This document shows, one piece after another, positions 1 to 64,000 of a DNA stretch of 64,000 bases. The stretch is from a virus, in the IMG/VR virus record IMGVR_UViG_3300022213_000237, positions 105,568 through 169,567 of that record, one strand, 5' to 3'. Every line of letters starts with the position of its first letter. Within the stretch, counting starts at the first letter, position 1. The notes below the pieces were generated by a model. It did not search any database, had not been told where the DNA came from, and saw only the letters and a list, made by a program, of their open reading frames with translations. The position numbers and the translations under genes were made by a program.

Positions 1-432
1 TGAGTACCCATATTCTTTGGTGTGATTTCGTTCTTGAGGGGTACGTTCGATAAAGGAGCTGGCAATCGACATCGTCGTTGAACGCATTCCGCTTAATCGA
101 GCCAGTGTTGGGTAACTGGGCCAATATGTGTTGTCGAGTACGATGTCGCTTTTAGGCTGGAAACCGCGTTCTTTATAGCCGTGAAAGGCGGCGAGGAGAG
201 CTTGTTTGGCTCCCATGGTAACGACGACATGTTTTTTAGCTTGCTTGATGTGATGTCGAATTAAGTCGATGAGACGTGGATCTCCACCGAAGGGTGGATA
301 GCGAGGCTCCGCCGTCATCACCGATTTAGGAGCACACCAGAACGCGGTTTCCTGTAAGAATACGGGTTCCCCGACGGCGAGGTTATAGTAACCAGAAGTT
401 TCTCCACGAAGCATCAATAAGTCATTGGACAT
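1..432 (-). CDS. Class I/II aminotransferase-like protein, N-terminal part (gene runs off window)
   Basis: Reading the minus strand from an ATG at 430-432 gives 144 codons with no stop before the window edge. The protein shows the N-terminal pattern of fold-type I PLP aminotransferases: NLAVGEP near residue 17, YPPFGGDPRLIDLIR (substrate-helix region), VVVTMGAKQALLAAF (cofactor phosphate region) and DIVLDNTYWPSYPTLARLSGM (the PyWpsY motif stacking on the cofactor). The catalytic lysine would lie outside the window. From family knowledge it would transfer an amino group between an amino acid and a 2-oxo acid; the substrate cannot be told. It lies 14 bases after a small zinc-motif gene in the leftward operon. 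Aminotransferases are rare in phages; roles in amino-sugar or modified-base synthesis are guesses. The fold is fairly sure, the substrate is not. Confidence 0.7.
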   Translation of the reverse strand, partial: MSNDLLMLRGETSGYYNLAVGEPVFLQETAFWCAPKSVMTAEPRYPPFGGDPRLIDLIRHHIKQAKKHVVVTMGAKQALLAAFHGYKERGFQPKSDIVLDNTYWPSYPTLARLSGMRSTTMSIASSFIERTPQERNHTKEYGYS

Positions 433-446
433 GTACAATTCGTAGC

Positions 447-890
447 TTACAGATCAGTAATCAAACTAGATGAGCCTTTTGCTTGAGCCCCTGCTGCCCC
501 AGGGCATTCTAGTTTTTCTAGTGGGATAAAGGCCTTGTATTCTGTCTGAGCACCTATTACTTCAGAAACCCACGACACCAAAACTCCACAGACCCTACAC
601 TTTTTAGTGAGGTCTTCGAGCTGAACCATTTGGTGTGGATTTTGAGGTTCAGGTAGCGAGTCATACAGAGTTTTGGATTTAAGTCGTGACTCTTCTAGCT
701 GCTTGGTTTTAATCTCAACGCGCTCTTTGGCCATCTTGGATGCGACCTCAATCAACTCCATAAAATCTGCGCCCGAGACTTGAACAAAATTGCCGTCCTG
801 GCGAATCATAATGTCGACAAGATCGCCACTTTCGGTGAAGGTCAGTCGTGCGTTACCACACATCTTCAAGTAATATTTTTCGTCACTCAT
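447..890 (-). CDS. Hypothetical protein with CxxC motif
   Basis: This 147-residue protein is not recognised. The N-terminal 50 residues look like a small beta-rich unit, residues about 45-75 form a charged helix with coiled-coil character, and residues about 98-101 contain a CRVC pair with one further cysteine near residue 129, so a single metal site is possible but incomplete. Its start (ATG at 890) overlaps the end of the ligase gene by 8 bases, so it is probably translated together with it. No function is inferred. Confidence 0.7.
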   Translation of the reverse strand: MSDEKYYLKMCGNARLTFTESGDLVDIMIRQDGNFVQVSGADFMELIEVASKMAKERVEIKTKQLEESRLKSKTLYDSLPEPQNPHQMVQLEDLTKKCRVCGVLVSWVSEVIGAQTEYKAFIPLEKLECPGAAGAQAKGSSSLITDL

Positions 891-2208
891 CTTCTTTTTC
901 CTTTAACTGAATATCGTCCTCACTTCGTAAGCCTCTATAGACTGGGAGACGTGGGACTCGATCATTTGTAAGCTCAAAAAACTTATATGAGCATTTCTTG
1001 CCCGGCAGCTCCGCGCGCATCTCCCACAATTCAGCGCGAGCTTTATCGTCCAGGCCGGTTCCTATTTCGAATTCTACACCTTCGTCCGTCTTGCACTTTA
1101 AAGCACCTAGAGTCCCAGCACCCTTTGCGTCGCGTTGAAGTTCGGCTACTCCGGTGATTACCGCCTCAGCGTCAGAGAACAGTTTAACCTTCAGTAAGGA
1201 TTTGGAACGCTTATTTTCGACAGGATGATAGTACCTTCGAATCATGGCACCTTCATATCGGCGCTCTACGAACTTGGCGCACTCTTCTCTCAGTTTTTCT
1301 GTCGTTGGGTCTATAATTACTTGTGATTCTACGACACTAATTTTGGTCCCAGTGTAGTATTTTGTTAGTAGGTTTTGAGCAAATTCGAGCCTTAGCGTGT
1401 ACGGGTCAAGAGGTTTCTTCCATTCGAAGTCAAAACACGCATCAAAGACAACAAATTTTAAGTCTCCAACTTCGATACCATCTTTTCTCATCATCGTCTT
1501 CTGGATGGACTGAAAATCGATACGCCCATCAACAATGGATACTACTTCACCGTCGAGATACAGCAACCCAGTATAACCAGCTTCTGCGGCCTCACGCCGT
1601 AAGACTTCGAGTTCACTTCTAATGCTCTCAAAATTTCCCCACTCTTTGCCGGTGCGAGAAAGCAGGCGGATTGGAGAATCTGAATCAAGGGGTATAATTG
1701 CGACGCAGCGCCCGCCATCCAGCTTGGGTTGTAAACACCATCTACCTTTAAGGTCTTTTTCTTTTACTTTAGCATAGTCTGTAGCTAGCGGTACCTCAAA
1801 CAGGTAGATGGTATTCTTGCCTAAGGCCTTGTTTATGTCCTTTGCTCCGATATTGATCCGTAAATCTTGACGAAGAATACGAGTAAACCATTTAAGCTGG
1901 GTCTCGTTGCATAGACCCATGTGGGTCGCAACGGCGTTTAGAGCTTCATTCCCGGTTAGTTTTCGGGCGGCCAATTCGATTAAGATATTGTTCGTCGCAT
2001 GTAACCATTGTTCGTCGTCTTTAAAGACACACGGAGCAAGTGCCGGCTCTGGGAGCTTTTTGACCCCAAAGGTTACATCAGGCGATAGAGCAAGGAAAAG
2101 GATTCCAACGAGGGATTCGCATTGGGAGTGCGCTTCTTTAAGCGCCTCAAGTCGGGCATTACCTTGGGCCGCAGCTTCAATCGATTCTAGAGCTTCAATG
2201 ATGTTCAC
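883..2208 (-). CDS. ATP-dependent DNA ligase
   Basis: The 441-residue protein seals nicks in duplex DNA using ATP through a covalent lysyl-AMP. Nucleotidyltransferase motif I is KLDGGR with the adenylated lysine at about residue 162. Motif III is the LDGEVVS segment, motif IV is YEGAMIRR and motif V is LLKVKLF, all in normal order. A C-terminal OB-fold segment follows (AVITGVAELQRD onward). Length fits small phage ligases without extra domains. The start is GTG at 2208, overlapping the stop of the lipoprotein gene in a GTGA arrangement, which implies coupled translation. With the nearby polymerase, primase and helicase it would join Okazaki fragments and repair recombination nicks. The catalytic motifs are complete. 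Confidence 0.93.
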   Translation of the reverse strand: MNIIEALESIEAAAQGNARLEALKEAHSQCESLVGILFLALSPDVTFGVKKLPEPALAPCVFKDDEQWLHATNNILIELAARKLTGNEALNAVATHMGLCNETQLKWFTRILRQDLRINIGAKDINKALGKNTIYLFEVPLATDYAKVKEKDLKGRWCLQPKLDGGRCVAIIPLDSDSPIRLLSRTGKEWGNFESIRSELEVLRREAAEAGYTGLLYLDGEVVSIVDGRIDFQSIQKTMMRKDGIEVGDLKFVVFDACFDFEWKKPLDPYTLRLEFAQNLLTKYYTGTKISVVESQVIIDPTTEKLREECAKFVERRYEGAMIRRYYHPVENKRSKSLLKVKLFSDAEAVITGVAELQRDAKGAGTLGALKCKTDEGVEFEIGTGLDDKARAELWEMRAELPGKKCSYKFFELTNDRVPRLPVYRGLRSEDDIQLKEKEDE

Positions 2209-2708
2209 TGTGTACCGATAGCCTCATGATCTGCAAGATGAACGGCGGCATCGATACCGTACTTGTCCCAACCAGCATGTCCCAATTCTCCGTCCGCATC
2301 CTCACATCCTTGCACCACGTGAGCTAGCTCGTGGGTGAAGGCGCTGCCTTGGACATTAGGTCTATTGGCAACTAACGTTGTATGTGTCGGACAGTCTGTT
2401 TCCCCGGTGACGCCCTTTTGGCCACTGTATGGTGATGTGTAAGTAGGTCCGGTATCATGAAGATACACAGAATGACCTGACAGATATTTACATGTATTCC
2501 CAAAATCACCAGCCGCTGGGTCCACAGACTTAAAAGCTTCTACGGCCCTATCTTCTTGGCGTTGGATATCCTCGCAAGTCCACCCAGCAGGTATGTCCGC
2601 ATAATGCGTAGCCCCTTCGAACTTAAGTCCGCACGTGGTTACGCACAAGGGCTTACCGCAAGCCGTCAACAACAGGAAGATTATCGTACTTTTCTGAAAG
2701 GGTGCCAT
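2205..2708 (-). CDS. Small lipoprotein with HExxH zinc-metalloprotease motif
   Basis: The 167-residue protein begins with a short signal peptide (lysine at 6, hydrophobic stretch IIFLLLTA) ending in the lipobox LTAC, with the lipidated cysteine at about residue 17. The mature part is rich in cysteines and carries HELAH at residues 126-130, the HExxH zinc site of metallopeptidases; a downstream acidic or histidine ligand could lie in the ED or GHAGW segment. It would be an envelope-anchored protease, or a protein that has kept the motif. Its start overlaps the end of the membrane coiled-coil gene by 28 bases in another frame, like the overlapping inner and outer spanin genes of Gram-negative phages, but a protease motif is not usual for outer spanins. 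A role in lysis or exclusion is inference. Confidence 0.65.
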   Translation of the reverse strand: MAPFQKSTIIFLLLTACGKPLCVTTCGLKFEGATHYADIPAGWTCEDIQRQEDRAVEAFKSVDPAAGDFGNTCKYLSGHSVYLHDTGPTYTSPYSGQKGVTGETDCPTHTTLVANRPNVQGSAFTHELAHVVQGCEDADGELGHAGWDKYGIDAAVHLADHEAIGTQ

Positions 2709-3499
2709 GATAGAGACGCTCCAAAATAAGGAGAAGCGCCGTGATCAACAACAACCCAAGCACGTGGACCTACATCGAACTTTCCGATTTCGACATTGAC
2801 TCCGCCGCCGGCCAGCAGTCCGGGATTAGTTCCTACACCGACCTCGGCTGTAAGATCTAGTTTTTCATACCACTTTTCTTCAATGACGGCAGGATTTACG
2901 GCACCAAGGGCTATATCTACTTGGAAGTTCTTCTCTGACGAAGTAGCAGAGGACCGCCAGGCACCGTCTTTGGTCTGAGACACAATGATATTGAGCTTAA
3001 GGGGTCTAATTTGAGAGAGCCTGATGCCGTAGGTGGTTGGACCTGGGTCTGTAACAGAGCAATCAGCAATAGTTTGGCCCACAACTCGAAAAGGCTCTAG
3101 GTCCATTCCGGTATCAAAATCGACTTTCACCATATTACCGTGCGGGTCTTTGGTCACACGACCGTTGCCCTTGGATTCAAGATCGTGACGCAGCTTGACG
3201 ATAATGGTATTTGCGGTGAGAAGTTGGTCCCCGCTCTTCTTCAGCAATGCCTGTAACTCACTCAATTCTTTGTCTTTTGAATCGAGTAAGCTGCGTAGGT
3301 CGTTGGTCTGGATAGCAAGCTTTTGATACACCCCTTGCTGGACTTCAATTGTTTTGTCGCGGAGCGCTATTTCGTTTTGAAGACGAACAATCCTCTCGTT
3401 CGTCTGATGTTCGCGAAAGGTAAAGGCGCCGACTACAGCTACCAACACCAACAAGAAAACGCCTACGGCAGCAAGCAATTGCTTGATTGAGATATTCAT
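2681..3499 (-). CDS. Membrane-anchored coiled-coil protein, i-spanin-like candidate
   Basis: The 272-residue protein has one N-terminal membrane segment at about residues 8-27 (LLAAVGVFLLVLVAVVGAF), then a long heptad-rich coiled coil at about 30-110, then a beta-rich C-terminal half with glycine-rich strands ending in a phenylalanine-containing strand. A single N-terminal anchor followed by a periplasmic coiled coil is the layout of inner-membrane spanins (Rz), and the next gene is a small lipoprotein that overlaps it. However the C-terminal region is larger and more porin-like than in Rz proteins, so a different envelope role is possible. Its start overlaps the ClpP-like gene stop as ATGA. 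Membrane topology is clear; function is a suggestion. Confidence 0.65.
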   Translation of the reverse strand: MNISIKQLLAAVGVFLLVLVAVVGAFTFREHQTNERIVRLQNEIALRDKTIEVQQGVYQKLAIQTNDLRSLLDSKDKELSELQALLKKSGDQLLTANTIIVKLRHDLESKGNGRVTKDPHGNMVKVDFDTGMDLEPFRVVGQTIADCSVTDPGPTTYGIRLSQIRPLKLNIIVSQTKDGAWRSSATSSEKNFQVDIALGAVNPAVIEEKWYEKLDLTAEVGVGTNPGLLAGGGVNVEIGKFDVGPRAWVVVDHGASPYFGASLSWHPFRKVR

Positions 3500-4032
3500 T
3501 TCTTTTTGTCCTTCTTTTTGGGTTGTCCGAGAATTCTATCCGCGAGTCCGCGCTCAATTGCTTCTTCAGGTGTAAGCAAAGTCTCATCCACGCACATCTT
3601 CTGGATATCAGCCGGGGTAAGAATGCCACCGCTGCGAGAGGATAGAGCTTTGTTGTACACGTGCAGTCGCTCGCACTCCGCAACGGAACGACGCATATGG
3701 GTTACTGGGCCTTCGCCATGCAAAGACATCTCGTGCAAAAACAACGAAGCGCTGGGTCCAATCCACCTTTCTGTCCCAGCTTGAAAAATAAGCACGGCAA
3801 TGGAAGAAACGGCACCTAATCCGGTAGTTACTACCTTATTGTTAGCGTTCATCAGAGCGTCAAAAATCGCCATACCGCCTTGAGACCAACCACCATCGGA
3901 GGTAATCACAACGTTGATGTCCCCAGCATTTTCTTCAAGAGAATCAATCACATAGAATTCTCTAAGGAATTCATTTACAAACGCTGGATTTACTTCCTCT
4001 GGAGGACAACAAATGATGGAATGTTTGGTCAT
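3496..4032 (-). CDS. ClpP-like serine protease
   Basis: The 178-residue protein follows the ClpP/crotonase fold pattern. DGGWSQGGMAIFD at about residues 46-58 matches the oxyanion SPGG loop and following helix of ClpP. The likely nucleophile is Ser77 in AVSSIAVLIFQAG, the histidine is His100 in LFLHE and the aspartate is Asp149 before LLTPEEAIERGLAD, which matches the ClpP C-terminal signature. A lysine-rich tail ends the protein. It would form a barrel protease, alone or with the host Clp ATPases. It sits between the helicase and the putative lysis genes rather than in the head module, where the separate protease-like gene at 45979 is found, so host-protein turnover is a more natural guess than capsid maturation. 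The active-site triad is complete. Confidence 0.8.
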   Translation of the reverse strand: MTKHSIICCPPEEVNPAFVNEFLREFYVIDSLEENAGDINVVITSDGGWSQGGMAIFDALMNANNKVVTTGLGAVSSIAVLIFQAGTERWIGPSASLFLHEMSLHGEGPVTHMRRSVAECERLHVYNKALSSRSGGILTPADIQKMCVDETLLTPEEAIERGLADRILGQPKKKDKKK

Positions 4033-4057
4033 TTACTGTCTTTAGCTAGTCGATCTT

Positions 4058-6694
4058 TTACTTCATCATGGTCATCACCAGATTTGGCTCAATTATTTTC
4101 CCGTTGTAAGAGCTGTCCGGCTTGAGGTAGTTTTCAATAGGGCCTTCAATAGTATCTTCGCCCATGTATCCGGTATTGGGCAACAATCCATCTAAATCCT
4201 CACCGTGTGTGAGGCCGTGCTTAAAGTTAGTACGAGAAACAATAGCTCTACCAACCTCAGCACTCCTACTTTTGGCCACATACAAAGTGATTCTCTTGTT
4301 TACTTGGGCCACAGGTGACCGATTAAGAGTGATTACGTTGCTGGCTGCCGTCATCGGACCCCAAGCCTCAAGAACGTCTTCCATTCTAAGCAAGCGATGT
4401 GTGGTGTCACCGCGATTAACCTTAGAACCTTCGCGATTGGTTTGAATAGCCAATAGGGCGTGGAAATCGCACTCGAGTGCCAGCTGGACGTAGTGCTCGT
4501 ATACGATTTCGATGATGGAACGCATAGCAAGCGCGCCTTTACCAGCTAAAGCTTGATTGGTGGTCAATTTAGCTGGATAGTCGGAAACCAGGAGATCAAA
4601 TCCTTTACCGGTTCGGGCTTTGCGTTCGTCCTGGACGCGACGAATTATGGGCATTATTTCCTCGACCGCCATTCCCGCTTTATTATATGGAATGTAGACG
4701 CAATTTTTCGCGATAATGTTCGCGACATGGTTCAGTAATTGAACCCCCTCAGGGGTTTTATAAAGGCGGAAAAGATCTTCTTCGGACCCCTTCAGACACG
4801 CCTTTAAGAGTTTGTTGCGAATATCGTGAGGGCGGCCTTCATGCGTCATCAATAGCACGCTATTGCCGTTCATAATGTTGTGACGAGCAACTGTAAGAAG
4901 GAAGGTGGTGTTGTGTGTAACCGTTAAATCGCCGAGCAAACAAAGACGGTCGCCATCAAGCGTAAATCCATAATAGTCGCCCTCACCGCAAGGCTCAACT
5001 CTAAATCCAGATGTATCGCACGGTTTACTGCCATCTTTGGCGCGTTTACGTTCTAATCTGACGGGAATTTCGGATAAAGCTCCGCTTAGACTCAGCGATA
5101 CATACTGACCCTCGGTTCCGTTTTGATCGGATTTTGTAATAAGCCTCTCTCCAACTTTAAGACCTAAGCTTCGGGCCAAGAAGGCGATGTCTGCTGCCAG
5201 ACGTTTGGATTTTTGGGTAATTTCTATCACTTTATCTCCTGCCCATCCGTCAGTATCTACGATTCCAGCCAACAACTCTAAACGTTGTTGACGAGATCCA
5301 GTAAGATATAAATGAGGGATATGTTTACATCCTAAAAGGTCTAGGCCTCTGAGACTAGAATGGGCGGTGCCTGACCCGATCGCCCGTATCAACCAAGCTC
5401 TATTGTGTGAATTGCCCACTACAGAGATGCCGTGACCACAGGACCTGATCCATGATTCCCACGTTAACGCCAATTCGTCATCCATAGTGGTTAGCACGGC
5501 GCCGGACGAATGCCCATCACCCAACCACATCCCCAGAACGTAAGCCGGAATCGGCTGATTTTGCTGCTGGAAATCTAACCCAACCCTCCAGAGCTTCATT
5601 CTGTTTTTCCAGTTGTTGGATTTCTCTAAATATTCATTAAGAGGAATGTTAACAATATCCCCCTTCCATAAGCATGGCTCTCCGTTCCCGCTAGTTGACG
5701 AATATCTGCCCCTTTGCCTTTCTTTGGGTTCATCGTCTGCACTACATTTTAAGCTTAAGATGTGGACATCGTTACAGATCCACGGATTGCCCCCAGTTTT
5801 GGGGATAATCTTAAATAATGGACCATGTCCTTTGGTGGTGGACAACACTTTGCGAGGTGCCCCATCCGGGCCCATCAATAAATCCCCCGACTTAATGTCC
5901 TCTACAGGAACTCTATGTCCCGAAAACATCAGTATTTCTGTACCTTTACCCCAGCATTTCCCAACGTTAGATGGAGCGAGAACAACAGTGGTGTCACCGC
6001 GTTGCAGTCCACCAGTCGTCTTAATAATACGACCTGTACCGGGCAGACCTTTAGCTTTTTCATCCGCATTTTGTTCCCGCTCGACGGCGCCATCGAGCAA
6101 TGCCTCATCAAGCAAAGGCAGTCCCGTCGACAGAGCCGCTTTCACGTCGTCGTACTTCTGCTGTAAATAGACTTCTGGATTGAGAAACGAAACCTCACGA
6201 CCTTCTTCGAAAGAAGCGACACCAAATTGCTTAACCGCGTCTTCCATGACGGCAGCGACTTCGCTCCATCGTTGGCGATTCCAGAGGTTTGAGGTCTTGA
6301 GAATGGCGTTCTGTAAAACTTTCGATTGTAGCCACGCAGTCAACTCCAATCTGATTTTATCCCATCTGATATCGGCTGTACGCTGCAGAGCGATATTCAG
6401 ACGCGCAGTGAGTCTTTGAGCGGTATCGCTACCCTCGATCACCCACTCCCTGGAGCCGGTCAACTCGCTCTGGGTTGGTGGTCTTCCAAGTGGGTGACTT
6501 ATGGACTGGATTATTTTGTATAATTTTTCGTCATACGGATTCACGAACCAGTCCGGCTGAACCCTGTGCCCCACCTGCATGAAGATCTTTGGGTCTTGAA
6601 TGAGGTGGCCGATGAAGGCCGACTGGTAGGCGTCGCTTAGCGGTAGGGTAGCGCTTACAGGTATTTCCACTTTAAGGGTTTCAACTGACGACAT
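4058..6694 (-). CDS. DnaB-type replicative DNA helicase interrupted by an intein
   Basis: The precursor is about 878 residues; removal of the 349-residue intein leaves a helicase of about 529. The N-terminal part resembles the DnaB N-domain (LPLSDAYQSAFIGHLIQD, FMQVGHRVQPDWF). The C-terminal part is a RecA-fold ATPase whose Walker A loop is split: APSNVGK precedes the intein and TTFLLTVARH follows. Further motifs include VLLMTHEGR, LLVSDYP (Walker B region), the arginine-rich EVGRAIVSR segment and a C-terminal NLVMTMMK tail. It would be the hexameric fork helicase working with the primase at 8848. The ATG at 6694 was chosen because AAGGAC lies just upstream; an in-frame GTG at 6736 lacks a good ribosome site. 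It is the first gene leftward of the 6695-7008 divergent region. Confidence 0.87.
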   Translation of the reverse strand: MSSVETLKVEIPVSATLPLSDAYQSAFIGHLIQDPKIFMQVGHRVQPDWFVNPYDEKLYKIIQSISHPLGRPPTQSELTGSREWVIEGSDTAQRLTARLNIALQRTADIRWDKIRLELTAWLQSKVLQNAILKTSNLWNRQRWSEVAAVMEDAVKQFGVASFEEGREVSFLNPEVYLQQKYDDVKAALSTGLPLLDEALLDGAVEREQNADEKAKGLPGTGRIIKTTGGLQRGDTTVVLAPSNVGKCWGKGTEILMFSGHRVPVEDIKSGDLLMGPDGAPRKVLSTTKGHGPLFKIIPKTGGNPWICNDVHILSLKCSADDEPKERQRGRYSSTSGNGEPCLWKGDIVNIPLNEYLEKSNNWKNRMKLWRVGLDFQQQNQPIPAYVLGMWLGDGHSSGAVLTTMDDELALTWESWIRSCGHGISVVGNSHNRAWLIRAIGSGTAHSSLRGLDLLGCKHIPHLYLTGSRQQRLELLAGIVDTDGWAGDKVIEITQKSKRLAADIAFLARSLGLKVGERLITKSDQNGTEGQYVSLSLSGALSEIPVRLERKRAKDGSKPCDTSGFRVEPCGEGDYYGFTLDGDRLCLLGDLTVTHNTTFLLTVARHNIMNGNSVLLMTHEGRPHDIRNKLLKACLKGSEEDLFRLYKTPEGVQLLNHVANIIAKNCVYIPYNKAGMAVEEIMPIIRRVQDERKARTGKGFDLLVSDYPAKLTTNQALAGKGALAMRSIIEIVYEHYVQLALECDFHALLAIQTNREGSKVNRGDTTHRLLRMEDVLEAWGPMTAASNVITLNRSPVAQVNKRITLYVAKSRSAEVGRAIVSRTNFKHGLTHGEDLDGLLPNTGYMGEDTIEGPIENYLKPDSSYNGKIIEPNLVMTMMK
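4910..5956 (-). mobile_element. Intein with LAGLIDADG endonuclease in the helicase P-loop
   Basis: This in-frame 349-codon insertion begins with Cys (codon at 5954-5956) directly after the Walker A lysine and ends with the dipeptide His-Asn before Thr. Block A reads CWGKGTEILMFSGHRVPVED, block B includes the NDVHILSL segment, and the end is LLGDLTVTHN. Two LAGLIDADG-type motifs are visible, YVLGMWLGDGH and LLAGIVDTDGW, so the homing endonuclease looks intact. It is a class 1 cis-splicing intein at a common helicase insertion point, the nucleotide-binding loop, where the host protein is inactive until splicing. Ligated exteins would restore SNVGK-TTFLL. Confidence 0.93.
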
Positions 6695-7008
6695 GTATGT
6701 CCTTAGTCCTTTATCGGGGATACCGACATATACCACCCCGATCTTTTCGATCTTTTCGATAATATTAAAGCCAAGTTAGCTCGTTGAGGAAGATCACACG
6801 CTACCTGTTCAAACAGATGGCGTCTTCGCTTCTAACAGATAGCTGCTCGATCGTGTGCGCTTCAGTGCTCTATCTCCTTCCTAAAGTGTTTGACACCGAC
6901 AGAATATCGTGTCATTATGTCACAGCAACTCAATCCAGCTTTATTTCTCGTCGCACCTGAACACATACAGCCATTAACACTGAACAAACGAGCAGTTTGG
7001 AGACCATT
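6695..7008. promoter_or_regulatory. Divergent intergenic region between the leftward helicase operon and the rightward zinc-finger gene
   Basis: About 310 bases without a convincing gene separate two divergent units. It holds a rightward sigma70-like promoter at 6890-6918, an AT-rich stretch near 6757-6772 that could serve as a leftward -10 region (TAATATTAT on the minus strand), a CGATCTTTT direct repeat near 6740-6765, and two copies of AACAGAT near 6811-6840. The last two may be operator-like. A 66-codon minus-strand open frame at 6862-7062 covers part of it but has no support. Confidence 0.5.
6890..6918 (+). promoter_or_regulatory. Sigma70-like promoter for the 7009 gene
   Basis: A perfect -35 hexamer TTGACA at 6890-6895 is followed after 17 bases by CATTAT at 6913-6918 (four of six matches to the -10 consensus). 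It lies about 90 bases before the TTG start at 7009 and points rightward, so host RNA polymerase could read it early in infection. Confidence 0.55.
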
Positions 7009-8619
7009 TTGAAAACCGAAAACGCCAATCCCCGCAAAAACCCTGAACTTCAGGGCGCACATATCCTGAAGTCGTACCTCAAGAGTTTGAAGATCCCCTT
7101 CGAAATTGGAGGCTCGGAGAATTCTGTTGAAGTCAAAACCGTTGACGGACAGAAGACCGTCTCTGTGGTGGTTGGCTCCGGCTCAGGTCAGATTCAAATT
7201 GATCCTCTAATCATTACCTCTTTTGAGCTATCTAAGTCTTTGAGTGCCCTGCATCTGGTTACTGAAGCCGCTGGCTATGGGCGACCAAATCCAATTAGCC
7301 GTGGTGCTCAATCGACCGGTCGAGTTAACTATCTCGACAACTTCGAAGACGTGTATTTGCGGCACTCAATTTTTCGTCGGTCCCCGAATCAAAACGATGC
7401 CGACTTAGAGCCATTCTTACCAACAATTAAACGTTGCGCCCGCAAAGCCATGTTTCGTTACAAGAACGTTTTCCAAGCCATGGGCTTTAGCGAGGGAGAT
7501 CTCATCACCACCGGCATGGTCTACACCGTTTCTTATCTCCATCACTACAGTTACGCTCCCGACCATATTGATAACGTTAAATTGCTGACAGACTTTCTGA
7601 AACAGCGCTTTGGCGAGATGGCTAAAATCACTTACAAGAAAGCCCTGAACGCAACCTGTTTGCCGCAAGCCGTGAGAGCTAACGCGCTGAATCACGAAGA
7701 TGAAGAAACCTCTTACATCGATACCTACGCAGAATCCGAAGAATCGTCTCCTGACGACGAATATGGAGAAGATGAATTCCGAGTCACGTTCGCTGGCGGT
7801 ATTGTCCGCACTCTCATCGTGAAAAACGACGGCATGCTCGGCCTCGACCTTTATCTCGACGGCAGGAAGTTAAGACCTTCGGAGGCGCGGAGCTTGACCG
7901 AAGATATGCGGCAAGGTCGTGTTAAAAAGGAACGAGTACACGATGTTCTCCCCGAACCGGAAGAATCGGAAGCCTCTATGCAAGCCCGTGCCCTTGCTGC
8001 CCGCAAGGAATTGATTGAAAAACTTAGGGCCATGGATACGGAAACCAGAACCGTGGTACTCGGTTACGCGGCCCTGTCACGAGACTATGCTCCGGATGCT
8101 CGACGAGAGGCACGGAATCTTTGCGAAGAATTGGTGTGTCCGCAATGCGAACGTAAAGTTCCGTCAGGTGCTTATTGTCTGCGATGTGAAGTTGGTGTCG
8201 TACCGCTACTCGGCGTGGATTACATGGCTTTTCGGGAAAAACTGGAAAAGGAGCATCACCCCATGGCAGAAGCTATGTCTGCGCACGTGCCTGAATCGGA
8301 AATTCGAGCCCGCGCCAAGAAACCGGTTGTTCAAACTACGGTGTCTCTTGCTGACGCCACCGAAGCCAAACCGATCGAAATCGTCAAAGTCGTACCCATT
8401 ATTTCCGCAATCGATCGAGAAGCTCTCAAAAAACAGTTGGAAGATGACTTACTTAAGCGACTACCTGCCACCGGGACTTGTCCTTTTTGCAAGAGGGTCT
8501 TGCCACAAAAAGATTTTGGTGTTAGGGTGGCCAACGACAAAACAACGGGTCTACCCTCGCGTGCATCTAGACAATCCCGTTGCCACCCTTGTCGAGGCAA
8601 AAAAGCAAAGAAAGGATAA
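7009..8619 (+). CDS. Two-zinc-finger protein with sigma factor-like region, uncertain function
   Basis: The 536-residue protein starts at a TTG at 7009 with GGAGA six bases upstream; an in-frame TTG at 6997 lacks that spacing. Residues about 125-215 (FLPTIKRCARKAMFRY, GFSEGDLITTGMVYTVSYLHHY, KALNATCLPQA) loosely recall sigma70 region 2, where a charged helix is followed by a DLI/DLV-type motif. After an acidic linker come two metal sites: CPQC with CLRC at about residues 377-394 and CPFC with CHPC near the C-terminus. The C-terminal zinc ribbon is clearly related to the next gene, 8627-8851. It is the first rightward gene after the promoter, so an early regulator is a reasonable guess. DNA or RNA polymerase binding is not proven. 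Confidence 0.75.
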   Translation: MKTENANPRKNPELQGAHILKSYLKSLKIPFEIGGSENSVEVKTVDGQKTVSVVVGSGSGQIQIDPLIITSFELSKSLSALHLVTEAAGYGRPNPISRGAQSTGRVNYLDNFEDVYLRHSIFRRSPNQNDADLEPFLPTIKRCARKAMFRYKNVFQAMGFSEGDLITTGMVYTVSYLHHYSYAPDHIDNVKLLTDFLKQRFGEMAKITYKKALNATCLPQAVRANALNHEDEETSYIDTYAESEESSPDDEYGEDEFRVTFAGGIVRTLIVKNDGMLGLDLYLDGRKLRPSEARSLTEDMRQGRVKKERVHDVLPEPEESEASMQARALAARKELIEKLRAMDTETRTVVLGYAALSRDYAPDARREARNLCEELVCPQCERKVPSGAYCLRCEVGVVPLLGVDYMAFREKLEKEHHPMAEAMSAHVPESEIRARAKKPVVQTTVSLADATEAKPIEIVKVVPIISAIDREALKKQLEDDLLKRLPATGTCPFCKRVLPQKDFGVRVANDKTTGLPSRASRQSRCHPCRGKKAKKG

Positions 8620-8626
8620 AGACAAT

Positions 8627-8851
8627 ATGCTTTGGAGAGCGATGCAAGCGAAGATGGTTCGCAAGACGGCTGAAAAGACACCAAAGATGAAAGAGTGCCC
8701 AAAATGCTATCGGAGGCGCAGTGTCGAAAAGTATTTTGGATTTCGGACCCAGCACGGACTAGATGGTAGGCCTCAGAGATCTATGGTCCAGTCCTACTGC
8801 GTGGACTGTCGCAAAGAAGCTTCAGCGGGCTCAAAACTACACACTAATTAA
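8627..8851 (+). CDS. Small zinc-ribbon protein, relative of the preceding gene's C-terminus
   Basis: The 74-residue protein starts at ATG 8627 after AAAGGA at 8611-8615; the open frame extends upstream inside the previous gene but that part is out-of-frame shadow. It holds CPKC and CVDC pairs about 33 residues apart. Key positions (Cys-x-x-Cys, KxFGxR, G-x-P-x-R, QSxCxxCR) line up with the last 45 residues of the 7009 gene product, so the two arose by duplication. Its last codons overlap the convergent primase gene by 4 bases. Function unknown; nucleic-acid binding is likely from the zinc ribbon. Confidence 0.7.
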   Translation: MLWRAMQAKMVRKTAEKTPKMKECPKCYRRRSVEKYFGFRTQHGLDGRPQRSMVQSYCVDCRKEASAGSKLHTN

Positions 8852-9894
8852 TGCCCTAAGAGACCGCCAAGCGAGATATAAATCTTCCCCCTAGGTTCTG
8901 GCTTGGCGGTCTTGAAGGCTTCGTAAACCCACTCTTCAGACATGTCTCCCAAGTCTTTTTCGTTAGCTTCAGAATCAAGATTTAAAAAGTCTTGTGGCGG
9001 CTGCAACAAGTAAATTTCCAAGTCTTCCGACAGGTCGTATGCCAACTTAGTGATTTCGGCTCCGGCATCGGGATCAAGAGCGATATAAAGCTTTTTAACT
9101 GAGCGCTTAATCGTACCTATTTGTTCCGCCGACACGGCCTTACCCATGGATGCCACATTCCCACCACATTTATGCGCCTTGATGGCGGTAATAGGACCCT
9201 CGGTGAGAATGCAATGCTCTGAACCCTTAAGACGGTCCTGGAACATGAGCTGTCGCTGCCCCTTGCCCACAAGACTCTTGCTTGTCAAAATCTTCGGCAC
9301 CTTGATGACGCGTTGCTGTTCTTCGTCCCAACGTTCAGTAGGGCCAATAAAGCGGGCTTGCCAACCTATCAGTTTGCCGTCTACCTTTACAGGGAAGATG
9401 ACACGTTGATCTACGGGACTGTATTTAAGGTCATAGGTGGTAACATGTTCGGCACGTAAGCCGCGAGAGTGCAGATACAAAGCACCCTTCCTGAATTTCT
9501 CCCACTCGTCCATGCCACAAAAATCAGGCGCCCAAGAAACTTCGGTGCATGTGGTGACAACGGCTGGAGGCGGGAATGCGTCCTCGTCTTCGTCCCATAC
9601 GTCATCTAGTTGGATATCTAAAAAGGTAGCTGACGAAGGAGTGTAGCCGTAAAGCTTCTTACAGATTTCACCGATGGGTATTCCCAACAATTCGGTGAGC
9701 GCGTACTCAGCTTTTCCCTTAAAACCTGTAGCCCTACAATAGTAGCAGACGAATCCGCCACTATCTTTATACATTGCGAGCTTATCCTTTTTAAGACAGC
9801 GGGGACAGGTGAATACATAACTAGTCGCATTGGACCTGTAATGTACCCCGCTGTCTTCAATGAGCTTGGCTAAAGCGCTTTGGTCTATTGCCAT
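8848..9894 (-). CDS. DNA primase (zinc-binding plus Toprim)
   Basis: The 348-residue protein makes RNA primers for the replication fork. A zinc ribbon is formed by CPRC and CYYC with cysteines at about residues 30, 33, 50 and 53. The Toprim catalytic domain follows, with the LTEGPITAIKAHKCGG glutamate motif and the ALDPDAG aspartate motif in correct order, as in DnaG-type and T7 gp4-type primases. It lacks a helicase-binding domain of DnaG length, so it is a compact phage primase. It lies 14 bases downstream of the RecA-like gene in the same operon and would pair with the DnaB-type helicase at 4058. Zinc and Toprim residues are present. Confidence 0.88.
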   Translation of the reverse strand: MAIDQSALAKLIEDSGVHYRSNATSYVFTCPRCLKKDKLAMYKDSGGFVCYYCRATGFKGKAEYALTELLGIPIGEICKKLYGYTPSSATFLDIQLDDVWDEDEDAFPPPAVVTTCTEVSWAPDFCGMDEWEKFRKGALYLHSRGLRAEHVTTYDLKYSPVDQRVIFPVKVDGKLIGWQARFIGPTERWDEEQQRVIKVPKILTSKSLVGKGQRQLMFQDRLKGSEHCILTEGPITAIKAHKCGGNVASMGKAVSAEQIGTIKRSVKKLYIALDPDAGAEITKLAYDLSEDLEIYLLQPPQDFLNLDSEANEKDLGDMSEEWVYEAFKTAKPEPRGKIYISLGGLLGH

Positions 9895-9908
9895 GGGCCA
9901 ATTCTTTT

Positions 9909-11084
9909 TTAGTCTTCTTTACCTTGAAGACTGTTGTCTTCTCGCAAACCAACTTCAGAATCGCTTTCGCGAATACCGCTAGGCGCAGGTCGCCCAGATT
10001 CCATGGCATCAAAGTCCAGACCCCGAACCCTCTTAAAAATCTCGTTGCAAAGGTCGGGATTGCCTTTTAGCGCGAGAATGAAGTCTTCTCGGGAACCAAA
10101 TTTTGTGTTCTCTCCCTTGGTGGGATATTCGGGAACCAAATAAGTGCGGTTATTGGGACGCAACACGATTCCTTGGCCTACGCCTAGCAGGAAGGCTTCT
10201 TCGTAAACATTGGTAATGCCTTCGTAGTAGTCGAGAGTGAACTGTCCTACACGACCGGGAACGCCAGTAGAATTCCCCTTCATTGTGACCCTAATTTTAT
10301 GCGCAGTTTTCTCCGCATGACCCATGACGTCGGTTTTTGATTCGTCTTCGAACTTCTGATCAAGAAGGTCTGTTTTCCCGTCTTTTGAACGATTTTGTTC
10401 TACGAAGATAAAGTACTCGGCAAAGTGCTGAAGCGCCCAAGCCCCGGCCATTTTGAGCTTGTTGCCACGCATGATTTCGGTTTGGTCCAACTCCGCTCGG
10501 GCCTGGGCAACAAGCGACAAAGCTACTTTGTGGCGACGTAGGGTGCCCTGCACCATAGCGAGACTGTCTTGAATAGTCTTCGCTTGGTCTCCGATTTGCT
10601 GAGTCATTATGGAATCTGCATTAAGGGTTCTGCGTCCAAGGACGTTGGTTATCGAATCAATGGCCACGTACTTGAGAGGCATTCCGTCCTGAAGGTCTTT
10701 TTTGATGTCACCTTCAATGTGGTCAAAAATCTCGTCAGGCTTATTGGTTTCGTAAATCACCAATCGGTCATCATCAATACCGTATTGCTTGCGCATCAAT
10801 GGCGTTAATTGGAGCCCGGCGCGCATTTCAGTGGAGAATAGGATTGCGATAGCATTGGGGTCGGACTGATGAAGTTGTCCAATCTTCATGTACACAGCCA
10901 AAGACTTGCCTCCTTTGGGAGGACCCCAAAACACCTCGCTGTACCCAAGTGGTAGACCGTGAGTCTTACCGTAAATGTAATCGAAAGACGGCGAGCCGGT
11001 ACGAAGTACGTGGAGAAATGGATTGTATTCCCATTTAACGGCGTTATCTTTCTTAAGTAATCGAGTCATCCACTTGTTAGCCAT
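9909..11084 (-). CDS. RecA/UvsX-like strand-exchange recombinase
   Basis: The 391-residue ATPase has a Walker A loop GPPKGGKS at about residues 54-61, a Walker B strand KYVAIDSIT near 135, a QIGDQAKTIQDSL segment, and a VALSLVAQARAELDQ strand that matches the RecA core before the L2-like loop. The N-terminal segment GSPSFDYIYGKTHGLPLGYSEVFWG matches the RecA pattern where a G...D...G-G-x-x-x-G precedes the P-loop. The C-terminal 80 residues are acidic, as in many recombinases. It should coat ssDNA and drive homologous pairing, with the UvsW-like helicase (32587), SbcCD-like pair and SSB-like protein. A short overlap with the upstream gene suggests one transcript. Confidence 0.85.
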   Translation of the reverse strand: MANKWMTRLLKKDNAVKWEYNPFLHVLRTGSPSFDYIYGKTHGLPLGYSEVFWGPPKGGKSLAVYMKIGQLHQSDPNAIAILFSTEMRAGLQLTPLMRKQYGIDDDRLVIYETNKPDEIFDHIEGDIKKDLQDGMPLKYVAIDSITNVLGRRTLNADSIMTQQIGDQAKTIQDSLAMVQGTLRRHKVALSLVAQARAELDQTEIMRGNKLKMAGAWALQHFAEYFIFVEQNRSKDGKTDLLDQKFEDESKTDVMGHAEKTAHKIRVTMKGNSTGVPGRVGQFTLDYYEGITNVYEEAFLLGVGQGIVLRPNNRTYLVPEYPTKGENTKFGSREDFILALKGNPDLCNEIFKRVRGLDFDAMESGRPAPSGIRESDSEVGLREDNSLQGKED

Positions 11085-11661
11085 AATGAGGTTTTCCTAT
11101 AATTTTTTGTTCATCTTCCGATGTGTAAGTAGAAGCGCTTTGGGGTCGGTTAATGCCGTTAGATAGAGCGTTTACGCTGCTCAAACTGTCGTATACTTTC
11201 TTGACGGACATGTAACTTTGCTCGAAAGACTTCATTTTAAGCTTCAAAAACTCTACTGCCGCCTCGATCATAGCCACTCGATCCGATAGTTTTTTGTACT
11301 CGGCATCTCTTGCAAGCACGGCCCGCCGCATATCCTCGCTGCCGGACGGATTGCTAGTTCGTACAAGTCCATGGTCTTTGAAATATTGAGGTGCTATTTC
11401 GAGATAAACAATCGCCTTACGTTCTTCAGCGGCCTGATATGCTTGTTTTAATTCCCATTCCAGTTGCATATGGGCTCTTCCGGATCGCCCATAGCCGTCG
11501 ATCATAGCCTGCATAAGGTCTGGAGCAGTTACTTTGTTCACGTGCGCAACTTCTGGCTGCCTAGCTTCAAGGCGGTAGATTTCGTGCATTTCAATCGTAA
11601 TTGGATCTCGACCCGGTGTACCTGCAGGACAGGTGAGAATATTACCTAAAGATAGTTCCAT
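11077..11661 (-). CDS. Hypothetical coiled-coil protein in recombination operon
   Basis: The 194-residue protein starts at ATG 11661, chosen because GGGAGCC sits six bases upstream; a TTG at 11673 is less likely. Residues about 110-160 are heptad-rich (SDRVAMIEAAVEFLKLKMKSFEQ). The central part is a helical segment with many charged residues. It sits between the SSB-like gene and the UvsX-like gene and overlaps the latter by 8 bases. By position it could be a recombination accessory or mediator, but no motif supports that. Confidence 0.75.
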   Translation of the reverse strand: MELSLGNILTCPAGTPGRDPITIEMHEIYRLEARQPEVAHVNKVTAPDLMQAMIDGYGRSGRAHMQLEWELKQAYQAAEERKAIVYLEIAPQYFKDHGLVRTSNPSGSEDMRRAVLARDAEYKKLSDRVAMIEAAVEFLKLKMKSFEQSYMSVKKVYDSLSSVNALSNGINRPQSASTYTSEDEQKIIGKPHYG

Positions 11662-11682
11662 AGTGGCTCCCAAATAGAAAGA

Positions 11683-11714
11683 GGTCGCGTTAAATTGTGT
11701 GATAGAACGCGACC
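11683..11714 (-). terminator. Hairpin between SSB-like gene and next gene
   Basis: A perfect 9-bp inverted repeat (GGTCGCGTT at 11683-11691, AACGCGACC at 11706-11714) with a 14-base loop lies just after the SSB-like stop. Read leftward it is followed by a pyrimidine tract CTCTTTCTATTT, so it may act as a leaky intrinsic terminator that lets SSB be made in excess over downstream genes. Confidence 0.55.
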
Positions 11715-11732
11715 CCTTCTTATTTCTTGGTT

Positions 11733-12878
11733 TTATTTAGTGACCGAAAAACCAAAACTCTTGATAAACTCGTCGTCACTAAGAGTCTCTGCCGCCGGGG
11801 CACTAGCCGTCTTGGAAGTTTCGACGGGTGCGGACATACTAGGTGGCACGAAATCGCTGGTCTTAATCCGCTCTGGAGTATTAGCCTTCTTTGCGGCCTC
11901 AAGTTCAGCTTTCATCCTGTCCATTTCTGCCTTCATGGCTGCCATTGGATCTACTACAGCGGGTGTAGTCGGAGCAGGCTGTGTCGAGACAACGACATTG
12001 GTGCTTTTGGCTGTGGCGCCCGGTTCCGGTTCATCAGCATCAGGCATTGCGGCATTGCTGATTTCGCCAGTAGAGAAAACGGCATCCACTACTTCGGGGT
12101 CGCCACCGCTGGTAACGAGGCGGTTGATTTCTTCGTACGTCAGGGTACGTCCAAGCTGCGACAAATTATGAGCTTCGGAGCCTAGGCGCTGAAGAACTTC
12201 TTGGGTCAATGGCGCCGGCTTAATTAGCTGGGTGTTGACCTTACGACCTCCAACATCCGCAACAACAGTCTCGGTTACTACCGTAACCGTATGCAGCGTC
12301 TGGTTGCCTTTGCCTGAACGATTAAAGTTAAACCAGACTCCGCCTTCAACACCGATGGGGTCTACGGGAACGCCGCCATTCGACTTACCACTAACCAAGT
12401 CATTGATGACAAGCTGTAAAGCCGCGTAAGCCTTGTGTGGCAGGACCAGGCGCGTAATTTTGCCATCTGCGGTCAGGGCGTTAACATTCCACTTTTTGTC
12501 CAAATTATGAGAAAAAAGCCAGTCGGAAAGTGGTTGTACCGCCTCCTCGATTTCTTTGTCTGACTTACCCTCTTTCTTAAGAGCTTCTTTTCGAGCTTCT
12601 TTGCTCGCAGTGTATTGTGCGATTTGGTCGCACTCAGGACACTGAACCTTAATCATCTTCGTCTTGTAGTCTTTCTTTTGGATACAACGAAACGGGCGCA
12701 TGCCCTTAGTTCCCTTGAATCCCCAATGCAGACACTCATAAACGGCCCAAATCCCTTCCTGCGCTAAATCGAACATCGGAGGAAGGATTCGATAAATATT
12801 GTCGCCATCTACAAGACGTGAATTGTTCTTCTTCTTGGCGCCGTATTGCGGAGCCCCAATTGCTACATTCGTACTCAT
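11733..12878 (-). CDS. Putative single-stranded DNA-binding protein (gp32-like)
   Basis: The 381-residue protein resembles phage ssDNA-binding proteins with an internal zinc site. It has a basic N-terminus, LVDGDNIYRILPPMF (first OB strand), a WGFKGTKGMRPFRC segment, a CPECDQIAQY site, a DKKWNVNALTADGKI strand and a DPIGVEGGVWFNFNRSGKG segment similar to SSBs of T4-like and cyanophage-type myoviruses. The C-terminal 130 residues are low complexity, rich in Pro, Ala, Glu and end acidic (SDDEFIKSFGFSVTK), the usual partner-binding tail of SSBs. It lies between the 12911 gene and the recombination genes. A hairpin follows the stop. The call rests on pattern resemblance. Confidence 0.65.
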   Translation of the reverse strand: MSTNVAIGAPQYGAKKKNNSRLVDGDNIYRILPPMFDLAQEGIWAVYECLHWGFKGTKGMRPFRCIQKKDYKTKMIKVQCPECDQIAQYTASKEARKEALKKEGKSDKEIEEAVQPLSDWLFSHNLDKKWNVNALTADGKITRLVLPHKAYAALQLVINDLVSGKSNGGVPVDPIGVEGGVWFNFNRSGKGNQTLHTVTVVTETVVADVGGRKVNTQLIKPAPLTQEVLQRLGSEAHNLSQLGRTLTYEEINRLVTSGGDPEVVDAVFSTGEISNAAMPDADEPEPGATAKSTNVVVSTQPAPTTPAVVDPMAAMKAEMDRMKAELEAAKKANTPERIKTSDFVPPSMSAPVETSKTASAPAAETLSDDEFIKSFGFSVTK

Positions 12879-12910
12879 ATTGTCTTACCTTTTGCTGGTG
12901 AGTTTGCTCG

Positions 12911-13690
12911 TTACTTCTTGTTATATACTTTAAGGATCTTTTCGTTTAGTTCTTGAATTAGATCTTCGTCAGTGCTCTGTTCAGTTGCTTCCAATGAAAT
13001 CGTTGGCGTTGATCTGCCAAAGAGTTTCACCGATAAAGATTGCTGCTCATCTGCCGTCAAACCGGTCAAAATACATGGCATTGCGGTAGTAGCGGCCTTG
13101 ACCTCAAGGGCTTTGGTAAGGATCCGATTCGTGAGGTCGAAAGCAAGAAGGTCGTCTCCGTTGCTGTTACGAACCGCCTTCTGAACGATATTTTCCACCT
13201 CAGCATCGCTTCGGAGCGTCAAATCCATATCCATGGAATCTAGTTTGGGCATTTGCAACGTGTGGATCCCGTGCCCTTGCATATATCGCTGCATAACCTG
13301 AGTCAGTAGAATCAGCTGCGCCGACATAAACTGAGGATTCTTTTCATCTAAAGAGGGCCTAACCTGGGCCGCGAATTCCTTGTAAAGAGAGTGACCGTCC
13401 ACCACCACTGCCCCTTCTTTTCCGGCTCTAACGGCAAAACTTTCGGCACGAGGTCCGGTCAAAAACACTTTAATGACTGAATTGCTAATCAGTGTCCGAT
13501 AAGCTTCGGTCAGACTTTTTACCTGATCTTCGGCTTCCCGCTGGCGAATAACAGCACCGGCACGAGTTGACGCATCCCAGCCATCAAGTGGGGAGTTAAG
13601 AACCTTAGTAAAGGCTTCAATATCGTTGAGAATGGCTTGAAGTCGTTCTTTTGCTACTTTTGCTTGTTTTTGTTGGTCTGTGAGTTCCAT
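12911..13690 (-). CDS. Hypothetical protein upstream of SSB gene
   Basis: The 259-residue protein starts at ATG 13690 with CAGGAG eight bases upstream; an upstream extension to 13741 lies inside the polymerase gene and is rejected. The N-terminal 60 residues are a charged helix. No catalytic motif is seen. It sits 4 bases after the polymerase C-terminal gene, so it is probably co-expressed with the replisome. Function unknown. Confidence 0.75.
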   Translation of the reverse strand: MELTDQQKQAKVAKERLQAILNDIEAFTKVLNSPLDGWDASTRAGAVIRQREAEDQVKSLTEAYRTLISNSVIKVFLTGPRAESFAVRAGKEGAVVVDGHSLYKEFAAQVRPSLDEKNPQFMSAQLILLTQVMQRYMQGHGIHTLQMPKLDSMDMDLTLRSDAEVENIVQKAVRNSNGDDLLAFDLTNRILTKALEVKAATTAMPCILTGLTADEQQSLSVKLFGRSTPTISLEATEQSTDEDLIQELNEKILKVYNKK

Positions 13691-13694
13691 TATA

Positions 13695-15788
13695 TTACTC
13701 CTGGGAGGTTTCTTCCGGCTCTTCTGAGAGTGGGGGTGCAACTACTAATATCGCGTCGATCGCAAAAGGTCTGTTGGATTTGTATCGCGTGAGATGCAGT
13801 ATCGCGATCGACCCAGCCATATCCTTAGGAGCTTCGAGATGTCCTGATTCTCGATCCGGCCACTTAACGAATAAGAATTGTTCACCATCTACGTCAAAAA
13901 TTACTTCTACGGCAGATTTAGTTCCACCCTTGTAGCTGAATCGTCTTTCGGAAATGATATATCCAGCTACCGTGCAGGCAACATGCTGGCCATCATAAAT
14001 CTCAAATTCTTCGTTATAGTATCTAAGCTGTGCGCCATCAACCAGCGGCACGGCTTCAAGTTTACGGTCGCTGCCGATACCCATCTGACGCTTCATGTCC
14101 GCAATACTTTCTGCAGTACTGGGCAGATACCAATAGTTGCCTTTACCGTCGCTAGTGACACCGTCGATCCGCATATCAACCAAAATAGGCACCACGCTGT
14201 TGGTGTAAATTGGCAAAATGTTTTTCTGCATCTGGAATCTAGTCAACGGATTTAAGTCCACGTACTTTTTATCGACTTTACCTTTTTTAGCTTTCTTTCC
14301 TGTAAGGGCCTGAGTTACATTCGCCACTTCTTGTTCGTAATAATCAAGTTTGTCGTTAACGTGTCTCAATTCTGACGGGAAAAGGCTGTCCATAACGCCA
14401 GAAACAATTAGCTTGCCGACTACGCCTCTATTTAGGGCGCTGAGTCCGGCTTTAACTTTTTGCTTACCTTTGGCGTCAAGCATTGGAGTACCGTCTTCGT
14501 TTACTCGCAATGTGGCTCCAGCCATCTTTTTGCGGACTATTTTTTCAACAAAATCGGTGACGCTTAAATATGGGCGACCAGCGCAAAGTTCGGCATGAGC
14601 TGTGGGACCAACGCCGTTAATAAAGCTCAAAGGCGCTCGGATTCTATCGCCCTGGATTTCAAATTCGTCGCCCGAATACCGCACATCCGGTAAGTCGATC
14701 CACTGTTTGCAATAACGCCAAAACTTTTCAGCAATTTCCTTCTTGTCGGCGTTTTTTAGCACCGCACACCACCACTCGTTGGGGTAGTAATGTTTTAGAT
14801 AGGCGCAAGCATAGGCGGTGACGGAATAGCAGATTGAGTGACTTTTGTTAAAGCCGTATTGTCCAAAGGTGACTATCTGGTTCCAGACCTTCTCCGAGTC
14901 TTCTTTACCGATTTTCTCGGAAGCTTTGGCAATAAAGTTTGGATACGCTTCCAATACCTTAGCCATCTTCTTCTTCGCAATGTTAGTGCGAAAGGTATTG
15001 GCTTCTATGCCAGTGCAACCAGTCAAATGCTGATACAACTTCTGTAATTGTTCTTGGTATACAATTACGCCGTAAGTCTCTGGAAGCAGTGCGTCTAGTG
15101 CTTTAATTGGATCGGATGGAGGAAGGCCTTTAGCTCTGTTGGCGTATTCAACCAACATATTATGTTCTCGGCCAGTAATCGGGTCCTTGACCTTAGCATC
15201 CAGAGGACCTGGGCGATCTAGAGCCGTGAAGGCGCTTATTGCTTCAATCGAGTCAATAGCTTTCACACCCGCCGATTTGTCGTAGTTAAATTGAGTCAAC
15301 CATTGTTTGGCGGAGTTGGTATTGAGCTGGAATACGGTTTCTGTTTTACCTTCGGCAATGTCGTTGAATACGGCTTGGTCTTCGGGAAGGTCCCAAATAT
15401 CCATTGGCACACCAGTCGTGGGATTGGGTACGATACGAAATCCTGGAACTCGGCGACCATTAAGTTTGATATCGGATTCAAAGTCTCGGTCTGGGTATTT
15501 TGCTTGAATGAGCTTAATTGCGGCACCGATGTCCTTCAGGGAATTGAGCCCGAGGAAATCCATTTTCAAACCACCTACGGCCTCAACACTCCCCGCCGTG
15601 TATTGGGTGGTACGAAATCCGCTGATAGTGGTCGTGGGTATGAAATTACTGATGGGCTCATTTGCGATGACAAAGCCGCAATTATGCATTACAACGCCAG
15701 AGGCGTGAACGAAACTATGGTGTTCGTGATTAACAGATAAATCATATACCTGTTCTGGTTCTTTTATTCGTGCTGATATTATCTTCAT
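13695..15788 (-). CDS. dnaE: DNA polymerase III alpha subunit, C-terminal half with split-intein C-fragment
   Basis: The 697-residue product begins with a 36-residue IntC (MKIISARIKEPEQ to GVVMHN) followed by Cys and the C-extein. The extein continues the polymerase: GFVIANEP completes the HAxG motif, KMDFLGL supplies the third catalytic aspartate, TFGQYGFNKSHSICYS is the conserved finger motif, and HYYPNEWWCAVL follows. The C-terminal 250 residues hold a helix-hairpin and OB-type region. It starts in an ATGA overlap with the HNH gene stop, so the two are coupled. After trans-splicing with the product of 16447-18621 it should give a polymerase of about 1,292 residues. It cannot be a working polymerase alone because two catalytic aspartates are on the other gene. 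Confidence 0.9.
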   Translation of the reverse strand: MKIISARIKEPEQVYDLSVNHEHHSFVHASGVVMHNCGFVIANEPISNFIPTTTISGFRTTQYTAGSVEAVGGLKMDFLGLNSLKDIGAAIKLIQAKYPDRDFESDIKLNGRRVPGFRIVPNPTTGVPMDIWDLPEDQAVFNDIAEGKTETVFQLNTNSAKQWLTQFNYDKSAGVKAIDSIEAISAFTALDRPGPLDAKVKDPITGREHNMLVEYANRAKGLPPSDPIKALDALLPETYGVIVYQEQLQKLYQHLTGCTGIEANTFRTNIAKKKMAKVLEAYPNFIAKASEKIGKEDSEKVWNQIVTFGQYGFNKSHSICYSVTAYACAYLKHYYPNEWWCAVLKNADKKEIAEKFWRYCKQWIDLPDVRYSGDEFEIQGDRIRAPLSFINGVGPTAHAELCAGRPYLSVTDFVEKIVRKKMAGATLRVNEDGTPMLDAKGKQKVKAGLSALNRGVVGKLIVSGVMDSLFPSELRHVNDKLDYYEQEVANVTQALTGKKAKKGKVDKKYVDLNPLTRFQMQKNILPIYTNSVVPILVDMRIDGVTSDGKGNYWYLPSTAESIADMKRQMGIGSDRKLEAVPLVDGAQLRYYNEEFEIYDGQHVACTVAGYIISERRFSYKGGTKSAVEVIFDVDGEQFLFVKWPDRESGHLEAPKDMAGSIAILHLTRYKSNRPFAIDAILVVAPPLSEEPEETSQE
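15681..15788 (-). mobile_element. Split intein C-terminal fragment (IntC) of DnaE
   Basis: These 36 codons contain block F (VYDLSVNHEHHSFVHASG) and block G (GVVMHN followed by Cys), in the same size range as the Npu and Ssp DnaE IntC fragments. The terminal Asn and +1 Cys needed for splicing are present. It pairs with the IntN at 16450-16728. Confidence 0.9.
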
Positions 15789-16558
15789 GGATCTATCTTA
15801 CTAAGTAGCTTTCCGATCTCCAACATCACTTCGTACGATACATATCTTCCACGCATCCAATTACAGCGTAAACAAGACGGTACACAGTTTTTCTTAATGT
15901 GACCTATGTCATTGTTTTTACGATCCAGACCGGTAGCAGGTCTTCCGCAATAACAACAAGGAGAACTGCGAGCCTCTAACACGTCATCCACGGTAAGATC
16001 AAAATCCCTTCTTTTGTCTTTATCTCTTCTAACGTAAGAGTGAAGAAGTTTTTTAGCTGCCCGAAGAGTGTTTTGAATTGGGGAGTCTTTAAATCTAGTA
16101 GACTTTACACATTCTTTACACCAATAATTCTGTAGACGTATCACTGACCAACGCTGTTTCCAGCGATGGCCTACAGCGCATTCCCAAGTCGAATGGCATG
16201 AAGCTTTGTCGGACCATTCAATCAACTTACCTCCCTTGAGCTTAACGTATTCGATTGCCTCCTTTTTTAGTGGGCGTTGGCGACGAGAACAAATCCTACA
16301 TGGATTACGCGGCGGTTCAACCGAACGATAACTTCCTAATATTGTACTTCCACATTGGATATGGGTAAGTTTCAGGTTAGGTTCTGAAACCCCCTTGTAG
16401 TCTCCAGGATTTTCTACTCGATACCCCCATGAAAACAACTGAGATTCTATGAATTCTTTACTGTGCTTGGTTCTACCAGATCCACGCCTAGCTCGAATGC
16501 CTTTTGAATTCCCATCCACCCCTCTACGGTAAGTATTTGGTGGTCTGGAGTACAACAT
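15785..16558 (-). CDS. HNH endonuclease lying between the two halves of the split DnaE gene
   Basis: The protein has zinc-finger repeats (CGSTIL with CRICSR, CHSTWEC with CKEC) and a C-terminal HNH domain with CCYCGRPATGLDRKNNDIGH and NCVPSCLRCNWMRG, which has the two CxxC pairs, the DR motif and the CN residues of HNH nucleases. The first half recognises DNA and the second cuts. The start is uncertain: ATG 16558 lies within the previous gene in another frame, and GTG 16519 is also possible; the first conserved residues (SKEFIESQLFSWGY) begin about at the end of the IntN gene. The stop overlaps the IntC gene start as ATGA. Position between split-intein halves matches the fractured-gene arrangement known in phage metagenomes, where a free-standing nuclease spreads the locus. 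Confidence 0.82.
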   Translation of the reverse strand: MLYSRPPNTYRRGVDGNSKGIRARRGSGRTKHSKEFIESQLFSWGYRVENPGDYKGVSEPNLKLTHIQCGSTILGSYRSVEPPRNPCRICSRRQRPLKKEAIEYVKLKGGKLIEWSDKASCHSTWECAVGHRWKQRWSVIRLQNYWCKECVKSTRFKDSPIQNTLRAAKKLLHSYVRRDKDKRRDFDLTVDDVLEARSSPCCYCGRPATGLDRKNNDIGHIKKNCVPSCLRCNWMRGRYVSYEVMLEIGKLLSKIDP

Positions 16559-18621
16559 AGCTTTGCTCCATTTTCTAATGTGTATTCCGTTATCGTTCGA
16601 ACCCCCTGATTTATTAAAAGGGCCGTGGCGTTGGCGCCTTGTCCTGTATTTATTATTTGTTCGTTGCATTCGACAATATCCTTTATTTGTCCGTCAGAAA
16701 GTAAGATTGCCTCCCGCGCCGGAAGACAGGCGTGGCGGCTTTTTTGTCGTGCGATACCCAACATTTTCTTAACGATTTCCCATTCTTGTGGGTATCTCTG
16801 AATATACTCCTTAAGCTCCTGAGATTCGTCAATCAAACCTCTTATTTCTTTTCCGTCGTCACCCGTGTACCCAAACACAAAATCGGCATCATCAACACCC
16901 TGAGGCGGCATCGGAAGCTTTTTGCATAAGACTTCAATCTCAGCATCTACGTGGCCATGTAGTGAACGATGAACATCTTTGATAGATGACTTGAGACGTA
17001 GCATCGTATTCGTTGAAATTGCGGCCACGCAATCGGCAAAGCGATTAAACAACCACCCGCGCTCGGGGTCGATAAGGGGGTCTCTATCCGGAAAATCCAT
17101 GTCAATGTCCGGCAGCTTCCCGTCCTCGATACGGTCCTTCGTCAGAAAGCGGTCTTCTGAGAGGTCGTACTTGAGTGGGTCGACGTGAGTGACACCAAGA
17201 TAGTAAACTGCGGATAGGCCGCCTGCGGAGCCACGACCCGCACCGCTAAGTAATCGTTGTTGTTCGTAAAAGGAACAAACTTCTTCGGCAATAAACAAGT
17301 AAGGCAGGAGATCTATTTTGCCGTTGTGATGTAACAGTTCTACTTCTTTCTTTAAACGGGATACGCGTGTCGGATTACCCCAATCCATGCGCCCGTGTTT
17401 GTCGAGCAGGATCTTAAAATACTTAAGAGTATTTGATGGATAGAATGACGCAGGTAAGGATTTGCGATCTGTGAATTTGAAGTCCTTGAAACGCTGACTC
17501 CATTCAATATTTGAGTCTACCATGGATTCGAAGTCGCTCTCCGACATCCCCATCACACCTTTAAAGTAAGACCATGCTTCAGCAGAATCGAACCTGTGAT
17601 ACGAATTTGCGAATTTCCACGAACCACCAGAGCTTCCGAGACGGGAATCCTGGACAATCTTTTCATCTTTGGTGGCGAAATGCGCATCGTCGGAAAGCAA
17701 TATTTTATCGCCACGAGTTCTAGCGAGATGCAACATGAATCGATTGGCGGCCAACTGAACATCGCCATCAGGACACCAAGGCTGGCATTCATTCTTTAGA
17801 AAGTCCTCAACGAGCTTGCACTCGACAATGACTTTGGGTTCGCGTTCCTCCCATTTACGGTTATTCATTACCGCAACCAACAAGCCAACATCCTTACCCC
17901 GTGAAACAGCTTTGGCTAAGTCTTCGGCACTGACGCCATCCGAGAATTTAGTGGTCTTAAGCTTTTTCTCTTTCCAGAACTTAAATTTCTCTCCGCCTTC
18001 AATAGTAACAAAGACACCATTGACCCAGTATTTGTCACAAACATGCGGAAATACTTCAACGTAGAACTTGTTTCCAAACATCGACTTGAGACGTTCGTAG
18101 TATTTAATGGCAATGTCTGGGCGATCCGAAAGCAGGTGGCGTTGCACCATGCCGATTAGACATCCGGAAGTAGCGGTAATGTTGTATTGTGAGAGTCTTT
18201 CTAGATTTTCCCAAGAGAACAACGGCTTCCTTTCGGAGCCGTGCTGCTCTGCGCGAGCATCAGCTAAAGAAAGTTCTTTGACTAACGCCTCGTATCCCTT
18301 TTGGTCTTGGGCGTGAAGCGTAATGTGGTAGTATTTGTTGTAGGAGGCGAAAGTTCCTTTAGCGTCCTTTTCGATACCTGCTGCCTTGAGAATCGGGCAA
18401 TCATCATCTCTAAAATAGCCCTCGACACCCAAAATAGGAATAATGTTGTTCTTTTTGGCAAGGTCGTACACTTCACGACATGCGCCCATAGAACCGTGAT
18501 CAGTACACGTTGTCACTCCCGTACCAAGCTGTATTTCTCTTTCTACAAACGCTTCTGGGGTGGAAGCCGTATCTAATGATTGTTGGTGACAGTGAGGAGT
18601 TGGAAAATTCTTAAAAGCCAT
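16447..18621 (-). CDS. dnaE: DNA polymerase III alpha subunit, N-terminal half with split-intein N-fragment
   Basis: The 724-residue product has an N-terminal PHP domain (PHCHQQS metal histidines, CTDHGSMG, GVEGYF) and the polymerase palm with LPDIDMDFPDRD, whose catalytic aspartates are at about residues 505 and 507. The GAGRGSAGGLS motif precedes it. N-extein ends GIARQKSRHA at residue 631; the remaining 93 residues are IntN. The site is the conserved HAxG motif of DnaE, unlike the CFN site of the cyanobacterial DnaE split intein. The gene ends in TAG at 16447, well short of a full DnaE, which is explained by the split. It is the replicative polymerase after trans-splicing with 13695-15788. 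Confidence 0.92.
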   Translation of the reverse strand: MAFKNFPTPHCHQQSLDTASTPEAFVEREIQLGTGVTTCTDHGSMGACREVYDLAKKNNIIPILGVEGYFRDDDCPILKAAGIEKDAKGTFASYNKYYHITLHAQDQKGYEALVKELSLADARAEQHGSERKPLFSWENLERLSQYNITATSGCLIGMVQRHLLSDRPDIAIKYYERLKSMFGNKFYVEVFPHVCDKYWVNGVFVTIEGGEKFKFWKEKKLKTTKFSDGVSAEDLAKAVSRGKDVGLLVAVMNNRKWEEREPKVIVECKLVEDFLKNECQPWCPDGDVQLAANRFMLHLARTRGDKILLSDDAHFATKDEKIVQDSRLGSSGGSWKFANSYHRFDSAEAWSYFKGVMGMSESDFESMVDSNIEWSQRFKDFKFTDRKSLPASFYPSNTLKYFKILLDKHGRMDWGNPTRVSRLKKEVELLHHNGKIDLLPYLFIAEEVCSFYEQQRLLSGAGRGSAGGLSAVYYLGVTHVDPLKYDLSEDRFLTKDRIEDGKLPDIDMDFPDRDPLIDPERGWLFNRFADCVAAISTNTMLRLKSSIKDVHRSLHGHVDAEIEVLCKKLPMPPQGVDDADFVFGYTGDDGKEIRGLIDESQELKEYIQRYPQEWEIVKKMLGIARQKSRHACLPAREAILLSDGQIKDIVECNEQIINTGQGANATALLINQGVRTITEYTLENGAKLCCTPDHQILTVEGWMGIQKAFELGVDLVEPSTVKNS
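16450..16728 (-). mobile_element. Split intein N-terminal fragment (IntN) of DnaE
   Basis: This 93-codon fragment starts at Cys (codon 16726-16728) with CLPAREAILLSDGQIKDI (block A) and carries CCTPDHQILTVEGWM (block B with the TxxH motif) and ELGVDLVEPS, close in order and length to the Npu/Ssp DnaE IntN. It has no endonuclease, as usual for split inteins; that function is on the neighbouring HNH gene. Confidence 0.9.
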
Positions 18622-18630
18622 TACCCCTGA

Positions 18631-18852
18631 CTATATCGAGGGATCTGCTAACTTAGCTCTCAACCTCATGACGATATCGTTATAGATCCGATGAACGTCT
18701 TCAGCGGTAATCATAAGAGCCTGGGCGACGGTTCGGTCGGGTGCGCCCTCAGGAAAGCGCTCAATCACTCTAGTCAGACTGTAGTCCAATCTCTTGAGGT
18801 AAACAAACTCTGGGTCATTGTTGATACGAAACAAAGCTTCTTCAGTCGTCAT
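18631..18852 (-). CDS. Small hypothetical protein, possible helix-turn-helix
   Basis: The 73-residue protein is all-helical in appearance. The segment RTVAQALMITAEDVHRIYNDIVMRLRAKL has a helix-turn-helix feel, like sigma region 4 or a small DNA binder, but the match is weak. Its start overlaps the next gene by 11 bases. Location directly upstream of the polymerase in the transcript suggests co-expression. Confidence 0.6.
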   Translation of the reverse strand: MTTEEALFRINNDPEFVYLKRLDYSLTRVIERFPEGAPDRTVAQALMITAEDVHRIYNDIVMRLRAKLADPSI

Positions 18853-19210
18853 GTGGGAACCTGATGATACGGCCCAAATTAACTTGGGCGGCTTGGACTC
18901 TAACGCTCTCTAGGTTCTCTTCATGTTCTCGGATTTTTTCTTCTATGGCCTTAAGTTTTTCGTCGTCGTTCTTAATTTGTGTCTCGATGTGATGAAGAAA
19001 TGTTTCCACAGACCTCCATTCCGAAAGCAAACAAATTTTGGCCGACTTCATACTCTTCAGGTGCTGTCTGTATTTTCTTCTATGCTCTTTAAAATTCTCA
19101 ATACTTTCTAGAAGCGATGACCGTTCTTTACGTGCATCCCATATCTTGGTCTTAATTCTTTCGTATTCGCTTTCGCTATCAAGGGCGATAGCCTCGTTAT
19201 CTCGACTCAC
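18842..19210 (-). CDS. Coiled-coil hypothetical protein
   Basis: The 122-residue protein begins with GTG at 19210, one base from the preceding stop. It is highly charged and has two long heptad stretches (residues about 15-60 and 70-105), so it is probably a dimeric coiled coil. There is no catalytic motif. Function unknown. Confidence 0.6.
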   Translation of the reverse strand: MSRDNEAIALDSESEYERIKTKIWDARKERSSLLESIENFKEHRRKYRQHLKSMKSAKICLLSEWRSVETFLHHIETQIKNDDEKLKAIEEKIREHEENLESVRVQAAQVNLGRIIRFPHDD

Positions 19211-20494
19211 TTAGAAACCATCAAAAGCCTTGATGATTTCATCTAACGATTCATCTTTATCATGAGTGCTATTTACGTTAATAAAGCGGTAGTCTCCGAC
19301 AACAAAACCAGGAGACGATTCCCACATGCTCTGTCCACACGCACTCTCAAAGAGGCCGATGGAAATTGAGTATTGGTCGGAGGGAATGAGGGCGCCGTTG
19401 GTGATTAAGATGGCGCCGTTACCCATATGAATTACCGTGCCTACGTGAACGTGGCCGATAAAAAAGAGCTTGTATTCGTCGGCGTTAGGTAGGCTGGCGT
19501 TAATGCGATTGATTTGGGCCTCAAGATTTTTGGCATTGATGACACTGCCAGGATAGCCTGGATTCAACACCGTGTCTCCGTGGGTACCAAAACACCGCTG
19601 TCCAAAAGATTCGTAAGTCACGTATGGTTTTAAGGTGATGTCGAACTTAACGTTTTTAAGATTCTTAGCAGCGGTCTTAAGCGAGTAATAGATAATAGTA
19701 GCAAGGCTGTCTGTTTTTTCGTAAGTGGCACGATCTTTATGACGTGAAGTAAAGCGATCGTGATTACCGGGAGCACAATCAACAATCACTTCCGAGAATT
19801 CCCCAGAAAAATATTCAATTGCTTGAAGTAGGAGGTGGATAGCACGAGCCACCTGTGCGGCGAGAATATCTCCATCTCGTAAATCATGAAGCTGGCCCTG
19901 GATGATGTCTCCAGCAAGATGAACACGCAATCTCGTCTCGCTTCTGTGGTCGCGTTTGTAATTACATACGGACTTGACCACATGGGCTAGCCGTCTAGCT
20001 TCTTCTACAGTCCCGTATTTAAGTGGACCATATTTGGGGTCTAGATCGCTACCAAAATGAAGATCGCTTAGAAGTATGTTCAGCTCCCTCGTTATGCCTC
20101 CACGAGCTTTTTTAGGAGGCTTTACCGATAAGGCCTTCGATTTTGCGGCACCAATTTTATTCGATAACCCCTCAAATCTGTCCCAAAAGGCTTGTTCGCG
20201 TGCAGCCGTCTTTGCTTCTTTTCGATTCGTCGAGGCCGTGTCTCGTACTTGGACAGCACGTACCGGTATCTGTTTTCTGTCAGATAAGTCTCTAGAAAAT
20301 GCGGCATCACGCAATGCTGTGAAGCCCCCAAGTTCTTTTATACGAGGAGCATTGTCTGATAACCATTTGTCTTCGTTTGCTTTCATGTACTTCTGAAGCT
20401 GGTTATATGCGAGGTCGTATTCTTTTACACCTAGATGTTCAGAGGCTTCTTTTATGTAGGTAGAAAGCTCTGTCTCAATAGACTCATCTGACAT
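19211..20494 (-). CDS. Calcineurin-like metallophosphoesterase
   Basis: The 427-residue protein has a helical N-terminal 130 residues and then a metallophosphoesterase core with motifs in order: LLSDLHFG, HLAGDIIQGQ, CAPGNHDR, CFGTHGD and FIGHVHVG. All five metal-binding motifs are present, so it should be an active phosphodiesterase or nuclease, fold-related to SbcD/Mre11. A separate SbcD-like gene exists at 35420, so this one probably has another role, for example RNA or nucleotide processing. It sits in the replication operon. Substrate unknown. Confidence 0.82.
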   Translation of the reverse strand: MSDESIETELSTYIKEASEHLGVKEYDLAYNQLQKYMKANEDKWLSDNAPRIKELGGFTALRDAAFSRDLSDRKQIPVRAVQVRDTASTNRKEAKTAAREQAFWDRFEGLSNKIGAAKSKALSVKPPKKARGGITRELNILLSDLHFGSDLDPKYGPLKYGTVEEARRLAHVVKSVCNYKRDHRSETRLRVHLAGDIIQGQLHDLRDGDILAAQVARAIHLLLQAIEYFSGEFSEVIVDCAPGNHDRFTSRHKDRATYEKTDSLATIIYYSLKTAAKNLKNVKFDITLKPYVTYESFGQRCFGTHGDTVLNPGYPGSVINAKNLEAQINRINASLPNADEYKLFFIGHVHVGTVIHMGNGAILITNGALIPSDQYSISIGLFESACGQSMWESSPGFVVGDYRFINVNSTHDKDESLDEIIKAFDGF

Positions 20495-20505
20495 TATTCA
20501 AATCC

Positions 20506-21078
20506 TTACGACTGCGCCACAGGCGCTTGCTCCGTAGAAGATTCGGGCCCAGATGTAACTTCTGGTGGTTTGGGAGTTACCATCCTGAATGCCTCTTGAA
20601 CCTCGAAACGACTTCCGTTTAAATCCAAGATAAAGCCGGTAGCCTTACCGAGCATCTGTTCTTGGGCCTGGGGCGTAAATTGATCAAATCGTACCTGCAC
20701 ATAGCCGGGAGGAATTGGGTTTCCGTCTTTGTCGAGTTCTCGACCCACAACTATGCAATTGGATTCAAGAGTCGTGAGAGGTTCGAGAATACCTTTGGAT
20801 TTGAGGTCTTCCAACATTTTCTTTTCCCGCTCAACGGCTTCGGCTGTGCGCTTATCTCGAGCAAGCTGAATTTGCTCCTGTACTTTGGCGTCAAAATCAG
20901 GCCCGCTAACGGTAATAAGGGCGTTGATTACCTCAACCATGTTACGCATGGCGCCAGTTACCTGAGCAACCCGCTTGTCAACATCGTTTTCGATATATCC
21001 AGCAAGTCCGTTGGCTAGCTTCTCTAAGTCACTAAGGCGCTCTACAAGAGATTTTGGTTTGTCGTTTTCTGCGGTCAT
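20506..21078 (-). CDS. Hypothetical protein in replication operon
   Basis: The 190-residue protein has a helical N-terminus (KSLVERLSDLEKLANGLAGYI) typical of coiled-coil oligomers, a charged middle segment and a C-terminal part with a short beta unit and Ser/Glu tail. No family was recognised. It lies 11 bases upstream of the phosphoesterase gene in the leftward operon. Confidence 0.65.
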   Translation of the reverse strand: MTAENDKPKSLVERLSDLEKLANGLAGYIENDVDKRVAQVTGAMRNMVEVINALITVSGPDFDAKVQEQIQLARDKRTAEAVEREKKMLEDLKSKGILEPLTTLESNCIVVGRELDKDGNPIPPGYVQVRFDQFTPQAQEQMLGKATGFILDLNGSRFEVQEAFRMVTPKPPEVTSGPESSTEQAPVAQS

Positions 21079-21079
21079 T

Positions 21080-21952
21080 TTATTGTCCTATTGTGTGGGT
21101 TGGAGTTACGATATGTGTATCCGGATTTCGGATCTCGGAATTAAAGTTTCTGAGACCCATTTCGCCGTGAGCTTGAGCTTGAGCAATCATCTCGTCGGGA
21201 GAAGGCATTGGTTTTGGTCCATTACGATCATAAGGATTAGGCGGTTCTCTAACTTGCCCCCTCTGAATCGAAACCGTACGCACTTCCCCATTAGAGAGGG
21301 TTACGTCCTTTAACTTTCCGGCAGGAGCTTGGTTTTGTGGCACGGCTGGTGTCGGAGCGTGTTGACGCTGCAGCGGCGCAGGCCTTACACTTTGTTCCGT
21401 CTGGGCAGCGGCTGCGCGCTGATGCTTGCCCGTACCAGGGGGTCGACCTCGACCACGCTTGGGGGCAGCTAATTGGCCTAGCGGCTGTTGAACCGGGGCT
21501 ACAGGTTTGGGGGCAGCCAGACGTGCGGGTTGTACATCTGGTCGTGGTATAGAAGCAGGTTTACCTAGTAATTTGGCCGCGAATAGTTTGAGGACGCCCA
21601 TTTCGTCGATATCAAACTTTGAACCCTTTGATCCCTGAGACTCGGTGTCGATACCCAGAAGAATGCGAAGACGTTCTTCAGCAAAGGTCTTGAATTCTTC
21701 TTCTACTGACAACGTTACCGGATCGTCACCCTCAAAGAGGGCACCCTGAATAATTTGCTCATAAAGCGCTGCCTTTGCGAAGCGAATGCGTGCTTCGGTC
21801 ATGAGGTCGACTTCTTGTTGAACCTCTTCGGCGACGCCACCGTCGCTCATAGCCTCAAAAGCGGCGTCTACGCGCTGCTGTTGAGTAAATTGCTGACTAA
21901 GTGATTCTATTCCTGTAGGGCTAACGGGGTACGCTTCTGGATCAAATGGCAT
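21080..21952 (-). CDS. Hypothetical protein with Ala/Pro-rich linker
   Basis: The 290-residue protein has a helical N-terminal half (residues about 1-130) and a basic, Ala/Pro/Gln-rich C-terminal half with AAPKRGRGRPPGTGKHQR at about residue 165, an AT-hook-like RGRGRPPG sequence that may bind the DNA minor groove. The end is a short ordered stretch. It follows the RNR gene by 23 bases. No enzyme motif is seen. Confidence 0.65.
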   Translation of the reverse strand: MPFDPEAYPVSPTGIESLSQQFTQQQRVDAAFEAMSDGGVAEEVQQEVDLMTEARIRFAKAALYEQIIQGALFEGDDPVTLSVEEEFKTFAEERLRILLGIDTESQGSKGSKFDIDEMGVLKLFAAKLLGKPASIPRPDVQPARLAAPKPVAPVQQPLGQLAAPKRGRGRPPGTGKHQRAAAAQTEQSVRPAPLQRQHAPTPAVPQNQAPAGKLKDVTLSNGEVRTVSIQRGQVREPPNPYDRNGPKPMPSPDEMIAQAQAHGEMGLRNFNSEIRNPDTHIVTPTHTIGQ

Positions 21953-21975
21953 AACGACATTGTAGCCACTGGATC

Positions 21976-23850
21976 TTACTTAATTGGACACGCACCCGAC
22001 TCACACTCTGATCCGTCAATGTCGACACCACCAGAGATATCGCCTTCTAGGTCTTTGACTTTAGAGCTTAGTGTCTCGTATTGCTCTCGAGATATAGCTT
22101 CTTTGGGAGCCTGGACAAATCCGTGGTCGTTGTGACACAAAAAGCTAATGGTTTTGATATATTGAAGATTATCTGCAAGCCATGACTTAAGTTGCGGAAT
22201 CTCTTCTTTTTTGTAGTAAACGGTAACACTCACGCTTTGGTCTGCCCAATGCTTTTGTGCAAACTTGACAGTATCTAACTGTTTCCACGTGTTCCAGTCT
22301 TCGTCGGCTACCGGGGCTCCATCTGGAGCTTGTTCGTAAAAATCTACGACGACAGTATTGTGGTCCAGGCTGCCATCAAAACGCACCACGGGTTCAATAT
22401 GATGACCGGCAGCAAGCAATTGAGATACAATAGGATCTGAAGCGCTGAATCTAATTCGCTGAATGTAATAACGGCTGTAGGCGGCGTGAATCCCCTCATA
22501 CCCCTGCATATCCATCATCTTGGACATTGTGCCGGAGGGCTTAACGACCGTGGTCCGGATTGAGCGATTAACTCCATATTGCTTGGAAAATTTCTCGTCT
22601 TCGTCCTGGATTGCGGCATAAACACGATCCAAGGTAGGAGCCGTGAACAGAGGAGATTGCAGGCAGCCGGTGATGCCGATACCTACGCGCATATTTCGCT
22701 TAATGACTTCTTGCGCTCCTGGGATGTGGTATTTTTGCATTGCCACACGCTTGGCCCAACGGAACATAGACCTCGCGGCAAACTCAAATTCCTCGGCATC
22801 AATCAAGTTGGGAAGCGGCAGCTCGGCAAGATTGCATGGTTCAGCTTTTTTGGCTCCGCCTTCTAGTGTTGCTTCCGCGCACGGATTCGTTCCGTTTGCT
22901 GTATCTTTTTTCAATTCACCCATTCGTCCGTATTTTTGGATATTGGTGATATTCACAATACCAAATGGCTCACCATGCTCGTACGTTTTCCAGAAAGAAG
23001 GGTGAAGGTCTTCGACATCATCACAAGCCACCGATAAATTCGCCATGGCTCGGTGTGTTGGGATAGGTCCTAGATCCCATCTTTTGGATTTGAGATATTC
23101 CTTGTCCCAAGCATCGCCGATGATGATGATGGCGCTGCGGCGTACGTTGCCAGCGACTACCATTTCGCCAATCATGCAGAGAACATCCATCGCATCTATA
23201 GGGCGTACCATCTTACCTGAACGCGACGACAGCAGTTCGCATAGCTTCTCCACCATCTTAATGAGTGGTGCAGGTCCAGAAGCAGTGCCACCAAACCCCT
23301 TAATGAGTTCTCCCGCACCACGAATACAATACGTAGAATAGGTAAACGATTTGCCGGTTACAAAATATGCTTCGAGCACGCGCCACGTTAGTTGTACCCA
23401 GCCTTCACGGCTATCAGGCACAATAAAATCTGCATCCTTAGTGAGTTTGTGCTCAATTTGGACACCGTTTTTAACGCGCGGCAATTTACTAGTGTATCTG
23501 TGTTCGATAGAGAGACCGACTCCGCCACCAAGCATCAGAAGATCTTGGGCCATGACAAAATTTTCCCAATCTTCGGAGGTAGTGAACCAACAGTTATTTA
23601 GCGCAACACCACCCAAAGCTTTTTGACTAGGCGCACCTGAGTACCACCAGCCGCGACCTGCCGGACCGGCTTTGCGATTTAGGAGTAGGTACTCTAGCTC
23701 TTTGAGTTCTTTTTCGGGTACATTGAAGCCGTCAGTGTTTCCACGGATAATACGCTCTACGGTGTCAGGGAACTTTTCAAGTATGCCAGTATCCTTGCGA
23801 GCATAGGTACGAGTATATACTACACGGCTCAGGTTCGACCACGGTTTCAT
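21976..23850 (-). CDS. Class II (adenosylcobalamin-dependent) ribonucleotide reductase, monomeric type
   Basis: The 624-residue protein converts ribonucleoside triphosphates to deoxy forms. It matches the Lactobacillus leichmannii-type enzyme: NNCWFTTSEDWENF region early, GGVGLSIE, then NPCAEATLEGG and EPCNLAELPLPNL with catalytic cysteine and glutamate, GSLDHNTVVVDFYEQ later, and a C-terminal CESGACPIK redox pair. Length is somewhat shorter than the about 740 residue leichmannii enzyme. It needs no radical-generating small subunit and works with or without oxygen, but needs host-made adenosylcobalamin. RBS AAGG lies just upstream of ATG 23850. It supports phage DNA synthesis with ThyX and dNMP kinase at 56859-58513. 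Confidence 0.9.
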   Translation of the reverse strand: MKPWSNLSRVVYTRTYARKDTGILEKFPDTVERIIRGNTDGFNVPEKELKELEYLLLNRKAGPAGRGWWYSGAPSQKALGGVALNNCWFTTSEDWENFVMAQDLLMLGGGVGLSIEHRYTSKLPRVKNGVQIEHKLTKDADFIVPDSREGWVQLTWRVLEAYFVTGKSFTYSTYCIRGAGELIKGFGGTASGPAPLIKMVEKLCELLSSRSGKMVRPIDAMDVLCMIGEMVVAGNVRRSAIIIIGDAWDKEYLKSKRWDLGPIPTHRAMANLSVACDDVEDLHPSFWKTYEHGEPFGIVNITNIQKYGRMGELKKDTANGTNPCAEATLEGGAKKAEPCNLAELPLPNLIDAEEFEFAARSMFRWAKRVAMQKYHIPGAQEVIKRNMRVGIGITGCLQSPLFTAPTLDRVYAAIQDEDEKFSKQYGVNRSIRTTVVKPSGTMSKMMDMQGYEGIHAAYSRYYIQRIRFSASDPIVSQLLAAGHHIEPVVRFDGSLDHNTVVVDFYEQAPDGAPVADEDWNTWKQLDTVKFAQKHWADQSVSVTVYYKKEEIPQLKSWLADNLQYIKTISFLCHNDHGFVQAPKEAISREQYETLSSKVKDLEGDISGGVDIDGSECESGACPIK

Positions 23851-23867
23851 TGTTTTGCCTTTTTAAA

Positions 23868-24494
23868 CTACATGATTCCATCGCATGGCGTAGCGCCCGC
23901 GAGAAAAGCAGCCGCCAAGCAAATGGCGTCAGCCGCATCGTTGTCTTTTACTTTTAAAGAGAGTCCGAATTTGTCGTTGACGTAACGAAGCGCCAGGTGC
24001 TTCTTGTTGATCTTGCCTCTAACGCCTAAAGTTTTCTTGTCCACAGAAATTCCTTTTTCTGTGGCTAGCTTTTTGGCCTTGGAAAGTTTGGCATTATTTT
24101 TCTTATCTTCTTTTGTCATCGTCAAACCAAGAGCCTGCCGCCAAGATGAACTTGAGAGGTAGATTACTTTCGCGGTCACACCACGAAGATGGATGAGAAG
24201 ACTCTTGTGTATGAACTCAAGCACTTTCTGACTCCATCTACTCTTACCTAAATTAGTTTCTTCTATTACGATAACGTCGGGAGAGAAGCGAAGCACGAGG
24301 TCGAAGAGCATGGCGGCCATGGCCTCAGAGGCTTTATCGTAAGACCATGGGTACTCTCCAAAAGCAATTACCGGATGATCCAACTTAATACTCCCAAACT
24401 CTAACTTAATGCTCCCAAATATAGAGTCCGCATCGTCTTTTTCGAGATACGCCCAACCAGCCTTCGTGGATATGTCCAGGGCGAGAACTTTCAT
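23868..24494 (-). CDS. RuvC-like Holliday junction resolvase
   Basis: The 208-residue protein has the RuvC/RNase H fold acidic residues: Asp7 in LALDISTKAGWA, glutamate in DVIVIEETNLGK, and the C-terminal NDAADAICLAAAF aspartates. It would cut recombination or replication junctions before packaging. A short tandem duplication is visible at about residues 26-36 (FGSIKLEFGSIKLD), caused by a repeated 21-base unit near 24390-24420. It starts just downstream of the SbcC/hypothetical genes and before the RNR gene. The catalytic acidic residues look complete. Confidence 0.8.
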   Translation of the reverse strand: MKVLALDISTKAGWAYLEKDDADSIFGSIKLEFGSIKLDHPVIAFGEYPWSYDKASEAMAAMLFDLVLRFSPDVIVIEETNLGKSRWSQKVLEFIHKSLLIHLRGVTAKVIYLSSSSWRQALGLTMTKEDKKNNAKLSKAKKLATEKGISVDKKTLGVRGKINKKHLALRYVNDKFGLSLKVKDNDAADAICLAAAFLAGATPCDGIM

Positions 24495-24518
24495 AATAGG
24501 ACCTTAAGATTGTGGTCC

Positions 24519-24965
24519 TTATTTAAGTGGCAGGGTTTGTACTTCATTCTCTTGCAGCAGTTTTTCAAGACCCAGTCTCTTAAGTTTCTCTTCCAAGAAT
24601 GGAGTATCTTGAACCACAACAAAACAAAACACAGCAAAAGATAAAGCCAGCTTAATGGTGGCCAGAGGCATTACTGATGGCAGTGCCGCTCTGCAGCTAC
24701 CCAGAATAGTAAAGTTCTGATCAATCTTCTCCAGTGAAGACAGAAGCTGTTCTTGGTACCCCTTTGAGATAAAAGTATCTAGTGGAGTGGTATCCGATAA
24801 ATTTTTACATAACTCTGTAGAGAGAAACAAAGTTCGGTATTTAATACCTTTCGAGGTCTCTCCCTTAAGGTTATCGAAAGCTTCTTGGGTTAATTTGGCA
24901 GCCAAATGACTAGGAGTACTGTTAACCCAGTTAAGCTCCCAAACGTTGAGTTGGGAAAAATTCAT
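24519..24965 (-). CDS. Hypothetical protein with one hydrophobic segment
   Basis: The 148-residue protein has a hydrophobic stretch at about residues 98-117 (PLATIKLALSFAVFCFVVV) that may be a membrane segment. The rest is helical and charged. It is 7 bases from the next gene upstream. No family recognised. Confidence 0.65.
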   Translation of the reverse strand: MNFSQLNVWELNWVNSTPSHLAAKLTQEAFDNLKGETSKGIKYRTLFLSTELCKNLSDTTPLDTFISKGYQEQLLSSLEKIDQNFTILGSCRAALPSVMPLATIKLALSFAVFCFVVVQDTPFLEEKLKRLGLEKLLQENEVQTLPLK

Positions 24966-24972
24966 TGGTAAT

Positions 24973-25317
24973 TTATCCCTTAAGGGCTTCTGCTTCGGCG
25001 TCGTTCTGAATTATTGTGGCAGCAACCGCATCGCCAGAATCAGAAAGCATACGAATCAGGAATTTGCTTCGAAGCTTGTTGCGTTGCGTGATTTCGCTGT
25101 AACCACTAGATGCGGCTTTGACTGCATCTTTCTTGGCCGCGAGATCGCCGTCGGCTTTCTTTGCAGACTGATTGGCCTCTTCGTTCTTTGCCACCTCAGC
25201 ATATTTGATGCGAAGTGCGTCTGTATTGAGTCCATTAACAGAATCAATAAACGTAGGGTCAAATAGGTTGATTCGTTCTTCGAGAGTGAGTTTGGCTTTC
25301 TTGGCTGGTCTTGGCAT
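24973..25317 (-). CDS. Hypothetical lysine/alanine-rich protein
   Basis: The 114-residue protein begins with a basic MPRPAKKAKLT segment and is mainly helical with a charged middle. RBS AGGAG sits nine bases upstream of ATG 25317, so the start is well supported. It follows the SbcC-like gene by 23 bases. Nucleic-acid binding is possible from the basic N-terminus. Function unknown. Confidence 0.7.
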   Translation of the reverse strand: MPRPAKKAKLTLEERINLFDPTFIDSVNGLNTDALRIKYAEVAKNEEANQSAKKADGDLAAKKDAVKAASSGYSEITQRNKLRSKFLIRMLSDSGDAVAATIIQNDAEAEALKG

Positions 25318-25340
25318 TTGTGATTTCTCCTGAAATACAT

Positions 25341-27386
25341 CTAGCTTGAGATCGCAAAACGAGAGACGTCGCGCTCGCTTTCGACGTCGATGTAGGCGGC
25401 AAAATATTCTTTGAGTTCGCTAGAATGGTCCACGACCAGAATCAGGCACTCTTCTGCGGCCTTCTGCAGAATTTGCATACATGCTTCTTTGGTTGGGGGA
25501 CAGTGGGCAGAAAAGGATTCGTCGAAAATCATGAATCCAGGGCGCACGCCGGTTCGCTGTCCAATCACTTTCGCAATGGAAAGATCGACTGCTAACTCCA
25601 CCGACTCCAACATGCCGCCAGAGATGCCGCTCTTCAGCGACACCGGTTTCCCGTTTTTCAATACCACGGGCTTAATTTCCTGCTTCACCGCGCCTTTGGC
25701 GGTAACGCCCTCGCTTACGAAGGTGACTGTAGTAGTCGGTACATTCGGTACGGATTTGAGCAATTCGTTGGTTTCGGCAGAAATTTGGGCAAGAACTTCG
25801 TCGAACAACAGAGTCAGATAATGCTTAAGGGCTACCGCTAAGTCGGCTTCCTCTGTATAAGATTTTCTTTTGCCTTCTAGAATTAGTTCTTGATTTTTGA
25901 TATTGACTATCCCCGCTTCGTACTGGCGGGTAACGTCTGCGTATGCACGCATAATTCTTTCGTTTGCTGACTCTACGGTCTTTATTTTTTCTCGCATTGC
26001 GTTTTGTTGTGCGACTAGAGCCTCAAACCCATCGTCAAAATCCTCAAGAGCCTTCCGCGCAACTTCTACCGGCTTGCGAAGTTGTTCCAATACCGCTGCA
26101 TCTTCGGCAGCTTGTTGGGCCTCAAAGAGTTTGGCCTCATTATCGATACGAGACTTCTCTGCTTCGTATTGCCGACTCAAAATCTGATGGACTTCACTCA
26201 TTTTCTCCAGCATCGGATGCTTGTATTGTTGGGCCTGGGCCAACAATTCGTTATACTGGATCTCGTATCGCGCCAAGAGCAATTCAAGTTCTGGCAACTT
26301 CACAATAAGCTCGCGTTGCGCCCTCCACTCAATCTCTTTGAGGTCTAAAGCCTTCTTTGCGTCCTCCCATTGCCGCGAACACGTAGGACAGATGGACAGT
26401 TTCAACTTCTCAATTTCATTGCCGAGGCGTTGGTTTTGTTCCTGAACCTTCTTAGTGGTTACAATATCGTCTCTGAGCTTGTTCTTAAGCTGACCAATAG
26501 CAGCGGCTTCGTCGCTCATTTTTTTTCGCTCAACTTTTTCTTCGATTTTAAGTTGTTCGATTCGGGTCCTCGCATCGTTGGCTTTGGCTACCAATTCATC
26601 TCTCTTGGAGAGGTCTACGACGTAGCTAAGCTTTGGTTTCTTATAAAAACGATTGAGAGGCTCCATTACCACCTTAAGAGCGTCTTCAAAGGCATGGCGT
26701 TTTTCGGCCATTACGTGGATATTGTTATCTATTTCTTCTAAATTCTTACGGTACGCGTCTGTAGATTCCAGTGAAGGCAGAGCAGGTTCCCTCAATTGGG
26801 TCTTCAGCGCCGTGACGGTGTGTTCAAGTTGATCTACTTCTACTTTTAACGTGTTGCTCGTAGCTATCGCCACCGCTATTTGGTCCTCAACCTCTTTGAC
26901 CCCTAAGAGAGTGGCGAGGAATTCGCGTTTTTCGCCATCGGTCATGGACAGAAACCGTCCACGTTCACCTTGCTGCCGATAAGTAAGGGCTTCAAGCAAG
27001 GTTGTGGGAAGGCCTGTGAGTTTTACGATTTCACGCTCAACCTCTTTGGCGGGACTAGATACGGTCTCGCCTAACCGTGTAATCGAGAATTCTTTGCCCC
27101 GCTTGATGATGGCGGGTCCAGAGTCAGTATCTAATTCCAGCTCCACCTGCATAGGCAGAGCCGAATAAAGATTTTGCTGTTCGGTCGCGGCGAAAGGGCA
27201 GAATCCGAAAGCGTAAGTAATTGCTAAAGGAATTGTAGACTTACCGGAACCGCTACTGACCCCCGTGCGTACGTCTCGGCCACGAATACCTACCAATCCC
27301 GTCCTTGGCAACAGCGGGCTTGATTGTTTATCTTGAAAGGCTCTGAATGCCTGAAGAGTTATTTTACGAACATGGACTTTTCCCAT
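25341..27386 (-). CDS. SbcC/Rad50-like ATPase (gp46-type recombination nuclease subunit)
   Basis: The 681-residue SMC-family protein has Walker A GVSSGSGKS at about residues 42-50, long coiled-coil arms, a zinc hook CPTC at about residues 333-336, signature SGGMLESVELAVDLSIAKV and Walker B GFMIFDESFS. It is shorter than bacterial SbcC and close in size to phage T4 gp46. Its partner nuclease is the SbcD-like gene at 35420-36424, on the opposite strand. Together they would process DNA ends to feed recombination-dependent replication. RBS AGGAAG precedes ATG 27386. All key motifs are present. Confidence 0.88.
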   Translation of the reverse strand: MGKVHVRKITLQAFRAFQDKQSSPLLPRTGLVGIRGRDVRTGVSSGSGKSTIPLAITYAFGFCPFAATEQQNLYSALPMQVELELDTDSGPAIIKRGKEFSITRLGETVSSPAKEVEREIVKLTGLPTTLLEALTYRQQGERGRFLSMTDGEKREFLATLLGVKEVEDQIAVAIATSNTLKVEVDQLEHTVTALKTQLREPALPSLESTDAYRKNLEEIDNNIHVMAEKRHAFEDALKVVMEPLNRFYKKPKLSYVVDLSKRDELVAKANDARTRIEQLKIEEKVERKKMSDEAAAIGQLKNKLRDDIVTTKKVQEQNQRLGNEIEKLKLSICPTCSRQWEDAKKALDLKEIEWRAQRELIVKLPELELLLARYEIQYNELLAQAQQYKHPMLEKMSEVHQILSRQYEAEKSRIDNEAKLFEAQQAAEDAAVLEQLRKPVEVARKALEDFDDGFEALVAQQNAMREKIKTVESANERIMRAYADVTRQYEAGIVNIKNQELILEGKRKSYTEEADLAVALKHYLTLLFDEVLAQISAETNELLKSVPNVPTTTVTFVSEGVTAKGAVKQEIKPVVLKNGKPVSLKSGISGGMLESVELAVDLSIAKVIGQRTGVRPGFMIFDESFSAHCPPTKEACMQILQKAAEECLILVVDHSSELKEYFAAYIDVESERDVSRFAISS

Positions 27387-27389
27387 GTA

Positions 27390-27674
27390 TCATTCTTCCT
27401 GCTGATCAGTTTGCTCGTACTTTAGACGGTGAGCTTCTTCTCTTTCTTTAAAGAGTCTTTCCGCTTCCGAATATCTTTCAAGACGTACGGGCCTAATTCC
27501 GTCATCGAGCACTTCCATGGCTTGAGAAGTGGCAGCCCCTCGGTCATGAACTCCGATTGAGGAACAATACTCGTGAGAGCAATGAGTTGTACCCATACTT
27601 TCTTTAAATGCTTCCAAAGTCATCAGCCTCTTGGTCTTGTGTCCAAGAGAGCATGTAAAATTGTAGACTGGCAT
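27390..27674 (-). CDS. Small FmdB-like zinc-ribbon protein
   Basis: The 94-residue protein starts MPVYNFTCSLGHKTKRL, the FmdB pattern of Met-Pro-x-Tyr-x-Phe-x-Cys with a GH soon after, and carries a second cluster THCSHEYC near residue 32. The rest is charged helix. FmdB-like proteins are small zinc ribbons of unclear regulatory role. The ATG at 27674 overlaps the GroEL stop as TGATG; the GTG one codon upstream is less likely. Moderately sure of the fold only. Confidence 0.6.
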   Translation of the reverse strand: MPVYNFTCSLGHKTKRLMTLEAFKESMGTTHCSHEYCSSIGVHDRGAATSQAMEVLDDGIRPVRLERYSEAERLFKEREEAHRLKYEQTDQQEE

Positions 27675-30430
27675 CACTTCATCATCCCAGAATTTCTGTA
27701 GTAATCATAAGACGCTTCGGCTTCGGAACGCTCAAGAGTGGTATCGCGTGGGAACACAACCACCCCGCCTAGGGTCCCAAGCTGGGAGGCGATTGAAATT
27801 GAGTTACGAACGGCTTCCAGAACAGCCGGAAGCGAATCCACAACACCCGAACCACGAGCTTCCTTGAATTGAGAATCGAGGGCGTCGAAGATGACGGGTT
27901 CGTCCTCTTCTAACAAACCCTTCATTTCTTCCATTCGATTGAAAATTTCTTCGTCCGTATATCCGCAGTTCCGGAGCAAGCGCTCGACAGGCTCGACAAG
28001 CGACTTGCACAAAACCTCTTTAACTACCTGAGACTCAAAGGTCTCTAGTGTTAGAGAGTAATTGGTTACAAGCATCTCGATTGTCTTAAGCAGGGTCCAG
28101 CCGCCGCCAGGCAGAGCCCCGTGTTTGACTGCACCTCTCCAAGCACATGCCGCATCTTCGGCTCGATCTCGTTTCTCTCTCAATTCTCCAGAAGTAGGGG
28201 CGGAGATAATAAGCTTGGCGATGCCGCCAGAGATTTTACCACGACGCTCGTTGAGGATATTCTGCTCTACTTGTGACTCAGCCTGCGGAATTTGGGCCTC
28301 AATCTCTTCAACGCGGGCCAACACCAAACCTTCATCGGCGTGGCCGACGACGCTGGTGCGGTAGCGGGTGGATTCGAAGAACTCTAACTCCGGACCAATA
28401 TCTTCCAGTGTTCCTTCGACGGCAGGGCGTGTCACCGGATCAAAGACAACGCTACCAGTAACCGCAGATAGGTCGTGGAGCAGGTCCAATTGACCAGACT
28501 GCATGGCGTTTCGCGGCAAAGTTAAAGGGAATACATTAATGGTACGATAATCTGACCAATTTCCGGCCATATCTTCGATGGCTTGTTGTGAAAATGCGGT
28601 TGCCACCACCACCACGTTGCGAGTGGCTTTGTTTACTTCGGGTCCGCCCCAGCGTTCACCGATTTTAGTCAAAATAGGTACGACCGTAGCCCAATCGTTG
28701 ATTGATCCGTTATACAGCACGAACACCGGTTTTTCTAGGTATACGCGGTTATGTGCGGCATCGTTCATGAAAATACTAAAATACTTACCCACACAGTCTT
28801 CAAAGCCTGTTGAGATAGGATAGCCTTTAAGGGCCTCGACCTTGTATCCTGAAGGTCCTGATTGTTCAGTAAGAGTGACGTTGCCTTCGTCGCCCGTGAG
28901 TTCGAAACATTGAGCCACAGCTTCCGTCAATTCAACATCGCCGTTCGTCGAACACATGGCCACAGACTTAAGGAGATCTCCGTCCGGCTTAATAGCCAAC
29001 GATTTAACAAAAGGCTCTATCTCGGTGCGGAACACTTTTTCCATGGCACGAACAACGCGTTGTGGAGAGATTTTTGGATTATCTTTGCAAAAGTTATACG
29101 TACGTCGCACAAAGGCTTCGGCCAAGACTGTGGCCGTAGTGGTATTATGTGTCAATACACAGCCATCAGTAATATAAAGAGAGTCCTCGTTACTTACCTT
29201 AATACACTGCATTTCTTCAAAACGGTCGGTGACCTCTACATCTATGATTTTGTCCCCGTACTTATCCCCTCTTAATTCGTGGAAGCGGTGAATTGGGGTG
29301 TCAGAAAACGAATCTGGGTCCTGGTCTCGGGTATGTATACGATAATACAGTGAGATACCCAAGCTTTCGCATAAGTTAAAGAAATCTACAGCAAGTTTAT
29401 CGCCCACAGTGCTAAATTCAAACAATCCTCGCGGATTCACGTATCCGTCGGTGTCAATAAGTCCTTGGAGTAGTTCTTTTCTTGAAGTCACTGATCCAAG
29501 TAAGTATTCGGAGGGAATGGATTTTGAATAACTATCTTGGTTTCTGATACCAACGGTCTCGATCAAGTCTCTGATGGTTTTTTTCTCGGAAGTAACCCCT
29601 TGAATTTTGACCCGGAAAGAGTTTCTTTCATCTACCCAAGTAGTTTTAAGAAAAAGACCTTGAGGTAGCTTGGATTCTACCTTTTTAATGACATGTTCTT
29701 TAGACTTACCCAGTGACAGTTCCACAGAGCCGGTATCAGACAAACTACCGTCCCCCAACAAGACTCCAACCAAATATGGGTCTAGTGGGGTAGCGTTGTC
29801 ACGGAACATCACAGGCCCGGCTTTGGGTACATAATACTTGTATTTATTGTACCCCTCCCCAGTTTGGGTCTTAAAATCTTTAGCGATTTCACGAGTAGTT
29901 AGTGTTTTATGTGACCCCCTGTTGGTGACCACTGACCAGAGATGATCTTCACAACATTCAACAACCTTGTTACCAGAGAAGCTCACTTTCACAAGGCGTT
30001 TCTTACCTTTTGGATATACCCCCAAAACCTTTTGTGTGGTTCCGTTAGAACCACAAATAGTCATTCCTACCTTGATATCCTCCATACGTACGTACCCGTC
30101 CGGAGTCAGGACCTTACTGTATAAAGGTTGAGGTCCATCGCCTGCTTCCGTGGCCGTACGTACGGATGCGTCTCGAGCCAGGGTCATAATAGAATGACGC
30201 ACAGGATTGTCGTAACCCAAAGCCCGAAAGACAGTAACCCCGTCTTTAGTCACCAAGTCAGGGACACCAAACTCTTGGCGCTCTATGGCCACGACCTTAC
30301 CACCAGGACCTAGAGTCGAGCCCACGATTTGAGAAATCTGTTTCATGGTATCGAGTACGAGTCCGTCGAGACTCTCTCCTTCGGTTACCATTATTTTTGC
30401 CACTGACTTTACTTTACGATGTGACGTCAT
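27674..30430 (-). CDS. groEL: GroEL-type chaperonin interrupted by an intein
   Basis: The precursor is 918 residues; without the 330-residue intein a chaperonin of about 588 remains. GroEL signatures are VGSTLGPGGKVV, LVTKDGVTVFRAL, EAGDG then TTTATVLAEA (the ATP-binding loop), ERRGKISGGIAKLIISAP, KRDRAEDAACAWRGAV and LPGGGWTLL. The apical domain is divergent, and the C-terminus ends NSGMMK instead of a GGM tail. ATG 30430 is chosen because CGGAG lies nine bases upstream; codons further upstream to 30520 are in the divergent promoter region. It likely folds phage head or enzyme proteins and would need a ring-shaped lid partner; a GroES-like gene lies at 35128. First leftward gene from the 30431-30847 region. 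Confidence 0.9.
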   Translation of the reverse strand: MTSHRKVKSVAKIMVTEGESLDGLVLDTMKQISQIVGSTLGPGGKVVAIERQEFGVPDLVTKDGVTVFRALGYDNPVRHSIMTLARDASVRTATEAGDGPQPLYSKVLTPDGYVRMEDIKVGMTICGSNGTTQKVLGVYPKGKKRLVKVSFSGNKVVECCEDHLWSVVTNRGSHKTLTTREIAKDFKTQTGEGYNKYKYYVPKAGPVMFRDNATPLDPYLVGVLLGDGSLSDTGSVELSLGKSKEHVIKKVESKLPQGLFLKTTWVDERNSFRVKIQGVTSEKKTIRDLIETVGIRNQDSYSKSIPSEYLLGSVTSRKELLQGLIDTDGYVNPRGLFEFSTVGDKLAVDFFNLCESLGISLYYRIHTRDQDPDSFSDTPIHRFHELRGDKYGDKIIDVEVTDRFEEMQCIKVSNEDSLYITDGCVLTHNTTTATVLAEAFVRRTYNFCKDNPKISPQRVVRAMEKVFRTEIEPFVKSLAIKPDGDLLKSVAMCSTNGDVELTEAVAQCFELTGDEGNVTLTEQSGPSGYKVEALKGYPISTGFEDCVGKYFSIFMNDAAHNRVYLEKPVFVLYNGSINDWATVVPILTKIGERWGGPEVNKATRNVVVVATAFSQQAIEDMAGNWSDYRTINVFPLTLPRNAMQSGQLDLLHDLSAVTGSVVFDPVTRPAVEGTLEDIGPELEFFESTRYRTSVVGHADEGLVLARVEEIEAQIPQAESQVEQNILNERRGKISGGIAKLIISAPTSGELREKRDRAEDAACAWRGAVKHGALPGGGWTLLKTIEMLVTNYSLTLETFESQVVKEVLCKSLVEPVERLLRNCGYTDEEIFNRMEEMKGLLEEDEPVIFDALDSQFKEARGSGVVDSLPAVLEAVRNSISIASQLGTLGGVVVFPRDTTLERSEAEASYDYYRNSGMMK
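29144..30133 (-). mobile_element. Class 3-like intein with LAGLIDADG endonuclease in GroEL ATP-binding loop
   Basis: A 330-codon insertion splits AGDG from TTTATVLA. It starts with Pro (codon 30131-30133), not Cys, Ser or Thr. Block B has DHLW at intein residues 63-66, block F has a Cys at residue 310 in MQCIKVSNEDSLYITDG, and it ends VLTHN before Thr. That Trp-Cys-Thr set is the hallmark of class 3 inteins, which use the block F Cys as first nucleophile. Two LAGLIDADG motifs (YLVGVLLGDGSL and LLQGLIDTDGY) indicate a nuclease. Removing residues from Pro to Asn restores a perfect GroEL GDGTTTATVLA loop. Confidence 0.87.
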
Positions 30431-30568
30431 TCTATATCTCTCCGGAGAGGTGCAATACTTCGTAATGCATATATACTGAATTGATCTTCGGCTATGAGAG
30501 CCACGAACAAGCTTTATCAACTCCAGGGGTTGCTAATGGTTTGGAGTCGAACGGTAAACGAGAGTGTG

Positions 30569-30623
30569 ACTTTGTTTAAGAGAAATCCGTATACAAATAC
30601 TAACAACTTTTCTTAAACAAAGT
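30569..30623. repeat. Perfect 13-bp inverted repeat (CTTTGTTTAAG type)
   Basis: ACTTTGTTTAAGA at 30569-30581 is exactly inverted as TCTTAAACAAAGT at 30611-30623, 29 bases apart. A 6-base ACAAAG inside the second arm is again inverted at 30635-30640. Such arms fit operator half-sites or a cruciform. Confidence 0.6.
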
Positions 30624-30654
30624 TTTCTAAACTTCTTTGTCAAGTCTTTTGGAA

Positions 30655-30700
30655 AAACTTTTTTGAAAAAGTAATCAAACTAATTTATTCAAAAAAGTTT
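30655..30700. repeat. Perfect 13-bp inverted repeat (AAACTTTTTTGAA type)
   Basis: AAACTTTTTTGAA at 30655-30667 is exactly inverted as TTCAAAAAAGTTT at 30688-30700, 20 bases apart. A rightward transcript would form a weak A/U-rich stem, so a DNA-level role (unwinding, protein site) seems more likely than termination. Confidence 0.6.
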
Positions 30701-30847
30701 AATAAAAAGGGTGAGTTAAACAATTTTAAGGATTCTCAACAAAAGAACATTCACCCCTTGACAGCACTTTGAGTTATCATCCTTGTAACAAGATCCATAC
30801 GCTACAGCAATACCACGTTCCCCTTTTGATTAAGAGGTTTCTCTTCC

Positions 30848-31981
30848 TTGCGCTATCAAGCAAACCACAATTTGAGACAACAAAGATTGTTCAAGTACTT
30901 TGTTGAAGAGTCTCTTGGTAACATTTTTTCGTGTAGTGACAAAAACATCACCCGTTCCCTTGGATACAGAGATGCAGGGTACAAATCTAATACGAGGTTA
31001 AGGGCAGACATCAAAGCCCTTGTAACTTCTGGTCGTATCGAAACTAAAACCGAACTTCACTCTTATTACGACAAAGACAACGTCGAAAGGATTAGGTCCA
31101 CTAGACATGTGTTTGTTACCTCCGACCTTTCTACGGATAAAGGTGCATTACTGTTAGCAAGTTACGTACTCACCCTCAACTCAAGAGTGACGGTCCATGA
31201 CTATACGGTTTGTAGCGCTTTGCAATGTAACACAAAACAGTTAATTGCTTGGCGAAAACAAGCGGTTGCGGAAGGTTTGATTTCTATTTTTTATGCCGGA
31301 TCTTCGGGCAAAGCTTATCGCTATCAAGTAGTTGGAGATTTCGTTCCCGTAAACCTTCCGGGTCGAGTGCAAATAAACGAGAGCGAACAATCCCCTTTAA
31401 CTAGGAAACAGACTTGGAAGTCACAAGCTTCTGGCTTTGGATACTCGCCCGAAGACCTTATTCTCGTATCCCTTCAAAAACGAGACGGGGTAGCAGTAAC
31501 TAATCAACGTGATTTTGCTAAACACGCTGGCGTTAGCTTGCCCACACTCAACAAATGGCTTAAGGTCTTGGAGAAAGAGGGTAAAATTTCTGTCACATTA
31601 CTCCCTAAGAGAAAGCGTGAATACAGGCTGTTGGTCGAATACAACAAGCCGTGGCCAACACAGGACGAATACGCTCAATCCAAAGGATTTGAGGATGCCG
31701 CAGCCATGACAAAATATGAAGTAGATAAGGAAATAGCAAAAATGAGAGAAGAAGACGAGAAAGCTAGATTTTCAGAACGAGCATACAAGCACTTAGAAGC
31801 GGTTAGGGCCGCAGCTATTTCTCGTCCGAAAGAGGAGATGCTTGAAGCCGCCAAAAACAAGTATTACTCCCTTCCTGAAAACAAATACAAACCCTCCACC
31901 GTTTTTTGGCAATTGTTTGCTTGGGATGATCGCTTCAAGTTTGCCGAAGAATACCTTAACTCTTTTAAGGATGAAGACTAG
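30848..31981 (+). CDS. Multi winged-helix DNA-binding protein, possible replication initiator or regulator
   Basis: The 377-residue protein contains repeated helix-turn-helix-like segments: NITRSLGYRDAGYKSNTRLRADIKALV (about 35-60), YTVCSALQCNTKQLIAWRKQAVAEGLI (about 118-145) and QRDFAKHAGVSLPTLNKWLKVLEKEGKI (about 220-247), each followed by a beta wing. The C-terminal 100 residues are helical and charged. The start is TTG at 30848 with AAGAGG about eleven bases upstream. It is the first gene to the right of the repeat-rich region, so it may act on those repeats, either as an initiator or transcription regulator. No Rep catalytic motif is seen. Confidence 0.7.
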   Translation: MRYQANHNLRQQRLFKYFVEESLGNIFSCSDKNITRSLGYRDAGYKSNTRLRADIKALVTSGRIETKTELHSYYDKDNVERIRSTRHVFVTSDLSTDKGALLLASYVLTLNSRVTVHDYTVCSALQCNTKQLIAWRKQAVAEGLISIFYAGSSGKAYRYQVVGDFVPVNLPGRVQINESEQSPLTRKQTWKSQASGFGYSPEDLILVSLQKRDGVAVTNQRDFAKHAGVSLPTLNKWLKVLEKEGKISVTLLPKRKREYRLLVEYNKPWPTQDEYAQSKGFEDAAAMTKYEVDKEIAKMREEDEKARFSERAYKHLEAVRAAAISRPKEEMLEAAKNKYYSLPENKYKPSTVFWQLFAWDDRFKFAEEYLNSFKDED

Positions 31982-32014
31982 ATCTACTCGATAAATATCC
32001 TCTTAAGGAGGAGT

Positions 32015-32590
32015 ATGCTCGTAGGATTTATTGGTGGACCTTGTTCCGGTAAAACAACGTCTGCGGCGCGATTATTTGCGGAATTTAAAGACTCTGGTCA
32101 GTCTACCGAATACATTGCAGAAAGAGCGCGTTGGCATATTGCCAAAAAGAAGTACGAGCTTCTCCGAAGAGGCTTGGAGTCTAAGTTCGTCCTCGACGAT
32201 TTGGACCAGCTGTCTATTTTGTCTGATCAAGAACACGCAGAAGATGTAATGAATCAAGACAATATTATTGTCATCACAGATAGTTGCGTCCTTAATACTT
32301 TCTTGTACTTGGGAGATAACGTACTTAACAGTCCATCAATTCAACAATTTGGACGTCAGGTAGCCAAACGCTACGACGTTCTCTTTGTCTGCGCTCCAGT
32401 AGCCCGTCCATTCGGAATAGATCCCAATAGAGTGCACGACGAAGAAGCTTCAAGAATAATTCATGAAAAAGTTGCTTCTCTTTTCCCTCTTCTTGAGGGC
32501 GTAGAAGTCCATAATCTGTCGGGTACTACCCAAGCTAGAGTAAACATCGCCTTTGGGGTAGTGATGAATAAGTTCGCGGGACTACGATGA
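32015..32590 (+). CDS. P-loop NTPase/nucleotide kinase-like protein
   Basis: The 191-residue protein begins MLVGFIGGPCSGKTTSA, a Walker A loop GGPCSGKT at residues 7-14, with YIAERARWHIAK after it and a central IIVITDSCVLNT strand followed by RPFGIDPNRVHD. The pattern recalls small AAA_28/NadR-like ATPases, which include nicotinamide-nucleotide kinases. RBS AAGGAGGAG lies just before ATG 32015. It overlaps the next gene by 4 bases. Substrate not determinable. Confidence 0.75.
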   Translation: MLVGFIGGPCSGKTTSAARLFAEFKDSGQSTEYIAERARWHIAKKKYELLRRGLESKFVLDDLDQLSILSDQEHAEDVMNQDNIIVITDSCVLNTFLYLGDNVLNSPSIQQFGRQVAKRYDVLFVCAPVARPFGIDPNRVHDEEASRIIHEKVASLFPLLEGVEVHNLSGTTQARVNIAFGVVMNKFAGLR

Positions 32591-34083
32591 ATCTAGTTCT
32601 TGAAGATCCAGTCAAATTGAGGGTTGAAATTGACGCCGAACACGAAACGAGTTTGCGTCAAGCCCTCACATATACGAACAAGGCTAAAGTATATGAACTG
32701 GCACGCCTCAAGAAGAATCCTTGGTTTGTAAACCAGCATGGTGAAGAAGCCTATGCGGAAAAATTAGCAGAACTCAAGGCCGAGACGAAGGTTTGCCTTC
32801 TGAAAGAGGATTCCAAGGGCTTGTGGACGTACAGCGGGCTCCTTGACCGCCTCATGAAGAACGGTTTTCTTAAGTACCAGAGCCGTGTCAAATATCCAGA
32901 GGCTGTGGGTATGCCCTGGGATAAGGTCCCAAAATTCAACGACAGATACTATCAGAAACAGATGCACGACAACCTCATTTCCGTAAGACATGGGGCCGTT
33001 GAGGTTGGCACCGGACTGGGTAAAAGTCAGGTAATTCGCAACCTTACAAGAACTTTAGGTCTCAAGACCTTGGTCGTGGCTCCATCTAAGTCGATTGCCA
33101 AAATGCTTTACTCCGACTTTGCTGAACACTTCGGTCGCAAGAAGGTAGGCCTCTATGGTGACGGGAAGAAAGATGCGAAGAAGCAAATAGTGGTGGGCCT
33201 CTTCCAGAGTTTGTGTCGAGTGGAAGAGAATTCTCCCGATTGGAAGGAATTGAAGAAGACGGAGGCTCTCATCGTGGACGAAAGTCACCTCACTCCTGCT
33301 AGTACTCTCAAACAAGTTTGCGAAGGACTGGCTGCCAATACCCCCTATCGTTTCTTTTTCTCTGGCACCCAAATGAGGAATGACGGTGCCGATCTCCTTC
33401 TTGAGGGAATCATCGGACCCGTAGTCTACAGCATGGATGTTAAGAGAGGAGTAGATGAAGGTTTTTTGAGTAAGCCCAATTTCTTCGTCGTAGACATGGT
33501 CTCGCCTTACAGTTACCTGTCTAATAATCCAGACGCAATGTTGGATCGACATTTTTACAGCAATGCGGCAATGTATAAGCGTGCCGCCGATATAGCCAAT
33601 AAGTCGGTGGCTCTACTCGGTCATCAAGTTCTTATCTTGATAGATGAAGTCACTCAATTTCAGCACATTTGGCCACATTTACGCCATCAAGTAGGATTTG
33701 CTCACGGCGGATTAACAAAGACTAACAGAACGACCGTACCCGAACAGTTTTGGAAAGATGATCCAGACGAGTTGGTAGCGCGATTGAATGCTGGAGATTT
33801 ACCTATCCTGGTAGGCACCAGCTGTATTTCTATCGGAACCGACATACGCACCCCCAAGACCTTAATTAATTTACAAGGTGGCACCAGCGAAGTTAAGATC
33901 CGTCAAGCTATTGGTCGCGGCACGCGCCGAGAGAATGGCGTCAAAGAAGAATTCAATTACTTTGATTTTCGGATGAGAGTCAAAAGCCCTGCTGACCCCG
34001 ACTTTGAAGCCATTACAGAACGGCACGCCAGAATTAGAGAAAGCATTTACCACGACGTTTACCCCTCGGTTAAAGTCATATGA
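32587..34083 (+). CDS. Superfamily II DNA helicase, UvsW-like
   Basis: The 498-residue protein has the SF2 helicase motifs in order: EVGTGLGKSQVI (Walker A), TLVVAPSKSIAKML (Ia), LIVDESH (DExH Walker B), FFFSGTQM (III), VLILIDEV, ILVGTSCISIGTD (V) and RQAIGRGTRREN (VI). It resembles T4 UvsW, which moves branches and resolves recombination intermediates or R-loops, and would work with the UvsX- and SbcCD-like genes. N-terminal 110 residues form an accessory domain. It overlaps both neighbours by 4 bases (ATGA type), so the operon is translationally coupled. Confidence 0.87.
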   Translation: MNLVLEDPVKLRVEIDAEHETSLRQALTYTNKAKVYELARLKKNPWFVNQHGEEAYAEKLAELKAETKVCLLKEDSKGLWTYSGLLDRLMKNGFLKYQSRVKYPEAVGMPWDKVPKFNDRYYQKQMHDNLISVRHGAVEVGTGLGKSQVIRNLTRTLGLKTLVVAPSKSIAKMLYSDFAEHFGRKKVGLYGDGKKDAKKQIVVGLFQSLCRVEENSPDWKELKKTEALIVDESHLTPASTLKQVCEGLAANTPYRFFFSGTQMRNDGADLLLEGIIGPVVYSMDVKRGVDEGFLSKPNFFVVDMVSPYSYLSNNPDAMLDRHFYSNAAMYKRAADIANKSVALLGHQVLILIDEVTQFQHIWPHLRHQVGFAHGGLTKTNRTTVPEQFWKDDPDELVARLNAGDLPILVGTSCISIGTDIRTPKTLINLQGGTSEVKIRQAIGRGTRRENGVKEEFNYFDFRMRVKSPADPDFEAITERHARIRESIYHDVYPSVKVI

Positions 34084-35135
34084 CTAGAAAGACTTTTGAT
34101 TCAAATCACTTTAAACAATTTGCGACCGTTTTGGAGGCCGTCATTTCCGGTTGGGATACTGACGAAGACCATTACACCCGCCAAAAGAGGCAGGTAGAGA
34201 CTCTTTGTAAGCTGGAGCGTGAATTCCGCAATACGTTGATTCGTGATTGGCGCGGCCCCACCGTATACAAAGCTTTCGTTAAATATGTTAGAGATGAACG
34301 CAGAAATATTTTGTCAGCACGTCCTTTCTTTCGAGAACGGCAAGATGTTTTTAAGAGCAAAATCGCTCCCGCGCTCAGAGACCGGGCCGATAAGGCACTA
34401 TACAAGTTCGATATCAACTATAGCTTCATTAGCTGGGTTCTAAGGACCAGACACTTTGCACCCCGAAGTAGAGTCATGAGACTTGCCAAGGCTGTGGGGA
34501 TGGCGAGAAAGGAATTGATTGAGATGAATATGCCTCTCGCCATTAGCCGTGCCAGAGTTTTTGCTCGTCACCGACAACAGCACCTTGAATATATGGATTT
34601 GGTCCAAACCGCCGCCGAAGGCCTTATTGCCGCTATAGATAAGTTTGTACTGCCGTATCAAAAAAGCTTTGGTGCCGTAATGTTTGGGAGAATTACAGGC
34701 GATCTCGTTGAAGCTAACAGCGAAACCCTTGTCCACTTTTTCCCTTCCGATAAGAGGAAAATTTATACCGCCAACAAACTTGTACAAAAGGGGAAAACTT
34801 TTGAAGAAATTTCAGAACATATCAACACTGAATCGAAGCGTGACTCTGATGGCGTTATTGATGCTTCTAAACCTAACATTACGACGCCTGACGAGGTACA
34901 GCAACTCCACATCGCGGCATATACGATTTCAGGAGACTCCCCCGGCTTTGAGTCAACAGATAACGACTCCTCAGGGATTGACGATTCTCCGATCCACCGA
35001 TTTGAAGCAGACGAAAGCTGGAGACCGGATGTACGATTCGAGAATGCTCAATTAACATCGGCGCTAGCTAATGAACTAAAGACTTTGTCATTATTCGAGC
35101 GAAAGCTCTTAACCCTTAAAGGAATCCATGTCTAA
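34080..35135 (+). CDS. Sigma70-family-like RNA polymerase factor
   Basis: The 351-residue protein shows sigma region 2 features: ARKELIEMNMPLAISRARVFAR, QHLEYMDLVQTAAEGLIAAIDKF (core polymerase binding and -10 region), then FPSDKRKIYTANKLVQKGKTFEEISEHIN as a region 3-like helix-turn-helix. An acidic linker and a C-terminal LTSALANELKTLSLFERKLLTLKGI, resembling the start of region 4, follow; region 4's recognition helix seems missing. The N-terminal 120 residues are helical. It could direct host polymerase to late phage promoters. Start overlaps the helicase stop; stop overlaps the GroES-like start. Confidence 0.7.
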   Translation: MTRKTFDSNHFKQFATVLEAVISGWDTDEDHYTRQKRQVETLCKLEREFRNTLIRDWRGPTVYKAFVKYVRDERRNILSARPFFRERQDVFKSKIAPALRDRADKALYKFDINYSFISWVLRTRHFAPRSRVMRLAKAVGMARKELIEMNMPLAISRARVFARHRQQHLEYMDLVQTAAEGLIAAIDKFVLPYQKSFGAVMFGRITGDLVEANSETLVHFFPSDKRKIYTANKLVQKGKTFEEISEHINTESKRDSDGVIDASKPNITTPDEVQQLHIAAYTISGDSPGFESTDNDSSGIDDSPIHRFEADESWRPDVRFENAQLTSALANELKTLSLFERKLLTLKGIHV

Positions 35136-35430
35136 AAAATTGGTAGGTTTCAATAAAAATATCGGTGTAGAGCCGCCCCATTCTTACACCGCAGAGAAGA
35201 AAATTGTAGGTGGTGTTGCGTCGCCGGTCCATCGAGTTGCAATGGCACCCCTTAAGGTTGTTATTGGCAATGGCACCAATATCGAACCAGGAATGACGGT
35301 TTATGTCCCAGCAATATTTCTGCAACATAAGTGGGCGACTGACGTGTATGAAATCGATGGTTTACGGTTCTGTCTGTTGACGGAACAAAACGTGGTCGCG
35401 GTTTCTTCAGAGGAAGACGATGCCGACTAA
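35128..35430 (+). CDS. GroES-like co-chaperonin candidate
   Basis: The 100-residue protein has GroES length and a matching beta pattern in the second half: IEPGMTVYVPAIF, then YEIDGLRFCLLTEQNVVAV, compared with GroES G-D-x-V...Y..G.E..I..E.DI.AV. The mobile-loop region around residues 15-30 (PHSYTAEKKIVGGV) is in the right place but not clearly conserved. The presence of a phage GroEL at 27674 raises the chance. Alternatively it is an unrelated small beta protein. It overlaps both neighbours by a few bases. Confidence 0.5.
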   Translation: MSKKLVGFNKNIGVEPPHSYTAEKKIVGGVASPVHRVAMAPLKVVIGNGTNIEPGMTVYVPAIFLQHKWATDVYEIDGLRFCLLTEQNVVAVSSEEDDAD

Positions 35431-36424
35431 AGTGTTGTATGTCGGAGATCCCCATGCGCGGCCCGACTGCTTGGAAGAGATGCGGAAACTCATCGACTTC
35501 ATCGCTATAACGGCGGTGCAAGAGAATGTGAGCCATATCGTTTTCCTAGGTGATCTCTTCCATACTCACAGTGTGATTCACCTCAGCGTTCTCGCCTTCT
35601 GGCGTGAAGCTTTTGCTCAGTTATGTAAATTACCTTTAGAGGTAGTGGTTCTTGTAGGAAACCACGACATGTCGGGTCGCAATGGCGACAAAAACAATGC
35701 GTTGATGTTGTATGAGCGAAATAACTGGAGAAATAGCTTGTGTATCGTTGATCGCCCTAAGTTCGGGATCATTGACGAAGATGTGATGATGTTGCCTTAT
35801 TACAAAGACAACGCTGAATTCGTTGAGGTCTGTAATGAGAATCCTACGGCAGTTGTGGTCTGTCACCAGACTTTTGATGGTTCAAAATACGAGAATGGGT
35901 TCCCTGCCAAGGACGGTGTGGAACTCAACCTGATACCTCAAAAAGTAGTAATCTCTGGTCATATCCATACACCCCAACAAATTGGGAAAGTGTGGTATCC
36001 CGGAAGCCCTCGTTGGCAGACAATTTCTGACGCAAACATAGACAGAGCCATATGGGTCGTTGAGCATGACAAAGGCGCGATCAAAATTCTAAAAGGTTAC
36101 TCTACCCATAAGGTTTGTAAACCCATAGAATTGCTAGTAGATAGGCCAGAAGAACCGGCCAAGTTGCCCGATTATGAGGCGGAAGTCATAGTGGACGTAT
36201 TTGGAGAACCGGCGCATGTGAAACAACGCGCAGAAGAACTCGAAAAGTTGGGATATCGTGTACGACAATTTCCTACCTTGACTAAGCCAGTCAGAATCAA
36301 AGAGTCCGACGGACTTCCGGAATCATTCAAAAAATTCATTGGCTCTTACAGCGCAAAGAACGGAACTCCAGCAGAGAGATTGATGGAAATGGCATCAAAG
36401 AGAATCTCCTGGTTAGGAGCTTAA
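35420..36424 (+). CDS. SbcD/Mre11-like nuclease (gp47-type)
   Basis: The 334-residue protein has the metallophosphoesterase motifs VGDPHAR (Asp10, His12), LGDLFHTH, VLVGNHDMSGR, VVVCHQTF and VISGHIHTPQQ in normal order. Length matches phage gp47 proteins. It would be the nuclease partner of the SbcC-like ATPase at 25341-27386, trimming double-strand ends. The two subunits are on opposite strands and in different operons, unlike T4 where they are adjacent. Start overlaps the preceding gene. Confidence 0.85.
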   Translation: MPTKVLYVGDPHARPDCLEEMRKLIDFIAITAVQENVSHIVFLGDLFHTHSVIHLSVLAFWREAFAQLCKLPLEVVVLVGNHDMSGRNGDKNNALMLYERNNWRNSLCIVDRPKFGIIDEDVMMLPYYKDNAEFVEVCNENPTAVVVCHQTFDGSKYENGFPAKDGVELNLIPQKVVISGHIHTPQQIGKVWYPGSPRWQTISDANIDRAIWVVEHDKGAIKILKGYSTHKVCKPIELLVDRPEEPAKLPDYEAEVIVDVFGEPAHVKQRAEELEKLGYRVRQFPTLTKPVRIKESDGLPESFKKFIGSYSAKNGTPAERLMEMASKRISWLGA

Positions 36425-36856
36425 GTGACAACGCCAACGCAAGAAGAATTGGTTCGTTTGAGAGAAATAACCCGCATGACGGGATATTTGACTAACGTTC
36501 AGATTCGTCAGCTCCAAATGTGGCCGCGTATTGTGTTGGCGGCTCACGACGCATCTGTAGAGTTTGATCCAGACACCCATGAAGTCGAAGTCGACCTTCT
36601 GGGTATTGATTACAATGCGATTTGGACGCCACAAGAGCAAATGCAGTTGTTGCCGGAGATGTTGGTTAAAGAATACCAGACACGACTTCAATACTTCGAC
36701 AAATGTGTAAAGTATTTGTTAGGTAATGAATACGGCGTGACCGTAAAGTTTAAGGGTAAAGTGTTGGGACGTTCACCTCCTACGGCTCCAGTAAGTGGCG
36801 CGCATCTACCCGATTTTGAGAGGGCCGAAGAATGGCTGAAGAAGACAAAGAAATAA
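36425..36856 (+). CDS. Hypothetical protein before terminase genes
   Basis: The 143-residue protein starts with GTG 36425, with AGGAG six bases upstream. It has helical segments (TGYLTNVQIRQLQMWPRIVL; WTPQEQMQLLPEMLVKEYQTRL) but no recognised family. It overlaps the putative small terminase gene by 25 bases. It may be a packaging or head accessory by position only. Confidence 0.7.
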   Translation: MTTPTQEELVRLREITRMTGYLTNVQIRQLQMWPRIVLAAHDASVEFDPDTHEVEVDLLGIDYNAIWTPQEQMQLLPEMLVKEYQTRLQYFDKCVKYLLGNEYGVTVKFKGKVLGRSPPTAPVSGAHLPDFERAEEWLKKTKK

Positions 36857-37461
36857 TTAAGCGCCCAGAAGACAATCTGACGAAAATAGAGCAGGAAGAG
36901 CTTACTAAGTATCGACGCAGTGATGGCTACGCGCCTTTAGCTGCGTCTACAGCCGTGCGGCTATATCAGTTGTTCTTGTTGGGCCACTCGTGTGAGGAGA
37001 TTGTACGTACAAATGATAACCGTTTTCCGTTGGGTATGGTGGTCGATGCTCGCATTCGTCATGACTGGGATCGTCGTCGCACTGAGTATATCGATAGGCT
37101 GTATGAAGAGGCTGGAAGTATGGTGCGACAACGTCAAGTGGAAAGCGCTATGTTTCTTGGGGATATGCTTGCTGCGGCGCATGCAGAGTATGGCCCCAAA
37201 TTCCAAAAGTTCATTCAATCAAGAGACCCGAAAGACCTGCCCCCAGAATTTAAAATAGATACTCCCACAAAATACAAGATGGTTATCGACGGCCTCATGA
37301 AGATAACTGGTCAAGACAAGAAAGATGCAGCCGGCGCAGCCGTCCAGGTTATCGGCAACAATGTTATGTTGCAGGAAAGCGGATCTAAAACCGTTACTTC
37401 TCAAGAAGGGTTTGACATTCTTAAGCAGCTAGAACGTCTTGATAGTGAAAAGGTGAAGTAA
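36832..37461 (+). CDS. Putative terminase small subunit
   Basis: The 209-residue protein lies directly upstream of the large terminase and ends in a TAATG overlap with it. The segment STAVRLYQLFLLGHSCEEIVRTNDNRFPLGMVVDARIRHDWDRRR resembles a helix-turn-helix DNA-recognition unit as in small terminases, followed by a helical oligomerisation region. No catalytic residues are expected. The call depends on position and HTH pattern. Confidence 0.65.
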   Translation: MAEEDKEIIKRPEDNLTKIEQEELTKYRRSDGYAPLAASTAVRLYQLFLLGHSCEEIVRTNDNRFPLGMVVDARIRHDWDRRRTEYIDRLYEEAGSMVRQRQVESAMFLGDMLAAAHAEYGPKFQKFIQSRDPKDLPPEFKIDTPTKYKMVIDGLMKITGQDKKDAAGAAVQVIGNNVMLQESGSKTVTSQEGFDILKQLERLDSEKVK

Positions 37462-40400
37462 TGGACAAGCTACCGAAATTAACTCCGGCGCAGCTAGAAT
37501 TTTTGGCTGCCAATAGAGAGCAACTTGAGCGCCGGGCGCTCTTTGCCGTCTGTATATCCAAAGAACATCTGCATGCCTGGATTAAGCGGTATCTGAAAAT
37601 CGATCTGCCGGACACAATTGTCTGCGACGATGACGTAACGACGCCTGCTTCTAACAGCACCCCCATGGACCTTGTGTGGGAAATTTATCAAAAGGCTTTA
37701 CAGGGCGATGACGAGAAGTTTCAGCGCGTACTTGCTTACGCCGCGCGGGACAGCTTTAAAACACTATCCGCTTCGGTTCTAGAAATCCTTTGTTTGTTTC
37801 ATCTTCGGCGCGACGTTGCCCACATGGCTGCCATTGAAGCCCAGGCCCAAAAGGCTGCTTCGTATGTCTCTAAGTATTTGAATTTTCCTTATTTGCGAGA
37901 CTTTGTATCAGGAAACAATAAACGTGAAATACGTATTACACGTTACGAAGATTCTCGAGGAAACATCCTTACCCCAAGAGAGTTCGAAGAACTAGAGCCT
38001 AGAGATCAGCGCAAATACGAGCCTATTTCTCATTACATGAAGATCGTCATTGCGACCCTTAGCGGTGCGAATTGTGTAGACCCTACTACTTTTATTCGTC
38101 TAGCCAATGGAGAGGATGTTCTTGCTGTAGATATTAAGTCTGGTGATGAAATTTTAAATTTTGATCTTAAAAATCACACTTGGACGACTTCTAAGGTTGG
38201 AAGTGTTGTGTCATCTATTAAAGCTGCTATGAAGGTTTCTTTGGATGACGGCTCCTATGTGGTTGTGTCCGAAGACCATCCAGTTTTGACTACTCGAGGA
38301 TGGATTCGCGCCAGAGCTTTGCGGCTTACTGACAAGGTTCTTCCTCCTCCAATTTCCAGTACAACTCAGGTAATTAAACCACCTATTTTGGCTGACGGCG
38401 TTACCTTGGAATCGTTTAGCGTCGATCAGTTAATTTTGGGTTCTGTTCTTGGTGATTCTAGTTTGACGTGGCCCAAAAATTCATCTGGAGATAATTACGG
38501 TTCGGGGCCCCGTTTTCAAGTTTATCATTGCGCGGCCCAACTTCCTTATCTTTATCACAAGAAGGAGATCTTGGAGAATGCTGGCATTAAGTGTAGCGTA
38601 TATATGGATCCACGTGGTGGTGGAAAATTAATGACTGGAGTTTTACCTCAATACGCTGACTATTATCGGATGATGTATCCTGAGAATAAGAAGCAGGTAA
38701 CCAAGGAATGGTTGTCTAAACTTACCGACGAAGGACTGGCTTATTGGTTAATGGATGACGGCTCCGGTTCTCCTCAGAAATTGGGGTCCAGAAAAGATAA
38801 ACACATTTCAATAGCTACCTGTGGTTTTAGTTTACAGGAACATCAATTAATAGTTGATTTGTTTTTAGCAAAAGGACTGAATCCCAAAATTGGGACAGTA
38901 ACAAACCAAAGCTCCAAAACTTGGAATGTGATTGAATTTGATCTTGATTCTTCTAGAGAGTTATCGTCCCGTCTCGATAAATGGATCCATCCTGTATTGA
39001 AATATAAGTTCCCCACACCATTTCAGCTTCTAGATACCAGGTGTATTGAGACTGGAGCACCAATACAGAGATCTTCTGGTCTTGGATTCAGTAGAATTAC
39101 CCGCACTCCTAAGGTCTCTGAAAGAGAAAGATGGTCTGCTTTTAGAGATATGTTTACTCGAAGTATTCAACAATTAGAATTCTTGGGCAAACGAGTAATG
39201 ATGGATATTTCTGTCGATACAGACGATGAGATGAAACGTAACTTCGTAGCTAACTCCTCGTTATTATTACATAATTCCGAGCATGTGAGTTTTATGGTTC
39301 TCGACGAACTCGACTTAGCTCCAGCTGGCCCGGTTGAAGAAGCAAAAATGATTCCCGCCCCAGGTCAGGTTCGCGGTGAACTTCCCATCACGTTCATGAC
39401 GTCGACGCGCAAGTTTGCCATCGGACTTGTTCAGCAAGAAATAGATAAAGCTCAAAAGGACAGCGATTACCATTTACAGATTCGTCATTGGAATATCATC
39501 GACGTGACGAAGCGCTGTGAACCTAAACGCCATCTGCCCGAAGAACCCAAAATTCCTATATATTATTCGGAGCACAGCCTACGGGCAATCAGTGAACCAG
39601 AGTACAACCTTCTTTCCACTGAAGAGAAGACCAAGTTCCTAAAGCAAGAAGGCTACGCTGGTTGTTTACGTAATTGTTCTTTGTTTGCTGTCTGCAAGGG
39701 GCGATTAGCTACTAAACAAAAGGTAACTGACGACAATGTTAAGCCTAGGCCGATGTTAAAGCCTATTCCTCACGTCCTCACTCAATTCAAATCAGTCAAT
39801 CCAGACCACGCTAAAGCGCAATTGATGTGCTGGAAACCTTCTTCGGAAGGACTCATATATCCCTTTTTTAATTACTCTCGTCACATGATTGATGCCGCCG
39901 AGATGTATGAAAAAATAACTGGTGAGGAAATTCCTAAAGACCAATTAAATAATTTTACCAAGGCTGACCTAATCAAGGTTCTGCAAGAACGTGAAGTCGA
40001 ATTCTATACAGGCATGGACTGGGGTTATACTCACAATTGGGCAGCTGTAACCGGGGCTAAGGTTGGTCACCGATTCTTTGTCTTTGACGTCATTGCGGTT
40101 GCTGAGCTGGAAGTCATGCAGAAGATAGAGATGTACAAAAATAAGTTGGGGTTCCTGGACGCCACTGTATTTGCTGACCCCGAAGATCGCTCTAGCATAG
40201 AGACCTTCCGAAAAAATGGTGTTCGCATGCGAAAATGGAAGAAGGGTAGCGTAATTGGTGGTATCGATGCCGTACGTACTAAACTAATGCCCGGTCTTAA
40301 TAAAGAACCGGAACTGTATTTCCTGGCTAACGATGAAGGTTGTGAGTTACTGGCGGATCGTATTGCCAAGTATGCCTGGGTTCTCGACGCTACCCAGAAA

Positions 40401-40721
40401 CCTACCGATGTTCCTAGTGATTTTGAAGATGATGAATGCGACGCCCTCAGATACGTGATTGTGAATTTGTTTGGTAATCGTAGCAATATGGTGGCGGCAA
40501 TTGGTCCCGTGGCTCCCGGCGTTCAGTACGACCCTTCCTTTCCGGCGCCACGAGATGGAATGGGAATACCTCCTGGTATTTCCGTGTATCAAAACGAGAC
40601 TATTCTTGAATCTACTACTGAAAATTGGATGGATCGTAAAATTCAAGAACTTACCGGCAACCACGAAGATCCCAACGTCCCGAAATCCGGACGTAAAGGT
40701 TCTTTCAGCTTTGATTTTTGA
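37461..40721 (+). CDS. Terminase large subunit interrupted by an intein
   Basis: The precursor is 1,086 residues; the mature protein without intein has about 685. ATPase part: deviant Walker A YAARDSFKTLSAS around residues 93-104, and Walker B VSFMVLDELDLAP right after the intein. Nuclease part (RNase H fold): TGMDWGYTHNWAAV with first Asp, FADPEDRSS and the final DDECDALRYVI. It packages phage DNA into proheads, cutting concatemers. The intein sits between Walker A and B, just before the Walker B strand, at SGAN|SEH. It follows the small subunit, with the portal two genes later, the standard order. Confidence 0.92.
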   Translation: MDKLPKLTPAQLEFLAANREQLERRALFAVCISKEHLHAWIKRYLKIDLPDTIVCDDDVTTPASNSTPMDLVWEIYQKALQGDDEKFQRVLAYAARDSFKTLSASVLEILCLFHLRRDVAHMAAIEAQAQKAASYVSKYLNFPYLRDFVSGNNKREIRITRYEDSRGNILTPREFEELEPRDQRKYEPISHYMKIVIATLSGANCVDPTTFIRLANGEDVLAVDIKSGDEILNFDLKNHTWTTSKVGSVVSSIKAAMKVSLDDGSYVVVSEDHPVLTTRGWIRARALRLTDKVLPPPISSTTQVIKPPILADGVTLESFSVDQLILGSVLGDSSLTWPKNSSGDNYGSGPRFQVYHCAAQLPYLYHKKEILENAGIKCSVYMDPRGGGKLMTGVLPQYADYYRMMYPENKKQVTKEWLSKLTDEGLAYWLMDDGSGSPQKLGSRKDKHISIATCGFSLQEHQLIVDLFLAKGLNPKIGTVTNQSSKTWNVIEFDLDSSRELSSRLDKWIHPVLKYKFPTPFQLLDTRCIETGAPIQRSSGLGFSRITRTPKVSERERWSAFRDMFTRSIQQLEFLGKRVMMDISVDTDDEMKRNFVANSSLLLHNSEHVSFMVLDELDLAPAGPVEEAKMIPAPGQVRGELPITFMTSTRKFAIGLVQQEIDKAQKDSDYHLQIRHWNIIDVTKRCEPKRHLPEEPKIPIYYSEHSLRAISEPEYNLLSTEEKTKFLKQEGYAGCLRNCSLFAVCKGRLATKQKVTDDNVKPRPMLKPIPHVLTQFKSVNPDHAKAQLMCWKPSSEGLIYPFFNYSRHMIDAAEMYEKITGEEIPKDQLNNFTKADLIKVLQEREVEFYTGMDWGYTHNWAAVTGAKVGHRFFVFDVIAVAELEVMQKIEMYKNKLGFLDATVFADPEDRSSIETFRKNGVRMRKWKKGSVIGGIDAVRTKLMPGLNKEPELYFLANDEGCELLADRIAKYAWVLDATQKPTDVPSDFEDDECDALRYVIVNLFGNRSNMVAAIGPVAPGVQYDPSFPAPRDGMGIPPGISVYQNETILESTTENWMDRKIQELTGNHEDPNVPKSGRKGSFSFDF
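38073..39275 (+). mobile_element. Intein with LAGLIDADG-type endonuclease in terminase large subunit
   Basis: A 401-codon insertion begins with Cys (CVDPTTFIRLANGEDVLAVD, block A), has VSEDHPVLTTRGWIRA (block B), and ends SLLLHN before Ser. LILGSVLGDSSL and LAYWLMDDGSGS are the two LAGLIDADG-like motifs, the second of the type found in WLMDDGS endonucleases. Ligation of SGAN to SEHVSFMVLDELD restores the terminase. Codon use here is AT-richer than the flanking gene, consistent with separate origin. Confidence 0.92.
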
Positions 40722-40755
40722 CACGGTCACAATCTTGACCAAATAGAGGAATCCC

Positions 40756-41733
40756 ATGCCCATTGTTGATATCCATTCCACCATCGTCATGTATGGTGAC
40801 GGCGAGACGCCGACCCAGAACCCGCAACGACGCTTTGTTGATTGGTCACGTCATTTAACTGGCGTGAGAATCGAAAATCCGTCAGTTCGAGAGTATGTAG
40901 CCCAACCAGGGGAACAACTCAGTATTTTCAGTGGTGTACGGTCTACCGCCATCGACAATACCACCGAGTTCGATCTCACCCTTAATCCCGTCAAGGACTC
41001 TACGTACCGATTAACGGGTTCCGGTGGTACGGCTCCGGGATTTCGTACAGCTCGGGTCTATGACGCCACAAATAACGTCCATACGATGACGGTGAATAAC
41101 AACGCCACGATGTCGATGGAAATTGGGGTCGGGAACTTCGGGGCCTCTGTTGGTGATTGGGTATTTATTCCCGATACCACGACTGGCGATAGCGCAAGTC
41201 CTTTTAATGTCGCAAATACTGGATTCTGGGTTGTTATCGCCGCCACCGCCACTAAATTGACCATGATTAGACGCGTGGGCGAAGATTTTAATGGTGTCGA
41301 TGAGGCGCCTACGGTTCCAAGCGGATCCATCCAGATCTTTTCTTCAGCTGGCGTTCAGATTGGAGATGTGGTCAAGTTAAGCTCCGGCTTTTCGCAACCC
41401 ACCCTTGGTACTTATGAAGTCGCCGAAGTTACCAGCAATTGGATTGAATTTGTTTCTGCCACTCCATTGCCGCTTGAAAGCGGAATAATCCCACTAGCCG
41501 CCAATATTATATTCTACAGTGACTTCAAACGTTTTGTTCGTGTTGAGGCGGATCAGCTCGCTATTGTGAGATTGAATGGAGACACGGGCAATACAAACGA
41601 AGTCGCCCCTCTGTTGGCTGGAGATCCAGAAGCAGTTGGACACTTTGAGAAATGGGGTCCGGTGTGGGAATTAAAGGTAGTAAATCAATCTACCGTCAAT
41701 CCTATGAAGGTTACTGTAATTTCTGCGGAATAA
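40756..41733 (+). CDS. Putative virion structural protein (beta-rich)
   Basis: The 325-residue protein lies between terminase and portal. It is beta-rich with many Thr, Gly and Val residues, such as TARVYDATNNVHTMTVNNNATMSMEIGVGNFG. Repeated short GDVV/GDWV motifs hint at linked beta domains. RBS GAGG lies upstream. A head decoration, baseplate or fibre role is possible; none is proven. Confidence 0.65.
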   Translation: MPIVDIHSTIVMYGDGETPTQNPQRRFVDWSRHLTGVRIENPSVREYVAQPGEQLSIFSGVRSTAIDNTTEFDLTLNPVKDSTYRLTGSGGTAPGFRTARVYDATNNVHTMTVNNNATMSMEIGVGNFGASVGDWVFIPDTTTGDSASPFNVANTGFWVVIAATATKLTMIRRVGEDFNGVDEAPTVPSGSIQIFSSAGVQIGDVVKLSSGFSQPTLGTYEVAEVTSNWIEFVSATPLPLESGIIPLAANIIFYSDFKRFVRVEADQLAIVRLNGDTGNTNEVAPLLAGDPEAVGHFEKWGPVWELKVVNQSTVNPMKVTVISAE

Positions 41734-41737
41734 AAAT

Positions 41738-43756
41738 ATGGCCGAAAACAAATCACCTCCAGGACCATTGCAGGCCGTCGTCGATGCTAAGGTACAGCGC
41801 TCCGGTGGGCGTATCAAATTCTCTCTTCATGATATCGATGAAGAAGGGAAGCTCCGCAAGTCCAAGGAAGAAGAAAATCCGTTGGCGGGTACCAAGCTTC
41901 AAAAAAGTTTCGTCAATTACACCGAAGACGTTAAGCGTGGGAAGGAAGTTAATCGTCTATCTTTTGAGGTAGACCCGACACACGCAAATTATTATCAGTC
42001 GTTGTGGATGCCTAAGTGGGGGCAACTTCCTGACCATGTCTTAAAACAAGTCTCCCTAAAAGATTCGTTGGTCGCCTCGATACTCACCATGCGCTCAAGC
42101 CAGATGTCTGCGTTTGGACGCGAATTGCAAGATCGCTTTGCTTCTGGTTATCGTATTGAGCCTCGGCCAGGTGTGATGGAAGATGCGTCCAATGAGCAAA
42201 AGGAGCTGCTCCAGAAGAGAATTGAAGATGCCAGTAAGTTGATTTCTACTTGCGGCTCTATCGAGGGGGTTCGTTTTGATGAGCGCATGTCTCTTTCTAC
42301 CTTTTTGTCGCTGCAAACCCGCAACGCTCTAGTTTTTGGTCGTTTTGCCACAGAAATTATATACACCCGAGATCCAGACGGAACTCGTAAATTTCACAGC
42401 TACCGGCCTGTCGATGCTGGGACCATTTACCAAGCGGCACCACGTCAAGATCATCTCAATCAAGTACGTAAAGAGGCTCTGCACCTACTTCAGCAGCTAA
42501 AAGGGCCAGATGCAGAAAAATTGAGTGCAGAAAAGTTTGAAAACGACGAATACGCCTGGGTGCAGGTGCTGGATGGCAAGCCTCGGCAAGCCTACACACC
42601 GGAAGAGATGGTCGTTCATAACATGTTTCCGTTAACGGATATTGAGTTGCGGGGTTATCCGATTAGTCCGATTGAAACCGTAATCGATGGCATCGCCACC
42701 CATATGAACATTGTACAGCACAATAAACTGTACTTTCAAAGTGGTCGAGCTGCCCGTGGTATGGTCGTCATTAAGTCACCGGACGTAGACCAGGGACTTG
42801 TGGCGCAAATACGTCAACATTTTAACGCGTCTATTAATTCTGTTTCTAACGCTTGGCGTGTACCTGTTTTTGGTGTTGACCCCGAAGATAGCGTCGAATG
42901 GGCACCCTTTGATATGTCCTCGGGCCGTGACATGGAGTTTCAATACCTATCTGACCAAAACGCGCGGGAAATTTGTTCTGCGTTCTTGATTTCGCCAGAA
43001 GAGCTACCCGGCTATCAGCACCTTAGTCGCGGCACTAACTCTCAGGCGCTTAGCGAAAGCTCTAATGAGTATAAGCTTGAGGCTGCTCGAGATGTCGGTA
43101 TCCGGCCTCTACTTAATCATTTCCAAGATTTCTTAAATGATCACATTTTACCTCTTATCGACCCCGCAGTTGCGCAGCTGTGCTCGCTAAAGCTCTACGG
43201 TCTCGATGCTGATACCGAAGAGAAAGAAGATACAGGTCTCACCAATCGTATGCAGATTGACCTGACCATGGACGAAATCCTTGAGCGTAAGGAAAAAGAT
43301 CCAGTTGGGAAAGAGTGGGGAGGGAAGTTTCTCTTCAATCCTGCTTGGCAGTCGGTGCTAGATAAGTATTTTAAGGTTTCGGACATCAAAAAACATTTCT
43401 TTGGGTTACAGCCCACAGAAGACGATGAATATGTAAGAGACCCCTTTTGGTTCAATTACCAACAGCTGAAGATGCAGGCAGAGCAAATGGAGCAACAAGC
43501 TCAGGCGCAACAACAGCAAGCTCAAGCCGAGAGCGGTGGTGAAGTCCAGGACGAAAGCCAAGAACAGGATTCTCAATTAGCTCAAAGCGCAGACAAAGCC
43601 ATTGATTTGATGAGCAAGAGCGAGAAACAACTGCCTCCCGGTAAACGGCGTTTGTTACATCTACACAAGAAAATCGTGAAAGACGCCATGGCGGAATGGG
43701 AAAAAGACAGTAAAGAAGCCTTGGCTGCGGTCGTGCAAGCCGTGAAGGACGAATAA
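41738..43756 (+). CDS. Portal protein
   Basis: The 672-residue protein has typical portal features: LKQVSLKDSLVASILTMRSSQ near residue 100, an internal RNALVFGRFATEIIYTRDPDGT stem segment, EEMVVHNMFPLTDIELRGYPISPIE, AREICSAFLISPEELPG (the clip region) and ESSNEYKLEAARDVGIRPLLNHFQDFLNDHIL, the long helix. A C-terminal Gln-rich part EQMEQQAQAQQQQAQAES ends it. It forms the 12-mer DNA gate at the capsid vertex and anchors terminase. It overlaps the following MuF-like gene as ATAATG. Confidence 0.9.
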   Translation: MAENKSPPGPLQAVVDAKVQRSGGRIKFSLHDIDEEGKLRKSKEEENPLAGTKLQKSFVNYTEDVKRGKEVNRLSFEVDPTHANYYQSLWMPKWGQLPDHVLKQVSLKDSLVASILTMRSSQMSAFGRELQDRFASGYRIEPRPGVMEDASNEQKELLQKRIEDASKLISTCGSIEGVRFDERMSLSTFLSLQTRNALVFGRFATEIIYTRDPDGTRKFHSYRPVDAGTIYQAAPRQDHLNQVRKEALHLLQQLKGPDAEKLSAEKFENDEYAWVQVLDGKPRQAYTPEEMVVHNMFPLTDIELRGYPISPIETVIDGIATHMNIVQHNKLYFQSGRAARGMVVIKSPDVDQGLVAQIRQHFNASINSVSNAWRVPVFGVDPEDSVEWAPFDMSSGRDMEFQYLSDQNAREICSAFLISPEELPGYQHLSRGTNSQALSESSNEYKLEAARDVGIRPLLNHFQDFLNDHILPLIDPAVAQLCSLKLYGLDADTEEKEDTGLTNRMQIDLTMDEILERKEKDPVGKEWGGKFLFNPAWQSVLDKYFKVSDIKKHFFGLQPTEDDEYVRDPFWFNYQQLKMQAEQMEQQAQAQQQQAQAESGGEVQDESQEQDSQLAQSADKAIDLMSKSEKQLPPGKRRLLHLHKKIVKDAMAEWEKDSKEALAAVVQAVKDE

Positions 43757-45756
43757 TGGCTAAGATCAAGCGCCTGTCTAAAAAGACGATGACTAAAATA
43801 GCCGACGCCGTCGACGCCCTCTTCGACAAAATGAAGGTGCGGCTTCTCGGCCCTCGTATGGTGGATAAGAAACTATTTATCACCTACAATCGCGAGAAAT
43901 CGTTACCCGGTCTCTACGAGCAGGCGCATATCGAAGAGAAAGGTATTCCAGACAAGGAACATCTTGATCAATTGGTGCGTACCACTGAAAATTACTTAGA
44001 AGCAGTGCGTCATCGAGCGAAGGCTAAGACCGTGGTCGCGGTACAGTCATTTATGGCCGAAAATCCTGACGCTAATGTAACCGACGTCCTGGGTGGCGAA
44101 CTTGCTGATATTTATGGTCAGGTTAAGCACGAGGTACGTAGGATTGCGGATACCGAAGCCCAGCATTTTCGCAATGTTGGTGTGATGGACGGTATTGTAA
44201 GAGTTAGCGCCGCCCACGGCATAAGTGATCCGATAGTGTATTTTGTTACAGTCAGAGACCAATACAGATGCGAGGAATGTACCCGACTCCATTTGCTTGA
44301 AGACGGCATCACTCCACGTGTCTGGAAATTGTCCGAATTAGGACATGGATATCATCAAAAAGGTGATGAAAATCCAAAGGTTGGGGGACTACACCCACAT
44401 TGTAGGTGCGTGTGGGATGGAAACGCACCTGTAATTACAGAGTCTGGTATCAAACCACTTAAATCTGTAGAGATAGGCGACCGGGTATTGACTCATACTG
44501 GTAAGTTTAAGAAAGTTATTGGTACTTTTTCTAAAGATGGTCTACTGCCGGAGAAAACGGACGACGTATACCGAATAGAATTCAGGTCCCCGCTGGGAAA
44601 AATACACAAGCTGCGTGTTACCAACGATCACTTAATGTTAACTCAGCGTGGTTGGGTGAGGGCCGAGGCCCTGGTCCCCGGTAAAGATACATTAGAATAT
44701 CTATTCGCTTCTTGTGAGACATGCAAAAAAGCATTTCCTCATAATATTCAAAAGCCTCGAAAAAGATTCTGCTCTTATAAGTGTTCTATTTCTGACAAAA
44801 TAGGTAAACCAAGTCCTACTCTTGGCAGGAAAGCTACACCAGAAGAAAAAGAGTTGAGATTAAAATCCATTAAAGCACTTTACGAAAAGAAGCACAAAAC
44901 AACATTCCCCCAAAAGACTGTTAATTGTAACGGGTGCGGAAACGAGTTTACAGTTGAAACTGGGTATAGGGATAAGTCTGGACATTGGGTGTCTCGTAAG
45001 AATTATAAGCTCGAGTATTGCTCTCGATCGTGTATTTCTAAGGCCATAGCTCTCAAACAATGGTCAAGTGCTGAACATAGACTTGCTGTTTCGGAAGCTA
45101 ATCGAAAATCTATGTTAGAACAATATCGTACTGGCAGACGCAACCCTTTAGGTATTAAAGAAGCCAGGCAAGCTCTTTACGGTTTGGGTCGAGGCGGAAG
45201 TAAAGACGAGAAACGTTTGTATCAAACAATTAAAAGCTCTTACTTAGACGCCGAATCCAACTATTCGATAGGAAGATATTTTGCTGATGTTGCTATTCCA
45301 TCTATTAAGACAGTTGTAGAGTGGGACGGTGGTGGTCACTGGCTTGATGTATATAAAGGCAAAAAGACTATGGAAGAAAAGATAGCTGAAGACGCAACTC
45401 GTGATGAGTTTATGAGAAGTTTGGGGTGGCACGTTCTCAGATATACAGAAGAAACAGGGTTTAGCACAATATTCGAAGATATCCGGAGGGTGGCTCAAAA
45501 TTCTACTGGTCAATACTCATTCAGGCCTGTTGAAATTGTCAAAGTAGTTAGAATTCCAGCCAGCAAAGCCTCCCCTGGAAGGAGATTATATGATATAACT
45601 GTAGAGGATGATTCTTCTTTTGTTGTTATGGGTATTGTTTCTCATAATTGTTCTATGACCACACTTCTTCCCGGATTCGGATTTGATAGTGCCGGTATGG
45701 TTGCGTGGAAGGGTGAACATCACGACGAGTTTGAGCGCCAGCGTGCAGGGCTTTAA
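43756..45756 (+). CDS. MuF-like head morphogenesis protein interrupted by an intein
   Basis: The precursor is 666 residues; the mature form is about 252. The extein has the MuF C-terminal pattern DQYRCEECTRLHLLEDG, LHPHCRC then SMTTLLPGFGF (C-x-C near the end), and an N-terminal helical part. MuF proteins are minor capsid components injected or used in head assembly. The intein is inserted between HCR and CSMT; after splicing the HPHCRC motif is complete. It follows the portal, the usual order. The extein call is firm, the exact role less so. Confidence 0.85.
   Translation: MAKIKRLSKKTMTKIADAVDALFDKMKVRLLGPRMVDKKLFITYNREKSLPGLYEQAHIEEKGIPDKEHLDQLVRTTENYLEAVRHRAKAKTVVAVQSFMAENPDANVTDVLGGELADIYGQVKHEVRRIADTEAQHFRNVGVMDGIVRVSAAHGISDPIVYFVTVRDQYRCEECTRLHLLEDGITPRVWKLSELGHGYHQKGDENPKVGGLHPHCRCVWDGNAPVITESGIKPLKSVEIGDRVLTHTGKFKKVIGTFSKDGLLPEKTDDVYRIEFRSPLGKIHKLRVTNDHLMLTQRGWVRAEALVPGKDTLEYLFASCETCKKAFPHNIQKPRKRFCSYKCSISDKIGKPSPTLGRKATPEEKELRLKSIKALYEKKHKTTFPQKTVNCNGCGNEFTVETGYRDKSGHWVSRKNYKLEYCSRSCISKAIALKQWSSAEHRLAVSEANRKSMLEQYRTGRRNPLGIKEARQALYGLGRGGSKDEKRLYQTIKSSYLDAESNYSIGRYFADVAIPSIKTVVEWDGGGHWLDVYKGKKTMEEKIAEDATRDEFMRSLGWHVLRYTEETGFSTIFEDIRRVAQNSTGQYSFRPVEIVKVVRIPASKASPGRRLYDITVEDDSSFVVMGIVSHNCSMTTLLPGFGFDSAGMVAWKGEHHDEFERQRAGL
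44407..45648 (+). mobile_element. Intein with zinc-finger and Vsr/PD-(D/E)XK-type nuclease in MuF-like protein
   Basis: This 414-codon insertion starts at Cys (CVWDGNAPVITESGIKPL), has NDHLMLTQRGWVRA (block B) and ends DITVEDDSSFVVMGIVSHN before Cys. The nuclease part has no LAGLIDADG. Instead it holds a cysteine pair CETC and FCSYKCS, a GKPSPTLGRKATPEEKELRL segment like the NUMOD3 DNA-binding motif, another zinc-like pair CNGCGNEF and YCSRSCIS, then DVAIPSIKTVVEWDGGGHW and RDEFMRSLGWHVLRYTEE, which match Vsr/DUF559-type PD-(D/E)XK nucleases. Such nucleases are uncommon inside inteins. Confidence 0.85.
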
Positions 45757-45978
45757 ACCGGCTCAAAGCCGGTCATGAATCCGATTTCGTCGACTGGCTA
45801 CTCATTAGTTTTCTCCTTGGTTAATGGCCGGAATGGGTAACCCCGTTTAGAGCCAAGTAAACAGAGTAACGTTCACGGTAGGAACAAGTCAAGGGCGGCG
45901 GCAATCTTTGCGGTATGGGTTTGTTGGACGCTACCGGATTTGAGGTCACTGCGTTTACATTTTTGAGTGAAGACGTCA
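45757..45978. other. Non-coding gap with short hairpin after MuF-like gene
   Basis: About 220 bases without a supported gene. Right after the stop codon ACCGGCT at 45757-45763 pairs with AGCCGGT at 45767-45773 (loop CAA). There is no following T tract, so it is more likely an mRNA-stabilising or processing hairpin than a terminator. The rest contains no recognised element. Confidence 0.4.
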
Positions 45979-48900
45979 ATGAATAAGCTAACTAAATCGA
46001 TGGTTATTGATGGAATTGCAGCTTCACAAGCTATTGATTCTTCAGGTGAAATCTTAGACATCGAAGGCTTAGATATTTCGTCAGTTAAAGAGGGTACGGC
46101 TCAAATAAATTACGAGCACCGCTCTGATTCGTCTGATGGGGCGAGCGCCAATGATATTATTGGCCATATCACTTACGCGAAGAAGATTTTTGGTCCCAAA
46201 GACTGCGAAAACGACCGACAACTTAAGTACTGGAATTCGGTCCAGTTACCGTTTGTGTACATCAAAGCCGAGCTTTTTGACGGTGAGGGGCATGTCGGAG
46301 CACAGGCAGCGGCGGCATTGATTCGATATTACCACCTCCGACGCCTACCCCTTGTGGCGAGATACTCAATCGAGGGATCTACTTTAAAACGAGAAGGCAA
46401 CACCCTCAAACGCTCTATAATGAAGAGGGTTTCTCTCACCGTAAAACCTTGTAATCGTTCATGCATTTCTGGTGTTCTTTCCGATGGCGAAAAACCCGAA
46501 GCTTCACCAGACGCGCTTGAAAGTCTTAAGCGTTTTGAGAATCCAGGTCGTGCGAAACTCGGCGGCTACGAAGGCGAATTCGAACCCGTGGTTTTAGACC
46601 CTCTTCAGAAGATGAGAGACGCGGTGGAATCGCTGCGTGAGATGAATAATCTCAATAAAGCTCTTTCAGCTGGCGGCTTTGATGCTGTCCCTACAACTCT
46701 TACTGGCGGAGCCGCACTTTCGGCTGAGAATTTTGGCGACGTTGAGAAGAGAAAGAAATTTATTAAGAATCAGGTTCTTGGCGCCGTACGTGATTGGCGA
46801 GGTCGTGGTGACCTTCGGAAGTTTCTGAAGCATCGTATGCCCGACGCATCAGAGGACTTCATCAATCATTTTGCTGCTCTGGTCGAAGACTATCAACTTA
46901 AGAAGTTTGCCGACCTTGAAGCCAACCTAAATAAGGCAGTAGCTGGCGGCGCCGTTGCAGGTAAGACTCCAGCGGCTGCGATACAGCCCGCAGACAAACT
47001 GGCACCAAAGAAACCTGATTCTAAGGTCCAGACCAAGGCCAAGGCACAAAAGCTGGCGACCGTGGAGCAACATCACGCCAAAGTCAAAGCCACACAAGAA
47101 AACGAAGATAACCTAACCGAAGCCGACCTTGGCGATCAACCTTTAACCGTGCGCGGTAAAGCGGTACGCGCGAACGACAATATCACGTCTCCTCATTTTG
47201 ATGAGCGAACAGGTACTCTACACACTCAACGCGGGTCCTTCAAGATGTACTTGCCGCAGGAAGATAAATTCCCAGGCGCTTTAGAGTCATTCCATAACGC
47301 TCTGAATGATCCAAAGGCTACTCATTTCCATGACTACGCTACCAGTAATTGGCTGAAGGTTCACAAACTTCTTAAGGAGGGTCGTCTGCCTCCGGAAGTG
47401 ATTATGCACAGTGTGTTGTTTTCACAACTGAGTCCCAATACACCTGTCCCCATGCAGGAGCTAATGTACGGACATTTAGTGGACACCATGAAGGAAAAAG
47501 GGGTAGATGCCCGTTCGCCTTCATTCTCTTCTATTAAAGACGATTGGATAGGCAGAGATACCGGTAAGAAATTCCCTGAAGTGGCGGGAGATTTTTTCCA
47601 ACAGAATCAAGGAATCCGTCTCAAAAACCCAACATCTACTAGAGAAGCTGGAGATATGGGGAGTTTCATGCTTGCGAACAACAAGTTCAAAAACATGGAA
47701 CAGTATCATGGTCTCCATAATTCGTTAGTGGAGCTGTTTGGTCGTCATAGTACCGATGCCCGCGCAGCCGTTTCCGAGCTTATGGGTCATAAGCATAAAG
47801 CCAACTTGTGGGAAGCAAGGCGTGCTCGCGAAATCGAGAAAGGTAGACCCGATCCTGGTGAATATGCCGATGGCCCAGCAGTCCCAGGCCTAGCACCAAA
47901 GACTGGACGCTACATGGCGGCCATGATTGGCGGCGGCAACGTCCACGTGCCAGATACCCATTTTGCCCGTTATTTATTTGGTCTCGAGAAGGGTACGGAT
48001 AAGCGTTCAATTGCTTACCTCAAAAACACTTTATGGAATCCCAACAACAGTCACGTTCTTGAGGGTATCGATCGTTTTTACGCCACGAATCACCCAGCTG
48101 TCCAGCACATGATGGATCATCCTGTTTTTGGTAAACAGTTTGCTTCCCGCGAAGACGCTATTTTCCCCGCGTTCTGGAAGAATTGGATAGCTATCGCACC
48201 ACACGAGCGAGCACGCAAAATGAAGACCATGGCTTACAACGAAGCCACGGACCATAAACCTTTCTGGGAAGCCATCGCTCCATTTACGAAAGCAGAAAAC
48301 GACGATGTGAGCTTTGACTTTGGTGCTAATGCGGACACACATGCACATGCGCGTAAGGTTGTTAATCGATTACGAGAACCTAATCGTTCTGTGGGTCATG
48401 CTTTTGTGGATTATGTTGTTGGCAAGTCCCCAAAACGTCCAGATATTCACCCCGACCTGGAACGACATCTAGCTCGTCACGGCATTGTTGATCCAGCTGG
48501 ATACGGATTCGATGAATCTGGCCGCAGTATGCGCCGACCTATTCCGGGTCCGCGTAAAATTGGTCGCGGCGAGGAGCCTCGAGACCTACACAGATTCAGG
48601 ATGATGAATCGTGGCTGGGATCCCGGCTACGTCAAAGGCGAGCTAGAGAAGTCTGAATCCGGAAATACATTGCCGCAGCAAACGGCACGGCTGCATGCTC
48701 AATGGGTTGAGCAATACGGCGAGATTCCGGCGCAAATGCTATACTACGCTCACATCGTTCCTCAGCTGTTGCGCGCGAGCCGCAGAAACGAGAACGTGAT
48801 TGTCAAGTTTCAGCGTATAGCCGAAGATTTACGTAAGGCCGTACCTCAAGACCCGCCATTGCCAGAATTACCTAAACACGACACCACAGGCTTACATGAG

Positions 48901-50055
48901 TTTCAGAATTCTTGGACTAAGCCCGGTGAAATCGAACTAACAGCCGGCCCATTCAAAGGCAGTAAGCTCGCATATCTTGGTAAGGATAGCTTGAAAGGTA
49001 AGCATTTTGCTAAAGCCCCGACCGGCGAACTACATACTCTACCATTTAGTCAGGAAGGCAAGGCGTTCAAAATCAATGTTCCGCCTCAACCCGTCAAATT
49101 GCCGGCGTATGTGGATGCAAATCAACATAGCGATCCTCTTAATAAGACGTTTGCTCAGAAGTCGCTCTTACACGGCATTGATATCAATGATCGTGTGGGT
49201 CGCATCGAAACCGAAACACTTACGTCCAGCGCCCCAGGTGCCGGTTGGTATAAGAATCATGCGGGTGAGATGGGTTTGGTCAAACCTGATCCAAAAGGGG
49301 CTGCAGATTGGTGGGCTGATGAAGATCCAGAGTATGTTCGTGCTCAAAAATCTTACGACTTGCCAAGTCGTGAAGCTTTGTATCCGGTCATGGCCAAAGA
49401 ATTTTTCGGCATGGGTCAATATGTGCCCACTACCGCCAAGTTTACTCATCCTAAGACGGGCGAGCCTATGTCCGTTCAGCAGCGAGTTGCTGGCGCCGAA
49501 CATGTCGACATAGATGACGACGACCACGCCTACAATTTACACAAACTCTACAGTCAAGGCGAGTTAGATAAGTTAGGCCTCATGGATATCTTGATGGGTA
49601 ATAATGATCGCCATCAAGGTAATTTTATGATGACTTCAAAAGAGCCACATGTTCATCTAATAGATAACGGATTATCTTTGGATTACAAGAATCCGTTGAT
49701 ACCTCACGAAGTATGGCTATCTCATCAATGGATGACTGACCATATGCATGGGCATCCCAGCTTCGGCGCTCATCCGATTCATGCAGCCGCCACCAACTGG
49801 TTGCTTGGATTGGATCATGGAGAATTTGTTAAACAACTTCTTAACCATGGTGTTCCCGAAAACATTGTCAAGCATGCGTCGCGACGCATGCAGGCTCTAC
49901 AATTAGAAGCTGCGCAATCAAAACTCGACCCCGCGCAGCCGTTTACACGGGCCCGCGCTGGCCACGTTGTCGATAACCTCAATGGATTTGTCAATCGTTG
50001 GGGTTCACCATTTGTAGCGGCAAAACCTAAGGCCACAAATTCGGACTCAGAGTAA
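45979..50055 (+). CDS. Large fusion: prohead-protease-like N-terminus with HipA/PI-kinase-like C-terminus
   Basis: The 1,358-residue protein starts at ATG 45979 (an in-frame GTG lies at 45967). Residues 1-170 look like a capsid maturation protease: GIAASQAIDSSGEILD, NYEHRSD (candidate catalytic His), VARYSIEGSTLKR (candidate Ser). The middle (about 400-760) is unassigned; it contains GGGNVHVPDTHFARYLFGL. At about residues 1065-1265 a kinase-like domain appears with GLVKPD, a GNNDRHQGNF loop near 1207 and HLIDNGLSLDY, the NxDRHxxN and Asp pattern of HipA, FAM20 and phosphoinositide-type kinases. Such a chain is a polyvalent protein of a kind thought to be packaged with DNA. The protease gives head maturation. 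Both ends are strong, the middle is not. Confidence 0.8.
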   Translation: MNKLTKSMVIDGIAASQAIDSSGEILDIEGLDISSVKEGTAQINYEHRSDSSDGASANDIIGHITYAKKIFGPKDCENDRQLKYWNSVQLPFVYIKAELFDGEGHVGAQAAAALIRYYHLRRLPLVARYSIEGSTLKREGNTLKRSIMKRVSLTVKPCNRSCISGVLSDGEKPEASPDALESLKRFENPGRAKLGGYEGEFEPVVLDPLQKMRDAVESLREMNNLNKALSAGGFDAVPTTLTGGAALSAENFGDVEKRKKFIKNQVLGAVRDWRGRGDLRKFLKHRMPDASEDFINHFAALVEDYQLKKFADLEANLNKAVAGGAVAGKTPAAAIQPADKLAPKKPDSKVQTKAKAQKLATVEQHHAKVKATQENEDNLTEADLGDQPLTVRGKAVRANDNITSPHFDERTGTLHTQRGSFKMYLPQEDKFPGALESFHNALNDPKATHFHDYATSNWLKVHKLLKEGRLPPEVIMHSVLFSQLSPNTPVPMQELMYGHLVDTMKEKGVDARSPSFSSIKDDWIGRDTGKKFPEVAGDFFQQNQGIRLKNPTSTREAGDMGSFMLANNKFKNMEQYHGLHNSLVELFGRHSTDARAAVSELMGHKHKANLWEARRAREIEKGRPDPGEYADGPAVPGLAPKTGRYMAAMIGGGNVHVPDTHFARYLFGLEKGTDKRSIAYLKNTLWNPNNSHVLEGIDRFYATNHPAVQHMMDHPVFGKQFASREDAIFPAFWKNWIAIAPHERARKMKTMAYNEATDHKPFWEAIAPFTKAENDDVSFDFGANADTHAHARKVVNRLREPNRSVGHAFVDYVVGKSPKRPDIHPDLERHLARHGIVDPAGYGFDESGRSMRRPIPGPRKIGRGEEPRDLHRFRMMNRGWDPGYVKGELEKSESGNTLPQQTARLHAQWVEQYGEIPAQMLYYAHIVPQLLRASRRNENVIVKFQRIAEDLRKAVPQDPPLPELPKHDTTGLHEFQNSWTKPGEIELTAGPFKGSKLAYLGKDSLKGKHFAKAPTGELHTLPFSQEGKAFKINVPPQPVKLPAYVDANQHSDPLNKTFAQKSLLHGIDINDRVGRIETETLTSSAPGAGWYKNHAGEMGLVKPDPKGAADWWADEDPEYVRAQKSYDLPSREALYPVMAKEFFGMGQYVPTTAKFTHPKTGEPMSVQQRVAGAEHVDIDDDDHAYNLHKLYSQGELDKLGLMDILMGNNDRHQGNFMMTSKEPHVHLIDNGLSLDYKNPLIPHEVWLSHQWMTDHMHGHPSFGAHPIHAAATNWLLGLDHGEFVKQLLNHGVPENIVKHASRRMQALQLEAAQSKLDPAQPFTRARAGHVVDNLNGFVNRWGSPFVAAKPKATNSDSE

Positions 50056-50059
50056 AGAT

Positions 50060-50512
50060 ATGATCTCCAACGGCATCTACAGACTATATAAGCTCCATCA
50101 CGATGAGCTAAACAATACGACCCGGAGTCTAGCTGGACGAATTCTCGTACACGATGGGCAGATTGAGCACCTTGAAGATCATGGCGGCATGGACCGTTTA
50201 CTACCCTCAGGTCCAGTCACTCCCGCGTTGGAGCGCAGATTCTCTCGTCTCACCTCCAGCGGTTACCACGAATTAATTAACGAAGCCGACATCGCGGCGG
50301 GCCATCATCCCGACGAAGTACAAGACCTAGATGTAGGTCCTGTTGAAGCAGAACATAAATTCATCATGACTGGCGATGGGGTTTCTACACCCGCAATGGT
50401 GGAAATGTGGGACGACATTATTACCGTCGATGGTCGTGAACTTGATGCTGTCGAAGCACACTCCCTACTCAATGAAGTAGCTGGCGGTAGGATTGTTCTT
50501 ACACCAATCTAA
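50060..50512 (+). CDS. Hypothetical protein in head module
   Basis: The 150-residue protein is acidic with a helix-beta pattern and no recognised motif. It begins 5 bases after the large fusion gene and ends 30 bases before the GGDEF gene, so it should be co-transcribed with both. Function unknown; it may be a capsid accessory. Confidence 0.7.
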   Translation: MISNGIYRLYKLHHDELNNTTRSLAGRILVHDGQIEHLEDHGGMDRLLPSGPVTPALERRFSRLTSSGYHELINEADIAAGHHPDEVQDLDVGPVEAEHKFIMTGDGVSTPAMVEMWDDIITVDGRELDAVEAHSLLNEVAGGRIVLTPI

Positions 50513-50541
50513 GATCTATCGCTATCCCGAGCATAGGAACC

Positions 50542-51768
50542 ATGAGCAAAAATATTCTTAAACTTTTTGACGACCTCAAAAAAATGGACCCAACGCTCTC
50601 GCAAGCATTGGCAAATATTCGTGCTGGTCGCGCTACGCCTCAAGATGCAGATGTAGTCAGCAGGGGCCTATACACAGACACGATGATTCCGCGTATTGGC
50701 AATAAATACGCTTATAATGATCATGTTTCTCGACACGCAAATGATGGCATCCATACCCATTTAGATTTAAACGATTTTCGTCAAATCAATAAACAGCATG
50801 GCCAGCAACACGGGGACGCCGCCATTAAACAATTTGGTAACATTGCAGCCGACGTATCCCGCATGTTTGGCGGCAAAATGCATCGCCGTGGCGGCGACGA
50901 GTTTTCTGCTTGGTTTCATCGTCCGGAAGCTGCGCACGGGTTTGCGCGCGAACTCAGAAATCGGTTAGAGAAAACTCCTAAAGTCGCGGGTACACACAAT
51001 CTCGCAGCTTCTATCGGTATCGGCTACACACCAGAGCATGCCGAGAAGGCCTTACTCGAGGCCAAAAAGCAACTTGGTTCCACGGATCCAACTACAGGTC
51101 AACGTGTTAATGTGCATAGTGTAGGAAACGCTCCTACCGTAATCCATAGCTTGACTCACGAACAGCCTCCCGAAAACTGGAAGCCATCTAAAGGTCAGGC
51201 GCCCGGCCAAGCCAAAGAGTTGCCATCTTTAGCTCCAGCCGGATTACAATTTAATAACCCGCTCGCAAAAAGTACTGCTAAACAGCCGGTACCCTCAAAA
51301 CATCCGGCTCTAGAAGGTGGAAGAGTAGGTATCATGACTGGTGAAAATCCTTTTCATCCGGCTACCGCCTCTGGCGGGAACGCGGGTCTCGAAAACGAGT
51401 TACGGAGTAGGGGGTTGCGTTTTGAGAAGGTTAAGGGAAAGTATTCTGAAGGTGAGCCAGAAAATAGTTTCATCATTCACGACGTCGATGCTCCAACGCT
51501 AATGGATTTAGGTAAACGCTACGGGCAAGACAGCGTACTCCATTCTCATAATGGTACTCATAAACTAATTTACACAAACGGACCTAATGAAGGCACATAT
51601 CACCCTGGTCACGGATTAACGGTTCATCCACAAGAGCCGGAAATGTACTATTCGACCTTAGTCCATAATGGGAATCCGGTTCACTTCACTATGAACTTGG
51701 ATTTTGATCAGAAACTTCCTTTGTCTTCTCATTCGACTCAGAAGCCTTCGAACCACGAGCAGCAATAA
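50542..51768 (+). CDS. GGDEF-domain protein with DUF3293-like C-terminal part
   Basis: The 408-residue protein has a GGDEF domain at about residues 45-170: LDLNDFRQINKQHG (metal site, Asp75; second Asp replaced by Asn77), HGDAAIKQFGNIAADVSRMFG, and the exact RGGDEF signature at residues 116-121, then a SIGIGY strand. Residues 185-260 are a Pro/Gln-rich linker. The C-terminal part NPFHPATASGGNAGLENELRS, PENSFIIHDVDAPTL and KRYGQDSVLHSHNGT fits the DUF3293 family. Diguanylate cyclases make the second messenger c-di-GMP; the I-site RxxD is absent. It is unusual to find this in a phage head module. A nucleotide-cyclase or nucleotide-binding role is inferred, not shown. Confidence 0.78.
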   Translation: MSKNILKLFDDLKKMDPTLSQALANIRAGRATPQDADVVSRGLYTDTMIPRIGNKYAYNDHVSRHANDGIHTHLDLNDFRQINKQHGQQHGDAAIKQFGNIAADVSRMFGGKMHRRGGDEFSAWFHRPEAAHGFARELRNRLEKTPKVAGTHNLAASIGIGYTPEHAEKALLEAKKQLGSTDPTTGQRVNVHSVGNAPTVIHSLTHEQPPENWKPSKGQAPGQAKELPSLAPAGLQFNNPLAKSTAKQPVPSKHPALEGGRVGIMTGENPFHPATASGGNAGLENELRSRGLRFEKVKGKYSEGEPENSFIIHDVDAPTLMDLGKRYGQDSVLHSHNGTHKLIYTNGPNEGTYHPGHGLTVHPQEPEMYYSTLVHNGNPVHFTMNLDFDQKLPLSSHSTQKPSNHEQQ

Positions 51769-52000
51769 AACAGATCTTACATTGTGCCCGATTAGGGTAG
51801 AAGCATAAATCCGCCGGCAGAAGCTGCTGACAGATTTTACATTGTTTTAATCCACACGGAATTTTTTGTCGCCGTTTAACTCTACACAGACGACAATGAC
51901 TTTGTACCGGCCTTATTCTATCTGGTGATTTTTTCAGATGGAATTCTGATTCATCTTTTTCAAGACCGCATTTCGAGCATTTGTATTTTTTGTTGGTCAC
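51689..52000 (-). CDS. Antisense small zinc-ribbon protein
   Basis: The 103-residue minus-strand frame holds four CxxC-type pairs (CSKCG, CRLC, CKIC twice) with the KxxxxFxLxK pattern of zinc ribbons found in HNH-associated proteins and in the 7009 and 8627 gene products here. It starts at GTG 52000, so the start is uncertain, and its end overlaps the GGDEF gene by 80 bases. It is the only leftward gene in the right part of the window. It may be a remnant of a homing element or a moron gene. Confidence 0.5.
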   Translation of the reverse strand: MTNKKYKCSKCGLEKDESEFHLKKSPDRIRPVQSHCRLCRVKRRQKIPCGLKQCKICQQLLPADLCFYPNRAQCKICFIAARGSKASESNEKTKEVSDQNPSS

Positions 52001-52060
52001 ATTGAAAAGATTACTGTTTCATTTTTGGTGATCCGTTAAAGCCCCAATCTCCCAGAATGT

Positions 52061-52079
52061 AAGAGGGAACTATCCTCTT
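52061..52079 (+). promoter_or_regulatory. Weak hairpin before the 52106 gene
   Basis: AAGAGG at 52061-52066 pairs with CCTCTT at 52074-52079, followed by TAAAA, so the element may be a weak terminator or processing site. The following ATG at 52106 has AAGGAG nine bases upstream (52094-52099). Confidence 0.3.
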
Positions 52080-52105
52080 TAAAACTTCTTTCAAGGAGCT
52101 AACAG

Positions 52106-52555
52106 ATGGCCGCCACACAAAAAGCCGTTGCTATTGCACGCCAACTTGCTGAAAACCTCGCACTTCGCACCGGCCTCGCTGCCGTTTCGGGCGTTGACGC
52201 ATCAGGTAACCCCACTATCGCCCTGGGCACTCAGTCTGCTGGACAGCAGGCCGCGTTTATCCGCGTGAAGCAAGACTATGATCCTGCTCTCGAAGTGGAC
52301 GGCGTCGGTAACGCTCAACGTCGCTACACCCCCCACGTTATTCAGGTGGTTCTTGAGACCTCGACGATTGCCAACGTTCCTCTTATGACCGGTGCAAATC
52401 AGGTCATGATGTGGAAAGAGGTTGAAGTGTTCGGCACCAAGATCCAGCTCTACATGACCGCCAATACGACTGCTGTCAGCGTCACCGGTATCGATGCTGC
52501 CAACTTGAAGGCGACCGTGGATGATCTCTGGCAGCCGATGTTGTCGACCATCTAA
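52106..52555 (+). CDS. Putative head decoration or structural protein
   Basis: The 149-residue protein is Ala- and Thr-rich and beta-prone, with an N-terminal helix (AVAIARQLAENLALRTGL), and has a well-spaced AAGGAG ribosome site. It sits just upstream of the scaffold-like and capsid genes. A role as decoration or stopper protein is plausible from position, unproven. Confidence 0.6.
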   Translation: MAATQKAVAIARQLAENLALRTGLAAVSGVDASGNPTIALGTQSAGQQAAFIRVKQDYDPALEVDGVGNAQRRYTPHVIQVVLETSTIANVPLMTGANQVMMWKEVEVFGTKIQLYMTANTTAVSVTGIDAANLKATVDDLWQPMLSTI

Positions 52556-52594
52556 TTCGTCTTCCCACCCTTCACTCTTTACTACGAGTCTACA

Positions 52595-53521
52595 ATGCCT
52601 AAAAAGACTTACACAAACGAAGAGCTGAACGCGCTGGTGGCCGAGTTTTCCGCAGAGTTCGACCAGCTCGTTAAAGCAGAAGTCGCAAAAAGCGGTGCTG
52701 CTTTAGCCAAGTCTGAAGAACTTCGTAAGGACGATGAGTCCAGCGATGGAGATGACCAGAAGTCGCCTCCTCCAGACAGCGCTTCCGCAGATGCTTCTTC
52801 ACCTGCTCCGGCAGCTTCCGCAACTTCTCCAGACCCAGCTTCTCCTGCAGACGCTTCGGCACCTCCTGCAGACGCTTCGGCACCTCCGGCTCCCGACGCT
52901 TCTGCTTCTGCTCCGGCAGACCCCGCAGCTTCTGCGGCAGGAAGCGATCCTATGGCGGCTCTGACTCAGGCGTATTCGCAACTCTCTCCAGATGAGTTGG
53001 CTATGCACTTTCAGGCGCTTAAGCAGGTTCTTATGGCCGGTCAAGCTGGCGCCGAAGGCGCTGGAATGCCCGCAGACCCTATGGCAGGCTCTTCTGCTCC
53101 GGCTGCAGGTCCAGCAGCAGTAGCTCCTCTCGCAGGAGAAGGAAGCCAGCCTGTCGATCCAGCATCGACGATGGCGCTCAAGAGCGAAAACGAAGAATTG
53201 ACTCTCGTCAAGTCTGAGCGTGATGCCGCCGCAATGAAAATTGCGGAACTTGAGAAGTCCGTTGCTGCACTTACCGATTCACTCGGCAAAGTGTTGGCTC
53301 AGCCGATGCGAAAATCAATCACCGGCAAAGACATCGCAGGTGTTCTTGCTACTGACCCGAAACCGGCTCCTAAGTATGAGTCGATGACGAAGTCTGAAAT
53401 TACTAAAAAGCTACTCACTGTAGCTAACGACCCCGCACTGAAGAAGTCGGATCGTCAACTGATTAACAACTATTACAAGGGTGAAGCAAATGTCGAAGCC
53501 CTTGCACACCTTCTCAGCTAA
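52595..53521 (+). CDS. Scaffold-like protein with Ala/Pro/Ser/Asp repeats
   Basis: The 308-residue protein has a helical N-terminus, a long low-complexity segment at about residues 45-130 of Ala, Pro, Ser and Asp, and a helical C-terminus with NEELTLVKSERDAAAMKIAELEKSVAAL coiled coil followed by a basic end. Scaffold proteins directly upstream of the major capsid gene often have such disordered acidic segments and coiled coils. A 21-base tandem repeat encodes part of the linker. No protease motif is seen. The call relies on position and composition. Confidence 0.6.
   Translation: MPKKTYTNEELNALVAEFSAEFDQLVKAEVAKSGAALAKSEELRKDDESSDGDDQKSPPPDSASADASSPAPAASATSPDPASPADASAPPADASAPPAPDASASAPADPAASAAGSDPMAALTQAYSQLSPDELAMHFQALKQVLMAGQAGAEGAGMPADPMAGSSAPAAGPAAVAPLAGEGSQPVDPASTMALKSENEELTLVKSERDAAAMKIAELEKSVAALTDSLGKVLAQPMRKSITGKDIAGVLATDPKPAPKYESMTKSEITKKLLTVANDPALKKSDRQLINNYYKGEANVEALAHLLS
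52843..52884 (+). repeat. Perfect 21-bp tandem repeat in scaffold-like gene
   Basis: The unit TCCTGCAGACGCTTCGGCACC occurs twice without a mismatch (52843-52863 and 52864-52884), coding for a repeated PADASAP block. Slippage can change its copy number without shifting the frame. Confidence 0.8.
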
Positions 53522-53559
53522 TCCCTGAGATTTCATCTTCCCGTAAAGGAGATTACACA

Positions 53560-54963
53560 ATGGCCGCAGGACTAATTGAAAAGCTAGACGAGCTGCGCAA
53601 AGCTTTGGAAGCGGGTAACTTCAACGCCCGTCCTTCGAGCCTTGTTCAGGGCTCCGCAATGCAAGTGGAAGACATTTCGCCAGTGATGGTTAATGTCACC
53701 TACAATGACAAAACTCTTAAACTCCAGAAGAAACTGGGAGTGAAGCCCGCGAAGGGAACCTTCATCCAGTTCCTACGACGTTTGTCGTACGGTACCTGGG
53801 GCGGATCCGCTCAGCTCGAAGGAGCAGTTGGTAATGAGCAGACCGGTGATTACGTACGTGCCGGTATTCCGATGGCGTACTACTCGGAAGTTCGTCGCGT
53901 CACCCACGTGGCATCGCTCGTCAAGACTGTTACTGGCGAAGATCCGAAAGAGCTGGAAGCGGAAGCCGCTGCTCTTCGTCTCGCTGGCGACATCGAGTTC
54001 GACTGTTTCCGTGGCAAGGCCGACTTCACCAACGCAGGCGTGTTCGATGGTAACCCCAACGTCATCCCCGCGCTCGCGAACATGATTGGTCTCGAAGTTC
54101 AGATCCGTCAGTCCGATCTGCAGAGCAACACCCAGGACCTGATGTTCGAAGCCTACGGCTCGGGCCTCTCGGTCGTCATCAATGGTGGCTCGACGCTGTC
54201 GAAGAGCAACATCGAAGACGCTCATGTTCGTAGCCAGATGAACCACGGCACTGCGGACAAGCTCTTTGTCGACCCTCTCGTTCTGTCCGCACATAACAAA
54301 ATTATGTGGAACAACGAGCGCGTGGTTCTCGGCGCTTCCGCCCAGGATGCGACCGGTCAAGACCTTCGTCGCCAGTTTGTTTCCGGCGGTATGGTCGAAA
54401 TCGAAGCTTCCCGTTTCCTCTCGGGCAAGTTCAAGTCGAGCCGTCCTCGTCTTAACGCTCCTGCGGCACCGTCGATTGCTGTTGACGCGACCAACGCCTC
54501 GAGCACGGCATTCGTTGCTGGCCAGGTTTACACCTACTACGTTACGGCTGAAAACAGCCTCGGCGAAGGTTTCCCCTCGGCTAGCGCGTCAGATACTGTT
54601 ACCGTCAACGGTAACCGCATCGACGTGACCATCACCCCCGGCGCAGGTACGCAAACGTTCTTCAACGTTTACCGTTCACCCGCTGGTGGAAGCGCGGCGC
54701 AAGCTCGCTTCATCGGTCGAATCGTGAACTCGGGTGCTGCGACCACGGTGTTCCGAGACCTTGGCAACAAGATCCCCGGATTCGTGACCGGCTTCCTGGT
54801 GCAAGAAGACACGATGGAACTCATGGAACTGTCGGCATACAGCCGCATGAAGCTCGCGGTCACCGACCTGTCGGAACCCGAAGCCCACTTCAGATTCCTT
54901 TGCTTGAAAGTTACGGAGCCCAGAAAAAATTGTTTGATCGATAACCTCCGTGGCGATCTGTAA
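53560..54963 (+). CDS. Major capsid protein with Ig/FN3-like insertion
   Basis: The 467-residue protein has AAAGGAG spaced well before ATG 53560. Helical N-terminal region, LGVKPAKGTFIQFLRRLSYGTWGG, VGNEQTGDYVRAGIPMAYYSEVRRVTHVASL and the ADKLFVDPLVLSAHNKIMWNN segment fit an HK97-fold capsid subunit. Residues about 305-400 hold a fibronectin-like unit (APAAPSIAVDATNASS, YTYYVTAENSLGEGFPSASA, FFNVYRSPAGG), an insertion often displayed on capsid surfaces. Codon use here is GC-richer and smoother than in neighbours, as in highly expressed genes. An intrinsic terminator follows. Downstream neighbours are not head genes, so transcription probably ends here. Confidence 0.85.
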   Translation: MAAGLIEKLDELRKALEAGNFNARPSSLVQGSAMQVEDISPVMVNVTYNDKTLKLQKKLGVKPAKGTFIQFLRRLSYGTWGGSAQLEGAVGNEQTGDYVRAGIPMAYYSEVRRVTHVASLVKTVTGEDPKELEAEAAALRLAGDIEFDCFRGKADFTNAGVFDGNPNVIPALANMIGLEVQIRQSDLQSNTQDLMFEAYGSGLSVVINGGSTLSKSNIEDAHVRSQMNHGTADKLFVDPLVLSAHNKIMWNNERVVLGASAQDATGQDLRRQFVSGGMVEIEASRFLSGKFKSSRPRLNAPAAPSIAVDATNASSTAFVAGQVYTYYVTAENSLGEGFPSASASDTVTVNGNRIDVTITPGAGTQTFFNVYRSPAGGSAAQARFIGRIVNSGAATTVFRDLGNKIPGFVTGFLVQEDTMELMELSAYSRMKLAVTDLSEPEAHFRFLCLKVTEPRKNCLIDNLRGDL

Positions 54964-54997
54964 TTAGATAACACTAAGTAATAATTAAAGAATTAAG

Positions 54998-55033
54998 GCC
55001 CGGCACCGAAAGGTGACCGGGCTTTTCTTTTTG
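54998..55033 (+). terminator. Rho-independent terminator after major capsid gene
   Basis: GCCCGG at 54998-55003 pairs with CCGGGC at 55017-55022, with an inner CC/GG pairing around a GAAA loop, followed by TTTTCTTTTT at 55023-55032. It is the clearest intrinsic terminator in the window and closes the head transcript. Confidence 0.9.
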
Positions 55034-55088
55034 TAAAATGTGGTTATTGCTGGTGTTTTGTTAGATCTTATGCTATTAGTACATTAAA

Positions 55089-56849
55089 ATGTCTGAGCTT
55101 ACACCAGAAGAAAAAAAGAAACGTAGAAACGAGCAGATTCGTATCGCCAGAGCCAAACGTTTTGAAGACCCAGTTTATAAAGCAGAACAGCTTCGGAAGA
55201 ACGCGGAACGCACGGCTCGACTGCGGGCAAAGAAAATAGCGGCTGACCCGGATTATTTACGTAAAGAGGCTGAATACAATAAAAAATATCGAGCCAAAAA
55301 TTCAGAAGCACTTCGGCAACAAAATAAAGAATATCACGCCCAACATAGAGAAAAACGAAATGCGGCCACAAGAGCCTGGAAAGAGGCTCACCCCAAAGAA
55401 TCTGCCCCCAACTCCAACATCGTTGCTCCAGAGATCAAGCTTAAAATCGTAGAGCTTCGCAAACAAGGTATTGAGCAGGCGGAGATTGCGAAGCAGTTAG
55501 GGATTAAAACAACGACAGTAACGTACGTATGCCACCAAGCCGATATCATTCTCACAAAAGAGCAGCGTTCGGCTAGAACCTGGGGCGATACAGATTTACA
55601 GCGGCTTAAGGACCTTCGGAAAGAGCATCCAGATTGGACCAGAAGACAGTTAAGCCAGGCCACCGGATTCAGTGTCCCCACCATCAAAAGAATATTGGCG
55701 TTAGCTGGTCCTGACGCCGCTTTGTCGCCAGAACAAATACAAATCAACGCTCGCGCCGCAAGAACCGTTAACGCAGAAGAGCGACTATTACAGAGATACG
55801 GTGGAAAAAGTTGGCAAGAGGTAATGAGCCTTCTTGCTTCGCGTCGCGGAGGGAAGGTTTTAGGTCAATATCAAGACCACAAAGTGAAATTGGAATTTGA
55901 ATGTCAAGAGGGCCACAAATTCTTTGTGGTTCCCAATGGTATCCAACAAGGGCAGTGGTGCGCAAGATGCGCTAATGTTGGGCCATCCAAAGCCCAACTA
56001 GAGATTTCTGAATACGTAAAGTCTTTGGGGATAAAAGTAGTTGATGGAGACCGATCGGTCATCAAACCCCTGGAAATCGATATTTACTGTCCTGAGATTG
56101 GATTAGCCATAGAGTACAATGGATTATATTGGCATTCTTCAGCTGTACTTAAAGAGCGTGGTCGGCATTTTAGAAAATGGCAGGCTCTGAATACCGCTGG
56201 AATCGATTTGTTTGCTATTTTTCAAGACGAATGGATTGTAAAGAGAGATCTCATTCAGGCTATGATTCGCCAGCGGGTGGGAAAATCTTCGGCACACAGA
56301 ATTTACGCCCGAGACTTGGAATTTAGAAGAATTGCGAGAGACGTCGCCGTCGAATTCTTTGAACGAAATCATCTCGACGGAGCTGGAGCGTTTTTTGACG
56401 CGTACGGGCTTTTTGACGGAGATAGGTTGATAATGGCCGCAGCCACGAGAACCAACTTTAATGGTGAATTCGAACTCGCTCGTATGGCCACGGATTATGA
56501 TTTTGCTGTACCTGGGGGCGCGAGTAAATTGCTGACACATATAGGTAGACCCATCATTTCATTCAGCAACAACCGACTATCTAACGGTAACGTTTATAGT
56601 AAACTGGGAGGTAAGTTGATTCAAGTGAACTCACCATCCTATTGGTATACAGACGGCACGGCAAGGATTTGGAGATGGAAATGTAGACGTATCAACACCC
56701 CTGAGATTTTGGCCAGATACCCCACAGAAGAATTGCAAGCCCTTAATGGAGTATTTAGTAAAAAAGAGTTCGGAGACGACCGTAAGCTATTTCGTATTGA
56801 AGATTACGGGCATCAGAAGTGGGAACTTGATTTAAAGATCCCCCGATAA
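55089..56849 (+). CDS. Free-standing homing endonuclease, Hef/Vsr-like PD-(D/E)XK type
   Basis: The 586-residue protein starts with a long basic coiled-coil region, then HTH-like segments (KQGIEQAEIAKQLGIKTTTVTYVC, WTRRQLSQATGFSVPTIKRIL), a CxxC-type zinc finger (ECQEGHKF, CARC) and a nuclease core: EIDIYCPEIGLAIEYNGLYWHSS, which carries E-D-x-x and EYNG as in Vsr and T4-type Hef endonucleases, followed by ARDLEFRRIARDVAVEFFERNHLDGAG and SNNRLSNGNVYSKLGG. It sits directly after the capsid terminator, ahead of nucleotide-metabolism genes, so probably spreads as an independent homing gene. No gene here is visibly split by it. Confidence 0.83.
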   Translation: MSELTPEEKKKRRNEQIRIARAKRFEDPVYKAEQLRKNAERTARLRAKKIAADPDYLRKEAEYNKKYRAKNSEALRQQNKEYHAQHREKRNAATRAWKEAHPKESAPNSNIVAPEIKLKIVELRKQGIEQAEIAKQLGIKTTTVTYVCHQADIILTKEQRSARTWGDTDLQRLKDLRKEHPDWTRRQLSQATGFSVPTIKRILALAGPDAALSPEQIQINARAARTVNAEERLLQRYGGKSWQEVMSLLASRRGGKVLGQYQDHKVKLEFECQEGHKFFVVPNGIQQGQWCARCANVGPSKAQLEISEYVKSLGIKVVDGDRSVIKPLEIDIYCPEIGLAIEYNGLYWHSSAVLKERGRHFRKWQALNTAGIDLFAIFQDEWIVKRDLIQAMIRQRVGKSSAHRIYARDLEFRRIARDVAVEFFERNHLDGAGAFFDAYGLFDGDRLIMAAATRTNFNGEFELARMATDYDFAVPGGASKLLTHIGRPIISFSNNRLSNGNVYSKLGGKLIQVNSPSYWYTDGTARIWRWKCRRINTPEILARYPTEELQALNGVFSKKEFGDDRKLFRIEDYGHQKWELDLKIPR

Positions 56850-56858
56850 TAATCATGA

Positions 56859-57701
56859 GTGAAGATCTCAGCCAAAATTATTGCCGATAGCGTGCTCGCG
56901 CCTGGTCATGCCGCAGGTATTCCTCGTTTAACTACGATGGAGTTGACGTACCCTAGATTCATTCACTCGGAGTTCATGACGCATCGCGTCTTTTCTCGTA
57001 ATGCTGCGTCTTCCCGCGCCATTCCCGTGCGCAAAATGCTGACACAAGTTTGGAAAGACCCGGCAATGCCAACATACTGGGGCTCGAACAAGCCGGGTAT
57101 GCAGGCGGGTGCGGAGTTAACCGGTTGGCGCCTCAAAGCCGCTAAAAAGCTTTGGGTGTTAGCCGGTTGGGTGATGGTTGCGTTCGCTTGGAGTCTATCA
57201 AAACTAGGGCTCCATAAACAAATCGCTAATCGTATTCTCGAGCCGTGGATGTGGATGAAGACAATTGTATCCGCCACCGACTGGGGAAACTTCTTTAACC
57301 TCCGAATCCATGCCGATGCGCAGCCAGAAATAAAAGTTCTGGCGGAGGCCATGCTGAAAGCCATGAACAGCAGCCGCCCTCGCCAGCTACAACCGGGCCA
57401 GTGGCATCTACCGTACGTACGCGGCTCAGAATACTTGCTTTACAGCTATGACAGCATGGGCTTGCAACAGATCTCTGCCGCCCGCTGTGCCCGCGTTTCA
57501 TATCTAAATCATGACGGTTCGAAGCCCGACGTCAAAAAAGATCTCGAGCTATACGAAATGCTTGCGAAAGCCCCACACGCATCTCCCTTTGAACACCAAG
57601 CCACCCCGGTTGTGGGAAGGCACGGCAACTTCAACGGTTGGAAGCAATTCCGCCAATTCATACCTAACGAGAATCAACCTGACTACAAAGGATTTAAATA
57701 A
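56859..57701 (+). CDS. ThyX-like flavin-dependent thymidylate synthase, divergent motif
   Basis: The 280-residue protein starts at GTG 56859. ThyX makes dTMP using FAD and NADPH. ThyX features are FIHSEFMTHRVFSRNAASSRAIPVRKML, where the usual RHRxxSxNExSxRY appears as THRVFSRNAASSRA, lacking the Glu and Tyr. Later RPRQLQPGQWHLPYV, ISAARCARVSYLNHD and HASPFEHQATPV fit ThyX C-terminal parts. A hydrophobic stretch at about residues 97-117 (LWVLAGWVMVAFAWSLSKLGL) is odd for a soluble enzyme. It is upstream of the dNMP kinase with a 1-base overlap, a likely dTTP pathway pair. The family call is likely, activity less certain. Confidence 0.7.
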   Translation: MKISAKIIADSVLAPGHAAGIPRLTTMELTYPRFIHSEFMTHRVFSRNAASSRAIPVRKMLTQVWKDPAMPTYWGSNKPGMQAGAELTGWRLKAAKKLWVLAGWVMVAFAWSLSKLGLHKQIANRILEPWMWMKTIVSATDWGNFFNLRIHADAQPEIKVLAEAMLKAMNSSRPRQLQPGQWHLPYVRGSEYLLYSYDSMGLQQISAARCARVSYLNHDGSKPDVKKDLELYEMLAKAPHASPFEHQATPVVGRHGNFNGWKQFRQFIPNENQPDYKGFK

Positions 57702-58513
57702 TGCCGTTACCACTCATCTTGTTATGCGGTAATGCCGGCTCAGGCAAAGACACTGTAGCTGGTTTCATTGCCAAGAATTTTGGCGCCGTCTGTATTGCGC
57801 AAGCCGACCCCATGAAAAGGTTTTTGCTCAAGACTTTTGGTTTCACTGAAGAACAGCTATGGGGTCCTAGCGAGATGCGGAATGGGGTTGACTCCCGCTT
57901 CGACAACAATTGGCGTCTTTGGTCCGAAACTCGACACCGACTCCGTAGCGATGCCTCATGGTTTGTTGAAGAAGTGTTACCAGATCTAGACGACGCTGAA
58001 CATATATTAGCGGTAAAAAAACTTGTTGATTGGGGTAACGAAATAACAGATACGAAGAACAGGTCGGGTATCACGCCACGAAAAGTGCTCCAATCAATGG
58101 GTACAGAGTGGGGTAGAGCGGTGTCTCGTGACGTGTGGAGTAATTACGCCAAGACCACAGCTTTCAAGCTGCTGGGCGGCGGTTATTCCTATAATCGAGT
58201 GTCCGGACTTGTGACCGATGCTACCAGTAATCCCAACTTTGTGGTTATAACAGACGGTAGGTTTCGCAATGAAATCGTTAACGTCCTCGCCGTCGGTGGC
58301 TCCGTATGGGACATCTCCTCACCCAAAGTACTCAAAGAAGATAATGCCGCCGTCGAAGCCGCAGGCATTAAGGGGCATGCTTCAGAGGCAGAGCTTAAGT
58401 CCGTTCCTTTGCATTTCTTTACTAATGTTTTTGTGAACAATAAGTCGGCTGGCTTAGATTTCTGCGAAAAAAAGGTCGTTGAGCGCATGGTGAATGAATG
58501 GGGTACAAAATGA
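57701..58513 (+). CDS. Deoxynucleoside monophosphate kinase-like protein
   Basis: The 270-residue protein begins with a Walker A loop GNAGSGKDT (residues 10-18), followed by AQADPMKRFLLKTFGF, a central segment VLQSMGTEWGR and VITDGRFRNEIV, features of phage dNMP kinases such as T4 gp1. It phosphorylates dTMP, dGMP or modified dCMP to diphosphates. It overlaps the ThyX gene by one base and the next gene by 4 bases (ATGA), supporting joint translation. Substrate range not visible. Confidence 0.82.
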   Translation: MPLPLILLCGNAGSGKDTVAGFIAKNFGAVCIAQADPMKRFLLKTFGFTEEQLWGPSEMRNGVDSRFDNNWRLWSETRHRLRSDASWFVEEVLPDLDDAEHILAVKKLVDWGNEITDTKNRSGITPRKVLQSMGTEWGRAVSRDVWSNYAKTTAFKLLGGGYSYNRVSGLVTDATSNPNFVVITDGRFRNEIVNVLAVGGSVWDISSPKVLKEDNAAVEAAGIKGHASEAELKSVPLHFFTNVFVNNKSAGLDFCEKKVVERMVNEWGTK

Positions 58514-58881
58514 AGAAAAGTAAATACGAAGCAGAAAAAGATCGAGTGAGATTGCTTCAAGTCATTGACGCACTTGATCGTCACGTAGACAGAACTCTAA
58601 TCCACGCTTTGTTGCCTAATATATCCTACGGCACCATAAGTGGTCGACTTGTCGACCTTGTAAATGCTGGTTTATTAGAGGAAGACGGAGAAAACGAATA
58701 TTACGTGCCGCATCTTCGTTCCGGCCTAAATCTTTCGTCGACGTGGAATCCTCGAGCCGCATCCGACGCTACATTTGCTAATGGCGCACAATTCACTAAG
58801 CGATATCGTAAAACCGCTGCCTGGTCTTGGCTTTCTGCCTATAAAGCGCTTAAAGGTAAAGTAGATCAACTCGGTAAGTAA
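58510..58881 (+). CDS. Small winged-helix-like protein
   Basis: The 123-residue protein starts at ATG 58510 in an ATGA overlap with the dNMP kinase stop. The segment HVDRTLIHALLPNISYGTISGRLVDLVNAGLLEED resembles a winged helix with a wing at about residues 55-70. It may be a small regulator. C-terminal 50 residues are basic and helical. Identity unknown. Confidence 0.6.
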   Translation: MKKSKYEAEKDRVRLLQVIDALDRHVDRTLIHALLPNISYGTISGRLVDLVNAGLLEEDGENEYYVPHLRSGLNLSSTWNPRAASDATFANGAQFTKRYRKTAAWSWLSAYKALKGKVDQLGK

Positions 58882-58885
58882 TTGG

Positions 58886-59119
58886 ATGGCTACCATCCAA
58901 GACCTAGAAGATATCCGCAGTGAATTGAGACTCGGAACCATTAACAAATACCAAGCCTTACAAAGGGTGGGGGAGTTAATGGTTCAAGCCAAATCAAGAG
59001 CTTTGCGCACAAAGTGTGAGGCTTTTCTCGACGAAATCATAGGCCTTCCTTCCGAACCTAAGGAAATGTCGGCGAAAGAGCGCGAGGCTCTGGAAGAGCA
59101 TTTTCGGAACGAAGGGTGA
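58886..59119 (+). CDS. Small hypothetical helical protein
   Basis: The 77-residue protein is helical and charged with no recognised motif. Its stop overlaps the open frame of the next gene, whose real start is placed later by a ribosome site. It belongs to the nucleotide-metabolism cassette by position. Confidence 0.6.
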   Translation: MATIQDLEDIRSELRLGTINKYQALQRVGELMVQAKSRALRTKCEAFLDEIIGLPSEPKEMSAKEREALEEHFRNEG

Positions 59120-59142
59120 AGATCAACTTGCTAGGAAAGAAC

Positions 59143-59478
59143 ATGTCCGAGACTCTTCAAGAAATTCAGTCCCGTATCGAACCCACTCGTAAACAACTTG
59201 AGACCATGCTTGAACGCAAAGAGCTTAGCCCAGCTCTCTTCTTCAAAGCCCTCATGGGTCTGGCCTATGAATATGTGGTTGCTGACCATACAGAAGAAGC
59301 TGCTGGGTTAGTGATGCAAATTCCCCCCGATTATTGGCGCGGCGACGCCAAGCTTCAGATGCAACAAGACGTACAGTATTTTCAGCGGTCGGCCACCGTT
59401 TATCGCTCTCTGCGTGATTGCGGACTGCTGATGTTCGCGTTCCCATTAGGTCAGCCTTCAACTACGGCAAAGGCATGA
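59143..59478 (+). CDS. Small hypothetical protein
   Basis: The 111-residue protein starts at ATG 59143, chosen because AGGAAAG sits just upstream; the GTG at 59116 is also in frame. It is mainly helical (SETLQEIQSRIEPTRKQLETMLE). No family recognised. It ends in an ATGA overlap with the next gene at 59475. Confidence 0.6.
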   Translation: MSETLQEIQSRIEPTRKQLETMLERKELSPALFFKALMGLAYEYVVADHTEEAAGLVMQIPPDYWRGDAKLQMQQDVQYFQRSATVYRSLRDCGLLMFAFPLGQPSTTAKA

Positions 59479-59870
59479 CGATGGATATCGGTGACAGAGT
59501 AATAGATGGGGATGAAGTCAAAACCTTTCAACGCAAGGCCATTGTCTTGTATCTCGACACTGTTTTTGGCGACAGATATCAGGAAGCAGATATCTATTTT
59601 GAAAACCCTGTGCCTGTAAGAGATCACGAGAACAACATTGTTGGTTGGGCTACTTTGCATCGGGAAGGTAAGGTGTTGGAGGCGGAATTTTTCTTGGATT
59701 ACCACAACCCAATCAGATTGGATATTGAGGCGGGGAACAAATGGTACCCCACTTTAGATGGAATATTTTTTACCTCAACCACAAAACTTCATGTCATGTA
59801 CGGTGGTATCAATCAAATCGTCTTGAAGCGAGGTCCTGAAAATTTACCATTTAAGGCAGACCCGCTATGA
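59475..59870 (+). CDS. Hypothetical protein with beta-rich fold
   Basis: The 131-residue protein starts at ATG 59475 overlapping the preceding stop as ATGA (a second ATG lies at 59481). Beta-strand-like segments are seen, such as RKAIVLYLDTVFG and NKWYPTLDGIFFTSTTKLHVMYGG. No family was recognised. Stop overlaps the next gene by 4 bases (ATGA). Confidence 0.6.
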   Translation: MTMDIGDRVIDGDEVKTFQRKAIVLYLDTVFGDRYQEADIYFENPVPVRDHENNIVGWATLHREGKVLEAEFFLDYHNPIRLDIEAGNKWYPTLDGIFFTSTTKLHVMYGGINQIVLKRGPENLPFKADPL

Positions 59871-60076
59871 ATCAAAAGTTCGCGCGTGTCATGGTATCTA
59901 TAAACAGGACCATGTGGTGGGTGATGCTGGCTACCATACCAGTAGATATTTTTATAGTATTCTTTTGGCTAGAAGCCTCAAAGGTCTTACCGCAAGGCCG
60001 TGGATTAGCTACATCTTCTCTTGTTTTTGCTGCCATTAAAACGGCCTGGTGCTGGCTGAATCGCGCGCCTAAATAA
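59867..60076 (+). CDS. Two-helix membrane protein, holin candidate
   Basis: The 69-residue protein has hydrophobic segments at about residues 17-35 and 48-64 with basic ends, the size and layout of small class II-type holins or other inner-membrane phage peptides. It overlaps the preceding gene as ATGA. No lysin gene is adjacent in this window, so a holin role is a guess. Confidence 0.5.
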   Translation: MNQKFARVMVSINRTMWWVMLATIPVDIFIVFFWLEASKVLPQGRGLATSSLVFAAIKTAWCWLNRAPK

Positions 60077-60109
60077 GCGGCAATCTTGGGATCTGAGGAT
60101 ATTTGAAAC

Positions 60110-60511
60110 ATGCTGCTTTCTGCTCGAATGATGACCGATGTGGGAGACGTCAATACTTTCCGATACGTGGATAGTGTTGAATTCACTGAGGGTGATGCTC
60201 CAGCCGTCTATTTTCAGTTGATTGATAGGTCTAAGGATAAAGACTACAGACCACAGGGTCGTCGTTTTTGTCCCGCAGCAGCGGCCACGCTTCAGGTCGT
60301 AATAAAGCTCGTTGACTCGGCCAAAACTATTACTCGTTTTGCTTCTCAGCCCTTTGCTGAAGACCCTTCGATTTGGATGCTGCAGCTTCAGTCCACCGAC
60401 GCCATCAAGGGTACCGTCAGTTTCCTTTTGACTCTGACCGAAGGCGCGGCGACCACTCGAGGACGCCTCGACGCCGCCCTTTCGGTTTCGTCTCAAGTAC
60501 AGGGGTTCTAA
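60110..60511 (+). CDS. Putative head-tail connector or structural protein
   Basis: The 133-residue protein is beta-rich with VNTFRYVDSVEFTEGDAPAVYFQLIDRS and no catalytic motif. It lies 1 base before the 282-residue gene and after the non-structural cassette, so head-completion genes seem to resume here. Length fits connector or stopper proteins. Family not recognised. Confidence 0.55.
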   Translation: MLLSARMMTDVGDVNTFRYVDSVEFTEGDAPAVYFQLIDRSKDKDYRPQGRRFCPAAAATLQVVIKLVDSAKTITRFASQPFAEDPSIWMLQLQSTDAIKGTVSFLLTLTEGAATTRGRLDAALSVSSQVQGF

Positions 60512-61360
60512 ATGGCTGACTACACCAAATCTTCTATCGACCCTCGAGGTGTACTGCCCGAGAATGCGGTCGATGCGCAGGAATGGTCTCGGTATGAGCC
60601 ACTACTGACCCCGGAGCAGCTTAAGAACCGCTTCCTGAAGGGCATTCCTCTGGTATTCAACATCATGGATCCGGTCACAAAGAAATATGACCGCCTTGAG
60701 CCCGAAGACCTCAAGGACATGATTGTACGCGCTGTTGCCCAGCTGGAGATGGACAGCAAAATTGATATCTTTCCTGTTCAGCGCAAAGAAAAGAAACCCT
60801 TCGACCGCAATGAGATGGTCGACCTCGGTTATATGCGCGCGAATTATCGCCCCATTCGCTCTATTGATAAGCTTGCTATCGGACCCGGTAATTCACCCGA
60901 TATTTTGACCATAGCTCCAGAATGGCTGGCTCAAGACGGGTGGGTTCGTGGCGAAGTCCGTATCGTTCCCACTATCAATACCGTGATTAGTGGCGGATAC
61001 GTGCCTGCCGACGCGGGAGTGGGTCAGGGTTCCGCCTTTGTCGCCCTCATGGGAACCAAGGGTTGGATTTCTTCGTTTTGGACCATGGAATACACTACGG
61101 GATTCAGTGACGGCAGAATTCCTATTGTCGTGAATGAGTTGATTGGGTGCTATGCCGCCATCGAAGCTCTTTCGTTATTGGCTTCTACTCATCGCACCAA
61201 TTCACAGTCCTTAGGAATGGACGGAGCAAGCCAGAGTACATCGGGGCCGGGACCACAGGTATACGACGGACGAATCAAACTCCTTGAAGATCGCCGCAAG
61301 AATCTGCTTTCGAAGCTACGCGGCATGATGGGTTCGAAATTTGTGATCGGAAATATATAA
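60512..61360 (+). CDS. Putative head-tail connector/neck protein
   Basis: The 282-residue protein has a mixed fold: N-terminal acidic segment, IPLVFNIMDPVTKKYDRL, a middle beta domain (VRIVPTINTVISGG, GWISSFWTMEYTTGFSDGRIP), and a C-terminal helix. It is directly downstream of the preceding structural gene. Neck or tail-connector roles are likely by context; no family was named. Confidence 0.6.
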   Translation: MADYTKSSIDPRGVLPENAVDAQEWSRYEPLLTPEQLKNRFLKGIPLVFNIMDPVTKKYDRLEPEDLKDMIVRAVAQLEMDSKIDIFPVQRKEKKPFDRNEMVDLGYMRANYRPIRSIDKLAIGPGNSPDILTIAPEWLAQDGWVRGEVRIVPTINTVISGGYVPADAGVGQGSAFVALMGTKGWISSFWTMEYTTGFSDGRIPIVVNELIGCYAAIEALSLLASTHRTNSQSLGMDGASQSTSGPGPQVYDGRIKLLEDRRKNLLSKLRGMMGSKFVIGNI

Positions 61361-61375
61361 TTACGGACACTTACC

Positions 61376-63901
61376 ATGTTTGATATGCGCCAAATTAACA
61401 GAATGATGGATGCGGTCAAATCGCATTTGAGCGATAGAGCACCGCACCAGGGTGCAGCCTGTCATTTAAGCGGTAATTGTTATGTCCAAGCCGAAGCTCT
61501 GCATCACCTGCTTGGTGGCGAACAGACTGGATGGGTTCCGCACACACTCCAAGTTGATGGCGGACCACATTGGTTTCTTCGCCATAAACACAGCGGTACG
61601 ATTTTAGACCCGACTCGCCCAGAGACACCTTTGTCTTACGACCAAGGCAAGTTCACCGCCTTTCTTACTAAGCAGCCATCAAAACGCACTCAAGTGGTGT
61701 TGAATCGCATCGCTGGCGACCATGATCCCGTCTCTAAATCCGAAGACTTTGATAAGGCAGTTTTAGATCCTAATTCTGGGTATAGATTTGAGCATAAAGC
61801 CATACCCATGACGAATCACTATGGGACAACTCCCGAGTCTCGTTATTATAATATACATCAAGTCAGCGCCTTTGCTCCTAACGGTGAAGAAATAGGTAGA
61901 GCCACCTTTAATCACGATAAAGCGTCTAATACGTTAGAAACTGGAAATACCTTTGTACACGAAAATCATCGTCGTAAAGGTATTGCGTCAGCAATGTATT
62001 CGCATGCAGAAAAAGCTACTGGAATGAAGATAATTCCTTCCAAAGCTCAGTCTAAAGATGCTCAAGCTTTATGGGCAGCAAATTCTGCGAATAAACAATT
62101 TGGTAAATCCGAATCCTCAGCCGACCATAGCACAAAAACTGCGGCCAGCATCGCCGTCTTCAATAGTGAAGGTCACTTGCTAATGGGTCAGCGTAACGAC
62201 TCAAAGCGATGGACATTGCCTGGCGGCAAAATGGATGTCGGAGAACTGCCAGAAGAGTGTGCGCGCCGAGAACTTCAAGAAGAAGCCGGTCTACAAGCGA
62301 AGCGACTTAAATTCCTTGGTCGCGGAGTTGGAGGCAAAGACAGCGACTGGACAGTGTACTCTTTCGAAGCTCATTGCGACGACAAACCTGACGCCGGCAA
62401 CGACCCCGACAAAGAGTGCGATTCTTGGGAGTGGATTCCTGTAGCTGATGGTTTGCCGAAGGAAATCTCGAACCAGTTACATAATCGCGATCGCGACGTC
62501 ACTCTCCAGCTACTAGGCCTCCAATCAGGAAGCTTGGAGCCAACAGAGTTATCCAAAGGTTTAAAGCATAGATTCTTGGGCGCTATCGCCGCCGCAGGAT
62601 TAGCGATGTCGCCTCAAGCTCTTGCCGGTGAGCCCGACAAAAAGCCAAGCCTTAGCGGTCTGCACCACGAATTACATCCCATTGCGCAGCTTGAGTCTTC
62701 TGGTGGGAAAAATATTAACCATAAACCACACTCGCTTGGTGAATTTCATACTGCCGTCGGGGCAGTTGGATTGAAGCCAAGCACGGCACATGACGAATAT
62801 ATGAAGTCGTCGTGGTTACAAAAAGTATTCCCAAACATTAGCGATCCCCAAAAATTCACGCACGAATTCAAGAGGAACGACGCCCTCTACAATCACACAG
62901 CCACATCCCATTGGCACCGACTCAAAAAACTGTTTGGCGGTGATACAACTAAAGCCGCTTATGCGTGGCGTTGGGGTCAGGGAGCAGCACTTCGTGACGC
63001 TCCGGAAGTACAGGCCGGAGACCCTTATGTCCAGGCGTATCAGAAGCTTACTAGCAAAGCACGTGCGGCAGCAATGGGCCGACACCTGATCAACCCGCTT
63101 TCGAAAGAGGAAGTCGACAAGTGGACCTCAATGGGCTCGAAACCTTCAAAAGCTAAGTCGCTGCGTACTTTTGATCATTATTCGATGCAACCCGGTCTCA
63201 AAGAGTTGGACCCTAAATTCCAGGGCACTGGGTCGGTGGGGCCCGAGAAAGGTAGACCCAAACGTATTCCGCGTGTATACATGTACGCCGCCGATACCGC
63301 ACCAGAACAGCATGTGGCCGCCGCGTCTCGTGCCAAATACAGGGTTGAGTTACCGGCAGCAGCTAAATTCTATGACATGGGCGCAGATGAGCTTGGGTTA
63401 CTAGAACCCAAAATGCGTTCAACCAAATATGGCCAATTCTACGAACCAGCCGACCTCGACGAAGTAGAGCGTAAGATAAAGCGTTTAGGTTATCACGGTT
63501 ACCATAATTACATGTCTACCGCACCTAACGCTTACGCCGTATTTACTAAGGTTAAAGCCAAAGAATTGAAGAAGACGGAGTCCTCAACAGACCATCTCTC
63601 TAAAGTAGAACCCTGGTTCCAGGCCATGTTGGCACAGAATGAAGCCCGTAAGCAGAAGATTAATGAGTTAGTGCAAACCACCAGAGGTTCTGTATGGGCT
63701 AGTCGCAATGGTGGGCATTTAGTTGTAGGCAAAGACCCACATGATCGTAGTCGTTGGCGAGTTACTCCCATCCAAAGCGATGGTACGCCTACGAGCCACA
63801 CCGTTGCTCCAGACCATACCGAAGCACTCAAGACTGCTCATTCTCTTGGCGCCAACCTACTTGATGAGCCGGTTAAAAACTACCGTTGTAAAGCGGCCTA
63901 A
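61376..63901 (+). CDS. Multidomain polyvalent protein: papain-like, GNAT-like, Nudix and transglycosylase-like domains
   Basis: The 841-residue chain has recognisable parts in order. Residues 25-90: a Cys-His-Asp arrangement (GNCYVQAEAL, GPHWFLRHKHSG, ILDPT) like papain/NlpC or transglutaminase folds. About 155-225: VSAFAPNGEEIGRATF and ENHRRKGIASAMYSHAEKATG, a GNAT acetyltransferase motif. About 250-385: a Nudix domain with box GKMDVGE and RELQEEAG (residues 284-306 region). About 430-600: HPIAQLESSGGKNINHKP and AVGAVGLKP, resembling a lysozyme-like transglycosylase. The C-terminal 200 residues (VYMYAADTAPEQHVAA, VELPAAAKFYDM) are unassigned. Such chains are typical of polyvalent proteins that travel with phage DNA. 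Individual domains are likely; the cell-wall-cutting and ejection roles are inferred. Confidence 0.75.
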   Translation: MFDMRQINRMMDAVKSHLSDRAPHQGAACHLSGNCYVQAEALHHLLGGEQTGWVPHTLQVDGGPHWFLRHKHSGTILDPTRPETPLSYDQGKFTAFLTKQPSKRTQVVLNRIAGDHDPVSKSEDFDKAVLDPNSGYRFEHKAIPMTNHYGTTPESRYYNIHQVSAFAPNGEEIGRATFNHDKASNTLETGNTFVHENHRRKGIASAMYSHAEKATGMKIIPSKAQSKDAQALWAANSANKQFGKSESSADHSTKTAASIAVFNSEGHLLMGQRNDSKRWTLPGGKMDVGELPEECARRELQEEAGLQAKRLKFLGRGVGGKDSDWTVYSFEAHCDDKPDAGNDPDKECDSWEWIPVADGLPKEISNQLHNRDRDVTLQLLGLQSGSLEPTELSKGLKHRFLGAIAAAGLAMSPQALAGEPDKKPSLSGLHHELHPIAQLESSGGKNINHKPHSLGEFHTAVGAVGLKPSTAHDEYMKSSWLQKVFPNISDPQKFTHEFKRNDALYNHTATSHWHRLKKLFGGDTTKAAYAWRWGQGAALRDAPEVQAGDPYVQAYQKLTSKARAAAMGRHLINPLSKEEVDKWTSMGSKPSKAKSLRTFDHYSMQPGLKELDPKFQGTGSVGPEKGRPKRIPRVYMYAADTAPEQHVAAASRAKYRVELPAAAKFYDMGADELGLLEPKMRSTKYGQFYEPADLDEVERKIKRLGYHGYHNYMSTAPNAYAVFTKVKAKELKKTESSTDHLSKVEPWFQAMLAQNEARKQKINELVQTTRGSVWASRNGGHLVVGKDPHDRSRWRVTPIQSDGTPTSHTVAPDHTEALKTAHSLGANLLDEPVKNYRCKAA

Positions 63902-63911
63902 TCTTGGTAGC

Positions 63912-64000
63912 ATGGAATCGCTACCTCCTGAAGATATTCAGCTGCATAAATCCTTAAAAGGATACACCTTCGGTGAGCCACAACACGAGCCTGAGCTGGG
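63912..64000 (+). CDS. Start of a further gene cut by window end
   Basis: An ATG at 63912, ten bases after the stop of the polyvalent gene, opens a frame of 29 codons without stop to the edge (MESLPPEDIQLHKSL at the start). No identity can be given from so short a piece. Confidence 0.5.
   Translation, partial: MESLPPEDIQLHKSLKGYTFGEPQHEPEL

What the first reader, a model, noticed from the sequence alone, without database searches (positions are those of the whole stretch)
4058..45756. Five protein-splicing elements in one phage, all in essential genes
DnaB, DnaE (split), GroEL, TerL and MuF each carry an intein; types differ (class 1 LAGLIDADG, split, class 3-like, Vsr-type), so the load came from several independent invasions rather than one expansion. 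Each insertion lies in or near a catalytic motif. Two free-standing endonucleases (HNH at 15785, Hef-like at 55089) add to the load.
Basis: partly seen in the sequence, partly recalled or inferred. Interest (0 to 1): 0.7.

Follow-up and report, generated by a model that had tools for sequence, protein, structure and literature searches.

The report
Five independent inteins in Mx1-like myxophage
A phage related to Myxococcus phage Mx1 has five self-splicing protein inserts (inteins) in five core genes that are all uninterrupted in Mx1; each insert has its nearest kin at the same spot in other phages, so they arrived separately, and one of them sits in a phage GroEL chaperonin, an intein host for which I found no published description.

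Summary
DnaB, DnaE, GroEL, TerL and MuF each carry an intein, and HMM searches found no sixth in the 169.6-kb record. In the collinear Myxococcus phage Mx1 (OR576727.2) all five sites are empty to the residue, and its genome has no detectable intein. In a tree of 62 splicing domains the five fall in five places; holding them together is rejected (AU p = 7e-66). Each groups with same-site or same-motif inteins of other phages. They carry four nuclease kinds: LAGLIDADG_3 (DnaB and GroEL, separate clades), LAGLIDADG_2 (TerL), DUF559 (MuF) and an HNH gene (DnaE). GroEL's is a class 3 intein (Trp/Cys/Thr signature, Pro1) of a phage family at GDG|TTT, better conserved than its host. DnaE is a fractured gene: split halves flank an HNH gene read out of frame; a second phage repeats this. 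Corrections: that HNH belongs to the DnaE cassette; MuF's site is a conserved Cys/His motif, not a known catalytic one; essentiality, splicing and homing are untested. Five is not a ceiling: another phage contig shows at least seven. The kind is known; GroEL as host, the out-of-frame HNH and the clade's many intein sites are new as far as I could find.

The parts
4910..5956 (-). DnaB intein (349 aa), class 1 type, Cys1...HN|T, LAGLIDADG; in the Walker A loop APSNVGK|TT
   Evidence: same-site intein in G001/L203
4058..6736 (-). DnaB-like replicative helicase ORF (N- and C-exteins around the intein)
16447..16728 (-). IntN (93 aa) of the split DnaE intein, fused to DnaE N-half; site RHA|C
15681..15788 (-). 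IntC (36 aa) of the split DnaE intein, fused to DnaE C-half; ends MHN|C
15785..16558 (-). HNH (endonuclease VII-like) ORF between the split halves, in the -1 frame relative to IntN; candidate starts ATG 16558 (GGAG 7 bases upstream) or GTG 16519; stop overlaps the IntC start (ATGA)
   Evidence: homologue in the same place and frame in G002/L194
16729..18621 (-). DnaE N-extein (PHP domain and N part of the polymerase)
13695..15680 (-). DnaE C-extein
29144..30133 (-). GroEL intein (330 aa), class 3 signature (Pro1, W66, C310, T+1), LAGLIDADG; site GDG|TTT in the ATP-binding loop
27674..30520 (-). GroEL ORF with the intein
38073..39275 (+). TerL intein (401 aa), Cys1...HN|S, LAGLIDADG_2; site AN|SEH, just before the Walker B-like VLDELD
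37461..40721 (+). Terminase large subunit ORF with the intein
44407..45648 (+). MuF intein (414 aa), Cys1...HN|C, zinc-finger-like region and DUF559 nuclease domain; site HPHCR|C
43756..45756 (+). MuF-like head morphogenesis ORF with the intein (named from its HPHCRC motif, its place after the portal, and the Gordonia phage MuF matches of the intein)
55089..56849 (+). Free-standing homing endonuclease ORF between major capsid protein and thymidylate synthase; absent at that place in Mx1

Best explanation
The window comes from a near-genome-length record of an Mx1-like phage whose core genes DnaB, DnaE, GroEL, TerL and MuF were each invaded by a different intein lineage. Inferred mechanism: each precursor is translated with its insert; the Hint domain excises itself and joins the exteins (Cys1-initiated for DnaB, TerL and MuF; class 3, initiated by the internal block-F Cys, for GroEL; trans-splicing of two polypeptides for DnaE). 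The associated endonuclease cuts intein-free alleles of the same gene in a coinfecting phage, and repair copies the intein in. The mosaic has accumulated one site at a time by exchange among related and unrelated phages. Shown: presence, boundaries, signatures, empty and filled alleles, separate phylogenetic origins. Inferred: splicing, homing and order of arrival.
For: Empty sites in Mx1, residue-exact, for all five genes, and no intein found in the whole Mx1 genome. Same-site relatives elsewhere: GroEL in about 25 phage contigs, MuF in L021 and L034, TerL in L034, L036, L151, L152, DnaB in G001, DnaE split plus HNH in G002. Tree: five placements; each window row groups with same-site or same-motif rows (support 97-100); one clade rejected, p = 6.65e-66. 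DnaB and GroEL nucleases lie in separate clades, p = 3.1e-5. Lateral spread: GroEL intein 45-59% identical where the GroEL exteins are 26-48%; DnaB intein 53% against extein 42%. Gain/decay stages: full, 247-aa partly deleted, and 139/146-aa endonuclease-less GroEL inteins. Class 3 residues invariant in 12 of 12; model pLDDT 91 matches PI-SceI and class 3 DnaB intein 6bs8.
Against: No splicing or homing assay. TerL and DnaE inteins are no better conserved than their exteins (39 vs 47%; 49-56 vs 56%), so vertical inheritance plus loss in Mx1 is possible for those two. The trees do not tell gain from loss. Deep branches among splicing domains are weakly supported. The HNH gene's translation start is unresolved.
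Confidence: 0.9

Rival explanations
1. One intein entered an ancestor and spread within this genome to four more genes (single expansion).
For: DnaB and GroEL inteins are recognisably related to each other (25% over 280 aa, E = 7e-12).
Against: Five separate tree placements and AU rejection for all five (p = 7e-66) and for the DnaB/GroEL pair (splicing domain p = 6e-6, nuclease p = 3e-5); four different nuclease families; closest kin of each lie in other phages.
Confidence: 0.01
2. The common ancestor of the Mx1-like phages carried most of these inteins, and Mx1 and others lost them by precise deletion.
For: Several inteins are shared at the same site by distant members (TerL, DnaE, DnaB, MuF); TerL and DnaE intein divergence is about the same as extein divergence.
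Against: Most relatives are empty at each site; GroEL and DnaB inteins are better conserved than their hosts; precise loss of all five in Mx1, and of most in the others, is costly.
Confidence: 0.15
3. The inteins are regulatory switches that gate replication, folding and packaging, retained by selection rather than as parasites.
For: They sit in five core genes of the replication-to-packaging pathway; endonuclease-less versions persist at GroEL and MuF in relatives; redox control of a mycobacterial DnaB intein is published (PMC6195587, abstract).
Against: The collinear Mx1 has none, so they are dispensable for this lifestyle; all five have an associated endonuclease domain or gene with recognisable motifs, as expected of mobile parasites.
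Confidence: 0.06
4. The DnaE break and out-of-frame HNH are assembly errors in an ordinary contiguous intein.
For: The HNH reading frame lacks an obvious start right at its conserved part.
Against: A second phage (G002) shows the same split, the same HNH and the same -1 frame relation at 56% extein identity; IntN and IntC have canonical split lengths and align with Npu DnaE.
Confidence: 0.04

Closest known systems
Class 3 phage inteins (e.g. M. smegmatis DnaB, PDB 6bs8; mycobacteriophage inteins, PMC5050341)
   Same: GroEL intein has the W (block B), C (block F), T+1 signature and no Cys/Ser at position 1; the predicted fold matches 6bs8 and the gp41-1 variant 6riz (C1A, F65W, D107C).
   Different: Host is GroEL, not a P-loop NTPase; begins with Pro-Gln-Pro; forms its own clade next to PhoH/helicase class 3 inteins. 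No published GroEL intein found in the held library.
Fractured genes with split inteins and an endonuclease gene between the halves (Dassa et al. 2009, NAR, cited in PMC3653736; contents from memory)
   Same: DnaE: IntN and IntC on separate ORFs with a free-standing endonuclease gene between them.
   Different: Nuclease is HNH/endonuclease VII-like rather than the Vsr-like family; read in the -1 frame overlapping IntN; site RHA|C in DnaE differs from the cyanobacterial DnaE site.
Cyanobacterial split DnaE inteins (Npu DnaE, PDB 4kl5/2keq)
   Same: Best PDB match of the DnaE split intein (E = 6.5e-9) with a similar split point and a 36-aa IntC.
   Different: Inserted hundreds of residues away, at RHA|CGF; relatives carry other inteins at FNK|SHS, a few residues from the cyanobacterial site (cyanobacterial site from memory).
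Out-of-frame HNH insertion in actinophage methylase (ShiLan domain, PMC11855218)
   Same: HNH read in a frame other than the host gene, with a GTG as possible start.
   Different: There no intein domains; here the HNH lies between intein halves.
Intein/intron-rich crAss-like Zeta phages (PMC7886860)
   Same: Heavy load of self-splicing elements in core phage genes.
   Different: Reported maximum 3 inteins (plus 14 introns) per genome; here 5 inteins, and introns were not looked for.
Phage P-loop helicase inteins (e.g. Klebsiella phage JD001 type)
   Same: DnaB intein is about 40-45% identical and sits at the same GK|T motif.
   Different: Host helicase family differs (exteins 22-29% identical over short stretches only).

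Membership tests
Intein (all five) | In-frame insert with splicing blocks, C-terminal Asn followed by Cys/Ser/Thr | tested here: met
   HN|T, HN|C, HN|T, HN|S, HN|C; HMM hits and empty alleles
Intein (all five) | Self-excision and extein ligation | not testable with these tools
   needs expression
Class 1 intein (DnaB, TerL, MuF; DnaE in trans) | Nucleophile (Cys/Ser) at position 1 | tested here: met
   Cys1 in all four
Class 3 intein (GroEL) | No nucleophile at position 1; Trp in block B, Cys in block F, Thr at +1 | tested here: met
   Pro1; W66 and C310 invariant in 12 of 12, T+1 in the aligned loci
Class 3 intein (GroEL) | Hint fold like solved class 3 inteins | tested here: met
   pLDDT 91; Foldseek hits 6bs8, 6riz, PI-SceI
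Split intein / fractured gene (DnaE) | Two ORFs ending in IntN and beginning with IntC at the same extein junction | tested here: met
   repeated in G002
Split intein / fractured gene (DnaE) | Endonuclease gene between the halves | tested here: met
   HNH ORF
Split intein / fractured gene (DnaE) | Endonuclease of the Vsr-like family of Dassa et al. | tested here: not met
   HNH/endonuclease VII-like instead; family definition recalled from memory
LAGLIDADG homing endonuclease (DnaB, GroEL, TerL inteins) | Recognisable LAGLIDADG domain | tested here: met
   PF14528/PF05204 for DnaB above cut-off, GroEL just under cut-off but with a PI-SceI-like fold; PF03161 for TerL, E = 1.8e-21
LAGLIDADG homing endonuclease (DnaB, GroEL, TerL inteins) | Cleaves the empty allele | not testable with these tools
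   needs enzyme assay
DUF559/Vsr-like nuclease (MuF intein) | DUF559 profile match over its cut-off | tested here: met
   PF04480 32.3 bits against 20.6
DUF559/Vsr-like nuclease (MuF intein) | PD-(D/E)XK fold | tested here: inconclusive
   model pLDDT 64, too poor to search

The most novel reading that the evidence does not exclude
Phage GroEL is an unrecognised intein home: one class 3 lineage jumped from P-loop/PhoH sites into the ATP-binding loop (GDG|TTT) of a protein of unrelated fold and now moves among otherwise distant phages; and in this phage chaperonin, replisome and packaging proteins all depend on splicing, so that splicing conditions could gate the whole lytic programme.
Probability: 0.1. 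Interest if true: 0.75.

Novelty: new member of a known kind. Interest (0 to 1): 0.5.

Why it matters
The pair window phage / Mx1 is a natural full-versus-empty comparison: same gene order, five inteins against none. The surrounding clade offers filled, partly deleted, endonuclease-less and empty alleles at many sites in core genes, so gain, homing and decay can be followed gene by gene. GroEL as intein host and a DnaE split intein with an out-of-frame HNH are useful new cases, and the new split intein could serve as an orthogonal protein-ligation tool.

Tried and rejected
Looked for more inteins in the other 105 kb of the record: none by PF14890, TIGR01443, PF05203. Looked for TerL intein relatives with the single protein: none; the three-row alignment found them. 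Looked for the DnaE IntN-HNH-IntC cassette in viral contigs: no hit, probably because the pattern scan is strict; it turned up through the HMM search of G002 instead. Considered the HNH frame an assembly error: rejected after G002. Considered L140 a bacterial GroEL with an intein: rejected, the contig carries terminase and portal genes. MuF structure model too poor to use. Literature searches for a GroEL intein found none in the open-access library, which is not proof of absence.

Full report
WHAT IS THERE. The window is bases 105,568-169,567 of a 169,567-bp virus record. Five genes carry an insert with intein splicing blocks; profile searches hit each and the boundaries are listed in 'parts'. 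Searches of the whole record with three intein families found no others. These models miss some inteins, so this is a lower bound.

EMPTY ALLELES. The nearest described phage is Myxococcus phage Mx1 (OR576727.2, 169,621 bp, Myxococcus host): TerL 69% and GroEL 61% identical in tblastn, with the same gene order around all five genes. After removing each insert, all five proteins align with Mx1 without a break: DnaB 54.5%, DnaE 65.4%, GroEL 61.8%, TerL 68.2%, MuF 62.7%, and the junctions read NVGK|TT, SRHA|C, AGDG|TTTATV, GAN|SEHVSFMVLDELD, HPHCR|CSMTTLLPGFGF in both. DnaE is one ORF of 1289 aa in Mx1. No intein was found anywhere in Mx1. The free-standing endonuclease at 55089-56849 (PHROG homing endonuclease) lies where Mx1 has an 87-bp gap between capsid protein and thymidylate synthase.

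DISTRIBUTION. Relatives from IMG/VR show a patchwork. The window's TerL site is filled in L034 and L036 (and L151, L152) and empty in most; other TerL relatives carry a different intein a few residues further on, inside the Walker B-like motif (L015, L016, L025, L031). The MuF site is filled in L021 and, as a 205-aa intein without nuclease, in L034; L011 carries a different intein two residues upstream. GroEL is filled by 139- and 146-aa endonuclease-less inteins in L035/L099 and L016/L017. DnaB is filled at the same site in G001 (L203) and empty in Mx1 and L120. DnaE RHA|C is filled in G002 (L194) and empty in Mx1, L119, L120 and the others read. Some of these contigs are near-duplicates, and many are fragments. 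Among the long Mx1-like records the counts found are: this record 5, G001 4, G003 3, G002 1; Mx1, G004 and G005 none. Five is not a ceiling for phages: G016, which was reached only through its GroEL intein, has at least seven.

SEPARATE ORIGINS. A maximum-likelihood tree of 62 splicing domains places the five window rows in five places, each inside a group of same-site or same-motif inteins: GroEL with 14 GroEL-site rows (100/100), TerL with TerL-a rows (99/97), MuF with MuF-b rows (100/98), DnaB with phage helicase inteins (100/100); DnaE pairs with the G002 split intein (SH-aLRT 97) in a second tree. Holding the five together is rejected (p = 6.65e-66) and so is holding DnaB with GroEL (p = 6.5e-6). 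The LAGLIDADG domains of DnaB and GroEL lie in separate groups (p = 3.1e-5). The remaining nucleases belong to other families: LAGLIDADG_2, DUF559 and HNH.

MOBILITY. For GroEL the intein is 45-59% identical between phages whose GroEL exteins are 26-48% identical; MuF 57% against 47%; DnaB 53% against 42%. TerL (39 vs 47%) and DnaE (49-56 vs 56%) do not show this, so old residence with losses remains possible there. Different conservation rates of splicing domains and host proteins are a caveat to this comparison.

GroEL. The GroEL insert starts PQPL and has Trp in block B, Cys in block F and Thr at +1; Trp and Cys are invariant in 12 aligned members and Thr follows in the loci read: the class 3 signature. 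The predicted fold (pLDDT 91.4) matches PI-SceI, the class 3 DnaB intein 6bs8 and the gp41-1 variant 6riz. About 25 phage contigs carry it at the same GDG|TTT loop; the one hit in a bacterial assembly with a GroEL context, L140, is itself a phage contig. Its neighbours in the tree are class 3 inteins of PhoH and P-loop helicases (host names of these from the flanking motifs), so this lineage also entered a phosphate-binding loop of an unrelated fold. I found no published GroEL intein in the open-access library.

DnaE. IntN (93 aa) and IntC (36 aa) are on separate ORFs and best match cyanobacterial split DnaE inteins among solved structures (E = 6.5e-9), but the site is a different one. Between them lies an HNH gene in the -1 frame relative to IntN, its stop overlapping the IntC start codon. 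G002 has the same cassette, same relative frame, HNH 46% identical. The only in-frame start at the same place in both is a GTG inside the conserved Gly-Trp codons; the window also has an ATG with a GGAG 7 bases upstream. How HNH is translated is open. A hidden out-of-frame HNH was recently described in an actinophage methylase (PMC11855218).

WHAT IS NOT SHOWN. Splicing, cleavage and homing are inferred from signatures and distribution. Essentiality is inferred from conservation in Mx1. The MuF site is a conserved Cys/His motif of a head protein, not a known catalytic motif. Statements about the host proteins' motifs (Walker A, Walker B, GroEL ATP loop) rest on general knowledge of these families.

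VERDICT. Observation confirmed; independent acquisition strongly supported; the kind of element is known. Interest is moderate: the load is high (a published survey calls the density in crAss-like phages with up to 14 introns and 3 inteins unprecedented, PMC7886860), the Mx1 contrast is clean, and the GroEL and DnaE cases are new as far as I could find.

Noticed in passing
L198 and L199 (G016 = IMGVR_UViG_3300028826_000180, about 133.7-138.0 kb and 153.6-155.5 kb): DnaE of another phage lies in four ORFs joined by three apparent split inteins, with one further contiguous mini-intein in the second piece; the first piece is about 15 kb from the rest. The same contig has inteins in GroEL, a glycosyltransferase, a sugar dehydratase and apparently RecA.
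   Followed up: partly
L187 (G001) and L189 (G003): DnaE of two Mx1-like phages carries a Ser1 intein at FNK|SHS (FNQ|SHA in G003), a few residues from the cyanobacterial split DnaE site.
   Followed up: partly
L193 (G013): IMPDH-like gene broken by an apparent IntN at GIGPG|C with a free-standing nuclease ORF next to it, like the classic fractured-gene arrangement.
   Followed up: no
L185, L195, L186, L191, L188, L192, L190: Further intein sites in Mx1-like relatives: portal, prohead-protease ORF (two sites), a third TerL site, another DnaE site and an adenine methylase.
   Followed up: partly
window 21976-23850 (-): Ribonucleotide reductase matches the class II (B12-dependent) insertion domain, whereas Mx1 has annotated class Ia alpha and beta genes at the same place.
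   Followed up: no
L007:5146-5937 (genome 62146-62937, -): tRNA-His guanylyltransferase (Thg1) homologue in the phage (PF04446, E = 3e-29).
   Followed up: no
L004:14380-15012 and L008:11370-11933: Two more likely free-standing nucleases in the rest of the record: a NUMOD3/I-HmuI-like ORF and an HNH_5 ORF.
   Followed up: no
L060 4001-5002; L096 4001-4741: GroEL inteins with degenerate or partly deleted LAGLIDADG domains, intermediates between full and mini inteins.
   Followed up: partly
window 45967-50055 (+) and 61376-63901 (+): Large multidomain ORFs: one with a PI3/PI4-kinase-like match (counterpart of the Mx1 'prohead protease'), one with NUDIX and acetyltransferase domains.
   Followed up: no

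What the first reader, a model, noticed from the sequence alone, without database searches (positions are those of the whole stretch)
13695..18621. Replicative DNA polymerase split into two genes by a split intein with an HNH nuclease gene in the gap
Sequence shows an N-half ending in a 93-residue IntN, an HNH gene, then a C-half beginning with a 36-residue IntC. The catalytic Asp residues are divided between the halves (DIDMD in one, DFLGL in the other), so trans-splicing is required for a working phage polymerase. The arrangement matches the fractured-gene class described from environmental sequences (split intein plus free-standing endonuclease). The insertion point is the HAxG motif, not the CFN site of the cyanobacterial DnaE split intein, so the element is independent. 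The HNH stop overlaps the IntC start (ATGA).
Basis: partly seen in the sequence, partly recalled or inferred. Interest (0 to 1): 0.92.

Follow-up and report, generated by a model that had tools for sequence, protein, structure and literature searches.

The report
Split-intein phage DNA polymerase gene
A relative of Myxococcus phage Mx1 carries its only DNA polymerase gene cut in two around a DNA-cutting enzyme gene, with the two protein halves very probably rejoined after translation by a split intein; two distantly related viruses carry the same three-part insert at exactly the same place.

Summary
The window (in a 169.6-kb virus record syntenic with Myxococcus phage Mx1) encodes one DnaE-type polymerase in two pieces: N-half (18621-16447) ending in a 93-aa IntN, an HNH nuclease gene (probable start 16558, stop 15785) overlapping IntN out of frame, and C-half (15788-13695) opening with a 36-aa IntC. 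Removing the 93+36 residues gives a protein that aligns without a gap, across RHA|CGF, to uninterrupted DnaE of Mx1. All canonical splicing residues are present, and no intact DnaE copy was found in the record.

New evidence: two divergent viral contigs (L046, L116) carry homologous IntN, HNH and IntC at the same residue; the three split inteins form one clade. Two others (L083, L106) carry an unrelated LAGLIDADG intein there in cis; about 69 contigs are empty. The kind is known (fractured genes; phage MIJ3 PolB with split intein plus HNH), so this is a new member in a new gene and site. Splicing and homing were not tested.

Related phages add more: a split intein at the cyanobacterial CFN site with a nuclease in the gap, and 15 contigs whose DnaE is cut at the palm by a relic half-intein lacking splicing residues.

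The parts
16729..18621 (-). N-extein of the DnaE polymerase: PHP domain and first part of the palm, residues 1-631, with catalytic Asp 505 and 507 of PDIDMDF; ends RHA
   Evidence: Pfam PHP 4.7e-23, DNA_pol3_alpha 9.7e-27; 69% identical to Mx1 DnaE; motif alignment to Taq Pol III alpha
16447..16728 (-). IntN: 93 residues starting CLPAREAILLS, block B TPDH, then TAG stop
   Evidence: TIGR01445 E 1.1e-3, PF14890; Npu DnaE intein E 1.2e-5; 49% and 46% identical to the IntN of L046 and L116 at the same site
15785..16558 (-). HNH nuclease gene, 257 aa from ATG 16558 (frame open from 16669): treble-clef-like modules plus an endonuclease VII/HNH-type C-terminal domain; overlaps IntN out of frame
   Evidence: PHROG 1035 endonuclease VII 4e-10, PHROG 559 HNH 3e-6; GGAG 7 nt before ATG 16558; model best match R.PacI 3ldy, prob 1.00, E 2.4e-3; 46% and 36% identical to the gap nucleases of L046 and L116
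15785..15788 (-). ATGA overlap: HNH stop TGA and start ATG of the C-half; possible translational coupling
   Evidence: sequence
15681..15788 (-). IntC: 36 residues MKIISARIKEPEQVYDLSVNHEHHSFVHASGVVMHN, ending in His35-Asn36
   Evidence: TIGR01443 E 2.9e-4, above its cut-off; 56% and 64% identical to the IntC of L046 and L116
13695..15680 (-). C-extein of DnaE from Cys+1 (CGFVIANEP), with the third catalytic Asp (KMDFLGL, residue 77 of the ORF), finger and HHH domains
   Evidence: Pfam DNA_pol3_finger 3.1e-21, HHH_6 1.7e-8; 61% identical to Mx1; KMDFLGL aligned to Taq Pol III alpha

Best explanation
A mobile three-part cassette (IntN, HNH homing-type endonuclease, IntC) sits in the dnaE gene of an Mx1-like phage between the RHA and C codons. 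The N- and C-halves are made as separate proteins from one strand. IntN and IntC associate, form a HINT domain and splice in trans: Cys1 N-S shift, transfer to Cys+1, Asn36 cyclisation. This restores one 1,292-residue polymerase with its three catalytic Asp residues together. The HNH enzyme would cut intein-less dnaE alleles at this site during co-infection, so that repair copies the cassette in. Shown: architecture, exact insertion, complete set of splicing residues, recurrence as a unit at one site in three divergent viruses, nuclease similarity, lack of another dnaE in the record. Inferred: splicing, its necessity, and homing.
For: Architecture and domains. Joined exteins align gap-free across RHA|C with Mx1 and with the other uninterrupted relatives aligned. 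About 69 of 72 contigs are empty at the site and 66 of 70 aligned ones offer Cys or Ser at +1. Homologous IntN/HNH/IntC at the same residue in L046 and L116, z-scores 17-73 against shuffles. One clade for the three split inteins, UFBoot 98. An unrelated cis LAGLIDADG intein at the same site in L083 and L106 shows the site is used by inteins. No other DnaE in the record. HNH-like fold. Third-position GC: exteins 0.48, IntN 0.40, HNH 0.36, IntC 0.28, compatible with later acquisition.
Against: No splicing or cleavage experiment exists. The record has no stated completeness, so an intact copy elsewhere cannot be fully excluded. Related phages seem to tolerate a DnaE permanently in two pieces at another site, so necessity of splicing is not proven. 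The HNH model has modest confidence (pLDDT 71).
Confidence: 0.9

Rival explanations
1. The halves work as a non-covalent two-subunit polymerase; the intein pieces only hold them together or are decaying.
For: Fifteen of 72 related contigs have DnaE cut after the DIDMD motif by a module homologous to the second half of IntN that lacks Cys1, the block-B His and the C-terminal Asn. A ribonucleotide reductase split by a homing nuclease keeps function as two peptides (cited in PMC10448857).
Against: Here every canonical splicing residue is kept (Cys1, TPDH, Asp and His of block F, HN, Cys+1), and also in L046 and L116 although the intein pieces are only about 50% identical.
Confidence: 0.05
2. A contiguous HNH-bearing intein broken by two frameshifts, either as sequencing errors or as a pseudogene.
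For: The three ORFs lie in different frames and abut or overlap.
Against: The same three-ORF layout occurs in three independent assemblies with different junctions: ATGA overlap in the window, about 31-nt overlap in L116, about 46-nt spacer in L046. The nuclease has its own start and ribosome-binding-like site. The split lies where natural split inteins usually split (about 100 aa and 40 aa, PMC11923092).
Confidence: 0.03
3. The residues called intein are a native insert of this polymerase subfamily.
For: None found.
Against: Mx1 and about 69 other contigs lack them exactly; they match intein families.
Confidence: 0.01

Closest known systems
Split PolB of Pseudomonas phage MIJ3 (orf153-155; PMC6892783)
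   Same: Phage replicative polymerase in two genes, split intein, HNH nuclease gene between the halves
   Different: B-family polymerase, different insertion site; that intein starts with Ser as printed and was likened to Salicola phage SCTP-2 PolB. Not compared directly here
Fractured genes of Dassa et al. 2009 (NAR 37:2560; paper not held, known from citations and memory)
   Same: Environmental phage-like genes broken by a split intein with a free-standing endonuclease in the break
   Different: Other host genes; nuclease of a different family there (from memory); here HNH in DnaE
Cyanobacterial DnaE split intein (Npu/Ssp)
   Same: Same host protein family; closest solved relative of IntN (E 1.2e-5); same type of split
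   Different: CFN site instead of RHA|C; halves far apart in the genome and no nuclease gene (from general knowledge); outside the clade of the three site-mates
Aes123 PolB1 split intein of Aeromonas phages (PMC11923092)
   Same: Naturally split intein in a phage replicative polymerase
   Different: Cysteine-less, B-family polymerase, 120/39-residue halves
LAGLIDADG inteins of L083 and L106
   Same: Exactly the same DnaE site
   Different: Contiguous, cis-splicing layout with a LAGLIDADG-like domain (my reading of the sequence); separate clade with UFBoot 100

Membership tests
Split intein (HINT) | IntN at the end of one ORF and IntC at the start of another, matching intein models | tested here: met
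   TIGR01445, TIGR01443, PF14890 (TIGR01443 above its cut-off, the others below); PDB matches
Split intein (HINT) | Cys/Ser1, block-B T..H, block-F Asp, His-Asn at the end, Cys/Ser/Thr at +1 | tested here: met
   C1, TPDH, VYDLSV with HHSF, HN, C; kept in L046 and L116
Split intein (HINT) | Exteins join exactly to the uninterrupted homologue | tested here: met
   Gap-free alignment with Mx1 and others
Split intein (HINT) | Ligates exteins in trans | not testable with these tools
   needs co-expression
Fractured gene (split intein plus free-standing endonuclease) | Endonuclease ORF between the two halves, not fused to either | tested here: met
   HNH ORF in its own frame
Fractured gene (split intein plus free-standing endonuclease) | Recurs as a unit at the same site in other genomes | tested here: met
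   L046, L116
Homing endonuclease (HNH) | HNH-type nuclease sequence and fold | tested here: met
   PHROG 1035 and 559; R.PacI match; Pfam finds none in the window protein
Homing endonuclease (HNH) | Cuts the intein-less allele and drives its own copying | not testable with these tools
   Only empty and filled alleles are shown
Cyanobacterial DnaE split intein allele | Insertion before CFN | tested here: not met
   Insertion at RHA|CGF; the CFN-site equivalent is uninterrupted in the window
C-family replicative DNA polymerase (DnaE) | PHP, palm with three catalytic Asp, finger, HHH | tested here: met

The most novel reading that the evidence does not exclude
The DnaE genes of Mx1-like phages show several stages in the life of split inteins: empty sites, cis LAGLIDADG inteins, split inteins with a nuclease in the gap (including one at the CFN site of the cyanobacterial DnaE split intein, suggesting phages as a source of it), and a decayed split intein that no longer splices but is kept as a HINT-derived clamp joining two permanently separate halves of the polymerase palm.
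Probability: 0.4. Interest if true: 0.85.

Novelty: new member of a known kind. Interest (0 to 1): 0.62.

Why it matters
It shows that a phage's only DnaE polymerase can depend on trans-splicing, with the two catalytic parts made as separate proteins. It also gives three naturally diverged copies of one split intein, plus many empty sites and a rival cis intein at the same residue: good material for testing homing, allele replacement and how inteins become split. The related loci, with a split intein and nuclease at the CFN site, make the origin of the cyanobacterial DnaE split intein directly testable, and the palm-site relics raise the question whether an intein can end its life as a structural clamp. 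New orthogonal split inteins would also be useful for protein ligation.

Tried and rejected
Streptomyces, Pectobacterium and human-gut phage DnaE hits that seemed to extend into IntN or IntC are uninterrupted genes; the extensions are chance alignment of native sequence. Single-protein pattern scans with the C-half or HNH found no relatives; profile scans were needed. IntN against isolate phages gave only weak hits in terminase, ThyX, RNR and Pol I, none in DnaE. The HNH protein had no sequence match in the PDB. Several alignments of the palm-site pieces were misplaced by MAFFT (A5, A7, A8, A9) and were not used; A10, with repeated query rows, put the pieces in register and was folded. The odd HSP pair at L106 looked like a misalignment, but reading it showed a cis LAGLIDADG-like intein at the same site. 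An EDxHD/Vsr assignment for the nuclease-like ORFs of L103, L070 and L091 is my reading; Pfam found nothing and PHROGs only weak endonuclease hits.

Full report
What is in the window. The window lies in a 169,567-base virus record. Gene order around the finding follows Myxococcus phage Mx1 (OR576727): primase-helicase, a hypothetical protein, primase, RecA-like protein, ssDNA-binding protein, DnaE, phosphatase, SbcC-like recombination endonuclease and GroEL match one by one at 29-71% identity. In Mx1, DnaE is one ORF of 1,289 codons. Here it is two ORFs on the minus strand, 18621-16447 and 15788-13695. Domain searches put PHP and the first part of the palm in the N-half, and the end of that domain, finger and HHH in the C-half. 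The catalytic motifs PDIDMDF (Asp505, Asp507) and KMDFLGL (Asp77 of the C ORF) align with those of Taq Pol III alpha.

Exact insertion. Cutting out 93 residues from Cys632 of the N ORF and the first 36 residues of the C ORF, and joining the rest, gives 1,292 residues that align without any gap across the junction with Mx1 (RQKSRHA CAYVIA) and the other uninterrupted viral homologues aligned. So the removed residues are not native polymerase. Of 72 distinct viral contigs found by profile scans, about 69 are empty at this site, and 66 of 70 aligned ones have Cys or Ser at +1. The site therefore already offers the nucleophile that splicing needs.

The intein. IntN and IntC match the intein models TIGR01445, TIGR01443 and PF14890. 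The closest solved relatives of IntN are cyanobacterial DnaE split inteins (2keq, E 1.2e-5), ahead of gp41-1 (0.72). Cys1, the block-B TPDH, VYDLSV with HHSF, the terminal HN and Cys+1 are all present. The split position (93/36) is the usual one for natural split inteins (PMC11923092).

The nuclease. The ORF between the halves matches endonuclease VII and HNH families in PHROGs (4e-10, 3e-6). A four-sequence AlphaFold model (pLDDT 71, about 85 in the C-terminal domain) has as its only strong PDB match the HNH restriction enzyme R.PacI (prob 1.00, E 2.4e-3). The best start is ATG 16558 with GGAG 7 nt upstream, inside IntN in another frame. Its stop overlaps the C-half start as ATGA, so coupling of the C-half to nuclease translation is likely but inferred.

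The same cassette elsewhere. L046 (IMGVR_UViG_3300049215_000481) has RHA|CFPGGEAILLS..., a homologous HNH ORF and an IntC ending HN|CAFVIA. L116 (IMGVR_UViG_3300043449_002688), whose polymerase is only 30-40% identical, has SHA|CYVGETLILI..., a homologous nuclease ORF and an IntC ending HN|CGFIIC. Identities to the window are 49 and 46% (IntN), 56 and 64% (IntC), 46 and 36% (HNH), with z-scores of 17-73 against shuffles. A last profile scan with the three nucleases found no further case.

A rival allele at the same residue. L083 and L106 have a contiguous intein with a LAGLIDADG-like domain (my reading) at the same position, in one ORF with the polymerase. They form a separate clade (UFBoot 100). 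One DnaE site is thus used by two unrelated intein lineages, one in cis with a LAGLIDADG-like domain, one split with HNH.

How it most likely works. Two precursor proteins associate through IntN and IntC and splice in trans to one polymerase; the HNH enzyme spreads the cassette to empty dnaE alleles. No second DnaE was found in the record, which fits a need for splicing but does not prove it, because the record's completeness is unknown. Third-position GC is lower in IntN, HNH and IntC (0.40, 0.36, 0.28) than in the exteins (0.48), compatible with later arrival.

What is already known. Pseudomonas phage MIJ3 has a split PolB with a split intein and an HNH nuclease between the halves (PMC6892783); Aeromonas phages have a split PolB intein (PMC11923092); the class was named fractured genes by Dassa et al. 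2009 (cited in these papers, not held). I found no report in the held library of a split intein in a phage DnaE, a statement limited to that library. The window's case is therefore a new member of a known kind, in another polymerase family and at another site.

Where the evidence led beyond the window. (a) In L103 (3300036715_002050) DnaE is split at the CFN position by an intein matching Npu and Ssp DnaE inteins at E 6e-17, with a nuclease-like ORF in the gap. (b) In 15 of 72 contigs DnaE is cut right after DIDMD. The N piece ends in about 50 residues homologous to the second half of IntN (hhalign prob 96.8, E 2e-10; reversed control E 0.46), and the C piece begins MKIxxIT. Cys1, the block-B His and the terminal Asn are missing. 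For L028, where one TAG separates the pieces in the same frame, a model read through that stop (an artificial join, pLDDT 62 overall, about 60-83 in the module) matches Npu DnaE intein 4kl5 over 54 residues at 1.8 A, prob 1.00 but E 0.03. I read this as a decayed split intein kept as a clamp; function is untested. This also shows why 'splicing is required' should be held as inference for the window.

Noticed in passing
L025, L028, L029, L030, L031, L033, L045, L052, L060, L062, L070, L073, L075, L091, L108: DnaE cut into two ORFs just after the DIDMD palm motif; the N piece ends in a ~50-aa relic homologous to the second half of IntN, the C piece starts MKIxxIT; no splicing residues. Possible intein relic used as a clamp.
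   Followed up: partly
L103:7840-9204 (same contig as L027): Split intein at the CFN site of DnaE, close to the cyanobacterial DnaE split intein (E 6e-17), with a nuclease-like ORF 8079-9164 in the gap.
   Followed up: partly
L070:7870-8909, L091:7840-9122: Intein two residues beyond the CFN site (FNK|SHS) in one open frame with the polymerase, while a nuclease-like ORF is nested in another frame inside it.
   Followed up: partly
L099:7192-8011: DnaE broken near the third catalytic Asp with no intein seen; the flanking ends look like coiled coil.
   Followed up: no
window 27674-30520 (-): Phage GroEL gene interrupted by a ~330-aa LAGLIDADG-type intein (DG|PQPLYSK...LTHN|TTTATV) absent from Mx1 GroEL; the first residue is not a nucleophile, so possibly a class 3 intein.
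   Followed up: partly
window 4058-6736 (-): Primase-helicase (DnaB-like) gene with a Hom_end/LAGLIDADG intein at the Walker A motif, absent from Mx1.
   Followed up: partly
window 37461-40721 (+): Terminase large subunit gene with a LAGLIDADG_2 intein.
   Followed up: no
window 43756-45756 (+): Gene next to the portal gene with an in-frame intein holding a DUF559-like nuclease domain.
   Followed up: no
L063 and L035 (q313), L033 and L095 (q465), L069 and L075 (q835): Further cis inteins at other DnaE positions; L075 is a 196-aa mini-intein and L069 its longer counterpart at the same site.
   Followed up: partly
window 21976-23850 (-): Ribonucleotide reductase with a class II insertion domain, whereas Mx1 carries a class Ia enzyme in the syntenic region.
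   Followed up: no

Follow-up and report, generated by a model that had tools for sequence, protein, structure and literature searches.

Phage polyvalent proteins, as presented by Iyer et al. 2017 (PMC5512222), gather multiple unrelated enzyme domains and a peptidase in each chain. They are proposed to travel inside the virion and to be delivered together with the DNA, the DdrB protein of P1 being an example of one that is processed and packaged. GGDEF, kinase and GNAT domains are found among them. Autoprocessing, for its part, is reported for the prohead protease of SPN3US (PMC5694885). Two enzyme groups are also relevant to the locus described below. Ogg2 glycosylases (SsOgg 3fhg, MjaOgg 3knt, TmOgg 3n0u) share the HhH-GPD fold and a catalytic Lys/Asp pair spaced by 18 residues (Lys129/Asp147 in MjaOgg, Lys128/Asp146 in SsoOgg), and they recognize 8-oxoG through His133 (Lys+4) and a C-terminal Lys (PMC5069365). 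Type II PI4K, H. pylori CtkA, FAM20 and HipA kinases have in common a two-lobe fold with a K/E/D/N/D active site.

Gene organization and architecture

The stretch of viral DNA analysed here (the window, 64,000 nucleotides) comes from a myxophage-like virus and contains, within its head-gene cluster, a + strand frame open from 45967 (GTG) or 45979 (ATG) through 50055. It encodes, as the initial annotation had indicated, one single protein of 1358 residues counted from the ATG. The gene and its neighbours are as follows:

41738..43756, +, portal protein
43756..45756, +, probable MuF-like head protein, mainly by position (Phage_Mu_F only at E 0.12)
within 43756..45756, +, intein with a DUF559-type nuclease interrupting the MuF-like gene (intein and DUF559 matches)
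45979..50055, +, polyvalent protein: prohead protease, MCP-like motif, HhH DNA-glycosylase-like domain, PI4K/HipA-like kinase
50060..50512, +, X domain gene, 150 aa, separate here; in relatives, part of the protease protein or of a fusion in which it precedes GGDEF
50542..51768, +, GGDEF-domain protein (RRGGDEF) with a weak DUF3293/SAM-lyase-like C-terminus
53560..54963, +, major capsid protein, MCP (phrog_752, E 7.4e-42)

X and GGDEF are thus the next two genes after the polyvalent gene, and in relatives the latter is also located between the portal/MuF-like gene and the MCP gene. Close to the MCP gene are genes for a thymidylate synthase of the ThyX type and for a dNMP kinase, and a second protein with a kinase domain is encoded downstream of the MCP gene.

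Within the polyvalent gene, the following features were delimited, all on the + strand:

46000..46488, +, assemblin/HK97-type prohead protease domain (predicted; residues 8-170)
46117-46119, +, candidate catalytic His47 (conserved in 38/38)
46366-46368, +, candidate catalytic Ser130 (conserved in 38/38)
46633..46743, +, linker motif (residues 219-255) also present in the MCP N-terminus, proposed processing or assembly site
46738..46947, +, helical segment (residues 254-323) that follows the linker motif, conserved and possibly scaffold-like
47146..48288, +, HhH-GPD DNA-glycosylase-like domain with a predicted Ogg2-type fold (residues 390-770)
47881..47973, +, helix-hairpin-helix and Asp motif, VPGLAPKTGRY...VPDTHFAR
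47899-47901, +, Lys641
47953-47955, +, Asp659, 18 residues from Lys641
49114..49983, +, predicted PI4K-II/CtkA/HipA/FAM20-type kinase domain (residues 1046-1335) with K1102, E1132, D1210, N1215 and D1229
53575..53685, +, second copy of the linker motif, MCP residues 6-42

The protease, glycosylase-like and kinase regions are all present in full-length relatives, so their arrangement is not a product of chance. The polypeptide combines several unrelated effector-type enzyme domains in an exchangeable architecture, as polyvalent proteins do, and the best reading of the gene product is that of a polyvalent head protein whose protease helps to load a cargo of enzymes and probably also releases it. 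The fusion of protease and kinase domains originally described is supported for both domains by predicted fold and conserved catalytic residues; the description was incomplete, since it left the middle part without assignment, where a DNA-glycosylase-like domain is now placed, and missed the exchange of tails among relatives.

The prohead protease domain

Structure prediction places residues 8-170 in the herpesvirus-protease fold and identifies them as an assemblin/HK97-type prohead protease, with cleavage activity predicted. The model matches herpesvirus assemblins with Z 6.7-8.7 over its residues 1-171, as well as many phage prohead proteases in BFVD, with E values down to 4e-7. At the sequence level the match to the head maturation protease family phrog_1028 is weak for the window protein (E 0.003-0.009) and stronger in its relatives (9/20, best 4.9e-6). 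His47 and Ser130 are invariant across 38 relatives and are, by analogy, the candidate catalytic residues, and the gene adjoins the portal and MCP genes, as is typical of prohead proteases. The early proposal that the N-terminus resembles a capsid maturation protease is therefore backed by the predicted fold together with these two residues.

A motif common to the linker and the capsid protein

Following the protease there is a motif of ~30 residues that, among the frames of this phage, is found only in the polyvalent protein and in the N-terminus of the MCP. In 14 of the 15 phages compared, its similarity between both proteins exceeds that of every one of 200 shuffles. Its presence in these two proteins suggests, as judged from sequence, a common processing or assembly site, although it could be only a docking or scaffold element. 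An AXE-type cleavage site (PMC5694885) was also considered for the motif and discarded, since the Glu is absent from many of the linker copies; no scissile bond is proposed.

The glycosylase-like middle domain

Residues 390-770 most likely form, according to their predicted structure, a helix-hairpin-helix DNA glycosylase-like domain. The best fold match is the archaeal 8-oxoguanine glycosylase SsOgg (VIA-align Z 15.7, 203/207 residues, rmsd 3.0), with MjaOgg and TmOgg at Z 15.1 by the same aligner, so that Ogg2 enzymes are matched over their whole length at Z 15.1-15.7, as befits an HhH-GPD fold. Lys641 and Asp659 keep exactly the spacing of the Ogg2 catalytic pair and are nearly invariant among 39 sequences (Lys641 in 38/39; Asp659, Gly637 and His661 each in 39/39), a Lys and an Asp at this distance being the pattern of bifunctional HhH-GPD enzymes. 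The position equivalent to Ogg2 His133 is on the contrary occupied by Tyr (30/39) or Phe (9/39), and the domain, being internal, has no C-terminal Lys. Since neither determinant is kept, 8-oxoguanine is unsupported as its substrate.

One of the structure predictions used an alignment without the Mx1 row. Profile methods were less informative for the middle region. Pfam gave no match to the glycosylase-like domain in any of 20 members, though divergent members can escape such models; PHROGs and NCBIfam searches of the middle domain returned nothing usable, PDB sequence-profile searches gave chance matches or none, and a Foldseek comparison of a 960-residue model with the PDB produced no match below 0.001. 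The glycosylase assignment consequently rests on the structural aligner and the motif residues. A queuosine-salvage (DUF2419) fold was not preferred for the domain, given its Z of 8.7 versus 15.7 for Ogg2, and weak Prok_Ub matches (E 0.05-0.14) to the stretch right after the HhH motif were dismissed as chance.

The C-terminal kinase domain

The assignment of the C-terminal region to HipA/FAM20/phosphoinositide-kinase-type enzymes was initially based on the motifs GNNDRHQGNF (residues 1207-1216) and LIDNG (1227-1231), and it is now strengthened by a PF00454 match (E 3.1e-7, 31 bits against the Pfam curated cut-off of 27.1), by the predicted fold and by residue conservation. The model of this region (mean pLDDT 69) displays the two kinase lobes and superimposes on PI4K-IIalpha with Z 17.9 (253 residues, rmsd 3.7) and on CtkA with Z 13.7. 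Among 20 relatives the K/E/D/N/D active-site set is kept in 19-20, with K1102 in 19/20 and D1210, N1215 and D1229 in 20/20; regarding the NxDRHxxN pattern, its Asp and Asn are thus present in 20/20 and its His in 15/20. Residues 1046-1335 are, on the predicted structure, a PI4K-II/CtkA/FAM20/HipA-type kinase, classed as HipA-like by modelled fold only.

Exchange of tails among relatives

Behind the protease, relatives carry a kinase (L008 and others), a glycosylase and a kinase, a glycosylase with X and GGDEF, X and GGDEF, or tails without any recognizable enzyme. GGDEF, kinase and glycosylase therefore substitute for one another at this position, and the GGDEF module that is a neighbouring gene in the window is fused to protease-glycosylase in other phages. 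The pattern points to a head protease whose enzyme cargo can be exchanged and may enter bacteria by injection. A search of plasmids found no relative, and the sole match in genome_contigs occurs in a Saccharibacteria MAG, possibly misbinned.

Proposed mechanism and alternatives

Computation identified the domains, showed that their catalytic residues are conserved, and established the gene order, the shared motif and the exchange of cargo between phages; we infer that the protein is cleaved, packaged and injected, that its enzyme domains are active and what they act on. The protein would enter the prohead together with the capsid protein, and its protease would cut both the capsid protein and its own linker at the motif they have in common, the cargo formed by the glycosylase-like domain and the kinase being freed inside the head and later ejected with the DNA to act early in the new host. 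Processing, packaging and injection gain circumstantial support from the location of the gene between those for portal and MCP and from the occurrence of its linker motif in the capsid protein and in no other frame of the phage. On balance we slightly favour this reading, namely a prohead protease with an MCP-like linker and a glycosylase/AP-lyase-like and kinase cargo that is packaged, released and ejected with the DNA. Our preferred guess for the glycosylase is an action on DNA bases, either repairing incoming DNA or attacking modified DNA or that of the host; for the kinase it is the modification of some host target.

Prohead proteases frequently bear C-terminal scaffold segments, and the region behind the protease might accordingly be a structural or scaffolding extension, destroyed or left behind at maturation, whose enzyme-like domains were recruited for assembly with no role in the next host. 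The conserved helical segment following the motif, as well as those relatives whose tails lack a recognizable enzyme, would fit such a role, but it explains neither the near invariance of the glycosylase Lys/Asp and kinase K/E/D/N/D residues nor the mutual replacement of the enzymes, and it appears unlikely. It is quite unlikely, too, that kinase and glycosylase act late in infection within the producing cell, the protease fusion only coordinating their expression or release and nothing being packaged for injection: the second kinase-domain protein indicates that kinases may have general roles, and ThyX and dNMP kinase point to nucleotide metabolism, yet the restricted motif and the head-gene location favour prohead assembly.

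HhH-fold enzymes have been proposed for thymidine hypermodification, and the middle domain might correspondingly modify bases of the phage DNA with no base excision. Unidentified minor pyrimidines were long ago reported in the DNA of Mx1 (PMC6070905), and the thymidylate synthase and dNMP kinase genes near the MCP gene would also suit this role. The domain nonetheless retains the Lys and Asp with which bifunctional glycosylases carry out catalysis, and the reading is very improbable; HMUDK_hel (PF18723) was not found in the window phage or in Mx1, in a search whose control likewise found nothing.

Returning to the packaged-cargo reading, its extension to the phage family is more tentative and, in our judgement, somewhat doubtful: the prohead protease would serve to load and release a cargo, with one slot at which the enzymes can be exchanged, and the linker copy of the MCP processing site would free the glycosylase/lyase and PI4K-like kinase, or a diguanylate cyclase, in the head for injection. 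If right, head maturation and enzyme delivery would be coupled by one gene, the shared motif would provide a testable signal for capsid loading and release, and the kinase, glycosylase and diguanylate cyclase that replace one another behind one protease would constitute a natural series of injected effectors, with Mx1 growable in a model bacterium (laboratory host M. xanthus DK1050). A glycosylase-fold enzyme would also be placed among the head genes of a phage, Mx1, with long-known reports of unusual pyrimidines in its DNA.

Comparison with known systems

Relative to Ogg2 glycosylases, the phage domain shows only 10-12% identity, has additional N-terminal strands and inserts, replaces His133 with Tyr/Phe and cannot have the 8-oxoG-discriminating C-terminal Lys in place. 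The kinase is ~12-18% identical to PI4K-II, CtkA, FAM20 and HipA enzymes and, in contrast to them, is joined to a head protein. The text of PMC5512222 contains neither the word glycosylase nor HipA, the kinase it describes belongs to a distinct STY-kinase group, and by its account the assemblin-like peptidases of polyvalent proteins are always C-terminal, whereas the peptidase here is N-terminal and apparently the prohead protease. Among uncultured Caudovirales phages, A0A6J5L1V5 ('PI3K/PI4K catalytic domain-containing protein', 584 aa) is the top BFVD match to the protease-glycosylase model, with 32% identity; known from automatic annotation alone, its name and length fit the protease and kinase form, apparently with no glycosylase. 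Among cultured phages the closest relative is WNM70322.1 of Myxococcus phage Mx1 (OR576727.2), 49.9% identical over 89% and annotated as 'putative prohead protease', a name that covers the protease alone. It agrees with the window protein in its three domains and their order, its gene has the same neighbourhood (portal, polyvalent gene, X, nucleotide cyclase, MCP), and its kinase loop, QVDRNDGNY versus NNDRHQGNF here, retains the catalytic Asp and Asn.

Gene and relatives

Frame of the polyvalent protein (window coordinates)
45979-50055, + strand: polyvalent protein, open; 1358 aa from ATG

The initial annotation had placed a 1,358-residue protein here, and the frame is indeed open at that length from its ATG; an alternative upstream GTG start gives 1362 aa. 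The virus record comprises 169,567 bases, the window corresponding to its bases 105568-169567. Among cultured phages, Myxococcus phage Mx1, which has a contractile tail and a genome of 169,621 bp, comes nearest; its counterpart gene, annotated as 'putative prohead protease', shows 49.9% identity across 89% of the query. Several relatives' contigs are of similar size (165-172 kb). IMG/VR searches yielded 6 loci with the whole protein, 21 and later 37 with the middle domain, and 112 stretches with the protease domain, 80 loci being retained; this set includes repeats of one contig.

Domains of the polyvalent protein

The phrog_1028 match of the protein is weak (E 0.003-0.009), while 9 of 20 relatives match this family, with a best E of 4.9e-6. 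In a structure model of residues 1-960, made with 20 relatives, the protease is predicted with high confidence, and resembles the herpesvirus capsid proteases pUL26N of pseudorabies virus (Z 8.7) and those of HCMV, HSV, KSHV and EBV (Z 6.7-7.6), as well as many prohead proteases in a viral model library. This supports the reading of the N-terminus as a capsid maturation protease; His47 and Ser130, without variation in 38 relatives, are by family membership its candidate catalytic pair.

Residues 400-760, left unassigned by the initial annotation, can now be described as glycosylase-like. Sequence methods alone gave no match for this middle domain, nor did Foldseek give a significant one with the 1-960 model. 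The domain is predicted with pLDDT near 90, and a structural aligner ranks three Ogg2-type 8-oxoguanine glycosylases first, SsOgg (Z 15.7, 203/207 residues, rmsd 3.0) and MjaOgg and TmOgg (both Z 15.1), followed by OGG1 (Z 9.7) and endonuclease III (Z 8.7). In VPGLAPKTGRY...VPDTHFARYLFGL, a helix-hairpin-helix can be read, with the catalytic Asp known from HhH-GPD glycosylases behind it. Lys641 and Asp659, present in 38 and 39 of 39 relatives, are 18 positions apart, exactly as are the pairs Lys129/Asp147 of MjaOgg and Lys128/Asp146 of SsoOgg (PMC5069365). Two determinants of the Ogg2 substrate are absent: His133 is replaced by Tyr or Phe, and the C-terminal Lys cannot be in position; support thus extends to the fold and the catalytic pair, but not to the substrate.

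Intein-like insertions occur within the glycosylase domain of relatives (L007, L027, L048, L050, L062), in several cases in or next to the conserved LSPNTPVPxQELMY motif; functional sites are often marked by inteins. In the window, inteins also split the probable terminase gene (37461-40721, LAGLIDADG) and the probable MuF-like gene (43756-45756, DUF559-type nuclease), both named by synteny with Mx1.

Regarding the C-terminus, its reading as a HipA/FAM20/phosphoinositide-type kinase proved correct at fold level. The kinase motif exceeds the Pfam cut-off for PI3_PI4_kinase (E 3.1e-7), and the predicted structure (pLDDT 69) is a kinase fold closest to PI4K type II (Foldseek E 4e-6; Z 17.9 over 253 residues), followed by H. 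pylori CtkA (Z 13.7), FAM20A (13.1), HipT (12.2) and HipA (11.4). Among non-redundant relatives, D1210, N1215 and D1229 are present in 20/20, and K1102 and E1132 in 19/20. A second protein of the same phage, at the start of its record (L009:20-2509, frame of at least 830 aa), combines GNAT domains with another PI3K/HipA-like kinase domain (GNSDRHANN), its Mx1 counterpart lying at 28851-30710.

Exchange of tails behind the protease

Profiles for protease, middle domain, kinase, X and GGDEF were applied to all loci.

Architectures of protease-bearing frames ending inside their contig (some redundancy remains among loci)
protease+kinase: 17 frames
protease+glycosylase+kinase: 14 frames
protease+glycosylase+X+GGDEF: 12 frames
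protease+X+GGDEF: 4 frames
protease+glycosylase: 4 frames
protease with unrecognised tails: 16 frames

Separate genes downstream in the window
50060-50512: X gene
50542-51768: GGDEF gene, with a weak DUF3293/SAM-lyase-like C-terminus

Wherever protease+glycosylase+kinase loci extend far enough downstream, X and GGDEF come next as one or two genes of their own. The GGDEF protein is either directly downstream of the kinase-form gene or fused to the glycosylase form, and most copies retain (R)xGGDEF. Kinase and GGDEF tails are intermixed on the glycosylase-domain tree, whose deep branches are weakly supported; this interspersion suggests that tails were repeatedly exchanged, or fused and split. 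At one locus, L059, the glycosylase stands without protease behind GNAT and DUF5661 domains, and is therefore an independent module.

Distant protease-family members (L124-L141) bear tails without Pfam match or with DUF6321, some containing stretches such as VHEIAHLML and VHEMAHVYL, which resemble HExxH motifs of zincin metalloproteases. In another relative, a 2109-aa open frame without Pfam match (L008:9336-15662) follows the protease+kinase gene.

A motif shared with the major capsid protein

After the protease, residues 219-255 contain (L)xKALxAGxxxxAPxxLxxGxALQxED, and the MCP begins with the same motif (residues 6-42; BLASTP E 2e-4 for the pair). When the first 70 MCP residues were aligned locally with the polyvalent protein in 15 phages, the best alignment lay at this motif and above all 200 shuffles in 14. 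In the frames of this phage, a profile of the motif picks out only these two sites, at 60 and 77 bits, the next best scoring -2; since both had been used to train it, what carries information is that no further site appears. Several distant members with other tails show the motif as well. Being located both in the protease's own linker and in its presumed main substrate, the motif is most simply explained as a site of processing or as an assembly element common to the two. In SPN3US, the prohead protease is able to cut its own C-terminal part, and propeptides probably direct proteins into the prohead (PMC5694885).

Downstream of the MCP, 61376-63901 encodes a protein of 841 aa that combines NUDIX with GNAT domains and is possibly another multi-enzyme cargo protein.

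Proposed course and comparison with polyvalent proteins

Most likely, the polyvalent protein would be loaded into the prohead and cleaved at the shared motif, freeing glycosylase and kinase inside the head, to be ejected along with the DNA and act in the host. Gene position, shared motif and precedent point to loading, cleavage and release, and analogy with polyvalent proteins (PMC5512222) to ejection and host action. The glycosylase might target incoming, host or modified DNA, for repair, attack or base modification. Unidentified minor pyrimidines are reported in Mx1 DNA (PMC6070905). Behind the capsid genes, near the MCP, lie genes for a ThyX-type thymidylate synthase and a deoxynucleotide monophosphate kinase (56859-58513), an arrangement also present in Mx1.

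In its proposed action the protein is like the polyvalent phage proteins described in 2017, in whose account the words glycosylase and HipA are absent from the text (PMC5512222). Unlike them, it carries an N-terminal assemblin-type protease, apparently the prohead protease itself, together with a glycosylase of the HhH type and a kinase of the PI4K/HipA type.
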